64,000 nucleotides of DNA from an uncultured Pseudomonadales bacterium (lineage in GTDB: Bacteria; Pseudomonadota; Gammaproteobacteria; Pseudomonadales; Azotimanducaceae): positions 2,914,001 to 2,978,000 of the forward strand of contig OY282430.1 of NCBI GenBank assembly GCA_958296025.1, written 5' to 3'. This document shows, in pieces, positions 1-64,000 of this stretch. The stretch's first letter is position 1; each line of letters starts with the position of its first letter. Under the pieces are notes generated by a model that had not been told where the DNA came from, made no database searches, and worked only from the letters and a program-made list of their open reading frames with translations. The position numbers and the translations under genes are program-made.

Positions 1-3000
1 CCCGCCGCGAACGTCAGCGTCCCGCCCGCGACGGCCGAGTAGTCCGTCCCGGACGTGGCCGTGCCGGTCCCGGCGTCGGCGTAGGCCACCGTCACCCGCA
101 GCCCGCTCGCCGGGGACAGGGTGACCGTGAAGTCCAGGTCCGCCGTGTCGCCGGCGGCCCCCTCCGCGACGCTCGGCGAGCTGATCGAAACCGTCGACGC
201 CCCGTCGTCGTCCGTGATGGTCCCCGTGCCGGTCGCCGTGCCGAGCGTCGCGTTGTTCGGGGAGCTCAGGGTCAGCACGACGGTCTCGTCCTGCTCGTCC
301 GTCGCGTCGCCCGTCACCGACACCGTGACCGTCTTGCTGGTGTCCCCCGCCGCGAACGTCAGCGTGCCGCCGGTGATCGCCGTGTAGTCGGTCCCGGAAG
401 TGGCGGTGCCGCCAGTCCCCTCCGCCCAGTCCACCGTCACCTGCTTGCCGCTCGCCGCGCTCAGCGACGCCGTGAACGTCAGGGACGCCGTGCCGCCGGC
501 GGCCCCCTCCGCCACGTTCGGCGAGTTGATCGAAACCGTCGGCGCGTCGTCGTCGTCCGTGATGGTCCCCGTCCCGGTCGCCGCGCTCGACAGCGTCGCG
601 TTGTTCGGGGCGCTCAGGGTCACCAGGACGGTCTCGTCCGGCTCGTCCGTCGCGTCGCCCGTCACCGACACCGTGACGCTCTTCGACCTGTCCCCCGCCG
701 CGAACGTCAGGGTCCCGGCCGCGACGGCCGAGTAGTCCGTCCCGGACGTGGCCGTGCCGGTCCCGGCGTCGGCGTAGTTCACCGTCACCTGCTTGCCGCT
801 CGCCGCGCTCAGCGACGCCGTGAACGTCAGGGACGCCGTGTCGCCGCTGTTCCCCTCCGCGACGCTCGGCGAGTCGATCGAAACCGTCGGCGGGTCGTCG
901 TCGTCCGCGATGGTCAGCGCCACGCCGTCCGAGTCCTGGGCGATCCCCTGGGAGTTGGCCGCCACGCCCGTCACCGTCACCGCGCGGTCCGCCTCGTCCA
1001 GGCTGTTGTCCACCGCCGTGATCGTCACCGTCGAGCTCGACGTCGACCCCGCCGCCACCGTCAGCGTCGTCCCGCTCAGCGTCGTCCCCGCGGGCGGCGT
1101 CAGCGTCACCGTCGTCGCCGCGCTCGAGGGGTGGCTCAGCGACGCCGACACCGCGGTCGAGTTGCCGGACCCGCTCTCGTTGACGGAGGCCGCCGCCACC
1201 GCCAGCGTCACCGTCGGCGCGTCGTCGTCGTCCGTGACGGTCCCCGTGCCGGTCGCCGCGCTCGACGAGAGCGTCGCGTTGGTCGCGCCGCTCAGGGTCA
1301 GCACGACGGTCTCGTCCGGCTCGTCCGTCGCGTCGCCCGTCACCGACACCGTGACGGTCTTCGACGTCTCCCCCGCCGCGAACGTCAGCGTCCCGCCCGC
1401 GACGGCCGAGTAGTCCGTCCCGGACGTGGCCGTGCCGGTCCCGGCGTCGGCGTAGGCCACCGTCACCCGCAGCCCGCTCGCCGGGGACAGGGTGACCGTG
1501 AAGTCCAGGTCCGCCGTGTCGCCGGCGGCCCCCTCCGCGACGCTCGGCGAGCTGATCGAAACCGTCGACGCCCCGTCGTCGTCCGTGATGGTCCCCGTGC
1601 CGGTCGCCGTGCCGAGCGTCGCGTTGTTCGGGGAGCTCAGGGTCAGCACGACGGTCTCGTCCTGCTCGTCCGTCGCGTCGCCCGTCACCGACACCGTGAC
1701 CGTCTTGCTGGTGTCCCCCGCCGCGAACGTCAGCGTGCCGCCGGTGATCGCCGTGTAGTCGGTCCCGGAAGTGGCGGTGCCGCCAGTCCCCTCCGCCCAG
1801 TCCACCGTCACCTGCTTGCCGCTCGCCGCGCTCAGCGACGCCGTGAACGTCAGGGACGCCGTGCCGCCGGCGGCCCCCTCCGCCACGTTCGGCGAGTTGA
1901 TCGAAACCGTCGGCGCGTCGTCGTCGTCCGTGATGGTCCCCGTCCCGGTCGCCGCGCTCGACAGCGTCGCGTTGTTCGGGGCGCTCAGGGTCACCAGGAC
2001 GGTCTCGTCCGGCTCGTCCGTCGCGTCGCCCGTCACCGACACCGTGACGCTCTTCGACCTGTCCCCCGCCGCGAACGTCAGGGTCCCGGCCGCGACGGCC
2101 GAGTAGTCCGTCCCGGACGTGGCCGTGCCGGTCCCGGCGTCGGCGTAGTTCACCGTCACCTGCTTGCCGCTCGCCGCGCTCAGCGACGCCGTGAACGTCA
2201 GGGACGCCGTGTCGCCGCTGTTCCCCTCCGCGACGCTCGGCGAGTCGATCGAAACCGTCGGCGGGTCGTCGTCGTCCGCGATGGTCAGCGCCACGCCGTC
2301 CGAGTCCTGGGCGATCCCCTGGGAGTTGGCCGCCACGCCCGTCACCGTCACCGCGCGGTCCGCCTCGTCCAGGCTGTTGTCCACCGCCGTGATCGTCACC
2401 GTCGAGCTCGACGTCGACCCCGCCGCCACCGTCAGCGTCGTCCCGCTCAGCGTCGTCCCCGCGGGCGGCGTCAGCGTCACCGTCGTCGCCGCGCTCGAGG
2501 GGTGGCTCAGCGACGCCGACACCGCGGTCGAGTTGCCGGACCCGCTCTCGTTGACGGAGGCCGCCGCCACCGCCAGCGTCACCGTCGGCGCGTCGTCGTC
2601 GTCCGTGACGGTCCCCGTGCCGGTCGCCGCGCTCGACGAGAGCGTCGCGTTGGTCGCGCCGCTCAGGGTCAGCACGACGGTCTCGTCCGGCTCGTCCGTC
2701 GCGTCGCCCGTCACCGACACCGTGACGGTCTTCGACGTCTCCCCCGCCGCGAACGTCAGCGTCCCGCCCGCGACGGCCGAGTAGTCCGTCCCGGACGTGG
2801 CCGTGCCGGTCCCGGCGTCGGCGTAGGCCACCGTCACCCGCAGCCCGCTCGCCGGGGACAGGGTGACCGTGAAGTCCAGGTCCGCCGTGTCGCCGGCGGC
2901 CCCCTCCGCGACGCTCGGCGAGCTGATCGAAACCGTCGACGCCCCGTCGTCGTCCGTGATGGTCCCCGTGCCGGTCGCCGTGCCGAGCGTCGCGTTGTTC

Positions 3001-6000
3001 GGGGAGCTCAGGGTCAGCACGACGGTCTCGTCCTGCTCGTCCGTCGCGTCGCCCGTCACCGACACCGTGACCGTCTTGCTGGTGTCCCCCGCCGCGAACG
3101 TCAGCGTGCCGCCGGTGATCGCCGTGTAGTCGGTCCCGGAAGTGGCGGTGCCGCCAGTCCCCTCCGCCCAGTCCACCGTCACCTGCTTGCCGCTCGCCGC
3201 GCTCAGCGACGCCGTGAACGTCAGGGACGCCGTGCCGCTGTCCCCCTCCGCCACGTTCGGCGAGTTGATCGAAACCGTCGGCGCGTCGTCGTCGTCCGTG
3301 ATGGTCCCCGTCCCGGTCGCCGCGCTCGACAGCGTCGCGTTGTTCGGGGCGCTCAGGGTCACCAGGACGGTCTCGTCCGGCTCGTCCGTCGCGTCGCCCG
3401 TCACCGACACCGTGACGCTCTTCGACCTGTCCCCCGCCGCGAACGTCAGGGTCCCGGCCGCGACGGCCGAGTAGTCCGTCCCGGACGTGGCCGTGCCGGT
3501 CCCGGCGTCGGCGTAGTTCACCGTCACCTGCTTGCCGCTCGCCGCGCTCAGCGACGCCGTGAACGTCAGGGACGCCGTGTCGCCGCTGTTCCCCTCCGCG
3601 ACGCTCGGCGAGTCGATCGAAACCGTCGGCGGGTCGTCGTCGTCCGCGATGGTCAGCGCCACGCCGTCCGAGTCCTGGGCGATCCCCTGGGAGTTGGCCG
3701 CCACGCCCGTCACCGTCACCGCGCGGTCCGCCTCGTCCAGGCTGTTGTCCACCGCCGTGATCGTCACCGTCGAGCTCGACGTCGACCCCGCCGCCACCGT
3801 CAGCGTCGTCCCGCTCAGCGTCGTCCCCGCGGGCGGCGTCAGCGTCACCGTCGTCGCCGCGCTCGAGGGGTGGCTCAGCGACGCCGACACCGCGGTCGAG
3901 TTGCCGGACCCGCTCTCGTTGACGGAGGCCGCCGCCACCGCCAGCGTCACCGTCGGCGCGTCGTCGTCGTCCGTGACGGTCCCCGTGCCGGTCGCCGCGC
4001 TCGACGAGAGCGTCGCGTTGGTCGCGCCGCTCAGGGTCAGCACGACGGTCTCGTCCGGCTCGTCCGTCGCGTCGCCCGTCACCGACACCGTGACGGTCTT
4101 CGACGTCTCCCCCGCCGCGAACGTCAGCGTCCCGCCCGCGACGGCCGAGTAGTCCGTCCCGGACGTGGCCGTGCCGGTCCCGGCGTCGGCGTAGGCCACC
4201 GTCACCCGCAGCCCGCTCGCCGGGGACAGGGTGACCGTGAAGTCCAGGTCCGCCGTGTCGCCGGCGGCCCCCTCCGCGACGCTCGGCGAGCTGATCGAAA
4301 CCGTCGACGCCCCGTCGTCGTCCGTGATGGTCCCCGTGCCGGTCGCCGTGCCGAGCGTCGCGTTGTTCGGGGAGCTCAGGGTCAGCACGACGGTCTCGTC
4401 CTGCTCGTCCGTCGCGTCGCCCGTCACCGACACCGTGACCGTCTTGCTGGTGTCCCCCGCCGCGAACGTCAGCGTGCCGCCGGTGATCGCCGTGTAGTCG
4501 GTCCCGGAAGTGGCGGTGCCGCCAGTCCCCTCCGCCCAGTCCACCGTCACCTGCTTGCCGCTCGCCGCGCTCAGCGACGCCGTGAACGTCAGGGACGCCG
4601 TGCCGCCGGCGGCCCCCTCCGCCACGTTCGGCGAGTTGATCGAAACCGTCGGCGCGTCGTCGTCGTCCGTGATGGTCCCCGTCCCGGTCGCCGCGCTCGA
4701 CAGCGTCGCGTTGTTCGGGGCGCTCAGGGTCACCAGGACGGTCTCGTCCGGCTCGTCCGTCGCGTCGCCCGTCACCGACACCGTGACGCTCTTCGACCTG
4801 TCCCCCGCCGCGAACGTCAGGGTCCCGGCCGCGACGGCCGAGTAGTCCGTCCCGGACGTGGCCGTGCCGGTCCCGGCGTCGGCGTAGTTCACCGTCACCT
4901 GCTTGCCGCTCGCCGCGCTCAGCGACGCCGTGAACGTCAGGGACGCCGTGTCGCCGCTGTTCCCCTCCGCGACGCTCGGCGAGTCGATCGAAACCGTCGG
5001 CGGGTCGTCGTCGTCCGCGATGGTCAGCGCCACGCCGTCCGAGTCCTGGGCGATCCCCTGGGAGTTGGCCGCCACGCCCGTCACCGTCACCGCGCGGTCC
5101 GCCTCGTCCAGGCTGTTGTCCACCGCCGTGATCGTCACCGTCGAGCTCGACGTCGACCCCGCCGCCACCGTCAGCGTCGTCCCGCTCAGCGTCGTCCCCG
5201 CGGGCGGCGTCAGCGTCACCGTCGTCGCCGCGCTCGAGGGGTGGCTCAGCGACGCCGACACCGCGGTCGAGTTGCCGGACCCGCTCTCGTTGACGGAGGC
5301 CGCCGCCACCGCCAGCGTCACCGTCGGCGCGTCGTCGTCGTCCGTGACGGTCCCCGTGCCGGTCGCCGCGCTCGACGAGAGCGTCGCGTTGGTCGCGCCG
5401 CTCAGGGTCAGCACGACGGTCTCGTCCGGCTCGTCCGTCGCGTCGCCCGTCACCGACACCGTGACGGTCTTCGACGTCTCCCCCGCCGCGAACGTCAGCG
5501 TCCCGCCCGCGACGGCCGAGTAGTCCGTCCCGGACGTGGCCGTGCCGGTCCCGGCGTCGGCGTAGGCCACCGTCACCCGCAGCCCGCTCGCCGGGGACAG
5601 GGTGACCGTGAAGTCCAGGTCCGCCGTGTCGCCGGCGGCCCCCTCCGCGACGCTCGGCGAGCTGATCGAAACCGTCGACGCCCCGTCGTCGTCCGTGATG
5701 GTCCCCGTGCCGGTCGCCGTGCCGAGCGTCGCGTTGTTCGGGGAGCTCAGGGTCAGCACGACGGTCTCGTCCTGCTCGTCCGTCGCGTCGCCCGTCACCG
5801 ACACCGTGACCGTCTTGCTGGTGTCCCCCGCCGCGAACGTCAGCGTGCCGCCGGTGATCGCCGTGTAGTCGGTCCCGGAAGTGGCGGTGCCGCCAGTCCC
5901 CTCCGCCCAGTCCACCGTCACCTGCTTGCCGCTCGCCGCGCTCAGCGACGCCGTGAACGTCAGGGACGCCGTGCCGCTGTCCCCCTCCGCCACGTTCGGC

Positions 6001-9000
6001 GAGTTGATCGAAACCGTCGGCGCGTCGTCGTCGTCCGTGATGGTCCCCGTCCCGGTCGCCGCGCTCGACAGCGTCGCGTTGTTCGGGGCGCTCAGGGTCA
6101 CCAGGACGGTCTCGTCCGGCTCGTCCGTCGCGTCGCCCGTCACCGACACCGTGACGCTCTTCGACCTGTCCCCCGCCGCGAACGTCAGGGTCCCGGCCGC
6201 GACGGCCGAGTAGTCCGTCCCGGACGTGGCCGTGCCGGTCCCGGCGTCGGCGTAGTTCACCGTCACCTGCTTGCCGCTCGCCGCGCTCAGCGACGCCGTG
6301 AACGTCAGGGACGCCGTGTCGCCGCTGTTCCCCTCCGCGACGCTCGGCGAGTCGATCGAAACCGTCGGCGGGTCGTCGTCGTCCGCGATGGTCAGCGCCA
6401 CGCCGTCCGAGTCCTGGGCGATCCCCTGGGAGTTGGCCGCCACGCCCGTCACCGTCACCGCGCGGTCCGCCTCGTCCAGGCTGTTGTCCACCGCCGTGAT
6501 CGTCACCGTCGAGCTCGACGTCGACCCCGCCGCCACCGTCAGCGTCGTCCCGCTCAGCGTCGTCCCCGCGGGCGGCGTCAGCGTCACCGTCGTCGCCGCG
6601 CTCGAGGGGTGGCTCAGCGACGCCGACACCGCGGTCGAGTTGCCGGACCCGCTCTCGTTGACGGAGGCCGCCGCCACCGCCAGCGTCACCGTCGGCGCGT
6701 CGTCGTCGTCCGTGACGGTCCCCGTGCCGGTCGCCGCGCTCGACGAGAGCGTCGCGTTGGTCGCGCCGCTCAGGGTCAGCACGACGGTCTCGTCCGGCTC
6801 GTCCGTCGCGTCGCCCGTCACCGACACCGTGACGGTCTTCGACGTCTCCCCCGCCGCGAACGTCAGCGTCCCGCCCGCGACGGCCGAGTAGTCCGTCCCG
6901 GACGTGGCCGTGCCGGTCCCGGCGTCGGCGTAGGCCACCGTCACCCGCAGCCCGCTCGCCGGGGACAGGGTGACCGTGAAGTCCAGGTCCGCCGTGTCGC
7001 CGGCGGCCCCCTCCGCGACGCTCGGCGAGCTGATCGAAACCGTCGACGCCCCGTCGTCGTCCGTGATGGTCCCCGTGCCGGTCGCCGTGCCGAGCGTCGC
7101 GTTGTTCGGGGAGCTCAGGGTCAGCACGACGGTCTCGTCCTGCTCGTCCGTCGCGTCGCCCGTCACCGACACCGTGACCGTCTTGCTGGTGTCCCCCGCC
7201 GCGAACGTCAGCGTGCCGCCGGTGATCGCCGTGTAGTCGGTCCCGGAAGTGGCGGTGCCGCCAGTCCCCTCCGCCCAGTCCACCGTCACCTGCTTGCCGC
7301 TCGCCGCGCTCAGCGACGCCGTGAACGTCAGGGACGCCGTGCCGCCGGCGGCCCCCTCCGCCACGTTCGGCGAGTTGATCGAAACCGTCGGCGCGTCGTC
7401 GTCGTCCGTGATGGTCCCCGTCCCGGTCGCCGCGCTCGACAGCGTCGCGTTGTTCGGGGCGCTCAGGGTCACCAGGACGGTCTCGTCCGGCTCGTCCGTC
7501 GCGTCGCCCGTCACCGACACCGTGACGCTCTTCGACCTGTCCCCCGCCGCGAACGTCAGGGTCCCGGCCGCGACGGCCGAGTAGTCCGTCCCGGACGTGG
7601 CCGTGCCGGTCCCGGCGTCGGCGTAGTTCACCGTCACCTGCTTGCCGCTCGCCGCGCTCAGCGACGCCGTGAACGTCAGGGACGCCGTGTCGCCGCTGTT
7701 CCCCTCCGCGACGCTCGGCGAGTCGATCGAAACCGTCGGCGGGTCGTCGTCGTCCGCGATGGTCAGCGCCACGCCGTCCGAGTCCTGGGCGATCCCCTGG
7801 GAGTTGGCCGCCACGCCCGTCACCGTCACCGCGCGGTCCGCCTCGTCCAGGCTGTTGTCCACCGCCGTGATCGTCACCGTCGAGCTCGACGTCGACCCCG
7901 CCGCCACCGTCAGCGTCGTCCCGCTCAGCGTCGTCCCCGCGGGCGGCGTCAGCGTCACCGTCGTCGCCGCGCTCGAGGGGTGGCTCAGCGACGCCGACAC
8001 CGCGGTCGAGTTGCCGGACCCGCTCTCGTTGACGGAGGCCGCCGCCACCGCCAGCGTCACCGTCGGCGCGTCGTCGTCGTCCGTGACGGTCCCCGTGCCG
8101 GTCGCCGCGCTCGACGAGAGCGTCGCGTTGGTCGCGCCGCTCAGGGTCAGCACGACGGTCTCGTCCGGCTCGTCCGTCGCGTCGCCCGTCACCGACACCG
8201 TGACGGTCTTCGACGTCTCCCCCGCCGCGAACGTCAGCGTCCCGCCCGCGACGGCCGAGTAGTCCGTCCCGGACGTGGCCGTGCCGGTCCCGGCGTCGGC
8301 GTAGGCCACCGTCACCCGCAGCCCGCTCGCCGGGGACAGGGTGACCGTGAAGTCCAGGTCCGCCGTGTCGCCGGCGGCCCCCTCCGCGACGCTCGGCGAG
8401 CTGATCGAAACCGTCGACGCCCCGTCGTCGTCCGTGATGGTCCCCGTGCCGGTCGCCGTGCCGAGCGTCGCGTTGTTCGGGGAGCTCAGGGTCAGCACGA
8501 CGGTCTCGTCCTGCTCGTCCGTCGCGTCGCCCGTCACCGACACCGTGACCGTCTTGCTGGTGTCCCCCGCCGCGAACGTCAGCGTGCCGCCGGTGATCGC
8601 CGTGTAGTCGGTCCCGGAAGTGGCGGTGCCGCCAGTCCCCTCCGCCCAGTCCACCGTCACCTGCTTGCCGCTCGCCGCGCTCAGCGACGCCGTGAACGTC
8701 AGGGACGCCGTGCCGCTGTCCCCCTCCGCCACGTTCGGCGAGTTGATCGAAACCGTCGGCGCGTCGTCGTCGTCCGTGATGGTCCCCGTCCCGGTCGCCG
8801 CGCTCGACAGCGTCGCGTTGTTCGGGGCGCTCAGGGTCACCAGGACGGTCTCGTCCGGCTCGTCCGTCGCGTCGCCCGTCACCGACACCGTGACGCTCTT
8901 CGACCTGTCCCCCGCCGCGAACGTCAGGGTCCCGGCCGCGACGGCCGAGTAGTCCGTCCCGGACGTGGCCGTGCCGGTCCCGGCGTCGGCGTAGTTCACC

Positions 9001-12000
9001 GTCACCTGCTTGCCGCTCGCCGCGCTCAGCGACGCCGTGAACGTCAGGGACGCCGTGTCGCCGCTGTTCCCCTCCGCGACGCTCGGCGAGTCGATCGAAA
9101 CCGTCGGCGGGTCGTCGTCGTCCGCGATGGTCAGCGCCACGCCGTCCGAGTCCTGGGCGATCCCCTGGGAGTTGGCCGCCACGCCCGTCACCGTCACCGC
9201 GCGGTCCGCCTCGTCCAGGCTGTTGTCCACCGCCGTGATCGTCACCGTCGAGCTCGACGTCGACCCCGCCGCCACCGTCAGCGTCGTCCCGCTCAGCGTC
9301 GTCCCCGCGGGCGGCGTCAGCGTCACCGTCGTCGCCGCGCTCGAGGGGTGGCTCAGCGACGCCGACACCGCGGTCGAGTTGCCGGACCCGCTCTCGTTGA
9401 CGGAGGCCGCCGCCACCGCCAGCGTCACCGTCGGCGCGTCGTCGTCGTCCGTGACGGTCCCCGTGCCGGTCGCCGCGCTCGACGAGAGCGTCGCGTTGGT
9501 CGCGCCGCTCAGGGTCAGCACGACGGTCTCGTCCGGCTCGTCCGTCGCGTCGCCCGTCACCGACACCGTGACGGTCTTCGACGTCTCCCCCGCCGCGAAC
9601 GTCAGCGTCCCGCCCGCGACGGCCGAGTAGTCCGTCCCGGACGTGGCCGTGCCGGTCCCGGCGTCGGCGTAGGCCACCGTCACCCGCAGCCCGCTCGCCG
9701 GGGACAGGGTGACCGTGAAGTCCAGGTCCGCCGTGTCGCCGGCGGCCCCCTCCGCGACGCTCGGCGAGCTGATCGAAACCGTCGACGCCCCGTCGTCGTC
9801 CGTGATGGTCCCCGTGCCGGTCGCCGTGCCGAGCGTCGCGTTGTTCGGGGAGCTCAGGGTCAGCACGACGGTCTCGTCCTGCTCGTCCGTCGCGTCGCCC
9901 GTCACCGACACCGTGACCGTCTTGCTGGTGTCCCCCGCCGCGAACGTCAGCGTGCCGCCGGTGATCGCCGTGTAGTCGGTCCCGGAAGTGGCGGTGCCGC
10001 CAGTCCCCTCCGCCCAGTCCACCGTCACCTGCTTGCCGCTCGCCGCGCTCAGCGACGCCGTGAACGTCAGGGACGCCGTGCCGCTGTCCCCCTCCGCCAC
10101 GTTCGGCGAGTTGATCGAAACCGTCGGCGCGTCGTCGTCGTCCGTGATGGTCCCCGTCCCGGTCGCCGCGCTCGACAGCGTCGCGTTGTTCGGGGCGCTC
10201 AGGGTCACCAGGACGGTCTCGTCCGGCTCGTCCGTCGCGTCGCCCGTCACCGACACCGTGACGCTCTTCGACCTGTCCCCCGCCGCGAACGTCAGGGTCC
10301 CGGCCGCGACGGCCGAGTAGTCCGTCCCGGACGTGGCCGTGCCGGTCCCGGCGTCGGCGTAGTTCACCGTCACCTGCTTGCCGCTCGCCGCGCTCAGCGA
10401 CGCCGTGAACGTCAGGGACGCCGTGTCGCCGCTGTTCCCCTCCGCGACGCTCGGCGAGTCGATCGAAACCGTCGGCGGGTCGTCGTCGTCCGCGATGGTC
10501 AGCGCCACGCCGTCCGAGTCCTGGGCGATCCCCTGGGAGTTGGCCGCCACGCCCGTCACCGTCACCGCGCGGTCCGCCTCGTCCAGGCTGTTGTCCACCG
10601 CCGTGATCGTCACCGTCGAGCTCGACGTCGACCCCGCCGCCACCGTCAGCGTCGTCCCGCTCAGCGTCGTCCCCGCGGGCGGCGTCAGCGTCACCGTCGT
10701 CGCCGCGCTCGAGGGGTGGCTCAGCGACGCCGACACCGCGGTCGAGTTGCCGGACCCGCTCTCGTTGACGGAGGCCGCCGCCACCGCCAGCGTCACCGTC
10801 GGCGCGTCGTCGTCGTCCGTGACGGTCCCCGTGCCGGTCGCCGCGCTCGACGAGAGCGTCGCGTTGGTCGCGCCGCTCAGGGTCAGCACGACGGTCTCGT
10901 CCGGCTCGTCCGTCGCGTCGCCCGTCACCGACACCGTGACGGTCTTCGACGTCTCCCCCGCCGCGAACGTCAGCGTCCCGCCCGCGACGGCCGAGTAGTC
11001 CGTCCCGGACGTGGCCGTGCCGGTCCCGGCGTCGGCGTAGGCCACCGTCACCCGCAGCCCGCTCGCCGGGGACAGGGTGACCGTGAAGTCCAGGTCCGCC
11101 GTGTCGCCGGCGGCCCCCTCCGCGACGCTCGGCGAGCTGATCGAAACCGTCGACGCCCCGTCGTCGTCCGTGATGGTCCCCGTGCCGGTCGCCGTGCCGA
11201 GCGTCGCGTTGTTCGGGGAGCTCAGGGTCAGCACGACGGTCTCGTCCTGCTCGTCCGTCGCGTCGCCCGTCACCGACACCGTGACCGTCTTGCTGGTGTC
11301 CCCCGCCGCGAACGTCAGCGTGCCGCCGGTGATCGCCGTGTAGTCGGTCCCGGAAGTGGCGGTGCCGCCAGTCCCCTCCGCCCAGTCCACCGTCACCTGC
11401 TTGCCGCTCGCCGCGCTCAGCGACGCCGTGAACGTCAGGGACGCCGTGCCGCTGTCCCCCTCCGCCACGTTCGGCGAGTTGATCGAAACCGTCGGCGCGT
11501 CGTCGTCGTCCGTGATGGTCCCCGTCCCGGTCGCCGCGCTCGACAGCGTCGCGTTGTTCGGGGCGCTCAGGGTCACCAGGACGGTCTCGTCCGGCTCGTC
11601 CGTCGCGTCGCCCGTCACCGACACCGTGACGCTCTTCGACCTGTCCCCCGCCGCGAACGTCAGGGTCCCGGCCGCGACGGCCGAGTAGTCCGTCCCGGAC
11701 GTGGCCGTGCCGGTCCCGGCGTCGGCGTAGTTCACCGTCACCTGCTTGCCGCTCGCCGCGCTCAGCGACGCCGTGAACGTCAGGGACGCCGTGTCGCCGC
11801 TGTTCCCCTCCGCGACGCTCGGCGAGTCGATCGAAACCGTCGGCGGGTCGTCGTCGTCCGCGATGGTCAGCGCCACGCCGTCCGAGTCCTGGGCGATCCC
11901 CTGGGAGTTGGCCGCCACGCCCGTCACCGTCACCGCGCGGTCCGCCTCGTCCAGGCTGTTGTCCACCGCCGTGATCGTCACCGTCGAGCTCGACGTCGAC

Positions 12001-12190
12001 CCCGCCGCCACCGTCAGCGTCGTCCCGCTCAGCGTCGTCCCCGCCGGCGGCGTCAGCGTCACCGTCGTCGCCGCGCTCGAGGGGTGGCTCAGCGACGCCG
12101 ACACCGCGGTCGAGTTGCCGGACCCGCTCTCGTTGACGGAGGCCGCCGCCACCGCCAGCGTCACCGTCGGCGCGTCGTCGTCGTCCGTGA
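1..12190 (-). repeat. Near-identical tandem array of 1,371/1,368-bp units, Calx-beta stalk
   Basis: The same base (gtgaccgtgaagtcc) recurs at 121, 1492, 2863, 4231, 5602, 6970, 8341, 9709 and 11077, giving spacings of 1371, 1371, 1368, 1371, 1368, 1371, 1368 and 1368. Each unit codes for 456-457 residues in four Calx-beta-like domains of about 108-116 residues, with recurring motifs such as TDEPDETV and [12 protein letters not shown]. The 3-bp difference is one site: the long form reads [11 protein letters not shown] and the short form [10 protein letters not shown]. Other differences between copies are almost absent. The copy nearest the N-terminus diverges beyond about 12,190 and carries a c/g difference near 12,042. 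The array is cut by the left edge. Confidence 0.95.
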
Positions 12191-15100
12191 CGGTCCCCGT
12201 GCCGGTGCCCGCCGCGCTGGCCACGGCCGCGTTGTTCGGGGAGCTCAGGGCCAGCTTCACGGTCTCGTCCGGCTCGTCCGTCGCGTCGCCCGTCACCGAC
12301 ACCGTGACCGTCTTGCTGGTGTCCCCCGCCGCGAACGTCAGGGTCCCGTCCGCGACGGCCGCGTAGTCCGTCCCCGAGTCGGCCGTGCCCGTGCCCGCGT
12401 CCGCGTAGTTCACCGTCACCCGCAGCCCGCTCGCCGGGGACAGGGTGACCGTGAAGTCCAGGTCCGCCGTGTCGCCGTCGGCCCCCTCCGCGACGCTCGG
12501 CGAGTCGATCGACAGCGTCGACGGGTCGTCGTCGTCCGTGAGGCTGATCGTGGCCGAGTTCACCCTCAGGCCGCTCGACGCGCCGCTCACCGTGATCGTC
12601 TCGTCCGTCTCGTCCAACGCGTCGGCTGTCGGCGTCAGCGTGAAGGTTCCCACGCCGTTCATCGCTCCGGCGACGATCGTGACGTCGAACGCCGTCACCA
12701 GCGCGAAGTCCACCGCCCCCGCCGCGCCGCTCCCCGACACGCTCACCCGCACCATCGTGGTCTCGGCGAGCGGTGTCGTCCCGTTCAACGTCGCCGTCAC
12801 CGTGATCAGCGTCGCCCCGTCGCCCTCGCCCACCGCGTCGTCGTCCACCGTCAGCGTGAGCGAGGTCGGGACGCCGTCGTCGTCCGTCAGGCTGATCGTG
12901 GCCGAGTTCACCGGCAGGACGCCCGACGCGCCGCTCACCCTGATCGTCTCGTCCGCCTCGTCCGCCGCGTCGGCCGTCGGCGTCAGCGTGAAGGTTCCCG
13001 CCCCGCTCATCGCCCCCGCGGGGATCGCAATGTCGAAGTCCGCCACCGACGCGAAGTCCACCGCCTCCGTCATGCCGCTCCCCGCGACGCTCACGCGGAC
13101 GGTCTTGGGCTGGGCGAACCCCGTCGCGCCGTTCACCGCGGCGGTCACCGTGATCGTGGTGGCCCCGTCACCTTCGCCTACGTCGTCGTCGTCCACCGTC
13201 AGCGTGAACGAGGTCGGCGTCCCGTCGTCATCCGTCAGGTTGAGCGTGGCCGGGTTCACCGTCAGGTCGCCCGACGCGCCGCTCACCGTGATCGTCTCGT
13301 CGGTCTCGTCCACCGCGTCGTCCGTCGGGGTCAGCGTGAAGGTTCCTATCCCGCTCGCCGCGCCGGCGTCGATCGTGATGTCGAACGCCGTCACCGGCGC
13401 GAAGTCCACCGCCGTCGCCGTCCCGCTGCCCAACACGCTCACCCGAACCGTCTTGGCCTCGGCGAACCGCGTCGCGCCGTCCACCACGGCCGTCACCGTG
13501 ATCGTGGTCGGCCCGTCGCCTTCGCCCACGCCGTCGTCGTCCACCGTCAGCGTCACCATCGGCGCATCGTCGTCGGTGATCGTCAGCGTCACACTGGGGG
13601 GCTGCGTCACCCCCGCGCTGTTCGATGCCGAGCCGGACACGGTGACGCTCTTGTCTAGTTCGTCGAGGGCGTTGTTCACGGCGGCGATGGTCACCGTGCC
13701 GGTGCTCGTCGTGTTCCCCGCGGCGATCGTCAGCGTCTTCGCCGTGCTTAGGGTGAAGTCTGAAGAGTCCGCGTCCGTGCCCGCAACCGCCGACACCGTG
13801 ATCGTGGTGACCGCGGTCGAAGCCTGGTCCAGCGTCGCCGTCACCGTGGCCATTCCGCCGTTCTCCGGAATCGAGGATGGCGACAGCGAAAGCGATACGG
13901 CCGGCCTATCGTCGTCGATGACCGTGACGGTGACCGCCGTCTGATTTTCACTGGCCGCCACGTTCGCGCCTGGGTAGCCGACCACCACAACTTTGATGTG
14001 CTTGGTCTCGTCTTGGAGGTCGTCGTCAGCAAGGGCCTCGACGGTTATCGTACGCAGCCTGTCCCAGTCTGACGCCGTGAACGACTCGTTATGTGGGGGG
14101 GTGGGGTCACTGGCTACGAGAAGCCCGGATTCGGGGGTTAAACCGACCCAAGCCACCCCGGGGGGCGCGGAGTCCAGCTCCACGGTAAACGACTTGCTGG
14201 GACCTTGCTCAGTCACGGTCAGGGTAGTGGGGCTGAAGGTCACGCCCGGGGTCTCTTCGGTGTCGTCATCGTTCACCGTAGCGGTGAGGCTCGCCGTGAC
14301 GCCCGTGTACTCGCTCGCGGTGGCGGTGCTGGCGGTGTGGGTGAGGACCACGGACTCGTGCGCGGTGTTCCTGTCGTCGGCCGCCCGCGCGGTGACGGTC
14401 TGCGCCGTCTCCCAGGTGGTGGAGGTGAAGGCGAGGGTGTTCTGCACGCCGTTCGTGTTGTCGCCGTCGGTGTCGTCGATGGACACGGCGCCGGCGTCGG
14501 CGCTGGTCAGCGTCACCGTCACGGTTTGGGTCGGCTTCGCCGCCAGCCGCACCGAGTAGGTCTTGGCCGCGTTCGAGGCGTGGCCCTCGGTCAGCGTCAG
14601 CGGGCCGGCTTCGTCCACGTTGGCCGTGGATGGGTTTGCGTCGATCACCACCGCCGGGGTCTCGTCGTCGTCCACCGCCACGGACAGGCTGCCGATGGCG
14701 AGGCCGGCGGGGTAGCCGGCGCCGGCGCAGGCCGTGCTGACGCTGTGGCTCAGGATGGCCGCGTCGTCCGCCCCGTCGTCGTCCTGGGCGGCGGTGACCG
14801 TCACCGTCTGCGCCGTGCTCCAGTTGCTCGCGGTGAACGTCAGCGCGGACGGCGAAACGGCCACGTCCGCGTTGCTGCTGGCGACGGCGACGCCGACGCC
14901 GCCGGCGCAGCCCGTCGGCGGGCTGTCCGGCGCGACGGTGTACGTGCCCCGGTTGGCGTTGGTCGCGCCCGGGTGCTCGTCCAGCGACAGGCTGGTCTTG
15001 CTGACCGTCACCCCCGGGTTGGCGGCGACCGTGACCGCGTTCGAGGTGAGCGCGCCGGCGCCCTGGTGGCTGGCGGCGGGCACGCGCACCGCCAGGGTGG

Positions 15101-18100
15101 GCAGGCCGCGGAAGTCGCCCGCGAAGGCCAAGCTTATGGTGGCCCTCGCGGTGCCGGCAGCGACGCCGGAGACCCGCGAGATGGTGAGGTTCGGGATGGC
15201 GCTCACCAGCTCGAACGCGCCGACGCCGGCGGCACCGGCAGAGAAGGTGGTGTTGGTGAGCAACAGCGCGAGGGTGGCGCCGTCCAGGTTCGCCTCGGTC
15301 AGGGTCGCCGGGGTGGGCACGATGACGACACCCACGGTGGCGATACCCGAGGAGCCGTCCACCTTGTGGTTCGTGGCGTTCAAGATCGCGTTCGCCCCCA
15401 GCCCCAGGCTGGCACTCGTTCCGGCGCGGCTTTGGATTGCCCCCCCGCTCAGCCCCAGCGCTCTAGCCCCGACGCTGATGCCGTCGGTGTCGTAGTCCGT
15501 CACCTTCACTACGTAGCGGAAGGTCAAGACCCGGGTTCCGCCGCCGGCCACATAGGCGGCAGGTTCGGAGTGTGATCCGATCCCCAGCGCCAGCCGCGGC
15601 GTCCCCGTCACGTTCACGGGGATGTTGAACCCGACCTCCACCTCGATCCGCTCGCCCGCGCCGTAGATGTCGCCGCTCGCCGGAGTGCTGGCCAACTTGA
15701 CCGCGTTCACCGACGGGGCCGGGGCCGTCGAGCCGTCCACTTTGTGGCCCGTGCTGTTCGAGACCGCGTGGCCGCCCAGGGCCAGCAGCGCGTTCGTCCC
15801 GGCCGCGCTCCGGATCGTCCCGCCGTTCAGCGACAGGGCGTTGCCGCCGACGCTGATGCCGTTGGCGTCCCGGTCGGCCGACTGCACTACGTAGTGGAAC
15901 GTCAGCGTCTTCGTGCCGCTGCCGCTGGCGTGCGCGGCTTGGCGGGTCTGCGCCCCGACCGTCAGCGTCAGACGCGGCGTCCCCGTCACCGTAACCGGAA
16001 TCTGGAACTCCACCTCCACCTCGATCCGCTCGCCCGCGCCGTAGGTGTCGCCGCTCGCCGGAGTGCTGGCCAACTTGACCGCGTTCACCGACGGGGCCGC
16101 CGGCCTGCCGTCCACTTTGTGGCCCGTGCTGTTCGAGACCGCGTGGACGCCCAGGGCCAGCAGCGCGTTCGTCCGGGCCGCGCTCCGGATCGTCCCGCCG
16201 TTCAGCGACAGGGCGTTGCCGCCGATGCCGATGCCGTTGGCGTCCCGGTCGACCGACTGCACTACGTAGCGGAACGTCAGCGTCTTCGTGCCGCTGCCGC
16301 TGGCGTGCGCGGCTTGGCGGGTCTGCGCCCCGACCGTCAGCGCCAGCCGCGGCGTCCCCGTCACGTTCACGGGGATGTTGAACCCGACCTCCACCTCGAT
16401 CCGCTCGCCCGCGCCGTAGGTGTCGTCGCTCGCCGGAGTGCTGGCCAACTTGACCGCGTTCACCGACGGGGCCGGGGCCGTCGAGCCGTTCACTCTGTGG
16501 CCCGTGCTGTTCGAGATCGCGTGGACGCCCAGGGCCAGCAGCGCGTTCGTCCCGGCCGCGCTCCGGATCGTCCCGCCGTTCAGCGACAGGGCGTTGCCGC
16601 CGACGCTGATGCCGTTGGCGTCCCGGTCGGCCGACTGCACTACGTAGTGGAACGTCAGCGTCTTCGTGCCGCTGCCGCTGGCGTGCGCGGCTTGGTGGGT
16701 CTGCGCCCCGACCGTCAGCGCCAGACGCGGCGTCCCCGTCACCGTAACCGGAATCTGGAACTCCACCTCCGCCTCGATCCGCTCGCCCGCGCCGTAGGTG
16801 TCGCCGCTCGCCGGAGTGCTGGCCAACTTGACCGCGTTCACCGACGGGGCCGGGGCCGTCGAGCCGTCAACCTTGTGGTCGCTGGAGTTCCCGAACGCCC
16901 AGATGCCCAGCGCCAGCAGCGCGTTCGTCCCGGCCGCGCTCCGGATCGTCCCGCCGTTCAGCGACAGGGCGTTGCCGCCGATGCTGATGCCGTTGGCGTC
17001 CCGGTCGGCCGGCTGCACTACGTAGTGGAACGTCAGCTTCTTCGTGCCGCTGCCGCTGGCGTGCGCGGCTTGGCGGGTCTGCGCCCCGACCGTCAGCGCC
17101 AGACGCGGCGTCCCCGTCACCGTAACCGGAATCTGGAACTCCACCTCCACCTCGATCCGCTCGCCCGCGCCGTAGGTGTCGCCGCTCGCCGGTGAGCTCG
17201 CTATCGACAAATCGGCCACCGCCGGCGCGGTCGCGGGTCCGTTCACCTTGTGGTTGCCGTCGTTGGCAATCACATGGCTGCCCCCGAGCGCCAACGCCGC
17301 ATTGGTCCCGGCCGAGCTCCGGATCGTCCCGCCGTTCAGCGACAGTGCGCCGGCCTCGATGCTGATGCCGTCGGCATCCACGTCCGAGGACTGGACGTAG
17401 TAGTCGAACGTCAGAGTCTTCAGGCCTCTGCGACTTGCCGCTAAGCTTTGCTGTACAAGGTGGTGATAGGGGAAGACGCTGGGGGAATCAGGCAAATAGG
17501 CCATTTGGCGCGTATGCGCCCCGATCCGCAGCGCCAGCTGCGGTGTCCCCCCCACGTTCACGGGGATGTTGAACCCGACCTCCACCTCGATCCGCTCGCC
17601 CGCGCCGTAGGTGTCGCCGCTCGCCGGAGTGCTGGCCAACTTGACCGCGTTCACCGACGGGGCCGGGGCCGTCGAGCCGTTCACTTTGTGGCCCGTGCTG
17701 TTCGAGATCGCGTGGCCGCCCAGGGCCCGCAGCGCGTTCGTCCCGGCCGCGCTCCGGATCGTCCCGCCGTTCAGCGACAGGGCGTTGCCGCCAATGCTGA
17801 TGCCGTTGGCGTCCCGGTCGGCCGACTGCACTACGTAGCGGAACGTCAGCGTCTTCGTGCCGCTGCCGCTGACGTGCGCGGCTTGGCGGGTCTGCGCCCC
17901 GACCGTCAGCGCCAGACGCGGCGTCCTTGTCACCGTAACCGGAATCTGGAACCCCACCTCCACCTCGATCCGCTCGCCCGCGCCGTAGGTGTCGCCGCTC
18001 GCCGGAGTGCTGGCCACCGACAACCCGACCACCGCCGGCGCGGTCGCGGGTCCGTTCACCTTGTGGTTGCCGTTGTTGGTAATCACATGGCTGGCAAGCG

Positions 18101-21100
18101 CCAGCGACGCCGTCAGCCCCACGCCGGTCTGGATCGTACCTCCGTCGAGCGACAGTGCATTCGCCCCGATGCTGATCCCGTTGTCGTCGGAGTCCGTGGC
18201 CGCCACCGTGTAGGTGAACGTCAGAGCGTTCGTCCCGCTGCCGCCCGCGTACGCCGCCTGCCGCACTCTGGCGCCGATGCCCAGCCAAAGCCGCGGCGTC
18301 CCCGTCACCGTCACGCCCACCTGGTAGCCGACCCGCACCGATATCGCCTCGCCCGCCCCGTAGGTGTCGCCGCTGGCTGGGCTGCTTGCGATCGTCACCC
18401 CCGTCACCGTCGCTGCCGTAGTCAAACCGCCGTTCACCTTGTGGCCGGACGCATCGCCGATGGCATGACGGCCCAACGCCAGCGCAGCGTTCGCGCCGAG
18501 ATTGCTCCGGATCGTTCCGCCGGCGAGCGACAAGGCGCTCGCGCCCACACCGACTCCGTTCGTGTCTCTGTCCAGAAAATGCACGTAGTACGAGAAGGTA
18601 AGCGTCTTCGTGCCACTTCCGCCCAAATACGCCGCTTGCCGGGTTCCGCCGCCGATGGACAGCGCCAGACGCGGCGTACCCGTCACGGTCACCGGAAGGT
18701 CGAACACGACGCCCACGTCGATCCGCTCGTCGGCCCCGTAGATGTCGCCGGCGGCCGGCGAGCTGGTCAGGCTCGCGCCGGTCACCGACGGGGCCGTCGT
18801 CGTGCTCCCGTTCACCTTATGGCCGCTCGAGTTCGTGACGGCGTGGCTGCCCAACGTCAGCAACGCGTTGGTTCCCGCCCCGCTCTGGATCGTGCCGCTA
18901 TTCAGCGACAGCGCACTCGTCCCGACGGTGATCCCGTTCAAATCCGAGTCCGCGGCCTGCACCAAATAGTGGAAGGTCAGGGTGTTGGTCCCGCTCCCGT
19001 GGGCGTACACCGCCTGCTTGGTGGAACTTCCGATCCCCAGCGCCACATAAGGCGCGCCCGTCACCGTCACGGGAATCTGGAAGCCGACCCGCACTTCGAT
19101 CGTCTCGCCCGCCCCGTAGGTGTTCCCGCTCAACGGGCCGGCGGCGAAGTTCAGTGTGTTTACCGCCGGCGCGGTCGCGGGTCCGTTCACCTTATGACCG
19201 GTGACGTTCGTCAGCGCCAAGCCGCTGAGATCGAGGGGAGAGTCGCCGACCCTGTCGTATATGCGTCCGCCGTTCAGCGACAGGGCGTTGCCGCCGATGC
19301 TGATGCCGTTGGCGTCCAAATCAACAGCCTGCACCCTGTACCTGAAACTCGCTTGGTAGGGCCCCCTGGTGAAGAAGTTGGCCTGTCTGGTGGCGTTGCC
19401 GATCGTCAGCGCGAGCTGTGGCGTTCCCGCCACCGTGATCCTCGAACCGAAGATTACATCCGCCACGATCACCTCGCCGGCTGCGTAGGTGCTTCCGCTG
19501 GCAGGCCTACTTGCGATTCGTAGGGTGGTGGGGCCGGTGGGGCTAGTTAATCCATACACCTTGTGGGCCGTTGCGTTATCGATGGCGTGGCTGCCTAGCG
19601 CCAACGCCGCGTTGATCCCGGTCGCGCTCTGAATCGTGCCGCTGTTCAGCGTCAGGGCGTTGCCGCCGATGCTGATGCCGTTGGCGTCCGTGTCGGTTGA
19701 CTGCACGGAGTATTTGAACGTCAGGGTTCTCGTTCCGCTGCCGCCGGCGTACGCCGCCTGGCGGGTCGAGCTCCCGATCGTCAGCGCCAGCCGCGGTGCG
19801 CCCGTGACCGTCACGGCGATCTGGAAACCGACGTCCACCGAGATAACTGCTTGCCTTGGGTATTCAATACCCCTCGAATCGGAGATGATCGAAACCGAGT
19901 TCACGACCGGAACTGTCCTCGTTCCGTTCACCTTGTGACCGCTGGAGTTGGTGATGGTGTGGGTACCCAGATTCAAGTTCGCGTCCGTTCCCGTGTTACT
20001 CTGGATCCCGCCACCGTTCAGGGACAGCGCCGCCGCGCCGATGCTGATGCCGTTCGCGTCCTGGTCGGTGGCCAGCGTTTCATAGCGGAACGTCAAGGTT
20101 CGGGTCCCGCTCCCGCTAGCGTAGTCCGCCTGCGCCGCGCCGGAACCGATCCCCAGCGCCAGCCGCGGCGCCCCTCTCACGTCCACCGCGATGTCGAAAC
20201 CGATCTGCGCCTCGATCCGCTCGCCCGCGCCGTAGGTGGCACCGCTGGCAGGAGTGCTAGCCAACGTGACCGCGCACACCGACGGGGTAGTCGGGGTGCT
20301 TCCGTCCACCTTGTGACCATCCGAGTTCGAGATCACGTAATTGCCCAATGCCAGCGCAGCGTTCACGCCCACCGCGCTTTGGATCGTCCCCCCGTTCAAG
20401 GACAGCGCCGACACGCCGACGCTGATACCGTCAGAGTCCTGGTCGGGCGCCAGCACCACATAACCGAAGACGAGGGTCTTGGTGCCGCTGCCGCTCAGGT
20501 AGGCCGCCTGGCGCAACCCCGAGCCGACCCCCAGCGCCAACCGCGGTGTGCCGGTCACCCTTACGGGCATGTTGAACCCAACCTCGACCTCGATCCGCTC
20601 GCTCGCGCCGTACATGCCGGCACTGACGGGAGTGTTCAACGTGAGTGCGCTCACCTCCGGGACGGGCGCGGTGCTTCCATTCACCCTGTGGCTCCCCTCG
20701 TCCCTCAAGGCGCGGCTGCCCAAGTCCAGCCGCGCGGCAGCCCCGAGCCTGCCAGCGACGACGCCGCCGTTCAGGGTCAAGGCGTTCGCCGCTACGCTGA
20801 TCCCGTTCGCGTCCATGTCGGCGCTTTGCACTGTGTAGCCGAAGACGAGGGTCTTGGTGCCGCTGCCGCTCAGGTAGGCCGCCTGGCGCGTCCGTGCCCC
20901 GACCCCCAGCGCCAGCTGCGGCGTCCCCGTCACGTCCACGGCGATGTCGAAGCCGATCTGCGCCTCGATCCGCTCGCCCGCACCGTAGGTATTGCCGCTC
21001 GCAGGAGTGCTGACCAACGTGACCGCGTTCACCGACGGGGCCATGATCGTGCTCCCGTCCACTCTGGCATACCGAAAATTCGATATCGCGTATGTGCCCA

Positions 21101-24100
21101 GCGCCAGCGCCGCGTTCGCGCCCGCCGCGCTTTGGATCGCCCCCCCGTTAAGCGACAGGGCGGCACCCCCAATGCTGATGCCGTCCGTGTCCCTATCCGC
21201 CGACTGCACCACATACTCGAACGTGAGCGACTGTGTGCCACTGCCGCCAACGTACGCCGCCTGGCGGGTCGAGCCCCCAATCGCCAGCGCCAGCTGCGGC
21301 GAGCCCGTCACCGTCACCGGGACGTCGAATCGCACCTGCACCGAGATCGTTGCGCCGGCGCCGAAGATTTCGGTGGACGACGACCCAAACCTCACCCTGT
21401 TAACAGCCGGCGGCACCTTGGGACACCTCCCCGCAACAACCCTGTAGGAGGACGAGGTATCATTCAATACGCCCAATCGGGACTGATTGGTCGAAGAGTC
21501 CACGCAGACCGACGAGCCCGTGTAATCAGAGTTCTCGTAAAGGATGGTGTGAACCCCGGAACCCACGGAAACCGCCGAAATCGTGTTGTTGTGCGTGGCA
21601 CCAAACGAAGATCTCCAAACACCCACGCAGACGCGGAACCCGGCCCAGTCGGCATGTTCAAAGTAGCAGGCTTGGTTGGCGGGCGCCGGATTGGCCGGCG
21701 CGGCCGGGCAACTCCCCGCAAGTACCTTGAAGGAAGACGCGGCGTCATTCAATACGCCCAATTGGGACTGATTGGTCGAAGAGTCCACGCAGACCGACGA
21801 GCCCGTGTAATCAGAGTTCTCGTAAAGGATGGTGCGAACCCCGGAACCCACGGAAACCGCCGAAACCTTGTTGTTGTGGAAAGCGCCGAACGAAGACGTA
21901 CTTACGTTCGAGCAGGCGCGGAACCCGGTCCAGTCGGCATGTTCAAAGTAGCAGGCTTGGTTGGCGGGCGCCGGATTGGCCGGCGCGGCCGGGCAACTCC
22001 CCGCAAGTATCTTGAAGGAAGACGCGGCGTCATTCAATACGCCCAATTGGGACTGATTGGTCGAAGAGTCCACGCAGACCGACGAGCCCGTGTAACCAGA
22101 GTTCTCGTAAAGGATGGTGTGAACCCCCGAACCGACAGCGACTGCAGAAACCTTGTTGTTGTGCGTGGTGCCGAACGAAGACGAATATACGCCCGCGCAG
22201 GTGCGGAACCCGGTCCAGTCGGCACCTTCAAAGTAGCAGGCTTGGTTGGCGGGCGCCGGATAAACAATATAACCATCGAGTAGGACAGGTCCGCCGGACC
22301 TTTTCACTCCTCTCAACCGATGCTGGGAATTAGATAAGCCCCTTTTGCTATAGACAATTTTCTGCGGCTCCTTCCCATTGGCACCCCGCATTGATACTAT
22401 GGTATCAGTAACTCCGTCAATTTGTATCTCAAGGTCGCCGAATGTACGGAAATTTTCAGATATCAAATCAATTCCAGTGCCCGTAAACGTAATGTCAAAA
22501 TATTTCCCACTGCCACTCGTATAATGAACGTCCCCGTTCAATTTAGTGAATTTCGAAGTATCTGGGCTATCGATCCACCCTGAACTATATACAACGGATT
22601 CATCGTCGTTATACCTAATGCCATTCCCGTCCGGCTCCGCCCACCGAACATCAAAACTTGGTTGATCGGGTAAATCGATTGCGGAGGCGTTGCTAGCAAC
22701 CAGCAGCAACAACTCACGAATCTCTCTATAATACTGCAAATCCCTTGTGTAAGTATAATAATTGCTAATCACCCTGTCCGCGAGATCTTGAGCTAAGGAT
22801 GGGTTCCTTCGTTTCACTATTTGCAAAAGCTCCCAATTCTCCAAACCGTCACGAGTCGCCTCATGACGCAAGGATGAACGAAGGCCCTTGTTTTTTCGGT
22901 CCGGGTATGTTATTTGGCTGCCGCCGTCAGTTACATTACCATAGGACCATAGATTCAACGCCCAGTTCAAATATCCGTCAAGGTCTTCCTTAAAACTATA
23001 CCAGTAAGTTAAGTCATTGGTGATTAGGTGGTTATCTAGCATTCTATTCAATCCGGGCGGCGTCGGGACGCCAACCATGTACAAAAAGATTTGGTCACCT
23101 TGTGCTTTCTGCCCAGTGTAAAAACTTTTATAGTTGTGGTATGTCTGAACAAGCGGCACCCATATTGACACCCTATCATGAACTTGCTGAAAAATTGTGC
23201 TGTTCGCGGCGTCCAAGTATTTCATGCCAGGCGCCTTAGCTACGAGCTTCGCCTGCAAGTATCGCCAATAGTTTATGTTTCCAGGCTCGTCGAATATATG
23301 TTGATACCAGTCGTTAAACCAACCCTTACTTTCAAGATGGCTTTTGAGGGCCGGCAGGAATAGATCGAACCATTTTCCCACCTCCCGCTTCTCCGCGCTT
23401 CTACTTTCATCCGCAATGGAAGTAGGTATCAGGCCGCCTGCGAGAATGGTTTCACCTCGGGCATTGCGGGCAAGCCTAACGACATGACTCCCTTCGTTAA
23501 CACTGCCCAAAACACCCGCCCAATGGTTAGCTAAATGCCCGCCGGCAAACTTGGTGATTCCCTTATCCCTATGTGTTTCGATAAATTTGTCGAACTTTGA
23601 CCAATTCCAAGTGATGGTTCCGTTAGAGTTGATGGTAGTGCCACCATCCTTAAGCAAGTTGACCGTCCATACAGTAGCCATATTCTGTCGGTGTTCAACC
23701 ATGGTTTCGGCAAAATTTCCAATCATTTGCCACCAGTCACCCGTATATTTTGTTAGGCCATAATAATTTTTTCCCAAGTCCGCCCTATCTCCCTCAATTC
23801 CGAAGCTATTTGTTTCAGTCCAAATATATTGAAGAAATGTACTGTCTTCCGTATCCGGAATCACAACATCATGTACTTTGATGCTGATGGAGAATGTTTT
23901 CTGGCCGGCCGTTGTATTGACAGTCATGGTGCCCACGTATGTGTCGCCCGCCGCCGTCTTTGGCACATAAATATTGACAAAAATTGGCTGTGCATGGTTA
24001 GCTGGAACATACATGCTTGTTGCATTTGAGAATGGGTCGGGAACAATGGAACTTGGGTAAATGTGATCTGGATTTACCCCCCAATTTACCAACGGTCTAC

Positions 24101-24656
24101 TTGGTGGAGTGAGATCTTCATATTGGACGAAGTAGTGCTTTATATTCTCCGATAAAATGGTATTCGTGGGTGATGATGTGCCGACCAAATTGGTAAACGT
24201 CACGGAGGTGATTGTAAAAGCACTGTCGCTATACAGCACTGCCTGACCATTTTCATAGTCGTTTTTTGCTGCCGACAAGGACAAGACAGTACGATTAACA
24301 CCTACACTTTGCGCTTCTTGATATCTATGAACTCTATATAGCGAATCTTCAACCCATGCTTCTAACGAATAGCCGTCTATAGAGCTACGGCTGCTCTCCA
24401 GCGTACCCGTAGCACTGGCCGGAACCATCTGGTGAGTGCCGGCATCGGTTCGCCGCTCCCTACTAATGGGGAAGGACACCTCTACAGCGTTGCCCTTCCC
24501 TATATCTCCGGCCGAGGCTTGAGGAGTAACCGAGACACTTTCCGCGGCGGCCGCATCAGGGAGTATAGCAGCGGCAATCAGCAGGCCCAAGCAATAAAGC
24601 GCTCGCTTGGCGTACCCCGAAACCGAGAGGGAGAATTTAGAATTCCTACCCTTCAT
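1..24656 (-). CDS. Giant secreted DUF4091 (GH123-like) multidomain protein, C-terminus beyond the window
   Basis: The reading frame opens with ATG at 24656, overlapping the upstream TGA as ATGA, and stays open to base 1, so at least 8,218 codons. Codon phase at the start and at base 1 agrees, and I checked by hand that the DUF4091 head has no stop. Residues 1-40 are a signal peptide ending near DAAAA. Residues about 45-665 resemble DUF4091, a family related to GH123 N-acetyl-galactosaminidases, with the expected acidic pair D456-E457 in IFDEPG. Residues about 667-800 look like a carbohydrate-binding beta-sandwich. Then follow three crystallin-like repeats, 16 SwmB-like repeats, unique Calx-beta-like domains, and a near-identical tandem Calx-beta array. 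I infer an exported, surface-displayed glycan-acting enzyme on a very long stalk. Substrate and anchor are not visible. Base composition changes sharply near 22.26 kb, from AT-rich head to GC-rich stalk. Confidence 0.88.
12190..15345 (-). repeat. Unique Calx-beta-like and related domains of the giant protein
   Basis: This part of the giant gene lies between the SwmB-like array and the identical tandem array. It codes for diverged Calx-beta-like domains, recognisable from repeated motifs such as [22 protein letters not shown] and SLTDDDG at about 110-residue spacing. At about 15,010-15,330 is one copy of a domain starting [12 protein letters not shown], which recurs twice in the 2,411-codon protein at 43916-51151. 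Unlike the array to the left, these domains are not near-identical at the DNA level. Confidence 0.75.
15345..21415 (-). repeat. Sixteen tandem SwmB-like domains of about 126 residues
   Basis: On the minus strand I count 16 consecutive copies of a domain with the pattern [20 protein letters not shown], then [28 protein letters not shown] and a closing GHKVNG. The usual period is 375-378 bp. One copy, around 17,170-17,610, is 57 bp longer because of a 19-residue insertion near [15 protein letters not shown]. Copies closest to the tandem Calx-beta array (15.5-17.2 kb) are most alike, and those near 19-21 kb are most diverged. The motif recalls repeats seen in large surface proteins of marine and sponge-associated bacteria. 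That family assignment is from memory. Confidence 0.85.
21420..22245 (-). repeat. Three beta/gamma-crystallin or I36-like repeats, 285-bp period
   Basis: Three copies of a 95-residue segment in the giant protein are spaced exactly 285 bp apart (the marker tcaaagtagcagg starts near 22229, 21944 and 21659). Each has the pattern [15 protein letters not shown], then [33 protein letters not shown] and a closing AGSCP. Aromatic and Gly-rich strands with paired cysteines fit the beta/gamma-crystallin fold or the related peptidase inhibitor I36 family. They sit between the catalytic head with its sugar-binding-like module and the stalk. Calcium binding or inhibitor activity cannot be decided from sequence alone. 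Confidence 0.75.
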
Positions 24657-27490
24657 TCGCTTGACACCCTATCTATGAAAGCACGAACTGATAATATATC
24701 TCCCTCTCCCAAGTGAAGGCCTTCCAGAAGCAAATATAAAAAACCCTCTCTGCTTATCCAATCAAACTCAATCGCTTTGCCATTAACTAAGGCTTGCACC
24801 AGCCCAATGCTTTGATCACCCAAATAAGGCAGCCTCAGTTCGTTCAACACTAAGAATCCGTAGTTCAGCCTCAAGGTGTTCACTTGCTCGTCGCTGCCCA
24901 CCTTCTGACTGAAGCTACCCCAACCATTTCCAGTAATGAACGCGGACCGAAAATTCTCGGGGGAAACTTTCGGATCAAATGCCAGCTTCCCTCTTGGTTC
25001 GTTCACCGAAAATCCTGAAGCAGCGACAAATGCGCCGTAGCTTGACATAGCGCGAATATAGTGATTGCCATACTCAATTTCATTATAAGGATTACGCCTT
25101 TCTGGAGAGTATCGTTCATGAATGGCCCTAATCATGGACATGCCTTCCTTTACCAATCCCTCCCAGATCATATGGGCCGCAACTTGATAGGTAAACCCCG
25201 TCATACTCTCGCTAAAATAGCCAACAACCAACTTCTCCCATTCATCATTTACCTCCCCGGCCGCGGCATACTCCCCTCCTCTAGGAAACGTACACACTAA
25301 TGTACCAGGTTCATTAGGCAACGCAAACACTCGCTGATTTTTTATTTGGGCATTCGCCAGATATGAGCCTACATCAGGCACAAAATTATATCGAAACAAA
25401 GCACCTAACGCACTCACTGTTTCCGATTTAGGGAAGACCCTAGGCAAACCAACCTGCATAGCCCAAGCCTGACCTAAGAGCTGATCAATATGATTCCCAA
25501 TATAGGAATTAGGACTTAGTGGGTATTTTGGATCAAGTTGATTAACAAAATATTCTCCATTAAATAAGTCAGCAACGAGATTACGCCTTCCACGGTCCGC
25601 TATGTGTTGACACAAAGACGCGAATTTTCGATCACCAACTACCATCGCCATTGCAGCTGACGCTCGCAATGCGGCATTGTACATACCACTTAGCCAAGCA
25701 ATTTTTCCATACCAAATACGGTCTAGGGTATTATATTGCACACCTTCCAATATACCATCAGGTTCACCCCCTTCGGAGTCATGGGCAATCATATATTCCA
25801 TACTCTTCCTTATTTTCGGCCACCAGGCTTCAAGATAAGTATCATCAGAAGAGGTGGTATGTTCGCGATAGGCACGAAGTATAGTGCCTGCTTGGCCATC
25901 TACCGCATAGCCTCTGCCATCGTGGCGACCGATATTGGAATGTTCAGCCCTGTATTTGATCAAACCATCATCCTGAAAGCTAATGCCTAAATCTACCTGG
26001 GTACGCAGCACCCGCGCCAAGTTTGGGAAAACCCGACCAAGCGCTTGTTCATAGTGAAACACATGGGTACAGGTTCCTTCCCCCAAATAAACACCTTCCG
26101 TCGCGTAAAAGCGACCATCCGAATAAGAATCTCCATCCATCGACGCAAATCGATATACAGAAGTCGTCGCCAACGTTCCAGTATTGCTAAATGTACGATT
26201 TAGAAACCAATAAGGAAGAGTGGAATCATACCACGTTTTATTCCACTTCTTTGTTAAAGCAAATAGCCGCGATCGATCCTTAGCGACTATATTGGCCACA
26301 TCCGCAGATGACTTGAATTTTTTGCTGTAATAATATCGAAGATTATCGTGGTTATTAAGACGTGGCATTGGAACCCGATGAACATTGGGATAGTACCACG
26401 ACAATATGAACGTCAAAGTTCTTTTTTGACCCGGCAGCAACGTAATCTCACATCCTAAGACACCAGTTAGAACTGTTCCCAACACAGCAGTTGCCTCCGA
26501 AAGTTCAGACTCTATCACCTCCGGCAAGTTGCCATCAATGTCGCTGGCAGCCCGCGGCGTTGACCATCCGCACTCTTCCTCAAGCAGCATTAAGGTCATA
26601 TTACCAAAATCGGGCAGGTCTCTATCAGGCTTTAGAACTTCAGAGAAATTGACCAATTGGAGCCCGCCATCGTGCTTGATCACTTTATTGATATGTTTCC
26701 CCTGCGCTTCGTTGGCCGTCTGATAATTGGCCATATTCTGTAACCACCCAATCAATTCCACATCAATTGACCTGCTAGTATCGTTGGTCAAAGTATATTC
26801 CATAACAATGGCAGGATAGCCTGATAATTCATGGTTTGTAGGAATAAAGGGTGAAAACGCAGTTAGATGTACAGAAACAGGGAAGTCTGGGTCGCGGTAC
26901 TCTACTTTTCCGACCGGATATTCGCCCTGAAAAACGATGTCTTTGAAGCCGCCGGTGCGTAACATTTTTACCGTAGCCGTGTGTGTAGTTGGCAATAGTC
27001 TCTTTACCCTAATCGCGAACCCCTGTTCAAAGTGGTTATCGGCAATCATTGGATTTAGGTAGAATTTATCCCCAGGTCCACCAGGCGAAATACGAGGAAT
27101 ATTAAATATATCCCAATACCATAACTGGCCATCACCACCCAAATATACCTGACCTGTAGCTATTCCACCGATAGGCATGCCGATGTAAAGTAAGGAAGAG
27201 CCGGTATAACTAGCAGGCCCCGCTTCGTCTCCAATCCCCGAGGCCGTCTTAGAGAGATTTGACTGACTGAGAGAAACTGCTGGCAGTAGCGAAAGGAGAA
27301 TAAGTACTCTCACTAAAGTCCTGCGGAAGCCGCTCTGCCTCAACCAGCACCTGCACCAGCGTTGGCGTTTTGGGGTGGCGCTTGCGCCCTTTGGTAAGTC
27401 CCCTGCGTTCTTGGCGCAGTAGTCCCGAGATTCTCCCATGAGGTGTTCCACCGCAGTTACCGGCTTGTGGTAGATGAATTGAATCCGCAC
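24653..27490 (-). CDS. Secreted GH116-type glycoside hydrolase (DUF608/GBA2-like), second copy
   Basis: The 945-codon product belongs to the family of bile-acid beta-glucosidase GBA2 and archaeal GH116 enzymes. It has the N-terminal beta-sandwich signature [19 protein letters not shown] and the C-terminal (alpha/alpha)6 domain. Candidate catalytic residues are the Glu of FYATEGV (nucleophile region) and the Asp of QYNTLD (acid/base region), as in TxGH116 and SSO1353. A hydrophobic segment, [17 protein letters not shown] near residues 59-75, indicates export, but the n-region is long. The GTG start at 27490 follows GGAGG with 8 nt spacing. A later start is possible. The gene lies 19 bp after the RbsD-like gene and overlaps the giant gene by ATGA. 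It is paralogous to the product of 28106-30889. The gene is AT-rich compared with the GC-rich surroundings, suggesting acquisition. Confidence 0.88.
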
Positions 27491-27509
27491 ATCCGCCGCC
27501 TCCTATTGC

Positions 27510-28094
27510 TCAATCACTCTGCAATGCGCACGTCTCGATGCAGTGTTTTTGCTCCTGTGAGGAAGCGCAACACATCCTACCGCGCAAATCGGCTTCGGCC
27601 CGACTACTCCAATAGCCCGCATCTAATTCAATAAATACCGATGTATAAGGCATAGTAAGATCTGTCTTGAGAACCAAGACGCTAAACACCTTAGACACGC
27701 TATCCAGCTTCTCTATGATTTCGATGTGATTCAATATTCTGACATTTTGTCCTGACAACAGCTGCTTAAGCTGGTCACGAAAACTGCCAATGCCTGGCGC
27801 ATACGCTTCACCTACAAAGTCCAGTTCTCTGTCAAGATAAATCACCCCCTTTACATGTTGCGCACGTTTAACTGACGTTATCACATGTTCAAGGATCTCC
27901 AGATGAGGCAATTCAACTTTTATCGTTCGAATGCCTTGACCACTATGTAAAGGGTAGGCGGAATCAGAAACTACAATAAAATTTCGATGACCTGATAGAG
28001 CTAGAAACTCATCAAGATTCTCTTGCCAGGACGCGGCGAACGCCGTCCTGCTAATTATTACACACGCAATTGCCAATATCCCTAGACGGCCCAT
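27510..28094 (-). CDS. Secreted RbsD/FucU-like protein (sugar mutarotase fold)
   Basis: RbsD and FucU are cytoplasmic pyranases or mutarotases that interconvert anomers of ribose or fucose. This product keeps family landmarks: GHRNFIVVSDSAYPL, aligning with MGHGDEIIFSDAHFPA of FucU, including the catalytic-type His and the following Asp, and near the end YTSVFIELDAGYW. It begins with a clear signal peptide (MGRLGILAIACVIISRTAFA), which is unusual for the family. The C-terminus adds a Cys-rich tail (MCCASS, CIETC). I chose ATG 28094, preceded by GAAGGGGG, over the GTG at 28109 that overlaps the upstream stop as GTGA. It lies between two GH116-type genes, so it may act on sugars they release. 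Activity is unproven because the YGN motif of FucU is replaced. Confidence 0.7.
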   Translation of the reverse strand: MGRLGILAIACVIISRTAFAASWQENLDEFLALSGHRNFIVVSDSAYPLHSGQGIRTIKVELPHLEILEHVITSVKRAQHVKGVIYLDRELDFVGEAYAPGIGSFRDQLKQLLSGQNVRILNHIEIIEKLDSVSKVFSVLVLKTDLTMPYTSVFIELDAGYWSSRAEADLRGRMCCASSQEQKHCIETCALQSD

Positions 28095-28105
28095 GCCAAC
28101 CCCCT

Positions 28106-30889
28106 TCACGCTATCGTGATGCTGAGCGTTTCGTTTCTTTCTATCTTTACCGGCTCGCCGAATTCAATAATGGCGTCTTGCCCATCTCTTATTAGTCGAG
28201 CGCTTCCTATCGAGACCTTTACTCCATAGCTTGCTAACGAATTGGGTAATCGAAGGCCAATTGTACTCAACGCCAGTTGCCCATAGGCTAGGAAAATTGA
28301 GGCATGCAAGCGTTTACCCTGAACTATTTGTGAAAACCTACCCCAACCTTCAGCGGCTGTAAAAGCCGCCCTAAATTGCTGACGTCTTGTCAATCTAGGC
28401 TTAAAACCTATGTGCTTTCGGGGGCCATCATATTCAAAACCACATAGCGCCAGAAAAACGGAATAAGATGACATGGCACGAGCATAGTGGTCGGAGCATT
28501 CAATTTCATTGTAAGGATTGCGTAGGCCACCCGAGTACCGGTCGTGAATAGCTCTCGTGATTGCCAAACCCTTCTCTAATAGGTCCGGCTGCTCATCACT
28601 TTCCCAAACCATGTGACTAGCTACTTGGTATTCGAAACCAGTCATGCACTCATTAAAGTAACCAAACTGCCAACGCCTTTCCCAATCCGCCTTTCCCCCA
28701 CCTTTAGGCCAAGTGCAAATCACTAAACCGGCATCTCCAGACAACGCATATGGGCGACCACGCAAACTTGGATTGTCAATCGAATCTCTTAGCTTACCCA
28801 TGTCGGGGCAGAAGTTATACTTCCATAGAGACGAAAGTGCTTTGCGGATTCTTTTGCCATTGTAGAGCCGCCCCAACCCTAACTGGTAGGCCCACCACTG
28901 CCCGATCACCTGATCGATGTAACACCCCCTACCGATACCTAACGCATCCCCGTGTACAGGATCCTCTTCTTGGATAAAAAACCCTCGTTCTCCATCAAAT
29001 AGCTTAAGGATATTCTCCTTGCCTAGCAAATATATCTGCCTGCATCGATTGGCAAACATTGTATCACCCATCACTTGCGCCATTTCTTCGCCCGCTCTTA
29101 GGGCTGCCAAGTAGAGGGACACCATCGAAGGGATCTTGCCAAACCATTCAGCATCCAATGTATTAGGTTGTCGGCCTTCTAGAATGCCATCCGGTTCGCC
29201 TTCCCCGGCGTCATGCCTAATTAAAAATTCTACTGCTCTTTTTACCTTTGGCCAAAGGCTCAAAAGAAACTCGTTATCCCTATTTGTAAGATGATCTCGG
29301 TAGGTCCTCAATATGACTCCAGCTTGACCGTCGGTCGCTTCCGTGTCATTATACTCTGCACGAAAATCAATTGCGCCGTCGGGCTGCAAAGCAACACCAT
29401 AATCGGTGCGCTCTCGCAAATTCCGCTCCAGAGCGGGAAATAGGCGACCAACAGTTTGAGCATAATGCCAGACATGGGTGCAAGTGCCGGGACAACAGCC
29501 CACGCCCTCCCAAGCCCAAAAACGCCCGTCTTCAAAACGATAACTGGTGTTGGTCTGCAGGGCATTTCCTGGAATAAGGCACCGTTCCAGTACCCAATGC
29601 GGCAGCGTACTGTCATACCACTGTTCGTGCCAAAGTCTGGTAAGTTGAACTAGGTCATCCTTATCACCAGCTACCGCAGATGCTACACCTTTAGCATCCG
29701 CAAATTGCGTAGCATACCACCGTTGCGTTCGAACTGGAGGAAATACTTCCCTTCGATCAGGAGTGGTCACCGGCAGTCTTACATTAGGGAAATACCATGC
29801 TAGGACAAATGTGAAATCTCTACTTTCTCCAGGCCCTAATTCGAAATCTCGGCTAATTCCGGCGACAGCAGGCAACCAAACGGAGGTACGGTATTCCCGG
29901 CTAATTTCTCGGTTGGGCGGAGAAAAAAAGGAATTCGCCGTGGCCTTCGCCCCTTTGTCACAGCACAAGATCGCCAAAGAACCATAGTCAGGCAAGCTAT
30001 CGATAGCCGCATGACCAAGCGGTGTTGGACCATCCGTCTCACAGCTCAAAAATATGCCCACACACTGCCCAAGCGAAAACGTGGAATTCAACAGTTTGCC
30101 GTCGCTGCGATGGCTATTTTGGGCTAGCACAGGATTTTCCGCCCAGCACTCGAACGATAGGAACAGGGGCTCCGCACCGGTGTTATTCAAAGTGTAACGC
30201 ATGATCGTCGCAGGATAACTGGAGCGCCCTTCATCTAAAGGAATATGGGGCGTCAGCGCCTCTAGCTGAACAACAAGTGGTATGGAAGGATCGTCGTAGG
30301 TAACTTTAGCAATCGGCGCTTGTCCCTCAAAACGGATATGGCGAAATCCGCGTCTATCTATAGTACGGCGTTCATATCCATTTTCTCCTGCAATCTGTAC
30401 AGCAAAGCCCTGTTCAAAGTTCCAAGGACTTTGCTGTTCTGGTGGATAGACGAAATTTGCACCGTCACGCTCACGCAGGCGGCCGCCATGTGGATTAACG
30501 TACTCGCTTTGAGTCGTTGCCGAGGGCACAACACCTTCGTGATGATGGTTAAAAATGTCCCAACACCACAACTTGCCATCGCCACCAATATAGACTGTCC
30601 CAGTACCTATCCCGCCGACCGGCATACCAATAAATCGCTGTTGGTTCCAGCTACTGTAGCTGGTTGGTCGGCCCCGACGATACAGCGACTCCAGCCAACT
30701 ATCCGTTAGGTTCTTTTCAGTGGGGATGGCATGGGAAATTTTTGCGGTTGGATCAGATTGACCATAATCGGCCAAAGACGATTGCCTAAACTGAAAGGAA
30801 GCTACCCCTAAACCAGCAGCCAAGCCCTTAACAATATGCCGTCTACTAACACCACACGCTGGTGAGCACGGCTTCTTGTCTCTCTTCAT
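28106..30889 (-). CDS. Tat-exported GH116-type glycoside hydrolase (DUF608/GBA2-like), first copy
   Basis: The product of about 927 residues starts with a twin-arginine signal: SRRHIVKGLAAGLGVASF fits S/T-R-R-x-x-h-K followed by a hydrophobic stretch. Then come the GH116 features, IGMPVGGIGTGTVYIGGDG and a WDIFNHH segment, the Glu of FWAWEGVG as candidate nucleophile and the Asp of PNTLD as candidate acid/base. GH116 enzymes cleave beta-glucosides, beta-xylosides or N-acetylglucosaminides, and the substrate here is unknown. The ATG at 30889 is 3 nt after the stop of a leader ORF (TGATTGATG), so translation is probably coupled to it. The gene overlaps the RbsD-like gene. Export by Tat implies folding in the cytoplasm. 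AT-rich relative to its surroundings. Confidence 0.88.
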   Translation of the reverse strand: MKRDKKPCSPACGVSRRHIVKGLAAGLGVASFQFRQSSLADYGQSDPTAKISHAIPTEKNLTDSWLESLYRRGRPTSYSSWNQQRFIGMPVGGIGTGTVYIGGDGKLWCWDIFNHHHEGVVPSATTQSEYVNPHGGRLRERDGANFVYPPEQQSPWNFEQGFAVQIAGENGYERRTIDRRGFRHIRFEGQAPIAKVTYDDPSIPLVVQLEALTPHIPLDEGRSSYPATIMRYTLNNTGAEPLFLSFECWAENPVLAQNSHRSDGKLLNSTFSLGQCVGIFLSCETDGPTPLGHAAIDSLPDYGSLAILCCDKGAKATANSFFSPPNREISREYRTSVWLPAVAGISRDFELGPGESRDFTFVLAWYFPNVRLPVTTPDRREVFPPVRTQRWYATQFADAKGVASAVAGDKDDLVQLTRLWHEQWYDSTLPHWVLERCLIPGNALQTNTSYRFEDGRFWAWEGVGCCPGTCTHVWHYAQTVGRLFPALERNLRERTDYGVALQPDGAIDFRAEYNDTEATDGQAGVILRTYRDHLTNRDNEFLLSLWPKVKRAVEFLIRHDAGEGEPDGILEGRQPNTLDAEWFGKIPSMVSLYLAALRAGEEMAQVMGDTMFANRCRQIYLLGKENILKLFDGERGFFIQEEDPVHGDALGIGRGCYIDQVIGQWWAYQLGLGRLYNGKRIRKALSSLWKYNFCPDMGKLRDSIDNPSLRGRPYALSGDAGLVICTWPKGGGKADWERRWQFGYFNECMTGFEYQVASHMVWESDEQPDLLEKGLAITRAIHDRYSGGLRNPYNEIECSDHYARAMSSYSVFLALCGFEYDGPRKHIGFKPRLTRRQQFRAAFTAAEGWGRFSQIVQGKRLHASIFLAYGQLALSTIGLRLPNSLASYGVKVSIGSARLIRDGQDAIIEFGEPVKIERNETLSITIA

Positions 30890-30892
30890 CAA

Positions 30893-31138
30893 TCACCAAC
30901 CTACTTGGGGCACCCACCGCAAAGTCAGATAGTGCTTCCACTTTGCAGGTATGGCTGGCCTAGCCAGCTTGCCTCGGTCAAACAGATGCACGTCGCGCTT
31001 CAGCAAGGGCGGGGCGGGCAAGGCAGCCGCGGCAACGGCCGAGTCCGCAAGCGGAGCAAGAGCCATGAGCAAGCCCCAAGGCGAAAAGCGGGGTTCGACC
31101 GTAACCCAAGAGGGTTTTGGGGGATTTGAGTCCGTCAC
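30893..31138 (-). CDS. 81-residue leader ORF, truncated copy of the N-terminus of the 2,411-codon protein
   Basis: The translation is nearly identical over residues 10-65 to the N-terminus of the product at 43916-51151. Both carry GLLMALAPLADSAVAAAALP (signal peptide) and then LLKRDVHLFDRGKL, ARPAIPA or TRPAIPA. After that the sequences part and this ORF ends in LRWVPQVGW, with a TGA just before the GH116 start (TGATTGATG). It could be a translated leader that couples expression to the GH116 gene, a small secreted peptide, or a recombination scar. The overlap arrangement favours translation, but no function can be assigned. Confidence 0.5.
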   Translation of the reverse strand: MTDSNPPKPSWVTVEPRFSPWGLLMALAPLADSAVAAAALPAPPLLKRDVHLFDRGKLARPAIPAKWKHYLTLRWVPQVGW

Positions 31139-31368
31139 GTCAGCGACCTCCCCCTATCAATGCCCTTGTCCACAATTTCACCGCCTCGTTCAGCAGTTAG
31201 CATGAATATACAATATTATTGCAACTAAAATCGATTTTCACAAAATGTAAGTAAAATCAATTAGTTACATGGTTGCACTTGCGCGAATTCGTGACGAAAC
31301 CTGCCGGAACATCTGTTCGCAAAAAGCGGGGTTTCCAAAAAAATCATGTTAAAACAATGAGTTACAAT
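30942..31368 (-). repeat. Promoter/leader cassette, copy 1
   Basis: This stretch matches 50952-51418 at clearly above-random identity, including the coding part of the leader and the AT-rich upstream region to the shared string catgttaaaacaatgagtta. Copy 2 is about 40 bp longer, mainly through an insertion near 51,181-51,220. Outside these limits the two loci are unrelated. Both copies stand in front of a minus-strand operon for large exported proteins. Confidence 0.9.
31139..31361 (-). promoter_or_regulatory. Probable promoter/operator region of the GH116-DUF4091 operon
   Basis: This is an AT-rich non-coding region upstream of the leader ORF. At 31209-31223 is TACAATATTATTGCA, an odd palindrome with one mismatch. 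The copy at 51258-51272 (TGCAATAATATTGCA) has perfect 7-bp arms. Conservation of this element in both copies of the cassette supports a regulator site or an AT-rich promoter core. A start site cannot be fixed by eye. Confidence 0.5.
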
Positions 31369-31877
31369 AATTTTGGAGGCGTTTTCCGTCGTCTGGGCGA
31401 GCGCCGTCCTCGATCGTTGCTCCGAAGGTCGCCCCGAAGGGAGAGGCTAGGCGGCTTGCGCCTGCGGTGGGCGGATGAGCGAGCGCATCCGCTCATGCGC
31501 ATTGGCGCGGACGCTGCCGAGGGCGCCATCATCACCGCCAAGCCCGCCCGGGCGGTCATCCGAGCCTTGCCGCGGATGGTGTGCTTCTCGAACCCGAAGT
31601 CGTTGTCCAGGCGCGAGTTCATGCGCTCCAAGGCGTTGCGCCGGGCGTACTCCCGCCGCCATGTGGCCGTGCCGTGCGGCGTCGGCCAGTTCGCCGTCCG
31701 CCCTCTCGAAGCCCGCTTCGGGCCTCCGCTCGGCCGTGCGCCGGGCAAATCGGCGAAATCGCCGCTCCAGACGCCCCGAACAAGCGAAAAAACGCCGAAA
31801 ATGAGCGATTCGGCCCTTGCTCGACCACCTTCCCGCTTGGCCAACCTCCGAAATTTCCCCGCAACAGCCCGAAACAC
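31362..31877 (-). pseudogene. Transposase C-terminal remnant
   Basis: One minus-strand frame reads WRREYARRNALERMNSRL, then DNDFGFEKHTIRGKARM and TARAGLAVMMA. This is the typical C-terminus of DDE transposases of the IS1182/DDE_Tnp_1 type (ER.NSRL, FG..H.IRG..KM). The DDE core upstream is absent, and the last residues (RMRSLIRPPQAQA) lie in another frame, so the copy is truncated and frameshifted. Several overlapping GC-rich ORFs cover the same bases and are shadows. It abuts the upstream end of promoter/leader cassette copy 1, which suggests a mobile element had a part in the rearrangement. No inverted terminal repeats were found. Confidence 0.7.
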
Positions 31878-31982
31878 CAGCGAAAAAGCCCACAGCGCAA
31901 CTCCCTCACCTTAAAATCGCCCTGACCTTCAGCGGATTGGGTGTTATGCTTGCCAAAGGCATTCACTCCCAGCTCGAGCCAT

Positions 31983-32201
31983 TTATCTGGACTAATGGTT
32001 GGCGCAGAGGTAGAGGCTGGGCTGGAGCTTTACCCCAATGCGCAAAAAATTGTTGTGATCGGGGCCGAAAACTTGAACCAAAGCTATCGTTTAGCGTTTT
32101 CCGAGTATGGCGTTGGCACCGATGCGGTGTCAGGGCAACAAGCACTGATTTCAGGAGCGTGGCACCTAGCAACGATGACCAACACTTCCCCACTAAGGTA
32201 A
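31983..32201 (+). pseudogene. dgoK: C-terminal fragment of 2-dehydro-3-deoxygalactonokinase
   Basis: Plus-strand codons read LSGLMVGAEVEAGLELYP, then IVVIGAENLNQSYRLAFSEY and ISGAWHLA. They align with LSGLLIGTEVEAGLRLYP and LGAWRLAA of the intact kinase at 34050-35138, in the opposite orientation. Only the last 70 or so residues survive. Because it differs markedly from the intact copy, it is probably the remains of a separate dgoK gene and not a recent duplicate. It lies 130 bp upstream of the FucP-type gene, perhaps marking an older dgoK-fucP operon. Confidence 0.8.
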
Positions 32202-32341
32202 CAGAACCGAAAGCCCATGAGAAAAGCTATCGCACAGGTTCAATCGCCTGAATTTCACAATGCCAGAAAGCCAGACTTGGTGGCAGCAAGCCCACCGAAA
32301 GAATGTCACGCAGCTAACGGCATGATTTCCTGGTGCCTGTG

Positions 32342-33862
32342 ATGCTGAATCCCGAGCCAAACCAGCAGCCTCTTACACCAGTGGTCCCCAAACGCTACCT
32401 GTGGGCGTTCATACTCGTGACCTCTCTGTTCGCGCTCTGGGGCTTCGCCAACGATGTCACGAACCCTCTGGTCGCGGCATTCAAGGACATCTTCGTTATC
32501 AGCAACGCTCAAAGCAGTTGGGTGCAGATGGCATTCTACGGCGGCTACGCCACCATGGCGATTCCGGCCGCCCTGTTCATTTCCCGCTTCTCCTATCGCT
32601 CTGGCATCGTCGTTGGTCTCGGACTTTACGCCGCCGGCGCTTTTCTATGCGTACCGGCGGCGGCGGTTGCCAGTTTTAACCTGTTTCTGGTCGCCCTTTA
32701 CATCCTAACCTTCGGCCTTGCCTTTCTGGAGACGACAGCAAATCCCTATATTCTTGCGATGGGTCCCAAGGAAACCGCCACCCGCCGGCTCAACCTTGCC
32801 CAAGCGTTCAACCCCGTCGGTTCGCTTACCGGCATGGTCGTTGCGAGCGTCTTCATCTTGGCGAACCTGGAGGTCGAGAATTTTCGCCGCGACGTAACCG
32901 CCTACCAAGCAGAGCAAAAGGCCGTACCAAGTCAAGAAGCTGGGGGAGCGGCCAGCGCATTGCCGATTTTCCGCGCCAGCGCACCCGAACGGGTGCGGGA
33001 CCCAAACATCGCCTTCTACGTCCGCGAACACCAAGGGCCAGAGCCGTTGCTGGACGATGCATTTCGAGACTACAAAACTGGCACCATCCAGACATTCAAC
33101 GGACTGACGCATGCCGAGCTGGAACGGCGGGATATGGAACTCGTCGCTCAGCCTTACCTAGCGGTGGGTTGCGTCGTGGCGATCCTGCTGCTGCTGTTCT
33201 TGGTCGGCAAACTGCCGGAACCATCGTCTGGAAAAGACATGCGCACCGATTCCGGCCTTGGCGCGACACTTGGCAGATTGAGGCGCAACCCCCGCTATCT
33301 GGGTGGCGTAGCCGCCCAAGCATTTTACGTCGGTGCACAAATCATGTGCTGGACCTTCATCATCCAATACGCGCAGACGACCTTGGGCATGGACAAGGCA
33401 ACGGCGCAAAATCACAATATCGGAGCCATGCTCCTGTTCCTCTTCAGCCGCTTCATCTGCACTTGGTTCCTGCGCTTTGTCAACCCCGCCCGGCTGTTGT
33501 GCCTGCTGGCCTTAGCCGCAATGACTTTCATTATTGGCGCAATCCATCTTCAGGGCATGCCTGGCCTTTATTCGCTGATATTGGTGTCGGTGTGCATGTC
33601 GGCGATGTTTCCCACCATTTATGGCTTGGCTCTGGATGGCGTAGGGCCTGATGCAAAGATCGGCTCTTCCGGGTTGGTTCTCGCCATCGTCGGCGGCGCG
33701 GTGATGCCCCGCCTACAAGGTGGGATCATGGACATGGATGGCTTCCTCGGCGTTTCAGCGGTGCGCGGTTCGTTCTATTTGCCGCTGCTCTGCTTCATGG
33801 TGGTCGCGGGATATGGCATCCTCTGTCACCGGGTTTGGCCCCCATCGTCCGACAATCGATGA
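32342..33862 (+). CDS. fucP: L-fucose:H+ symporter-type MFS permease
   Basis: The product of about 506 residues is a major facilitator with hydrophobic segments throughout. It starts at helix 1 (LWAFILVTSLFALWGFANDV), whose FALWGFANDVTNPLV string is typical of FucP/sugar:H+ symporters. ETTANPYILAMG and RLNLAQAFNPVGSLTG are also family motifs, as are C-terminal segments with SAMFPTIYGLALDGVG. A long hydrophilic loop of about 100 residues (185-290) follows helix 6. FucP imports L-fucose and sometimes L-galactose or D-arabinose, which fits FucU and the oxidative fucose genes nearby. GTG 32333 is an alternative start. It is transcribed toward dgoK, and the two genes converge with 187 bp between stops. 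Confidence 0.88.
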   Translation: MLNPEPNQQPLTPVVPKRYLWAFILVTSLFALWGFANDVTNPLVAAFKDIFVISNAQSSWVQMAFYGGYATMAIPAALFISRFSYRSGIVVGLGLYAAGAFLCVPAAAVASFNLFLVALYILTFGLAFLETTANPYILAMGPKETATRRLNLAQAFNPVGSLTGMVVASVFILANLEVENFRRDVTAYQAEQKAVPSQEAGGAASALPIFRASAPERVRDPNIAFYVREHQGPEPLLDDAFRDYKTGTIQTFNGLTHAELERRDMELVAQPYLAVGCVVAILLLLFLVGKLPEPSSGKDMRTDSGLGATLGRLRRNPRYLGGVAAQAFYVGAQIMCWTFIIQYAQTTLGMDKATAQNHNIGAMLLFLFSRFICTWFLRFVNPARLLCLLALAAMTFIIGAIHLQGMPGLYSLILVSVCMSAMFPTIYGLALDGVGPDAKIGSSGLVLAIVGGAVMPRLQGGIMDMDGFLGVSAVRGSFYLPLLCFMVVAGYGILCHRVWPPSSDNR

Positions 33863-34049
33863 ACCACGGGCGGGGTGCTGTGCTTGCCATCGACGCACCT
33901 GCAGGGTGGTTTTCTTGCAACCGGCATTTTGCCGGGAAAACCCTTGCACGGTGCGCCTATCAAAGCACTCCAACGATTTCTTAAGCGGGGATTAGGGAAA
34001 TATGCAACAAAATGCACTTTTTTTGCGGCGGCACCCCCGTTCGCTGGCC

Positions 34050-35138
34050 TCAGTTAAGGGCACGTGGACGTTTTGGGCCGGAAACGCCCCCATTTGGGCG
34101 TTTGGGATGGTGTTGGACACCCAAGCTGCCGGGTTCCCCGACGACCTTGGGACGTGCCGCCGGACCGCTCAGGCTATCAAGGGGCGCTTCGGGGTCCGCC
34201 ACCAGGTCGGGCGCGATGAGGCCGCCAGCCGCCGCCAAGCGCCAAGCACCGAGCGCAAACGCCTGCCGCCCGTCGATTGACCGGGTGACAACGCCGTGTT
34301 CGGCAAAGGCCAAACCGTAGCACAACCCCAGCTCCTCGGCACCGACAACGGTGATTTCCCTAACGCCCGGATATAGCCTGAGCCCCGCCTCCACCTCCGT
34401 ACCGATTAGCAAGCCTGAAAGGCGGCTTAGGCCGGCGTCGCTCGGCCGGTGCCCGACAAGCGGTTCGGAGCGAATCGAGAACGCTTGGTGGGACAGGCCG
34501 CCGGCTCTGCGGCTGAGGTTCACGCCCTCCAAAAAAGCAGCCTCATCCATGCCGTCCCCATTCCGCCCGGTAAGGAACGGCGCAAGCGACGCGCAACGGC
34601 TCAGCACCGCAAACAACTCGCCCGTCATGAACGTCGAGAAATTGACAATCCGGCTTCGCTCCACCCACGCCCACTTGCTGTGGGTGCCCGGAAAGCAGGC
34701 AAGCAGGCCATCCCCCTCCTGTCCACCAAGCACACCAAACATCTGCGTTTCCTCACCGCGAATGACGTCGGGCAAGCCCGACGGCCCCACGTTGGATATG
34801 CCCGGCACGACATGCAGGAAACGCCCACCAGCAACGGGCATTTGAACGATTCGCCCGCCCAAGCCGCCCAAGCCCACCGGGCAGGGGACGTATTCCGTCT
34901 CCATCCAACCGTCCCGGCTGCCAACCATGCCCGCCATCAAGACCGGAATGCCCGAAATTCGCCTTAACCAGCCGCCACACGCTTGGTGAAAAATCCGCTC
35001 GTAATCGCCCGCCTGGCGGGCAAGGACGCCTTTCCCGCGACAAACCGCCTCCAGCACACCTCCATCTTCGGCCAACAGGTACGCACGAAATTGGCTCGAC
35101 CCCCAATCGACCGCAACCATCGCCGGCTTGTCATCCAC
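34050..35138 (-). CDS. dgoK: 2-dehydro-3-deoxygalactonokinase
   Basis: DgoK phosphorylates 2-keto-3-deoxygalactonate with ATP in the DeLey-Doudoroff (galactonate) pathway. The N-terminus VAVDWGSSQFRAYLL is the ATP-binding start of the kinase. Further signatures are GMVGSRDGW, FPGTHSKWAWV, FSTFMTGELFAVL, GLLIGTEVEAG and GAEELGLCYGLAF. The length is usual for the family plus a tail of about 50 residues rich in Pro, Gly and Arg, probably an extension after loss of the original stop. Start is uncertain: GTG 35138 and TTG 35141 lie 7-10 nt after GAGGG, and ATG 35120 is also possible. The product is the substrate for the aldolase at 40589-41254. Confidence 0.9.
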   Translation of the reverse strand: MDDKPAMVAVDWGSSQFRAYLLAEDGGVLEAVCRGKGVLARQAGDYERIFHQACGGWLRRISGIPVLMAGMVGSRDGWMETEYVPCPVGLGGLGGRIVQMPVAGGRFLHVVPGISNVGPSGLPDVIRGEETQMFGVLGGQEGDGLLACFPGTHSKWAWVERSRIVNFSTFMTGELFAVLSRCASLAPFLTGRNGDGMDEAAFLEGVNLSRRAGGLSHQAFSIRSEPLVGHRPSDAGLSRLSGLLIGTEVEAGLRLYPGVREITVVGAEELGLCYGLAFAEHGVVTRSIDGRQAFALGAWRLAAAGGLIAPDLVADPEAPLDSLSGPAARPKVVGEPGSLGVQHHPKRPNGGVSGPKRPRALN

Positions 35139-35466
35139 CAAGTTCAAACCCTCAGCAGAGCCAAAAGAAGCTAATGCGAATGCCTAGGCTTTTTGCTGGC
35201 AATGTTTCCTGTACTCAGCCATGCCCTTGCGATACCTCACTCGACAAGCCAGTAATGGCAGCTCGTACTCAACGCCGTTGAGCACCACTTGCCTACGAGT
35301 ATAGCCAGACGAATGCCGACTGTTACCATATAAATAGTTTAATTCAACCAAATCTTCGGCGTCACCCCCAATTTCCCGACAATTTTGGCTTGAGAGGGGC
35401 TGAAAGGCGGGCAGTGCGCAAGTGTTCCGGCAAGCAGCATCGTCCAACACACCGACGGCCGGCCGA
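35139..35466. other. Gap between dgoK and GAPDH with no confident gene
   Basis: There is one open minus-strand frame of 88 codons (35184-35450), reading for example RRQVVLNGVEYELPLLAC. I do not recognise it, it has no clear ribosome site, and it may be a remnant. No RNA gene or strong terminator hairpin was seen. Confidence 0.4.
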
Positions 35467-36467
<1,001 letters not shown>

Positions 36468-36468
<1 letters not shown>

Positions 36469-37493
36469 CAGCTTTCCTCCCTTGCCTGTTGTGCGTCCAG
36501 GGCAGCGTACAGGGCGGCCAGGTCCAGGATGCGCCGTGCGTGGCCCAGGCTTTCGTGCCAAGCCAGCAGCTTGACCAGCCGCTCCCCAGCCTTCAGCGTG
36601 CCCTTCAGGTCCATCAGCAGGGACTGTCGGCAGCCCTTCACGTCGGAGGAGACGATGGGATCCTCCGTTGCCCCGACCAGTTCCGGCACCTTGGCAGCAG
36701 CCGCCCGGAAGAGGTCGTTGATCGCTTCCGCATTTGGCGCGGCGTCGGCGAAGGCGAGGGTCAGGTCCAGAAGCGAGCCGGCCTGCACCGGCACGTTCAG
36801 CGCGAAGCCGCTGACCCTGCCCTTGGCTTCCGGCAGCGCCCGCTCCACCCAGCGCGGCGCCGGGGTGTCGTTGGGAATGATGTTCTCCGCCCCCGAACGG
36901 CTGCGGCGGTAGTCCGGCCCGGCGTAGTCCTGCAGGCTTTGGTCGCTTGTGTAGGCATGCACGGAGGTGATGCTGGCGTGTGCTAGGGGGAAAGCGTCCA
37001 TCACCACCTTCAGCGCCAAGGCCGTGGCGTTGGCAGAGGCGGAGCCGGCGGAGACGATCCGGTCCGCCGCCGCGGCGCTTGCTTGGTTGACCCCGATCAG
37101 GACCACCCGATCGATATCCTCCGCGGGCAGGGTGGAGAGGATCACCCTTGGAGTGCCATTATCCAAATGCGGACGAAGTTCCCCAAGGGTACGGAAACGG
37201 CCGGTGGCGTCGATGACCAAGTCCACGCCGAACAGATCCCAAGGCACCTCGGCGGGCCGGCTCGCCTGCATCAGCCGGGCTTTGCTCCAGCGCCCGGCGA
37301 ATTCGCCGATCAGGTAGTTGCCCTCCAGCCGGGCGGCACCGCCGTGCCGCGCCAACGAGCGGGCCAGCAGGTGGTGCAGAATCTCCGGCCGACCAATATC
37401 GGAGATGGCCACCACCTTGAAGCGTTCGTCCTCCAGCACCAGCCGGTACAGCTGCCGGCCCACCTGGCCGAACCCCATCAAGCCTAGTCGCAT
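36468..37493 (-). CDS. GAPDH-like protein lacking the catalytic cysteine (predicted pseudoenzyme)
   Basis: The product of 341 residues aligns over its length with GAPDH: MGFGQVGR for NAD binding and ITSVHAYTSDQSL with His179. At the active site SNASCTTNC is replaced by SAGSASANA, so the nucleophile is Ala152 and the second Cys is Ala156. The phosphate site TSTGAAKAV has become NDTPAPRWV. The reading frame is intact and conserved-looking, so this is not simple decay. It is translated just before the active paralogue, ATG 37493 follows AAGGAG, and the stop overlaps the next start. A regulatory or scaffold role, or a different dehydrogenase-like role, is possible. Oxidation by the standard mechanism is not expected. 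Confidence 0.85.
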
Positions 37494-37539
37494 TGCGCAT
37501 GCTCCTTAGTTCATTCACGCTGATGAGCCGAACCGAGCC

Positions 37540-37673
37540 TTCTTAGCCAGACCCCGAAGGCTTCAATGCGCTCCACAAATGCTGTGCCCCGGTGACGGGC
37601 GATGGCTTCGCCAAGCAAGGGGCCAAGCAGCAGCACATCGCCGCACAGGGCGCAAGGTAGTCCAGAAAGATCC
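37540..37673 (-). pseudogene. ppc: Fragment of a phosphoenolpyruvate carboxylase N-terminus
   Basis: Minus-strand codons read LSGLPCALCGDVLLLGPLLG, then EAIARHRGTAFVERIEA and RLGS. They align with SSLPRALRDDVRLLGGLLG, KVVARHRGDAFVGRIEA and RLGS near residues 17-62 of the intact ppc at 37713-40292. Only about 45 residues remain, directly downstream of the intact gene. It is diverged, so it is either an old partial duplication or the start of a lost second ppc. Confidence 0.75.
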
Positions 37674-37712
37674 AAGTTAGCATACCCTACAGAATTCGGT
37701 CGTTCGCGGCAC

Positions 37713-40292
37713 CTATCCGGTGTTCCGCAAGCCGCTGGAGATGCCGGCCATGGTCACCTTCAACGCTTGGGCCACCGCCTCGGAGTCGTTGCCGCTGCGT
37801 CGCCGCGCCAGCAGCTCCGCCTGCAGGAGGTGGAGCGGGTCCAGGTAAGTGTTACGCACGGTCATGGAGTCGCGCGCCCGGCGGTCATGCGCCAGCAGTT
37901 CCCGCTTACCCGTTAGCCGCAGCAGATCATGGGCAAGTGCATTGAGGCGCACAAGCAGCTCCTCGGTCATTTCCTGCTGGGCCGGCGTCAGCAGGCGTTG
38001 GGCGTAGTAGCGCACCAGGGTCGCATCCGCCTTGGCGACCACCATTTCCAGCAGATCCGACTGCATGGCGAAGAACGGCCACGCAAGCAAAGCATGACGG
38101 GTGTCGGGGTCTGCCGCCAAGTCCTCCACCGCACGTTCGGCGCCAAGCCACGCCGGCAACATCAGGCGCATCTGCGTCCAAGCAAAGACCCATGGGATGG
38201 CGCGCAGGCTGTTGAAGCTCCGGGTTGGCTTGCGACGGGCTGGGCGGCTGCCCAAGGCCAACGCCGCCAGCTCGGCTACAGGAGTGACGGCTTGAAAGAG
38301 ATCGACAAAACCTGCGCCGCCCACCGTGCGTCGGTAGGCGTTCAAGGATTGCGCGGCAAGTTCGTCCATGCGCTTGCGCAGCGCCAACGCCGGTGACGGG
38401 GGCGGCGCGGTTGTGGCGCCCAACGTCGCCGTTAGGTAGTGGCCCAATGTTGCCGCAGCGATGGTCGGGGTGCCGAGTTTGAAGCGGATCATCTCGCCCT
38501 GTTCCGTCACGCGGAAGGTGCCGCCCACCGAACCGGGAGGCTGCGAGGCGATGGCTTGCGCTGAAGGGCCGCCGCCGCGCCCCACCGTGCCGCCACGGCC
38601 ATGAAACAGCGTCAGTTTGACGCCGTGCTTGGCAGCGACGGCGACGAGCTCCTCCTGGCAGCGGTATTGCGCCCAGGAGGCAGCGAACTGGCCGGCGTCC
38701 TTGGCCGAATCCGAATAGCCGATCATCACCAGTATCCGGTTGTCGATGTGGCGACGATACCAACCCATGGACAGCAACGCATCGACGGTGGCCGCCGCCC
38801 GCTCCAGGTCCGCCAACGTCTCGAACAGGGGCGCAACGGGCAACGGCGTCTTCAAGCCGACCGCCTTCAGGAGCAGCGCGACGGCCAACACGTCGCTGGG
38901 CCGGGTGGCCATGGAAACGACGTAGGCGGAAATGCCGGCGCCATCCCGCTCGGCAACGGCGGCGCAAGTGTCGATGACTTCCCGGGTCTCAACGCTGCAT
39001 GGCCACTCGGCGGGAAGCAGCGGGCGGCGGCTGGCCAACTCGTCAAGCAGCCAGGCGCATCGCCGCTGTTCCGGCCATGCGCCAAAGCCGTCGCCGTAGA
39101 GATGGCGGGTGAGTTCGTCAAGCGCCGCCGTGTGCAGGTCGGCATGCTGGCGGATGTCCAAGCGCATCAAGTGGACGCCGAAGCAATGTGCTCGGCGCAG
39201 CGTGTCCAGAAGCGGGCCGTTGGCGATCTCCTCCATCCCGGACGCAACGAGGGAGCGGTGGCAAAGCGCCAAGGGACGCAGCAAATCCCTGTCCGCCAGC
39301 AGCGCATCGGCACTTGGGGGGCCACCCCGATCGGCCCATGTTCGCGTTGCGGCGAGGCGGTTGCGCAAGCCCTTCAACACCGCCCGATACGGCTCCCGCC
39401 CACTCCCGGCGGCCTCGCGCAGGGCACGGGTGCAGGCGGACATGGACAGCGAGGCACGGAGCTCGTCAACGTCGCGCAGAAACAAGGCCGCCGCTGTTCG
39501 GCGCATCAGCGTCAGAACCTGACGAGTGACGGCTGCGGTGACGTTTGGATTGCCGTCACGGTCGCCGCCCATCCAGGATGCAAAGGCGAAAGGCATGACG
39601 TCAGGGGGGATTGCGCTGCCGGAACGGTGGTCAAGCACCCGCATCGCCGCCGGAACGGCCTGCCACAGCGAGCTTTCAAGCACGGCGAGCCCCCACTTCG
39701 CCTCGTCCAGCGGCGTCGGTCGTTCGCGGCGGATTTCATCCGTGCGCCAGCTTTCGGCGATAAGCCGCTCAAGACGTTCATCTAGGCGCGATTGTTCGCC
39801 TTGGGGCAGCCATCCGCGGTCCTCTAGCAACGTGGCGATGGTGTCATACTTCCGAATCAGCGTACGGCGCAACACCTCCGTGGGGTGCGCGGTGAGCACC
39901 AGTTCTATATGGACACCGGCGAGTTGATCAACATCCACGGCGCAGGGCCAAGCGGCGTCTTGCGCCGCTTGCCTTTGCTCCGCGATGTTGGCGAGGTTCA
40001 GGAACTGGTTGAAGGCCCGGGCGATGTCAACAAGCTCGCTTTCAGGCAGCCGCGCAAGTTCGTCGCTCAAGCGCCGCCAATCCGCTGTCGAGCCGAGCCG
40101 GGCGCACTTGGCCAATGCCCTGATGGCCTCAATGCGCCCAACAAACGCATCGCCCCGGTGCCGGGCAACAACCTTGCCGAGCAGGCCGCCAAGCAGCCGC
40201 ACATCGTCGCGCAGGGCTCGGGGCAAGCTGGAAAACCCTGCCTCGCCGCGGTCCGGCCCACCCTTTGTGTCCTGGGTCGTAGCGATGGTCAA
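37713..40292 (-). CDS. ppc: Phosphoenolpyruvate carboxylase
   Basis: Ppc carboxylates phosphoenolpyruvate to oxaloacetate to refill the TCA cycle. The about 859-residue product has the conserved LVLTAHPTEVLRRT, YSDSAKDAG, FHGRGGTVGRGGGP (active-site Arg/Gly loop) and the C-terminal RNTG. TTG 40292 is the favoured start because it follows CCAGAGGTG and matches the family length. The open frame continues 89 codons further upstream, but that part is Pro/Ala-rich, of low complexity and without family similarity. It lies between the aldolase and the GAPDH pair, all on the minus strand, so it may belong to a central-carbon cluster fed by galactonate breakdown. Confidence 0.93.
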   Translation of the reverse strand: MTIATTQDTKGGPDRGEAGFSSLPRALRDDVRLLGGLLGKVVARHRGDAFVGRIEAIRALAKCARLGSTADWRRLSDELARLPESELVDIARAFNQFLNLANIAEQRQAAQDAAWPCAVDVDQLAGVHIELVLTAHPTEVLRRTLIRKYDTIATLLEDRGWLPQGEQSRLDERLERLIAESWRTDEIRRERPTPLDEAKWGLAVLESSLWQAVPAAMRVLDHRSGSAIPPDVMPFAFASWMGGDRDGNPNVTAAVTRQVLTLMRRTAAALFLRDVDELRASLSMSACTRALREAAGSGREPYRAVLKGLRNRLAATRTWADRGGPPSADALLADRDLLRPLALCHRSLVASGMEEIANGPLLDTLRRAHCFGVHLMRLDIRQHADLHTAALDELTRHLYGDGFGAWPEQRRCAWLLDELASRRPLLPAEWPCSVETREVIDTCAAVAERDGAGISAYVVSMATRPSDVLAVALLLKAVGLKTPLPVAPLFETLADLERAAATVDALLSMGWYRRHIDNRILVMIGYSDSAKDAGQFAASWAQYRCQEELVAVAAKHGVKLTLFHGRGGTVGRGGGPSAQAIASQPPGSVGGTFRVTEQGEMIRFKLGTPTIAAATLGHYLTATLGATTAPPPSPALALRKRMDELAAQSLNAYRRTVGGAGFVDLFQAVTPVAELAALALGSRPARRKPTRSFNSLRAIPWVFAWTQMRLMLPAWLGAERAVEDLAADPDTRHALLAWPFFAMQSDLLEMVVAKADATLVRYYAQRLLTPAQQEMTEELLVRLNALAHDLLRLTGKRELLAHDRRARDSMTVRNTYLDPLHLLQAELLARRRSGNDSEAVAQALKVTMAGISSGLRNTG

Positions 40293-40588
40293 TTTGCGCA
40301 CCTCTGGAAAAAAGGGAAAGAATGCTGACAAGGCTATCAGGATATGACGTTTTGCATAATGGATGGGCGGCTCGCCTTTGCCCGGCGACGGGGCGTTTGG
40401 GGCGGGTTTTGGCGCTTGTTGGGCGCTGGGAAGCGGTGGGGCGTTGGCGGGAGGGATGTTTTGGGGCCATTGGGCCGAAGGGCGTCCCGCCGTGTGGGTT
40501 GTTCGGGCCTGTTTTGGTGGGTGCGCAAGCCGGCTGCGCCAAACCAGCTCCCAAACCAAGCATCACCTGCCTCAAGTCTGACTGGCTG
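40293..40588. other. Intergenic region between ppc and dgoA
   Basis: About 296 bp with GC-rich low-complexity sequence. Open frames on both strands look like compositional artefacts. I see no RNA gene or convincing terminator. Confidence 0.4.
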
Positions 40589-41254
40589 TTAGGTTTGTTG
40601 CAGCTGGTTCTCAATTGCCCTGGCATTTAACAAGTCAGACGCCGTCTTGAAAGCCTTCACAATTGCGAACGCATCCGCTGCAATCGCGTCCAGACTTTTT
40701 CCTGGCTTGTAAAGCGACGAACCAATGCCGAACCCATCGACACCGCACCTCAGGTATTCGGCCATGTTTTCCGAGCTAATTCCACCCACTGCAAACATGA
40801 TGAGGTCCGAAGGCAAAACGGCCCGCATCGCTTTAACGGCGGACGGCGTGACCAATTCCGCTGGAAACAGTTTGACACCATTGGCTCCAGCTTGAATTGC
40901 AGTGAACACCTCAGTGGGCGAAAAGCACCCCGGAACCACGATCATGCCTTCCGCCTTGGAGAAGCGAATGAGTTCTGCATCTGTATGCGGCGAAACGATC
41001 AGGCGGCCGCCCGCCTTTTTCACCTCCTGCACCTGCCGCGCTGCCGTCACTGTCCCAGCACCCGTTAAGCAGCTCGCCCCAAACTGCTGCGACAGCTTCT
41101 CGATGGAGTCAAAAGGCGCCGGTGAGTTGAGGGTCACCTCCATCATCACCAACCCCGCCCGCGACAGAGCTGAAGCCACCGGTACAACCTCATCCGGCGC
41201 CACCCCCCGCAATATGGCGATCAACGGCAGTCGGTTCGCGTAGGCGTTAAGCAT
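40589..41254 (-). CDS. dgoA: 2-dehydro-3-deoxy-6-phosphogalactonate aldolase
   Basis: This class I aldolase of 221 residues belongs to the KDPG/KDPGal family. It splits KDPGal into pyruvate and glyceraldehyde 3-phosphate, the step after DgoK. Visible landmarks are LIAILRGV, the Glu39 of MEVTLNSP, GAGTVT, the Schiff-base Lys128 in GVKLFPAE, and AVGGISSEN. The numbering fits E. coli DgoA (Glu37, Lys126). ATG 41254 follows GGGGCAGG. KDPG specificity (Eda) is the alternative, but the Asn in MEVTLNSP and the presence of dgoK favour KDPGal. It has no galactonate dehydratase (DgoD) next to it. Confidence 0.88.
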   Translation of the reverse strand: MLNAYANRLPLIAILRGVAPDEVVPVASALSRAGLVMMEVTLNSPAPFDSIEKLSQQFGASCLTGAGTVTAARQVQEVKKAGGRLIVSPHTDAELIRFSKAEGMIVVPGCFSPTEVFTAIQAGANGVKLFPAELVTPSAVKAMRAVLPSDLIMFAVGGISSENMAEYLRCGVDGFGIGSSLYKPGKSLDAIAADAFAIVKAFKTASDLLNARAIENQLQQT

Positions 41255-41582
41255 CGTTACCTGCCCCAATCATCTTGCGCTGCGATGCGTTGAAAGGCCC
41301 ACCGAAAGCTGTTTTCCAGCGGATGCCCTTGGTCCACGCCCCACCTAACGGGTCGGCTGACGAACAGTGTAGTTAATCTCCCCCGGAAAGTCGAACGCCA
41401 ACTCACACCCACCCCCAAAAGGCTGCGGCGATTAGCGCTGCAAGTGCCGAGCCTGTTGTAGGCCTAGACCCCACAAAAGAACAGCAGTCAATCCGCATTT
41501 GTTCACCGAAGATGTTTTTCCGTAGAATTGGAAGTGCGGGCTCCAACCAATCACTGACCGCAGCATTTGAGGAAGCCACCGC
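41255..41582. other. Intergenic region between dgoA and the IOR remnant
   Basis: Divergent intergenic space containing the upstream sequences of both neighbours. No recognised RNA gene or repeat. Confidence 0.4.
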
Positions 41583-42587
41583 ATGCCACCCGAAGCCGCA
41601 GCACCCCCGGTCTCCCTCAAAGACAAGTACGCCAAGGAAGGCCGGGTTTACATCACCGGCACTCAAGCCGGTGCTGTACAACGATGCGGTGACGATGACC
41701 GGCGGGCAGGCCCATGACGGCCCACTGACGCCCTGGGGCATCAGTTGGCGGGCGCACAGCGAGGGGGTCAAGGCCATCGCCTTGGTGAGCGACGCACCGG
41801 ACAAGTACGCCGCTGACGTGCAGTGGGCACCTGGAGTCACCCTGCACCACCGCCGTGAACTGGACTGGGTGCAAACCAAGTTCAGGAAGATTCCCGGCAC
41901 CACCCTCATCATCTATGACCAAACCTGCGCCGCGGAGAAGCGCCGCCGCCGCAAGCGCAATCTGTATCCGGATCCGGCCAAGCGCCTGTTCATCAACAGC
42001 GAACTGTGCGAAGGCTGCGGCGATTGCGAGGTGGCCTCCAACTGCACGGCGCTGCTGCCCAAGGAGACCTTGCTTGGCCGCAAGCGGGAGATCGACCAAT
42101 CCGCCTGCAACAAGGACTACTCCTGCGTCAACGGCTTCTGCCCCAGCTTCGTGACGGTGCTGGGCGGCGGCTTGCGCAAGCCGGAACCCGCAACAGGGAC
42201 AGGTTGAAACCTGTCGCCGCCAGCCAATGCGCCGTCAAGCAAACCGGCCATCTTCTTAAGCAGGAGTTTGGCCCTTGGATACTGAAGGCATTCCGCATTC
42301 TCGCCGGGCTGAAGGGGCTGCGCGGCACCGCCTTCGACCTTTTCGGCCACACCAAGGAGAGGCGCATGGAGCGTCGCCTGATCGCGGACTACGAACAAAT
42401 GCTTGAGGAGTTGCTGCCGGCCCTGTCGGCGGCCAACTACGACGCAGCGGTGGCGCTGGCCGAATTGCCCGAAGACGTGCGCGGCTTCGGCCATGTCAAG
42501 GAAGCCGGCGTTCGGCGAATGCGGGAAAGGATGAAGCGCTGCCTAGCGCAGTTCCACAGCGCGGAGCGGACCCTGAAGGTCGCCTGA
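41583..42587 (+). pseudogene. Collapsed indolepyruvate:ferredoxin oxidoreductase gene
   Basis: Three pieces of a fused IOR, normally about 1,150-1,180 residues, are joined with two large internal deletions and frame changes. First is the N-terminus from ATG 41583: SLKDKYAKEGRVYITGTQA. Second, about 41670-42189 in another frame, is the TPP/ferredoxin part with LYNDAVTMTGGQ and the cysteine cluster SELCEGCGDCEVASNC. Third, about 42204-42587, is the C-terminus with EFGPWILKAFRILAGLKGLR and EDVRGFGHVKEAGVRR. About 330 residues survive. The intact enzyme turns aryl pyruvates into aryl-acetyl-CoA with ferredoxin. This copy cannot work. The piece order is preserved, so deletion rather than shuffling explains it. 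Confidence 0.85.
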
Positions 42588-42700
42588 ATCTGGCTGCAAA
42601 GCCGCCAGCGCGTTAACCAAGAGCGCCTTGCCGCCATAGCCCTTGCCTTGTTGCAGGGGAACAAGGAAGACAGGCGCAGCCAAGCTGGTGCAGCACAGGC

Positions 42701-42734
42701 TTGACATCATTGGCCCTATGCCTTTACATGGCAT
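42701..42734 (+). promoter_or_regulatory. Candidate promoter with inverted repeat upstream of hicB/hicA
   Basis: TTGACA at 42701-42706 is a consensus -35. A 17-bp gap leads to TTACAT (42724-42729), a weak -10. The inverted repeat ATGCC/GGCAT (42718-42722 and 42730-42734) surrounds the -10, as expected for an autoregulating antitoxin operator. Prediction by eye. Confidence 0.45.
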
Positions 42735-42806
42735 GGCCTCCCCACTAAGGATCAATCTCATGTGCATCTTTACTAGAACTGAGGTCGTTTGACTCTGCGA
42801 GCGAGG

Positions 42807-43073
42807 ATGGGAGATTCAGCTACGCAACCCGCTTACTCCGCAACGATATTGTGGGACGACGAGGCTGCCGTTTGGTATGTGGCAGAGACGGATTTCCCCG
42901 GCTTGGTCGCAGAAGCGGAGACGCAGCAACGGCTGGTGCGGAAAATACGTCAGTTGATGCCCGAGCTGTACCACGCGAATCGGCACCTGATGCCAGACGA
43001 ATCGTGGGAGGAAATCGCGATTCGGTTGACAGTTGGGCAGCTAGAGACTATCAAACTCGCAGTGGCGAGCTGA
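42807..43073 (+). CDS. hicB: HicB-type antitoxin (DUF1902)
   Basis: The product of 88 residues begins YSATILWDDEAAVWYVAETD and has FPGLVAEAET, the DUF1902/HicB beta-strand core. The rest, including LMPELYHANRHLMP, is helical. Such antitoxins bind HicA and repress the operon. Start could be ATG 42807 or TTG 42789, 6 codons earlier. HicA follows after 7 bp, so the two are probably co-transcribed. Order antitoxin then toxin is the less usual one for hicAB but is found when the antitoxin is of the DUF1902 type. No DNA-binding C-terminal helix is obvious, so the repressor function is not certain. Confidence 0.8.
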   Translation: MGDSATQPAYSATILWDDEAAVWYVAETDFPGLVAEAETQQRLVRKIRQLMPELYHANRHLMPDESWEEIAIRLTVGQLETIKLAVAS

Positions 43074-43080
43074 GCGGCGT

Positions 43081-43275
43081 GTGGCGAGCTACACTCCGCG
43101 GGTGAAGCAGCGCCTGAGATCTGCGGGATGTCGACTCGTCAGACAAGGACGCGGGGACCATGAGATTTGGCACAGCCCGGTGTCCGGTCGCAGCTTCCCT
43201 GTTGACAGCGACATCAAGTCGCGGCACACCGCCAACGCGGTGCTTGCGCAAGCAGGTTTGGAGAAGGCGTTCTGA
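43081..43275 (+). CDS. hicA: HicA-type mRNA interferase toxin
   Basis: The product of 64 residues has the HicA dsRBD-like fold pattern: KQRLRSAGCRLVRQGRGDHE, with His27 in the GDHEIW motif as catalytic residue. It then has SGRSFPVDSD and a short helix. HicA cleaves mRNA when the antitoxin is lost. GTG 43081 is the start. Length and motif positions are normal, so it looks intact. Confidence 0.85.
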   Translation: MASYTPRVKQRLRSAGCRLVRQGRGDHEIWHSPVSGRSFPVDSDIKSRHTANAVLAQAGLEKAF

Positions 43276-43342
43276 CCTGCCGCGAACACGCCGGTCTGAT
43301 GCTCTAATACAAACCCTAACCTCTGGGTCTGGCCCTTGCTCC

Positions 43343-43774
43343 CTAATCGGGATCAATCACCCCTTTCGTCAGCAGGATGTTGCCGTACAGCCGCCGCTCC
43401 CCCGTCGCCACCACCGCAAAGGCCCCTTTCACCCGGTCGTAGAAGGCGAAGCGCTCCAAGGCGCCGCAGGCGGCGTTCGCATCGGCTGACGCCACCAAGC
43501 GGCGAAACTCGGTGACGATTTCGGGGACCGCCGCGACGTCTCCGACCACCTGCATGCTGTGTACCGGGTGCTCCACATAGGCGTCCAGCGGCAACACCGA
43601 CAGCACCGCCTGCAAGACCTGGACGGCGGAAACCCCATCCATTCTGACCAGCCGTTCGGCGGCACTCTGCGCCGGATAGTTGGCGTCAACGATGGCGACT
43701 TCGTCCCCATGCCCCATGCTGCGCAGGATGTGCAGCAGGTCCGGCCCCAGCAGCGGATCCAAGTTCTTCAGCAT
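43343..43774 (-). CDS. fucU: L-fucose mutarotase
   Basis: FucU converts alpha- and beta-L-fucose, giving the anomer used by the dehydrogenase. The product of 143 residues matches E. coli FucU closely. It has SMGHGDEVAIVDANYPA with His22 and Asp30 at the E. coli positions, RFAFYDRV with the conserved Arg, and YGNILLTKGV carrying the YGN triplet. It is intact and cytoplasmic, unlike the exported relative at 27510-28094. It lies 3' of the fucose operon in the same direction but is now cut off from it by the 2,411-codon gene, so its own promoter is unclear. Confidence 0.92.
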   Translation of the reverse strand: MLKNLDPLLGPDLLHILRSMGHGDEVAIVDANYPAQSAAERLVRMDGVSAVQVLQAVLSVLPLDAYVEHPVHSMQVVGDVAAVPEIVTEFRRLVASADANAACGALERFAFYDRVKGAFAVVATGERRLYGNILLTKGVIDPD

Positions 43775-43780
43775 GTTGCG

Positions 43781-43855
43781 CTAGTTCGACCGGCCGCCAT
43801 CAACAATGTGGCACTGGCCCGTGGTGTAGGCGGCAAAGCGTTCGGCGATGGGACG
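43781..43855 (-). pseudogene. 3' end remnant of the fucose-operon SDR
   Basis: Minus-strand codons AAYTTGQCHIVDGGRSN then TAG match the C-terminus [17 protein letters not shown] of the SDR at 51622-52353. In DNA the match runs over about 50 bp (43781-43830 and 51622-51672). The residues before it, GRPIAERFA, resemble the N-terminal GIGRAxAERFA of SDRs, so an internal deletion is possible. The remnant lies between fucU and the 2,411-codon gene, while the intact SDR lies on the other side of that gene. Confidence 0.75.
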
Positions 43856-43915
43856 CGTCCTCCCGCACCGTTTTCCCAATTGAGGCCGGCGTCAGATCCA
43901 ACCGGGCCGAACCGC

Positions 43916-46900
43916 CTATTCGGTCGCCGGCTCATCGGTGGCCGCAACGGGAACCGTGCTGGAGACCAAGTCGCCATCGCCTGAATGGCCTGCCGCCTTC
44001 ACCTTCACCGCCAAGGTCGCCGCGGCGTCAAAGTCGCTGCCGTCGTAGGCTAGGGTGAGGGTCGCGGTTGAACCGCCGCTTTCCGCCCCCGCCACATTGG
44101 AGATTGACAAGCCCGGGATCTCCGTGACCAGTTCGAAGCGGCTCCCGCCCACGCCGGCGAAGGTGGTTTTGAAAAGCCCCAAGGCGATCTGGGCGCCGTT
44201 GAGGTTGCCCTCGTTCAGCGTCGCCGGGGCAGTCGAGGAGATCAAGGCGGCCGACGGGCGCTGGTCGGTCGGATCCAGCCCGCCAAAACTCAGGACCGGG
44301 TATTGGTTGTTGGCGCCGAAGTCCCAAGGGTCGTCGTCGTTCGTCCCGGAGCCGTCCACTGTCAGGTCGTCCCAGTCCGCGTAGATGCCGCTGGCGCTGG
44401 TGGGCGACTGAAGCTGCTCGGTGGTCTTGCCGTCGCTGTCGGCGCTGCCGGCGCTGAAGCTCTGACCTGTGGCCTCGGTGTCCCAATAGTTGGCGGTGAT
44501 GCTCCCGTCATTAACTTGTCCGGCCAAACCGCCAGTGCTGGGGGCAGAACCGGACACCGCGCCGGCTACATAGCTGGCGACAATGGAACCGGTACTACTA
44601 TTAGTATGCATCCCGACCAGACCGCCCACCCGTACAGAACCTGAGACCGAGGCGAAAGTGTAGCTGGCAACGACCTTGCCTCCGTTAACACCGATCAAAC
44701 CACCGACAAACTCAACGCCGGAAACGACGCCGGTGACATAGCTGGCGGCAATGATGCCGTCAATATTGTTTCCGACCAGACCACCAACCCTTGAATGACC
44801 GGTGACGTTTACCTCAAGCATCCTCACGCCTTCAACGAAAACGACGTCGGTCCTCGTGAACCTGCTGACGACACCGAACAGGCCAACATCATATCCGTCC
44901 GGATAGACGGGGCGGTTGATGAACAGACGGGACACGGCTTGGCCGTTGCCGCGGAACCCGGCCCCGAACGGATGGCGTCGGTCGCCAATGGGCAACCAGC
45001 CACTGCCGTCGTTCCAATATGCGCTGTCCGCCGAAGTGATGGAGCCATCGCCGTCCTCGTCGAAGTTCAACTGGACGGCGCTGGACGAGTTGGCGCCCAG
45101 TTCGTAGCCGGCGCAGAGTCTCGCGGGACAGCCCATCGGGCCGTCCGCGGCGGTGGCCCGATCGGGAAAGGCGGCGTTGTAGCTGGCGAACTCATCCACA
45201 TCGGTCGTGGCGGCGTTGTCAGTCACTACGCCGTCGCCGTTCAGATCCCAACGGATGGCGTTCAGCTGGGCCAAGTTCACCACCTCAATGAACCCGTCGT
45301 TGTCGCTGTCGTAGTCCCTAACCGTCGCCGTCACCGGAATCGCTTCAGCCACCAATGCGGACGACCCGGAATGGCCTGCGGCCAGTACGGTCACGCCCAA
45401 GGCCGCATCCGCTTGAATGTCGCCGGCAAAGGCCAAAGTCAGCGTGGCCATCGCAGCGGAAGTCCGCGAGACGCCGCCGATGGTCACGCCGGCGGGGGCC
45501 GACAGGCTGAAGTCGCCCGCGTCCAGGTTCGCCGCGTCAACGTAGGCGAAGCCCGAAAGGGACACGGCGACCGTCGCCCCGTCCAGGGAGTCCTCGCTCA
45601 ACGACGCCGGCGACGAAATCCACGCCCCCAAGTGCCGCACCCTGACCTGCACCGTGGCCGTCCCCGACAGGCCCCCGGGATCCGTCACCGTCAACTGGAA
45701 GGTCAGTGTCCCGTCCGCCGCCAAGTCCGGCGCCGTGAACGTCGGCACGGCCGTATCCGACCCTGACAGGGTCACGGACGCACCCCCGATTTGGCTCCAC
45801 GCATACGTCAGCGCCTGCAGCTCCGGGTCGCTCCCGCTCCCGGACAGCGTCACCAAGGACCCCTCGTCCACTGCTTGGTACTCCCCCGCGTCCGCCGTCG
45901 GCGCGTCGTTGTCCGCGCGCACCGTGACCTGCACCGTGGCCGTCCCCGACAGGCCCCCGGGATCCGTCACCGTCAACTGGAAGGTCAGCGTCTCCGTGCT
46001 CAGGAAGTCCTCCGCCGTGAAGCTGGTTGTGGCCTGAGAGTAAGCGTTCAACCCCACGACGGTCCCGCCTGTTTGCGCCCACCTGTAGGTCAGCGCCTGC
46101 AGCTCCGGGTCGCTCCCGCTCCCGGACAGCGTCACCAAGGACTCCTCGTCCACTGCTTGGTCCTCTCCCGCGTCCGCTGTCGGCGCCCGGTTGGCGTTCA
46201 CCGAAACAACCACCGAATCGACCGCGGAAAAAACCCCGTCGCTCACCGTCAGCTCGAACGTCAGATCCTCCTTCGCCGACAGGACCGGAGCGGTGAACGT
46301 CGGCGACGAGGCCGTCGCCGAACTCAGCACCACCGCCGCCGCCCCGCCCGTCTGCCGCCAACTGTACGACAAAGCCCCGGCAGCGCCAGGGGGCGCACTG
46401 CTGCCGCCTCCGTCCAGCGTCACCGTCGCGCCGGCGGAAACAGCCGACTGGTCAGGGCCGGCTTCCGCCAACGGCAGTATGTCCGCATCCACCACAAGGG
46501 CCACATTGTCCACGACGGTGCGGCGGGGGGCCGCGCCATTGGTTTCCAACTGCACCCGAAGCGTTCGCGCCGCCGTCTCCCGGTAGCTGACCCAAACGGC
46601 ACCCGTGTTCGTGGTGGAGGCCAGCTCGGCATCGGTGTCGGCGTCGCGGAGGCTGAGCTTGTAGCCCGCGCCCGCCCACGTCGTGCCGCCCTCGGCGCGG
46701 GCCGTGACCGTGTACTTCCTGCCAACCTCCGACCGGCCAACGTTCTGGTAGGCCTTGCCCGAACGGGGGGCGGGTTCCCCGCCCACTTGGTCAACGGCCA
46801 AGTAAAGCGCCTTGGAGCCGTACGGCGTCGCCGAAAAACCGTCGCTAAGGTTCTCCGGGTTGGCCACCACGCCCACAGAGGTTGCGGCGCCGCCGAACGT

Positions 46901-49900
46901 CCAGCCGTCGGCGCTATGAAGATGCGGCGCGAAGGTAACGGAGCCCGTCGCCTCAAAGCTGCCGTTGGCCAAGGACACCCCGCCGGCCGGCTCCAGGGTC
47001 AGCGAGTCGATCAGTATGTACTCAACGCCCGCTCCCCTTATGGCGAACTCCATGCTGCGGTTGGGAGCGACAGCGGCGGCCGTTCTGACGGTTGTTGTCC
47101 CCAAGGCGGTCAATGAACCACCGTTGACGGCGGATTTCACCGTCCAAGTGCCGCTGCCCGGACCACCCGAAGACGACGGCGTCCAATTGACATCAATTCG
47201 GTAATTGGCCCTTCTCGGATAGGAAACACTTCCGAAGGAACTAAATCCAGACGAACCTGGGGGCTTGGTCGCCGCAACCAAAGTAACGTTATTGGAGCCA
47301 TGATGCGAATGAAGTTCGACTTGCATTGCGCTGGTGGAGTCAATGAACTTCCACTGCGTAACAGTATTGCCCCGGTTGTCCCCAACTTGAGTAAACTTCG
47401 CCGACGCGTCAAACCCGCCCTGCAGCATCGGATGACGGATGCCGGTCTCGCCGTCAGCCCCCCATGCGCGCTTGATGGTGTAGCCGCCCGCGTAGTGATC
47501 GCCGTCGCCCGCCTGGTCCGGGTCGATCAGCGTCCACTCGCCGTCAAGCAGCCGGCGGGTCGTCACCCTCGGGTCGGGCTGGTCAAAGGTGGCGTTGACC
47601 GCGTCCATCACCCCGTCGTTGTTCCTGTCCACATCGGCGTTGTCCCCAACCCCGTCGCGGTCGGCGTCACTCCACTCGTACGGGTCCGATGGAAAGGCGT
47701 CGCCGACGTTCGACACCCCGTCCCCGTCCTTGTCCCCGTCCGTCGAATCGTCCACCCGGTCTCCGTCAATGTCCGAGCTCTTGGACGCAACCGTGGGCCA
47801 CGGGTCGTCGAAGTTCCGCACCCCGTCGCCATCCTGGTCCCCGCTTGGCGACAGGGGAACCGGGCGGGGACTGGAAAGCGTCCATGCGTCCGTCACCGCC
47901 CCGGAAGCCGCCGCCACCGTGTCCGCAACGGGCTTGTTCAACCCGTAGTAGTGGGCCGGCACGTTGCCGTACGCCAGCCGCGGACCCTGGCTCGGCTGCC
48001 GCCGTGTGTCCGCCTCAACCGCAGCCGCGCCGGCGTTGAGGGCCGCCAGTTTCATCGGCGCGTGCCGGCTGCCGGAGTAGTGGCAGGAAAGGCAGAAGTC
48101 GTTGCCGCTCGTGTCAGCCCGGCGCACACCGGCCGCCAGCGGCCCTTCCGGGAAGTTAAGGTCCTCCCGGACTGATGCGGTGTTCGCCGGCAGGTGGCGG
48201 GTGTCCATGTCCAAGTCCGTGGTGTAGTCGTGCAGGCAGGCGTATTTGTCGTATGTCGATTTCCGATCGCCCGACAGCAGCGTCGTGATCGCGGCGTGGC
48301 TCGCCGCCGGATACCAATTCGCCTGGGCGGTGAGCGGCCCGCTGTAGCCGGGCTTCAGGCCCACCAGCGTACCGCCGGCGTAGTTGCAGGCTAACTCCGG
48401 CGGAACCTCATCGGCTATCACCAAAAGGCTGTCCGTCCAGCCCTCGAAGCTCGGACCGGTTGCCGTTACCTTTATGTTGTCCACCGTGGTGCGAAGCGCG
48501 GCCGTGTTGGAAGCCGTTAACGTACCATCAGTCTCTATTTGAACGCGCAACGTCCGCGCCGCCGTCTCGGTGTAGCTGATCTTAACCTCGCCCGTGGCGG
48601 TGGTGGAAGCCAGTTCGGCGTCGGTGACGGCGTCCCGCAGGCTGAGCTTGTAGCCCGTCTGCCTTGTGCCCGCCCTGGCCTGAGCGCTAACTTTGTAAGT
48701 GTGGCCCTCAAGAGACCGCCCAATGTCTTGGTGGGCTTTGCCCGAAGTGGTCCTGCCGCTCACCCAGTCAACGCCCACATACAGCACCTTGGAGCCGTCG
48801 TCCGCGGCGGGGAAGCCGTCGCGAAGGCTCTGCGGGTTGGCCACCACGCCCACGGCGCTTGCGTCGCCGCTGAACGTCCAGCCGCCGGCGCTGCGGAGGT
48901 GCGGCGGGAAGGTGACCCCGCCGGTCGACTCAAAGCTGCCGTTGGCGAAACTGACCGGCGAACTGCCGTAGCCCCTTCCCAGCGTAAGCACGCCTTGAAC
49001 CATTCGGAACAGGCGCGTGGAATCGGCGCCGGCCGACCAGGAACCCTTCTTGAACCCGTCCACGAGGAAGTCCACGTTGGCCCCCCCATTCCTCACCGAA
49101 AAGCCCAAGTGCTTCCACTTCCTGACGGCAGGAGCGCCGTCCAGCGCAAAGGTCGCGGCCGCGGAGCCGTCGCGGGACACCAGCTCCACAGTGGCGCGCC
49201 CTTTAATGCGGATGCTTGAGCCGTCAGGGAACGTCAGCAGCTCCCGCTGAACGTTGGAGTCGTTGGAAGCGGGATCAACATACAGCCCGACGTACCATGG
49301 GTACGAGTCGACGTTCCTGCCGGCGGCCTGGGCCGGCACGGAATAGGTGACCGAGCCCCCGTCGGGCAGCCACAGGCCCCTGCCCTCGACGCCGCCTTGG
49401 GCCACGGGCTCGGCCCGAATCGACTTGGGGTTAAGCCGATCATAAGCGGCCCAACCGTAGGGCGGGACCTTCCACCCCAAGGTGGTCGCACTGTTCTGGA
49501 ACCAAATGTCCTCGCCGAATCCAGCCCCATCCCTAGACTGCCCAGCACCGGAAACAAATCCGTCCCGATAGTGCATCTGTAAGTTAGGCCTGCTTGATGC
49601 CGGAACGCTCGTATCATTGTGAACTAGAACTGGCATCCATTCAGAAAAAATGAACACATTAGGATTCAGATATTCATCAAATACCACCTTATCCGTCACT
49701 TTCCCCAGATTTACATACCAAACCGTGTCCCGGATAGTGCTGGGCACCATGTTTGGGACATCGTTAAAGAGATTCTCCACCGAGTCGATGATGTAGACAT
49801 AGGGATTTACCGAGGCAAGGGGCGGACCACCTGGGGACGGCTGAGGGTGGTCATTATTTCCAGCACCGCCAATTCTTACCTTGGAGTTCGCCCCGCCTCC

Positions 49901-51151
49901 AGAATACAACGTAATATTATACTGCTTGTTATCCCCCCAGCCAGTGCCATAGTCAATGTTGTTGGTTAGGTTGTCAACCAAAAGCACTTTGCCATGCGTC
50001 CAGGCCCCCACCACACCGATGCCACGAAGCGCTGGCGGGGTATCAACTTTATCAATTGCTCTGCGCGTTGTTGGATTGGTGATGCAGCCCGTTCCACTAA
50101 CATAGCATTCAGTGGGATACCGAGTACTAATAGTTCCCTGATTGTTGTAAAATAGGGTTGCATCCACTGAAGTAAAAAATATGTTGTCGCCGGCTTTGTC
50201 CATCCACGGGTAGGTCAACTTCAAAGCAGCGTTGTCAGGAATGAGGTTGCCAGCGCCGTCCCTGAGAGGATATGCGGCGATTCCATAGCGGGCTTCGCCA
50301 CTCATAGTACCCCCAACCCTCATATCCGGATCATGGTAGGCATGGGTAAGTTCATGCCTGTCCGTCCAAGTGGTGACGTCACACGCCGGCTCTGATTCGG
50401 CGGCTACTGAGTAGAATACATTGCGGAAGCCGCTCCGCCCGAGAAAAAGCCGTCCGTCTCCCGATGTTATTGGCTCGAACCACGAGCTTATCCCAGTGTG
50501 CGTCGCGCCTCTCACCGGCGTACCCACTGAAACGCTTTCAATAAAGGCAAATTTGGTTTTCGGCGACTTGACCTTAACTGTAAAAGGCGTACCCCAAAGC
50601 TCCACTCTATATCCGCTCTTGTTCGTGCCAATCATTGTAAGGTCATAGCAGTCTGCAGCGGGGTCGTCGGCGCAGGAATACGGATTTGTCTTGGAACCAG
50701 ACACGGCTGTCCGTATGGGAGTGTCTTCGCATATCGTGTGGTGAGACGCCGAAGCAAAACCGGTAAAAGCCGAACTGTGGAACAAATTTCTATCGACATT
50801 GAACGGCGCAACGTCATCACCTCCTATTATTGCGTAGCCGTTTGGGCTCCTATCGAAAGGCTGCTCCAGCGCCTCTGGTTTCAGCAACGTAAATTCAACC
50901 TGTGTGACCGATGAGAAGTCCACGCTGATCCGGCCGTCATTTGTAGTCCGATTTGCAGGTATGGCTGGCCTAGTCAGCTTGCCTCGGTCAAACAGATGCA
51001 CGTCGCGCTTCAGCAAGGGCGGGGCGGGCAAGGCAGCCGCGGCAACGGCCGAGTCCGCGAGCGGAGCAAGAGCCATGAGCAAGCCCAAGGCGAAAAGCGG
51101 CGGTTTGACCGTAATCCAAGAGGCTTGGGGGGACGACTTGAGTCCTTCCAT
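43916..51151 (-). CDS. 2,411-residue secreted multidomain surface protein (LamG-like, CxxCH, TSP3, PKD-like, GLUG)
   Basis: The product has a signal peptide (LLMALAPLADSAVAAA, about residues 25-40) and an unassigned N-terminal domain to about residue 660. That domain includes HELTH at 266-270. A LamG-like sandwich lies at about 665-790 and jelly-roll-like NGSFESTG repeats follow. A single heme-binding motif CLSCH is at 1020-1024. Thrombospondin-3-like calcium repeats (DQDGDGV, DKDGDGV) lie at about 1100-1190 and PKD/cadherin-like repeats (TADAGEDQAVDE) at about 1560-1830. Next comes DSDNDGFIEVVNLAQLNAI and GLUG repeats (VGGLVG, ASYVTG) near 2105-2220. The PxTLNEGNLNGA domain ends the protein. 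ATG 51151 follows AGAGGG. No enzyme activity can be assigned. Adhesion, or glycan or redox binding at the surface, is inferred. It splits the fucose operon. Confidence 0.85.
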   Translation of the reverse strand: MEGLKSSPQASWITVKPPLFALGLLMALAPLADSAVAAAALPAPPLLKRDVHLFDRGKLTRPAIPANRTTNDGRISVDFSSVTQVEFTLLKPEALEQPFDRSPNGYAIIGGDDVAPFNVDRNLFHSSAFTGFASASHHTICEDTPIRTAVSGSKTNPYSCADDPAADCYDLTMIGTNKSGYRVELWGTPFTVKVKSPKTKFAFIESVSVGTPVRGATHTGISSWFEPITSGDGRLFLGRSGFRNVFYSVAAESEPACDVTTWTDRHELTHAYHDPDMRVGGTMSGEARYGIAAYPLRDGAGNLIPDNAALKLTYPWMDKAGDNIFFTSVDATLFYNNQGTISTRYPTECYVSGTGCITNPTTRRAIDKVDTPPALRGIGVVGAWTHGKVLLVDNLTNNIDYGTGWGDNKQYNITLYSGGGANSKVRIGGAGNNDHPQPSPGGPPLASVNPYVYIIDSVENLFNDVPNMVPSTIRDTVWYVNLGKVTDKVVFDEYLNPNVFIFSEWMPVLVHNDTSVPASSRPNLQMHYRDGFVSGAGQSRDGAGFGEDIWFQNSATTLGWKVPPYGWAAYDRLNPKSIRAEPVAQGGVEGRGLWLPDGGSVTYSVPAQAAGRNVDSYPWYVGLYVDPASNDSNVQRELLTFPDGSSIRIKGRATVELVSRDGSAAATFALDGAPAVRKWKHLGFSVRNGGANVDFLVDGFKKGSWSAGADSTRLFRMVQGVLTLGRGYGSSPVSFANGSFESTGGVTFPPHLRSAGGWTFSGDASAVGVVANPQSLRDGFPAADDGSKVLYVGVDWVSGRTTSGKAHQDIGRSLEGHTYKVSAQARAGTRQTGYKLSLRDAVTDAELASTTATGEVKISYTETAARTLRVQIETDGTLTASNTAALRTTVDNIKVTATGPSFEGWTDSLLVIADEVPPELACNYAGGTLVGLKPGYSGPLTAQANWYPAASHAAITTLLSGDRKSTYDKYACLHDYTTDLDMDTRHLPANTASVREDLNFPEGPLAAGVRRADTSGNDFCLSCHYSGSRHAPMKLAALNAGAAAVEADTRRQPSQGPRLAYGNVPAHYYGLNKPVADTVAAASGAVTDAWTLSSPRPVPLSPSGDQDGDGVRNFDDPWPTVASKSSDIDGDRVDDSTDGDKDGDGVSNVGDAFPSDPYEWSDADRDGVGDNADVDRNNDGVMDAVNATFDQPDPRVTTRRLLDGEWTLIDPDQAGDGDHYAGGYTIKRAWGADGETGIRHPMLQGGFDASAKFTQVGDNRGNTVTQWKFIDSTSAMQVELHSHHGSNNVTLVAATKPPGSSGFSSFGSVSYPRRANYRIDVNWTPSSSGGPGSGTWTVKSAVNGGSLTALGTTTVRTAAAVAPNRSMEFAIRGAGVEYILIDSLTLEPAGGVSLANGSFEATGSVTFAPHLHSADGWTFGGAATSVGVVANPENLSDGFSATPYGSKALYLAVDQVGGEPAPRSGKAYQNVGRSEVGRKYTVTARAEGGTTWAGAGYKLSLRDADTDAELASTTNTGAVWVSYRETAARTLRVQLETNGAAPRRTVVDNVALVVDADILPLAEAGPDQSAVSAGATVTLDGGGSSAPPGAAGALSYSWRQTGGAAAVVLSSATASSPTFTAPVLSAKEDLTFELTVSDGVFSAVDSVVVSVNANRAPTADAGEDQAVDEESLVTLSGSGSDPELQALTYRWAQTGGTVVGLNAYSQATTSFTAEDFLSTETLTFQLTVTDPGGLSGTATVQVTVRADNDAPTADAGEYQAVDEGSLVTLSGSGSDPELQALTYAWSQIGGASVTLSGSDTAVPTFTAPDLAADGTLTFQLTVTDPGGLSGTATVQVRVRHLGAWISSPASLSEDSLDGATVAVSLSGFAYVDAANLDAGDFSLSAPAGVTIGGVSRTSAAMATLTLAFAGDIQADAALGVTVLAAGHSGSSALVAEAIPVTATVRDYDSDNDGFIEVVNLAQLNAIRWDLNGDGVVTDNAATTDVDEFASYNAAFPDRATAADGPMGCPARLCAGYELGANSSSAVQLNFDEDGDGSITSADSAYWNDGSGWLPIGDRRHPFGAGFRGNGQAVSRLFINRPVYPDGYDVGLFGVVSRFTRTDVVFVEGVRMLEVNVTGHSRVGGLVGNNIDGIIAASYVTGVVSGVEFVGGLIGVNGGKVVASYTFASVSGSVRVGGLVGMHTNSSTGSIVASYVAGAVSGSAPSTGGLAGQVNDGSITANYWDTEATGQSFSAGSADSDGKTTEQLQSPTSASGIYADWDDLTVDGSGTNDDDPWDFGANNQYPVLSFGGLDPTDQRPSAALISSTAPATLNEGNLNGAQIALGLFKTTFAGVGGSRFELVTEIPGLSISNVAGAESGGSTATLTLAYDGSDFDAAATLAVKVKAAGHSGDGDLVSSTVPVAATDEPATE

Positions 51152-51418
51152 GGCGGTGCCCTCTCTATCAATGCCCTTAGAGGCTAAAGAAGAGACTCCC
51201 TAACCTCAAAGCGCTTGCCCACAATTTCACTACCTAGTTCGGCGATTAACTTAAATATGCAATAATATTGCAAACATGAATCAACATTCAAAAAATGTAA
51301 GTGAAATCAATTAGTTGCATGGTTGCGCATGCGCAAATTCGTGACGAAACCTGCAGGAATGTCCGTTCGCAAAAAGCGAGGTTTCCAGAAAAATCATGTT
51401 AAAACAATGAGTTACAAG
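50952..51418 (-). repeat. Promoter/leader cassette, copy 2
   Basis: Matches copy 1 at 30942-31368. It holds the first 70 or so codons of the 2,411-residue protein, including its signal peptide, plus the non-coding region upstream. This copy is followed by the full-length gene, so it is likely the original, and copy 1, which ends in an 81-codon ORF, the derivative. Confidence 0.9.
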
Positions 51419-51420
51419 AA
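51152..51420 (-). promoter_or_regulatory. Promoter/operator region of the 2,411-codon gene
   Basis: An AT-rich non-coding region with two perfect palindromes: TGCAATAATATTGCA at 51258-51272 and TTGCGCATGCGCAA at 51323-51336. The first is almost kept in copy 1, the second is degraded there (TTGCACTTGCGCGA). Either could bind a dimeric regulator. Confidence 0.5.
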
Positions 51421-51621
51421 TTGGGTGCGCAGTAGCGTTTTTCGCCCATGCTGGTGGTCGCTTCCAGCAAGAGCGAGCCGATTCTGTCCGCGGGAGCGAC
51501 ATGCGCGGCCCAACGCAAAGCGTCGCCTCGCCGAGTCCCGCAGTTCATCGCTAGCCGCGAAAAATTGGGGGCAAGACGCCATTGTTGACGGCTTGTCGTG
51601 AACCCATTTAGATGCGAAATG
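51421..51621. other. Intergenic stretch upstream of cassette copy 2
   Basis: About 200 bp between the cassette and the SDR stop. Short open frames exist but I recognise nothing. Confidence 0.35.
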
Positions 51622-53579
<1,958 letters not shown>

Positions 53580-53581
53580 TT

Positions 53582-53878
53582 TCAACCCACCGCCTTGCGG
53601 GTGTGGCTGGGGATGTAGTCGCTTTTCATGTTGTGCAGGTGGACGTGTTCTCCAACGACAATGTCAGCGAGCGCCGAGCCGATTGAGGCACCGTACTTGA
53701 GGACCTTTTCCCCCTTCGCCAGCGGGCGGCGGGCGATTTTGTGGCCAAGGGGAATCATCTGCGTCAGGACCACGGGTTGATGATCGATGCAAAGCGTCTC
53801 GCCGGGCGTCAAATCCCGACAACTGACCAGAATGTTGTCTTTCTGATGCAGCAGCACATGGGCCTTGCGATTGATCAT
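53582..53878 (-). CDS. UxaA-type sugar-acid dehydratase, small (SAF-domain) part
   Basis: The product of 98 residues is the N-terminal SAF domain of UxaA. It has KAHVLLHQKDNILV, MIPLGHKIARRPLAKGEKV, KYGASIGSA and the His-containing GEHVHLHNMKSDY end. ATG 53878 overlaps the lactonase stop by ATGA. The stop nearly meets the large-subunit start, so the two subunits are translated together. It would form a heteromeric dehydratase with the product at 52380-53579. Confidence 0.88.
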   Translation of the reverse strand: MINRKAHVLLHQKDNILVSCRDLTPGETLCIDHQPVVLTQMIPLGHKIARRPLAKGEKVLKYGASIGSALADIVVGEHVHLHNMKSDYIPSHTRKAVG

Positions 53879-54726
53879 CCCGCCCGTCCGCTTCCGTCCA
53901 AGCCGTAGAAGGCCGCCGCCGTGCCGCCGAAGACGCGCTCCTGGTCGGCCGGCGACAGCTGGGCGATGAAGCCTTCGCACATCCTGCGCCAGCCTTGGTA
54001 GCAGCCCGCTAGGTTCAGAACCGGCCAATCGCTGCCCCACATCAGTTTTCGTGCGCCGAAGCACTCCAGCAGAAAGTCCGCATAGGGCTGGATCAGCGCC
54101 GGCTGCGGATTTTCGCCGGCCTCGGTCAGCAGGCCAGACAGCTTGCAGCAACAGTTGCCCAAGGCGGCCAGTTCCCGCATCCGCCCCCGCCACCGGCCGT
54201 TGCCGCCGTTGGCGATGTCCGGCTTGGCGGCGTGGTCGATCACCACCGCCAGACCGGGATGGCGGCGCAACAGGACCAGCAGGTTGTCCAAATGAACCGG
54301 CTTGACCAGCGCATCGAAGGTCAGGCCAAGTTGCTGCAGGGCGGCAAAGGCCGGCTGCAGGCGGGGGCTGAGCATCCAATCGGTCTCGGCAATGTCCTGG
54401 ATCATGGGCCGGACGCCGACGAAATAGGGGTTCTCGGCCAGTTCGGCCAACACCGTTGCCGCGGAGGCGTCCTCCATGTCCACCCAGCCCACCACCGCGG
54501 CAATGAAGTCCTCCTGTTCGGCCAACGACAGCAGGTAGCGGGTCTCAGCCAAGCTGTCGGCCGCCTGCACCAGCACGGTTTTTTGGACGCCGGCGCTTTG
54601 CAGCAGGGGCCTTAGGTGCTGCGGCAGAAAGTCCCGGTGCAGGGGCGCGAGGTTCGGGGTCAGCCAGCGGTAGTCCCCCCTGTCGAGCTTCCAGAAGTGC
54701 TGATGGGCGTCGATGGCCTGGCTCAT
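53875..54726 (-). CDS. Amidohydrolase-family lactonase, probable L-fuconolactonase
   Basis: The product of 283 residues belongs to COG3618 amidohydrolases. Metal-binding motifs are HxH in IDAHQHFW (start), VIDHAAKPD in the middle and WGSDWPVL near the end. Family members in fucose operons (such as BmulJ_04915) hydrolyse L-fucono-1,5-lactone to L-fuconate, and Cj0487 is the C. jejuni counterpart. The frame is open to 54948, but ATG 54726, which overlaps the upstream stop by ATGA, begins the homology. Context places it between the dehydrogenase and the dehydratase, in pathway order. Confidence 0.85.
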   Translation of the reverse strand: MSQAIDAHQHFWKLDRGDYRWLTPNLAPLHRDFLPQHLRPLLQSAGVQKTVLVQAADSLAETRYLLSLAEQEDFIAAVVGWVDMEDASAATVLAELAENPYFVGVRPMIQDIAETDWMLSPRLQPAFAALQQLGLTFDALVKPVHLDNLLVLLRRHPGLAVVIDHAAKPDIANGGNGRWRGRMRELAALGNCCCKLSGLLTEAGENPQPALIQPYADFLLECFGARKLMWGSDWPVLNLAGCYQGWRRMCEGFIAQLSPADQERVFGGTAAAFYGLDGSGRAG

Positions 54727-55772
54727 GCGGCAGCCTCCCGTTGGCTTGGCAGCGGGGCCTGGGGATGCACCAGCCCCGCATCCCGCAGCGCTTGCCAAAA
54801 GGCGCCCGGAATGGAGTGGCGATAAAACGCCAAGGCTTGGTCCACGTCCCCGCCGCTGGCGAGACCGGGAATCACCGAAGCGACAGCGGGGTGGGCCAAA
54901 GGGAATTGCAAGGCGGCGGCGGCCAAGTGTACGTCGAACTCCCGGCAAAACCCCTGGATTCGCCTAACCCGCTCAAGGATGGGCTTTGGTGCCTGCGCAT
55001 AGTTGTAATACGGCGGCCGGCCGCCATTGACGCCAGTGGCCAAAATGCCGGAGTTGTAGGGGCCGCCGATGATGACCGCAACGCCCTCCGCTTCGCATCT
55101 TGGCAGGAAGCAGTCCAATGCGCCCTGCTCCAGCAGGGTGTAGCGGCCGGCCAGCAAGAAGCAGTCGAAATCGCCGTGATCCATCGCTTGGTCGCACACC
55201 TCCCACTCGTTGACGCCGACGCCGACGGCCCGCACCAACCCGTCGCCGCGCAGTGTGTCCAAGGCCCGATAGCCACCGTCCATCGCTTCGGCAAAGACGG
55301 ACGGATGGTTGGGGCCGTGGGTGGCCGCGCCGATGTCGTGGAGCAGCAGCAGATCGATGCGCTCCAGGCCAAGGCGCTCCAAGCTGGCCTCGAAGGAGCG
55401 CATGACCCCGTCATAGGAGTAGTCATAGACCGGCTCGAAGGGCATGGGAGAGCGGAAGCCGTGGCGCAGGGCACCGCCATCGATGCGTTCCGCCGGCGCC
55501 AGCAGGCGGCCCACCTTGGTTGACAGGACGAAGCTGTTCCGGTCAAAGCCGCGCAAATGGTCGCCAAGCCGCACTTCGCTTAGGCCAAACCCATAGTAGG
55601 GGGCGGTGTCGAAGAAGCGAACGCCCTGCCCCCAAGCGGCGTCCAAAGCCTCCATAGCAGCTTCGGCGGACACTTCGCGGTAGAGGTTGCCAAGCCCAGC
55701 GCCGCCGAAGCCGAGTTCGGTGACCTGAATGCCGGCGGCACCCAAGGGGCGTTCGGTCAACGCAGTCGCCAT
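54723..55772 (-). CDS. Aldo/keto reductase, probable L-fucose dehydrogenase
   Basis: The product of 349 residues is an AKR of the D-threo-aldose 1-dehydrogenase/pyridoxal 4-dehydrogenase type. Catalytic tetrad residues are visible: Asp and Tyr in FFDTAPYYGFGLSEVRLG, Lys in LSTKVGRLL, and His in LLLHDIG. A C-terminal VIPGLASGGDVDQAL forms part of the NAD(P) site. It would oxidise L-fucose to the lactone as the first step of the oxidative pathway. It is the first gene of the minus-strand operon and overlaps the lactonase gene. The start region is AT-rich and holds an inverted repeat (see 55784-55814). Ribosome site is weak. Confidence 0.87.
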   Translation of the reverse strand: MATALTERPLGAAGIQVTELGFGGAGLGNLYREVSAEAAMEALDAAWGQGVRFFDTAPYYGFGLSEVRLGDHLRGFDRNSFVLSTKVGRLLAPAERIDGGALRHGFRSPMPFEPVYDYSYDGVMRSFEASLERLGLERIDLLLLHDIGAATHGPNHPSVFAEAMDGGYRALDTLRGDGLVRAVGVGVNEWEVCDQAMDHGDFDCFLLAGRYTLLEQGALDCFLPRCEAEGVAVIIGGPYNSGILATGVNGGRPPYYNYAQAPKPILERVRRIQGFCREFDVHLAAAALQFPLAHPAVASVIPGLASGGDVDQALAFYRHSIPGAFWQALRDAGLVHPQAPLPSQREAAA

Positions 55773-55783
55773 CGCTCAAATTA

Positions 55784-55814
55784 TTCAAATGAAAAATGAA
55801 AATGCACATTTGAA
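55784..55814 (-). promoter_or_regulatory. Candidate operator of the fucose operon
   Basis: TTCAAATG (55784-55791) and CATTTGAA (55807-55814) form perfect 8-bp arms with 15 bp between, just upstream of the AKR start. The spacer holds further TTTTCAT-type repeats. A dimeric regulator (GntR or LacI type) could bind here. No such regulator gene is in the window. Confidence 0.5.
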
Positions 55815-55820
55815 ACATTA

Positions 55821-57494
55821 GTGGATGCCCAGCTCGCCTGTCAACGACTTTCGCCGGAATGTCAAACCGAAGCAGAAATGTCCCCTTTCCGGTTGCCTGG
55901 CGGCCGTCGCTGGATTCGCCGGGGGGCGGCGGCGGTGGCCGCCGGCTTGGTTCCCTTCGCGCTGGCCAGCGACACCGGCGGGTCAGTCCGAATCCCGGCG
56001 GCCCTATGCGGCTGCGTGGGCTTTCGCCCAACAACCGGGCGCTATTCGACTGACGGCTTCGTGCCGGTGTCACCAACCTTTGATGCGCCGGGCCTGATCG
56101 CGCCCAGCAGCGCCGATGTCCAGTGGCTCGACCAGCTAATCGCCAACCCCGCGGAATCGACATCCGAACCGCCCCCCGACCTAGCCCAACTGCGGGTCGG
56201 CGTACCCCGCGAATACTTCTACGATGATCTCGCGCCGGTTGTGTCAAAACGGATGGACAAGGCCCTTGCAGCGGCGCGTGACGCACGGATGACGCTGGTG
56301 TACGCAGACATTGGCGAATTCGCGGAACTCAACGCCCATGTTGGCTTCCCGATAGCCTTTTACGAAATGCTGAGGGGGACCGCAATCTTCTTGGCCAGGG
56401 AGAAGGTTGGAATATCCCTGGGGCAGCTCATCGATGGCGTCAAGGGGCGGGTTGAACGCCAGGCGCTGTTGGCTCAGCTAGCGGAGCAGCCAATTGACCG
56501 GGCAACCTACGTTAAGTCCCTAACCGTGAATCTGCCGGAATACGTCGCCAAGATCGACGCGCATCTGGATGCGCATGGCTTGGACGCCATAGCCGTTCCG
56601 ACAACCACTCTGCCGGCGGTGGCTCATAGGTCTCCGGACCATGACGGCGAACTCACTCACAATGGCAAAACGGCTTCCACTTTCCTAAGCTACGTCCGCA
56701 ACACCGAGCCGTTCAGCAACTATGGCGGACCTTGCGTTAACCACGTCGAACTCGTGCGCAGGGCGCGGGGGGTCAAAATGCCCGAAAGCTTTCGGAGCGA
56801 CCCGCTGATGTACCAAGGCGGCTCCGATTCGCTGGTCGGGCCGCGCGCACCGGTCGTTGTGGCCAGCGAGGATTGGGGCATCGACTTTGAAGCCGAGGTC
56901 GCCGTCATTACGGGGGATGTGCCCATGGGAGTAGCGGTTGAGGACGCGGCGGCCCATGTGCGCCTGATCACCATCGTCAACGACGTCTCCCTCCGCAACC
57001 TGATTCCCGGGGAGCTTGCCAAGGGTTTTGGCTTCCTGCAGTCCAAGCCGCCGAGCGCATTCGCGCCGGTCGCCGTGACGCCGGATGAACTCGGCGGCAA
57101 GTGGCGCAATGCCAAGGTGCATTTGCCGCTGCGCTCCTACCTGAACAACCGACTCTTCGGCAGGCCCAACGCGGGAGTCGATATGCAGTTCGACTTTGGT
57201 CAACTCATTGCCCACGCCGCAAGGTCAAGACCGCTGGTCGCCGGCTCCATCATCGGTTCCGGCGCCGTCTCCAACAAGCTCAAAGGAGGACCGGGGAAGC
57301 CGATTGCCGACGGTGGGGTAGGCTATTCCTGCATCGCTGAAATGCGCACGATCGAGACCATCGAAGCGGGTGCGCCAAAGACGCCGTTTTTGCAGTTTGG
57401 CGACCGGGTGCGCATGGAGATGCTGGATGAGGATGGAGAGTCGATCTTCGGGGCCATCGACCAGGAAGTACGGCAATGTAGAAGCCTAAGCTAA
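55821..57494 (+). pseudogene. Amidase fragment fused in frame to a truncated fumarylacetoacetase-family protein
   Basis: A single 557-codon frame has two unrelated halves. Codons about 35-300 are the amidase signature family from after the GSSGG core: [20 protein letters not shown], then [17 protein letters not shown] and [13 protein letters not shown]. The N-terminal catalytic Lys/Ser part is missing. From codon about 306 (56736) it is an FAH family protein of the about 328-residue type: [40 protein letters not shown] (metal Glu residues), [19 protein letters not shown] and IVGSG-like [10 protein letters not shown], lacking about 86 N-terminal residues. The likely origin is one deletion joining two genes. 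The FAH half keeps the metal-site region, so some activity cannot be ruled out. FAH hydrolases also end some fucose pathways. Confidence 0.8.
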
Positions 57495-57656
57495 GCGGTC
57501 GGGCCATTCGCAACCACCCGCGGCATGGGTTACGCCCGCTCCCATCGCGCCAGCCAAGCGCCAAGGCGCCGGCGCCGACGGCACCTGCATAGCCCCTTTC
57601 CACATCCCCTCTGGAAATCCCGCATAATCGCCGCTCCGAGGGACAAGCCAATCCAC

Positions 57657-58141
57657 ATGCGCAAGTTGCTCATCGCCAACCGCGGCGAAATCGCCATTCG
57701 CATCGCCCGCGCCGCCTCGGACGCCGATCTGACCAGCGTGGCGGTGTACGCCCCGGAGGACGGCCAATCCCTGCACCGGCACCGCGCCGACGAAGCCCTG
57801 CCCTTGGAGGGCCGCGGCGCCGGCGCCTATCTCGACATGGAGCAGATCATCGCCTTGGCGCTGGCCCACGGCTGTGACGCGGTGCATCCGGGCTATGGGT
57901 TTTTGAGCGAGAACGCCGAGTTTGCGGCGCGGCTGGAAGCGGAGGGCATCGTCTTTGTGGGGCCGACGCCGGAGACTCTCGCCGCGTTGGGAAACAAAGC
58001 CAAGGCGCGATCCTTGGCGTCAAGTTGCGGCATCCCCCTGCTCAGGGGCAGCGATGGGCCGGTCACCTTGGCCGCAGCCGCCGCATTCATGGAGAGCCTG
58101 AACGGCGCTCCCATCCTCGTCAAGGCCGTAGCCGGCGGCGT
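57657..58141 (+). pseudogene. N-terminal fragment of a biotin carboxylase (acyl-CoA carboxylase alpha)
   Basis: From ATG 57657 the codons read MRKLLIANRGEIAIRIARA, then GCDAVHPGYGFLSENAEFA, EGIVFVGPTPETLAALG and PILVKAVAGG. The match stops just where the Gly-rich ATP loop GGGGRGM should follow. About 160 of the usual 450-670 residues remain, so it is not functional. The frame runs on without a stop into the NYN-domain gene. Automatic annotation will call one carboxylase-NYN fusion of about 460-505 residues. Confidence 0.85.
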
Positions 58142-58167
58142 GTTGAGAAAAAATACCGAAAAAACTA

Positions 58168-58196
58168 TTGACAGCCTAACCAATACTCCCAATAAT
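58168..58196 (+). promoter_or_regulatory. Candidate promoter of the NYN-domain gene
   Basis: TTGACA (58168-58173), 17-bp spacer, AATAAT (58191-58196). It lies just after the end of the carboxylase similarity and 91 bp before ATG 58287. This supports an independent gene and not a fusion. Confidence 0.55.
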
Positions 58197-58286
58197 CCCC
58201 TCCCGATGCTCACACCGATGTGGGCAAATACCACCTTGGCGGCGGGCTGCGTGCCCGCCGCCGATACTTTTCCGCCAGCCTTTACC

Positions 58287-59042
58287 ATGGACAGAGTCTG
58301 CATTTTCGTGGACGGAGAGAATTTCCGCCATTCCATTCGCGGTTTGTTCTCTGAATTCAATCCCAATGACTATCTTCCCAAACGGGCTGACTGGACGCAG
58401 TTCTTCGACTGGATTGCCAGCCGCCTATCCGACTCGCCTCACCGAGTTCGAACATACTGGTACGTTGTTCGTCATCTCGAGTTCTTTCCCTATCGACTAA
58501 ATCGCCTGCAGCACGACTCCATAAAATTGCGCAAGATTCTTTCCAAAGACGCTTCGCTCAAAACCACACTGGATGACATTGGAGATGATGTCACACGAAG
58601 TCGTAAAATGGAGGCTATGGTAGCCGACCTTGAAGCACAAAAGGAGAGGATACAACGTCGATTCGATGGCTGGACAGCAATTCAAAGTGGCATTTCCACA
58701 GCCCACAAGGCCATTGAGTTTCGGAGCGCTGGTTCAATTAACTGCAACCTACTTGAAAATAGCAGATTCGGTTCAGAAAAGGCCGTTGATGTAAAACTCG
58801 CCACGGATCTCATAACCTTAAAGGACATCTACGATATCGCTGCTATAGTTTCAGGTGATCAAGACTATGTTCCAGCTGTCCAGGTAATCAAGGATTCTGG
58901 AAAGCGCGTCGTCAACGTAGCCTTCGAGACGCGAAACGGTCGCTTGCTTCCCGGTGGTGCTCGCCGACTAAATCAAGCTACAGATTGGAGCCTACCTGTA
59001 GGATATTCTAAAATGGCGTACTTCCTAAATGTGGAGCGCTGA
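58287..59042 (+). CDS. NYN-domain (PIN-like, LabA/DUF88-type) protein, putative nuclease
   Basis: The 251-residue protein starts MDRVCIFVDGENFRHSIRG, the typical first strand of NYN domains with the acidic Asp near the N-terminus. Further acidic positions are in AVDVKLATDLITL and VSGDQDYVPAVQVIKDSGK, both characteristic. NYN proteins are PIN-like, metal-dependent RNases or DNases, some in defence or RNA processing. Charged helical linkers occupy about residues 95-150. It is AT-richer than its neighbours, has its own promoter-like sequence and sits in the broken carboxylase gene, consistent with acquisition. Target unknown. Confidence 0.82.
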   Translation: MDRVCIFVDGENFRHSIRGLFSEFNPNDYLPKRADWTQFFDWIASRLSDSPHRVRTYWYVVRHLEFFPYRLNRLQHDSIKLRKILSKDASLKTTLDDIGDDVTRSRKMEAMVADLEAQKERIQRRFDGWTAIQSGISTAHKAIEFRSAGSINCNLLENSRFGSEKAVDVKLATDLITLKDIYDIAAIVSGDQDYVPAVQVIKDSGKRVVNVAFETRNGRLLPGGARRLNQATDWSLPVGYSKMAYFLNVER

Positions 59043-59053
59043 CGTGAATCTCT

Positions 59054-60262
59054 ATGAAGTCCACGCTGCACACACCAAGCAGACAAAGTATGGTGAACCA
59101 GATAATATTCGGGGCGGCATCTGGTACTAAGCCGTTGCGCGTAGTACCTGCAATCACCTTCGGGCCGAGGGTGCGGAAATCCCCGTACCACGAGGCGACC
59201 TTGCGCCACGGCGCCAGCGCCTTCACCGTCTATAACCACATGTACCTGCCCATGGCCTACTCCGAGGAGCCCGGGCGGGACTACTGGAACTGCGTGCGGG
59301 GCGTGCAGCTTTGGGACGTGGCCTGCGAGCGGCAGGTGGAGATATCCGGGCCGGACGCACTGGCCTTCGCGCAGCGGCTGACGCCCCGCGATCTCGCCCA
59401 ACTGGCGGTGGGGCAGGCAGCCTATGCCCTCATCACCAATGCCCAGGGCGGCATCCTCAACGATCCGGTGGTGCTGCGGCTGGCCGAGGACCGCTTTTGG
59501 TTCTCCTTGGCGGACCAGGACATTCTGCTTTGGGCGCAAGGCTTAGCCCTCGGCGGCGGCTACGATGTCGCCGTCGTCGAACCGGACGTTTCACCCCTGC
59601 AAGTGCAGGGGCCGCGCTCCACTGAATTGGTCGCCAGTCTGTTTGGGGGTTGGGTGCGTGAACTGCCCTTCTACCGATTCCGGGCATTCGACTTCGACGG
59701 CATTCCGCTGCTGGTCGGACGCATGGGCTACAGCCATGAACGCTGCTTTGAACTGTTCCTGCGCGATCACAGCCACGGCGACGCGCTTTGGGAGCGCCTG
59801 ATGGCGGCCGGCGAACCGCTCGGCGTGAGCGCCGGGGCACCGAACCTACCTATGCGCCTGGAAGCCGGCATCTACTCCCACCTAACCGACCTGGACGCCG
59901 CCACCAACCCCTTTGAAGTGGGTTTGGGCTGGACGGTGCAACTGGACGTCGAACCGCCCTGCATCGGCCACGCCGCCCTGCAAGCCGCCGCCGCCAACCC
60001 CTTGCGGCGGCGAATGCTCGGCGCGGAGATCGAAGGCCCGCCCCTGTGGAGCAGCAACGAACACCGCCTAAACGTCTTCGCCAAAGGCCGCCCAGCCGGC
60101 TGCCTAACCAGCTGCGCCTACTCCCCGCGTCTGCGGAAAAACCTCGCCTTCGTCCTGCTCAACCAGCCCTTCGACCAACCCGGCCAGCGCATTGAGATTG
60201 AATTTCCCAACGAAATGCGTGCAGCCAAGGTGGTCAAGCCGCCTTGGATGCGGCGCAACTGA
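59054..60262 (+). CDS. Aminomethyltransferase-family protein, DMSP demethylase (DmdA)-like
   Basis: The product matches GcvT/DmdA-type tetrahydrofolate-dependent demethylases: RKSPYHEATLRHGASAFTVY, NHMYLPMAY, LWDVACERQVEISGPDA, LTPRDLAQLAVGQ, GGILNDPVVLRL and DVSPLQVQGPRS. Family members begin close to the FGPRVRKSP segment, here at codon about 36. Upstream residues show no similarity and no ATG lies at the expected place, so the native start seems to have been lost to the insertion upstream. ATG 59054 and ATG 59090 are both possible now. The 12-bp distance to the NYN gene suggests co-transcription. True DmdA activity versus another methyl donor is undecided. Confidence 0.75.
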   Translation: MKSTLHTPSRQSMVNQIIFGAASGTKPLRVVPAITFGPRVRKSPYHEATLRHGASAFTVYNHMYLPMAYSEEPGRDYWNCVRGVQLWDVACERQVEISGPDALAFAQRLTPRDLAQLAVGQAAYALITNAQGGILNDPVVLRLAEDRFWFSLADQDILLWAQGLALGGGYDVAVVEPDVSPLQVQGPRSTELVASLFGGWVRELPFYRFRAFDFDGIPLLVGRMGYSHERCFELFLRDHSHGDALWERLMAAGEPLGVSAGAPNLPMRLEAGIYSHLTDLDAATNPFEVGLGWTVQLDVEPPCIGHAALQAAAANPLRRRMLGAEIEGPPLWSSNEHRLNVFAKGRPAGCLTSCAYSPRLRKNLAFVLLNQPFDQPGQRIEIEFPNEMRAAKVVKPPWMRRN

Positions 60263-60321
60263 CGGCATCTTGGCGAAGCTGGTGGCGCTGTGGCGGGCGC
60301 GGGACGGATTTACCGGAACGC

Positions 60322-61605
60322 TTACGGCTTGAGCAGCCCGAGCACATATTCCTCATGCATCCGTTGCTCGATTTGGGAGCCATTTGCCCCGCCCCAACGG
60401 GCCGGCATCATGCGCTTGTCCCGGTCCAACCGGCGAACGCCGATTGCAACGAGCTCAAATCCCACTTGTTCGCCAATGGCGGCTAAGCCCTTATGCGTCT
60501 CCACGTCGAGGCCGCGCAGGTTGGAGGTTCCCACCACCACCACCGCCGCTTTGCCGGGCTTCAATACGCGCAGCATTTCCCTGATGACACGAGACATCTC
60601 CCCAAAGTAGCGACGCAAGGCGATGGCCTTCCTGCAGTCCAGGCGATTCAGCTTGGCAATGGTCTTTTCACACTGAAGCGGCAGGCCATCGAACTCCGAT
60701 GAAGAAGCAGCCTCATGTCCCAAGTATCGGGTGCGCATTCGCGCAAGATCTTCTATTTCCCACCCCAACCAGACGAGCGAAAACTTGTGGGCGCGCATGT
60801 AGTCAATGGCGTTGTTGGCGTACGGTGGGGACGTCACGATCAGGTCAACGCTTGCCGACGGCAAACCCGTTGAGTCAGCGCCTGTTGCCCGTATGTCAGC
60901 CCTTGGTTGCGCAGCCGGCCCGACAGCGGAGGAAAGGGCGGATCGCAAACGCCTATTGAATTCAGCAAGCGCGGACCTTGGCTTTTTGTTGGCAACCCGA
61001 TGTGGGCGCGTGTGGGCCAAGTCAACAGCCAGGGACACCCCGCCGGATTTGGCTATGATGGTGGAGGATAGAACCATTTTGAAGAAGGGCTTCATCCCTT
61101 CCGGCGATTGTTGGCGTATGCCGCTCAATAGGGCAGTGAGTTCCAACTGTTGTTGCGGCAGAAACCAATAATCAATGAAAGCCCGCGTCTTGCCGTTGAT
61201 ACGCGCATCCAACTCATTGCGCAATCGATCCCGATCTTCCGCGAAGCGCCGCGCCGCAGCTTGCACAATCCCCTTTCCGGCCGGCAACGCGGCCAGGGGA
61301 TCGATGGGAGAGAGTTTCGCTTCCAATATCAGCCGAGCCAACGGGTCTATATCACAACCCATTGCACGGCGACCCAAAAGAACAGCTTCAACAACGGTGG
61401 TGCCCGAACCAAACATCGGGTCCAACACGACCTCATTCGCCCGCGTGAGCCGCTCAATGAAGACCTGCGGCAGTTGTGGCGGAAACTTCGCAGGGAAAGG
61501 ATGCCAACCATGTGTGGAGTGTTTTACGGCGGCGCCATGAAAGCCCAAATCGGAGGACAGGACGCGCCGCAAGGCTTCGAGATAGGTGTTTTTCCGAGGA
61601 TTCAC
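60322..61605 (-). CDS. Orphan DNA methyltransferase (N4/N6 type)
   Basis: The 427-residue product has HPFPAKFPPQLPQVFIERLT, the AdoMet-binding motif DPMFGSGTT (FGSGTT at residues 65-70) and the catalytic VTSPPYANN (SPPY at 259-262), which is more typical of N4-cytosine enzymes. Later it has the VLKPGKAAVVVVGTSNLRG strand. GTG 61605 is the likely start. The frame is open to 61923, but the extra part is without similarity. No restriction enzyme gene is adjacent, so it may be solitary. It converges with the DmdA-like gene (59 bp apart). Confidence 0.82.
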   Translation of the reverse strand: MNPRKNTYLEALRRVLSSDLGFHGAAVKHSTHGWHPFPAKFPPQLPQVFIERLTRANEVVLDPMFGSGTTVVEAVLLGRRAMGCDIDPLARLILEAKLSPIDPLAALPAGKGIVQAAARRFAEDRDRLRNELDARINGKTRAFIDYWFLPQQQLELTALLSGIRQQSPEGMKPFFKMVLSSTIIAKSGGVSLAVDLAHTRPHRVANKKPRSALAEFNRRLRSALSSAVGPAAQPRADIRATGADSTGLPSASVDLIVTSPPYANNAIDYMRAHKFSLVWLGWEIEDLARMRTRYLGHEAASSSEFDGLPLQCEKTIAKLNRLDCRKAIALRRYFGEMSRVIREMLRVLKPGKAAVVVVGTSNLRGLDVETHKGLAAIGEQVGFELVAIGVRRLDRDKRMMPARWGGANGSQIEQRMHEEYVLGLLKP

Positions 61606-61969
61606 TGAAGCTGCATCCGTAGGCCGCCGCAAATCAATAAGGATGGATGCCGACGACTGGATGTTGTTCCGCCTAGCCCGAGGCCGACGCAAGCCAGTAT
61701 TCGCCAAGGACGAAAACCAGTCAAGACGCGGTGCCGAAGACAACGCTGCGCATCTCCTCGCGGACGGCGCTTGGATGCCGGCGGCGTCCCAGGTCAGTCC
61801 TTCCTGCCGGATGCCGAGGAGTTGGCGTTCGGCAAAGGCCGGAATCCCTCTCTTGGATGCGGCGCAGGCGGGCGCCAAGACCGCAACAAAGGGCGGCACT
61901 CCGCATGAAGGCAAGCGCCCCAATCTGCGCTACCATGCATCTCCATTCGAGTAGCGGGACAACCGCTTC

Positions 61970-63301
61970 GTGAGGCGCATCCAAATCTTGGTCCGAAGTT
62001 GGTGGCTAGACGCCTGGGGGCGCGGGCGGCGCTTCTCTGGGCGGCCTTGGCGGCTTTGCTCGCGCCTTGCCATCATCCTGACGCCAATGCTGGGTGGCTG
62101 CGGCGGGAATGGCGAGGTGCCGGCCTCTTCCCCCATGCGGGGGCAGGGGGCGCTGGATGCGGTGTTGACGGCACCGGTGCAGGTGCGGGTGGCGGCGGCG
62201 CGGCGCGAGGACTTGCAGCAGAAGGCCAGGGTGTCGGGGGTGGTTTCCGCCTTCCGCAAGGCCACCGTGGCGGCGGAAGTGGCCGGGCGGGTGGTGCGGC
62301 GGACGGTGGAGCCGGGCAGCAAGGTCAGCGCGGGGCAGGTGCTGGTGGCGTTGGATGCACAGCGCACCCGCTTGGCCAGGGATCGGGCCGCGGCCAATTT
62401 GAACACCCGACAGATCAACGCCAAGGAAGCGGAGAGTGAGCTGGTCCGAGGCCGGAACCTGTTCGCGCGTCAGTTCATCAGCCCTGACCGGTTGGAGGAT
62501 CTGAGCTTCGCGGTAGAGCGAGCCCACTCCGAACTAGCTTCCGCCAAGGCGCAACTAGCCACAGCGGAGCGCGCCTTGGCCGACACTCTGGTCAAGGCAC
62601 CCTTCGACGGCATCGCCGAAGCCGTGCATGTGCAGGTGGGCGACTACCTCAAGGTCGGCGTCGCAGTGGCCACGGTTGCGGATTTCTCCCGTGTGCGGGT
62701 GCGCGCCGGCGTTACCGCTGCGGAGGCGGAGCGGCTGGTCGTGTCCGCCGGCCGCGAGTCGGCCTTGGCCGCCCCGGCCAATGGCCAATCAAGCCAACAG
62801 GGCGCATCACTTGGGGCCGCCGATGCCGAACTGGCCTTGGATGTTCTGGTGGATGGCGAAGCGCGGCGAGCGGATTCCGCGCCCGGCAAGACCAGCGCCG
62901 AACTGGGCCTAGACGTCTTAGGCGGGCGACGGTTGATCGGAACGGTCAACAGCGTGGCCCGCATCAGCGACCCCGCCACCGGCACCTACGCCGTGGAAAT
63001 CTGGGTGGATGGCAGCCAAGCCATCTTGCGCGAGGGCATGTTGGCGACCGTGCATTTGCCCTACCCCGCCGGTCCCAGCCGTCCGACGGTGCCCAATTCC
63101 GCAGTGTTTCGGCGCGACGGCACCCTGCATGCGTTCGTGGTGGAGAATGGCAAGGCGTGGCTGCGCCCGGTGCGCACCGGGCGACGCACCGACGCCTCGG
63201 TAGAAGTGCTCGAGGGCCTTGTCGAAGGCGATTGGGTGGTCATCGACGGTCAGTTCGCTCTGCGCGACGGCGCGCCCGTCAACATCACGCAGAGGAGTTG
63301 A
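61970..63301 (+). CDS. RND efflux periplasmic adaptor (membrane fusion protein), lipoprotein
   Basis: The product has a lipobox MLGGCG after LCSRLAIILTP near residues 29-46, so it is probably a lipoprotein. Then come the lipoyl-like halves (ATVAAEVAGRVVRRTVEPGS with KVSAGQVLVALD, and ADTLVKAPFDGIAEAVHVQV), a helical hairpin between them, and a beta-barrel domain (LREGMLATVHLPYP). GTG 61970 is the only early start, and TTG 61988 is an alternative. It bridges the inner-membrane RND pump and an outer-membrane channel. The pump gene follows at once, with a shared TTGA overlap. Confidence 0.9.
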   Translation: MRRIQILVRSWWLDAWGRGRRFSGRPWRLCSRLAIILTPMLGGCGGNGEVPASSPMRGQGALDAVLTAPVQVRVAAARREDLQQKARVSGVVSAFRKATVAAEVAGRVVRRTVEPGSKVSAGQVLVALDAQRTRLARDRAAANLNTRQINAKEAESELVRGRNLFARQFISPDRLEDLSFAVERAHSELASAKAQLATAERALADTLVKAPFDGIAEAVHVQVGDYLKVGVAVATVADFSRVRVRAGVTAAEAERLVVSAGRESALAAPANGQSSQQGASLGAADAELALDVLVDGEARRADSAPGKTSAELGLDVLGGRRLIGTVNSVARISDPATGTYAVEIWVDGSQAILREGMLATVHLPYPAGPSRPTVPNSAVFRRDGTLHAFVVENGKAWLRPVRTGRRTDASVEVLEGLVEGDWVVIDGQFALRDGAPVNITQRS

Positions 63302-63306
63302 CCGCC

Positions 63307-64000
63307 TTGGCGCCCGTCCTGCGCTTCTTCATCCAACGCCATCTGCTCGTCAACGTCATCGCCGGCAGCCTAGTGGTGCTCGGCGCACTCTCCGCCATGA
63401 ACGTGTCCAGGGAGTTCATTCCCAACGTGGAGGTGCCGCTGTTCTGGCTGACCGCCATGCTACCCGGCGCCGCCGCTCAAGATGTGGAGGCCAAGGTCAC
63501 CATCCCCATCGAGGAGGCCTTGGAGGAGGTGGAGGGGATCAGGGTATTCACCACCATCATCTCCGACAACACCTCCTTCACCACCATCGAACTGCACGAC
63601 GATTTCGACACCGCGCAGATCGAATCCACGGAACTCGATCTGCGGGCGGCGGTGGACGCCATCACGGACTTCCCGGACGACATGGAGGATGAACCCCTGT
63701 GGCGGCAGCTTGTCCCGGCCCGTTATACGGTTCTGGAGATCGCTCTAGCCGGCCCCCAAGGTCCTCTGATCGAGGCCGCCGAAGCCATTGAGGAGAATCT
63801 GGAGCGCCTGAGCCTGATCTCCAGCGTCCGCCGCGTCGGCCTGTCGGACCCGGAGGTTCGGGTGCTGGTGGACCCGGTTCGCGCCCAGGAGCACGGCGTC
63901 ACGCTGACGGACGTGATCGGCGTGGTGCGCAAACGCAACGTGTCCAGCACCGGCGGCCTGTTGGAAAGCGCCACGGACCGCCGCCAAGTGGTGATGTGGA
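63307..64000 (+). CDS. RND (AcrB/HAE1-type) efflux pump permease, 3' end beyond the window
   Basis: Only the first 231 codons are visible and no stop is seen. They read VLRFFIQRHLLVNVIAGSLV, the first transmembrane helix, then SREFIPNVEVPLFWLTAMLP and IPIEEALEEVEGIRVFT of the porter domain. This matches AcrB-like pumps at their N-terminus. TTG 63307 is 9 nt after GAGGAG. A TTG at 63298 would overlap the adaptor stop but is too close to the ribosome site. It is translated with the adaptor. Substrate is unknown. Confidence 0.9.
   Translation, partial: MAPVLRFFIQRHLLVNVIAGSLVVLGALSAMNVSREFIPNVEVPLFWLTAMLPGAAAQDVEAKVTIPIEEALEEVEGIRVFTTIISDNTSFTTIELHDDFDTAQIESTELDLRAAVDAITDFPDDMEDEPLWRQLVPARYTVLEIALAGPQGPLIEAAEAIEENLERLSLISSVRRVGLSDPEVRVLVDPVRAQEHGVTLTDVIGVVRKRNVSSTGGLLESATDRRQVVMW

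Follow-up and report, generated by a model that had tools for sequence, protein, structure and literature searches.

Results

Gene content of the locus

The window, by which we mean the whole stretch of 64,000 nucleotides analysed here (G000:C1:2914001-2978000), belongs to a host genome assembled as one contig of 3,915,453 bases and 96.7% complete. It contains a giant-protein frame on the minus strand (3..24656, with its ATG at 24656), which has no stop up to the window edge and encodes 8,218 aa inside the window. A preliminary description of this DNA had reported an open frame of at least 8,218 codons from this ATG. We confirm this frame and find that, followed past base 1, it reaches its first stop at C1:2903158, giving a protein of 11,832 aa, 1.16 MDa and pI 4.05. 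A stop or frameshift between 12 and 22 kb was looked for and is absent in the present assembly. We considered and rejected a chance open frame, given the coherent domains, the signal-like N-terminus, a GC3 along the stalk of 0.84-0.99 and the six native relatives of the C terminus. Opposite the stalk there is an antisense frame of 4,551 aa (3..13658, plus strand), which is probably a by-product of the stalk GC3 near 0.99.

Within the first 1,000 residues of the giant, Pfam places GH123_N_2 (residues 112-247), GH123_cat (297-613) and, near 890-978, matches of the I36/crystallin kind; its last 1,612 residues have Calx-beta and LRR_8 matches and a weaker Big_2 match. In residues 1001-4000 it reports only PDE12-like_N, above the cut-off, and fn3_6, below it, both of which we take as spurious.

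The three genes upstream overlap or nearly adjoin one another and the giant; at either end of this group the overlap is 4 bases, and the ATG of the giant overlaps the stop of the adjoining GH116 gene (Table 1). Both GH116 proteins have the GH116 N-terminal and DUF608 domains above the Pfam cut-off, and the PDB chain closest to one of them is 8IC6 (E 4.8e-74). The low-GC block is flanked by the native stalk on one side and by sequence repeated elsewhere in the genome on the other.

Elsewhere in the window, on the minus strand, are a large protein of 2,411 aa with PKD/K319L-like and REJ matches (43916-51151) and sugar-acid and central-carbon genes (34050-40559 and 52380-55772), namely 2-keto-3-deoxygalactonokinase, two GAPDH-like genes, PEP carboxylase, galactarate/altronate dehydratase and an aldo-keto reductase. 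A 505-aa frame on the plus strand (57525-59042) combines a match to a biotin carboxylase N-domain with one to a NYN domain, an odd pairing.

Table 1. Features of the giant frame and of the genes upstream of it, in window positions
Feature	Position	Strand	Basis or remark
Probable transposase remnant	31362..31900	-	DDE match below cut-off; 10 further DNA matches in genome
GH116 (DUF608) protein, 928 aa, GC3 0.46	28106..30892	-	Pfam; RR-type signal by reading
RbsD/FucU-like protein, 199 aa, GC3 0.45	27510..28109	-	Weak match below cut-off; signal-like start by reading
GH116 (DUF608) protein, 945 aa, GC3 0.45	24653..27490	-	Pfam
Signal-peptide-like N-terminus of giant, residues 1-38	24543..24656	-	By reading, hydrophobic stretch
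Linker, residues 39-96	24369..24542	-	Alignment; no counterpart in Colwellia enzyme
GH123-type head, residues 97-660, GC3 0.49	22677..24368	-	Pfam, alignment
D456-E457 pair	23286..23291	-	Verified; aligned with DE of 8K2J
Beta-sandwich after barrel, residues 661-798, GC3 0.44	22263..22676	-	Model of moderate quality, CBM35/CE2-N-like
Proposed fusion junction, codons 799-800	22257..22262	-	Homology end and GC3 change-point
Three beta/gamma-crystallin-like repeats, residues 801-1085, GC3 0.70-0.74	21402..22256	-	Pfam, tandem repeat
Sixteen stalk repeats of ~126 aa, residues ~1083-3097, one interrupted	15366..21410	-	Repeat analysis
Diverged Calx-beta superunit 15, 79% identical to others	11746..13116	-	Unit comparison
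Array of 14 near-identical Calx-beta superunits, window part	1..11745	-	Continues to C1:2906579

The GH123-type head

The preliminary description had assigned the giant a signal peptide and a DUF4091/GH123-like head with a D456-E457 pair, in agreement with our results. The start is signal-like by reading, PF13320 (GH123_cat) scores 108.7 bits (cut-off 23.1) and GH123_N_2 scores 47.2 bits (cut-off 27), and the pair is intact. In the PDB the closest structure, at E 4e-42, is 8K2J, whose entry names an oligosaccharide/monosaccharide-releasing beta-N-acetylgalactosaminidase; judging from this name and the accessible sections of PMC11087588, it is probably the Group 3 enzyme NgaDssm. In those sections, the DE motif is reported in 94% of 734 DUF4091 sequences, catalysis is substrate-assisted, and further residues conserved among the characterised enzymes are D95, W115, Y392, G427, W431, Y466 and R478 in NgaLy numbering (Sumida et al., 2024). 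In the alignment of the head, Y, G, W, Y and R columns are invariant, and their spacing fits the last five of these seven residues, spacing being the basis of the pairing.

In a tree of 36 rows, the window head and the head of a Colwellia protein are sisters with support of 100/99, within a clade of Bacillota, Actinomycetota and Colwellia rows; of two long-branch rows, one (L070) is the next neighbour of this pair. A grouping of the head with 8K2J, its best PDB match, was rejected, as the tree places the head in another clade. Because the head stands apart from 8K2J, and the tree took in no Group 4 enzymes characterised from Bacillota and Actinomycetota, its GalNAc specificity is a guess, with beta-N-acetylgalactosaminidase as the likeliest candidate activity.

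The beta-sandwich said to follow the head is likewise found. Its predicted model (pLDDT 66, moderate) resembles CE2 N-terminal and CBM35 domains, Pfam reports CE2_N below the cut-off, and its sequence finds one match in the PDB, at chance level.

Distribution of the head and of its neighbours

The head is absent from the 205 other genomes of the family, except for weak partial matches in one (G039), and from all 397 other genomes of the phylum sample. No match in viral contigs was confirmed, and 14 plasmid records reached a top identity of 26%, none with 80% coverage. A search of genome contigs with the head alone as query gave no confirmed match. A search of GTDB genomes with alignment A1 gave at least 451 confirmed relatives, of which the best 80 were kept, with flanks of up to 10 kb. 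Among the matches listed, the closest relative is the Colwellia MAG protein, 41-50% identical to the head. Its gene lies beside a GH29 fucosidase, a TonB receptor and a kelch (NanM-like) protein (L067:8467-15203; names by reading). In agreement with the earlier remark that DUF4091 proteins are usually far shorter, open frames containing the GH123 domain reach at most 1,929 aa, with a median of 575, among these best 80 of at least 451 loci. Titles and abstract openings in the literature, with subscription journals and preprints mostly outside the coverage, revealed no GH123/DUF4091 head on a giant stalk that we could recognise.

GH116 is near GH123 in one of the 80 loci (L099; best 80 of at least 451). 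Any GH116 match occurs in three of the six GH123-bearing genomes tried, with none in the Colwellia genome, and a conserved GH116-GH123 system was rejected as a rule on these counts. The search for a donor with the complete gene set found none, and a GH116 search of 37 other relatives gave one weak match. The operon had been put forward as the best candidate here for an undescribed system, a very long extracellular stalk carrying a glycan-acting head. Its components stand, as a predicted glycan-acting head, a long exported-looking stalk and two GH116 proteins as glycosidase-like neighbours. As a unit, however, the system is unsupported, because head and stalk appear to differ in origin and GH116 is rarely near GH123 among the 80 loci kept.

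The junction between head and stalk

The alignment to the Colwellia protein starts at residue 97 of the giant (Colwellia 29), and its second piece ends at residue 798 (Colwellia 960). The first BLAST alignment ran past 798 to 975, with poor identity, across the crystallin part, and we take this stretch as chance. Within codons 1-1085, the best GC3 break is at codon 799, where GC3 rises from 0.49 to 0.72, with a log-likelihood gain of 23.9; none of 200 permutations exceeds 9.9. The end of homology and the GC3 break are two independent measures and fall at the same codon. The head GC3 of 0.44-0.49 is close to that of the three upstream genes (0.45-0.46); GC3 is 0.70-0.99 downstream in the giant frame, and six further genes measured in the window have values of 0.70-0.88. 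Head and stalk thus appear, from composition and homology, to differ in origin and to meet at one codon. The first 89 codons of the giant have a GC3 of 0.62 versus 0.48; a native origin of the signal peptide and linker is not supported, as 52 of 200 permutations match this contrast.

Repeats of the stalk

The stalk begins with the crystallin-like repeats that had already been noted. In this part (residues ~800-1000), Inhibitor_I36 and Crystall_3 are above the Pfam cut-off and Crystall just under it, and the DNA forms a 285-bp tandem repeat of 2.9 copies. Its GC3 is intermediate, and 37 other relatives yield one weak match.

Next come the sixteen repeats of about 126 aa. Their number agrees with the preliminary description, but the name SwmB-like given to them is unsupported, since the repeats scanned have no match in Pfam (one repeat, to E 5) or NCBIfam (8 of the 16, to E 10). 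A profile of eight repeats finds one PDB match, at chance level, and the predicted model of the repeat (pLDDT 52) is too poor to suggest a fold.

The Calx-beta array, also described before, is borne out by PF03160, for which 45 of the 69 rows of the genome lie within the giant frame, 44 of them above the cut-off. All fifteen units are 1,368 or 1,371 bp long; units 1-14 are 99.8-100% identical and together span about 19 kb. Nine of the 14 are of one type and five of another, the difference being a 3-base indel and two adjacent substitutions; the order of the types shows no period, and a single unit carries an additional substitution. Repeated 100-mers make up 55% of the window giant versus at most 4% in its six sister giants, and with one superunit instead of 14 the giant would have about 5,900 aa, near the sizes of these paralogues. 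The array may reflect recent expansion or a fault in the assembly. Among the seven giants, 14 near-identical units occur only in the window copy, so that its exact length hangs on the assembly.

A C-terminal module shared by seven giants

The last 500 aa of the giant have 48 matches in their own genome, many of them short LRR matches, and six other giant frames share the last ~500 aa at 84-90% identity. From stop to stop, these sisters measure 4,209, 3,747, 4,877, 3,778, 5,007 and 5,070 aa; three of them (L029-L031, 3,778-5,007 aa) form a tandem trio at C1:2316220-2362861 and have long identical stretches in common. Pfam finds LRR_8 near the C terminus in all six, Calx-beta above the cut-off in four and a catalytic family in none. 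All seven giants end in WRL(Q/E)WMRTL, and the WRLxWM DNA pattern occurs at nine places in the genome (the seven giants and two stray ones) and at none in the reversed control. One stray copy of the tail (C1:3086809-3087129) is a 118-aa frame 83% identical to the tails of the giants; the other is a lone WRLxWM match below giant G (C1:2101080-2101097). Judged by this family of tails, the stalk is native, one of seven giants.

The module has matches in 15 of 58 genomes (own included) at E 0.001, many of them covering just its LRR or Ig portion. A genome of the same genus, G005, matches it at about 80% identity over most of its length and has another match at 54-64%, and G004 has one match at 41%. 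One frame with the module in G005 is 8,001 aa long, and another, of 927 aa, contains little beyond signal, repeat and module.

GGxGxD repeats near the C terminus are a feature of RTX/type I-secreted giant adhesins, and an LPxTG motif is a feature of sortase-anchored surface proteins. The entire giant protein contains no GGxGxD repeats and no LPxTG motif, and no hydrophobic C terminus is seen. We found no description of the Ig/LRR/WRLxWM module in the literature searched.

Discussion

Proposed origin and function of the chimera

We consider it probable that a laterally acquired GH123 enzyme was fused in frame to a native giant surface-protein gene, which would place a glycosidase at the extracellular tip. 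In this model, a low-GC operon, GH116 - RbsD-like - GH116 - GH123, would have been acquired laterally, as proposed from the head GC3 close to that of the upstream genes, the near-absence of the head in relatives and the probable transposase remnant upstream. The last gene of the operon would have encoded a complete exported GH123-type enzyme with a signal peptide, a catalytic barrel and one CBM-like beta-sandwich, and loss of its stop would have joined it in frame to the resident giant gene. The chimera would then be exported via Sec and held at the cell surface by its C-terminal Ig/LRR/WRLxWM module, with the Calx-beta stalk displaying the head at the far N-terminal tip. There, a DE-pair, substrate-assisted glycosidase, most likely a beta-N-acetylgalactosaminidase, may trim GalNAc-bearing glycans extracellularly.

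The low-GC block could instead be misjoined or the array length wrong, the real arrangement being a separate enzyme and stalk or a much shorter fusion. The host genome is a single contig, 96.7% complete, assembling units as alike as the fourteen over about 19 kb is difficult, and no other giant of the genome has a comparable array. We nevertheless regard such an artefact as unlikely, since the junction is in frame and at the natural end of the enzyme, the low-GC block sits between the native stalk and sequence repeated in the same genome, and a simple assembler loop would not yield two unit types in an order without a period.

If the fusion is real, its head might still be a passenger or a mere glycan-binding tip on an adhesin like the six sisters, which have no Pfam catalytic domain. 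The CBM-like domain after the barrel would suit such a role, and the activity of the head is a prediction, but the head frame is open, the DE pair is intact and so are the columns matched by spacing to other conserved residues, which makes this reading quite improbable. Vertical inheritance of an old enzyme-stalk gene, with loss in relatives and another cause for the odd codon usage of the head, would accommodate the intermediate GC3 of the crystallin part and the 41-50% identity to the nearest relative known among the matches listed, but is very unlikely given the sharp change-point at the homology border, the shared composition of the upstream genes and the lack of the head in the rest of the family's genomes, apart from weak matches in one.

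If lateral acquisition and fusion are correct, the junction shows how a megadalton surface protein gains a catalytic head; two independent signals place it at one codon, and six sister genes lacking such a head persist in the genome. The Ig/LRR/WRLxWM module would be a candidate for the signal by which giants lacking RTX repeats are sorted or anchored, and with the near-identical 14-unit array populations could be followed for changes in the length of the stalk. A broader proposal, which we put forward tentatively and consider doubtful, is that the genus has a display platform of giant stalks with a shared C-terminal export/anchor module, N-terminal tips that can be swapped even for enzymes acquired laterally, and lengths that shift through rapid gain and loss of identical Calx-beta units. 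The window gene would then be this platform caught after taking up a foreign glycosidase, with an enzyme arm of about 0.3 micrometre, estimated at about 4 nm per domain.

Comparison with known systems

The window head shares the catalytic profile and the DE pair, and columns that fit other conserved residues by spacing, with GH123/DUF4091 beta-N-acetylgalactosaminidases such as 8K2J, as far as the accessible sections describe these enzymes (PMC11087588). The GH123-type PDB chains matched are 516-610 aa long, whereas the window domain tops an 11,832-aa protein and falls in a clade other than that of 8K2J. The free-standing Colwellia GH123 protein (961 aa; from a deep-sea-trap MAG, by its title) aligns along its length with the head and beta-sandwich, but has three beta-sandwich repeats and lacks the crystallin, Calx-beta and LRR stalk of the giant. 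The upstream proteins share the GH116 N-terminal and DUF608 domains with GH116 enzymes (8IC6, exo-beta-D-arabinofuranosidase). Elsewhere GH116 usually does not adjoin GH123 (1 of the best 80 of at least 451 loci), whereas here it does. Giant bacterial surface proteins and adhesins, in the parts of the reports available to us, are likewise very long, repetitive and exported-looking, with Ig-like and Calx-beta repeats (PMC11573180, PMC12863079, PMC8092209); the window giant differs by its catalytic N-terminal head of foreign composition, and no RTX motif was found in it. Known parts are here in a new combination, and the architecture is real and uncommon.
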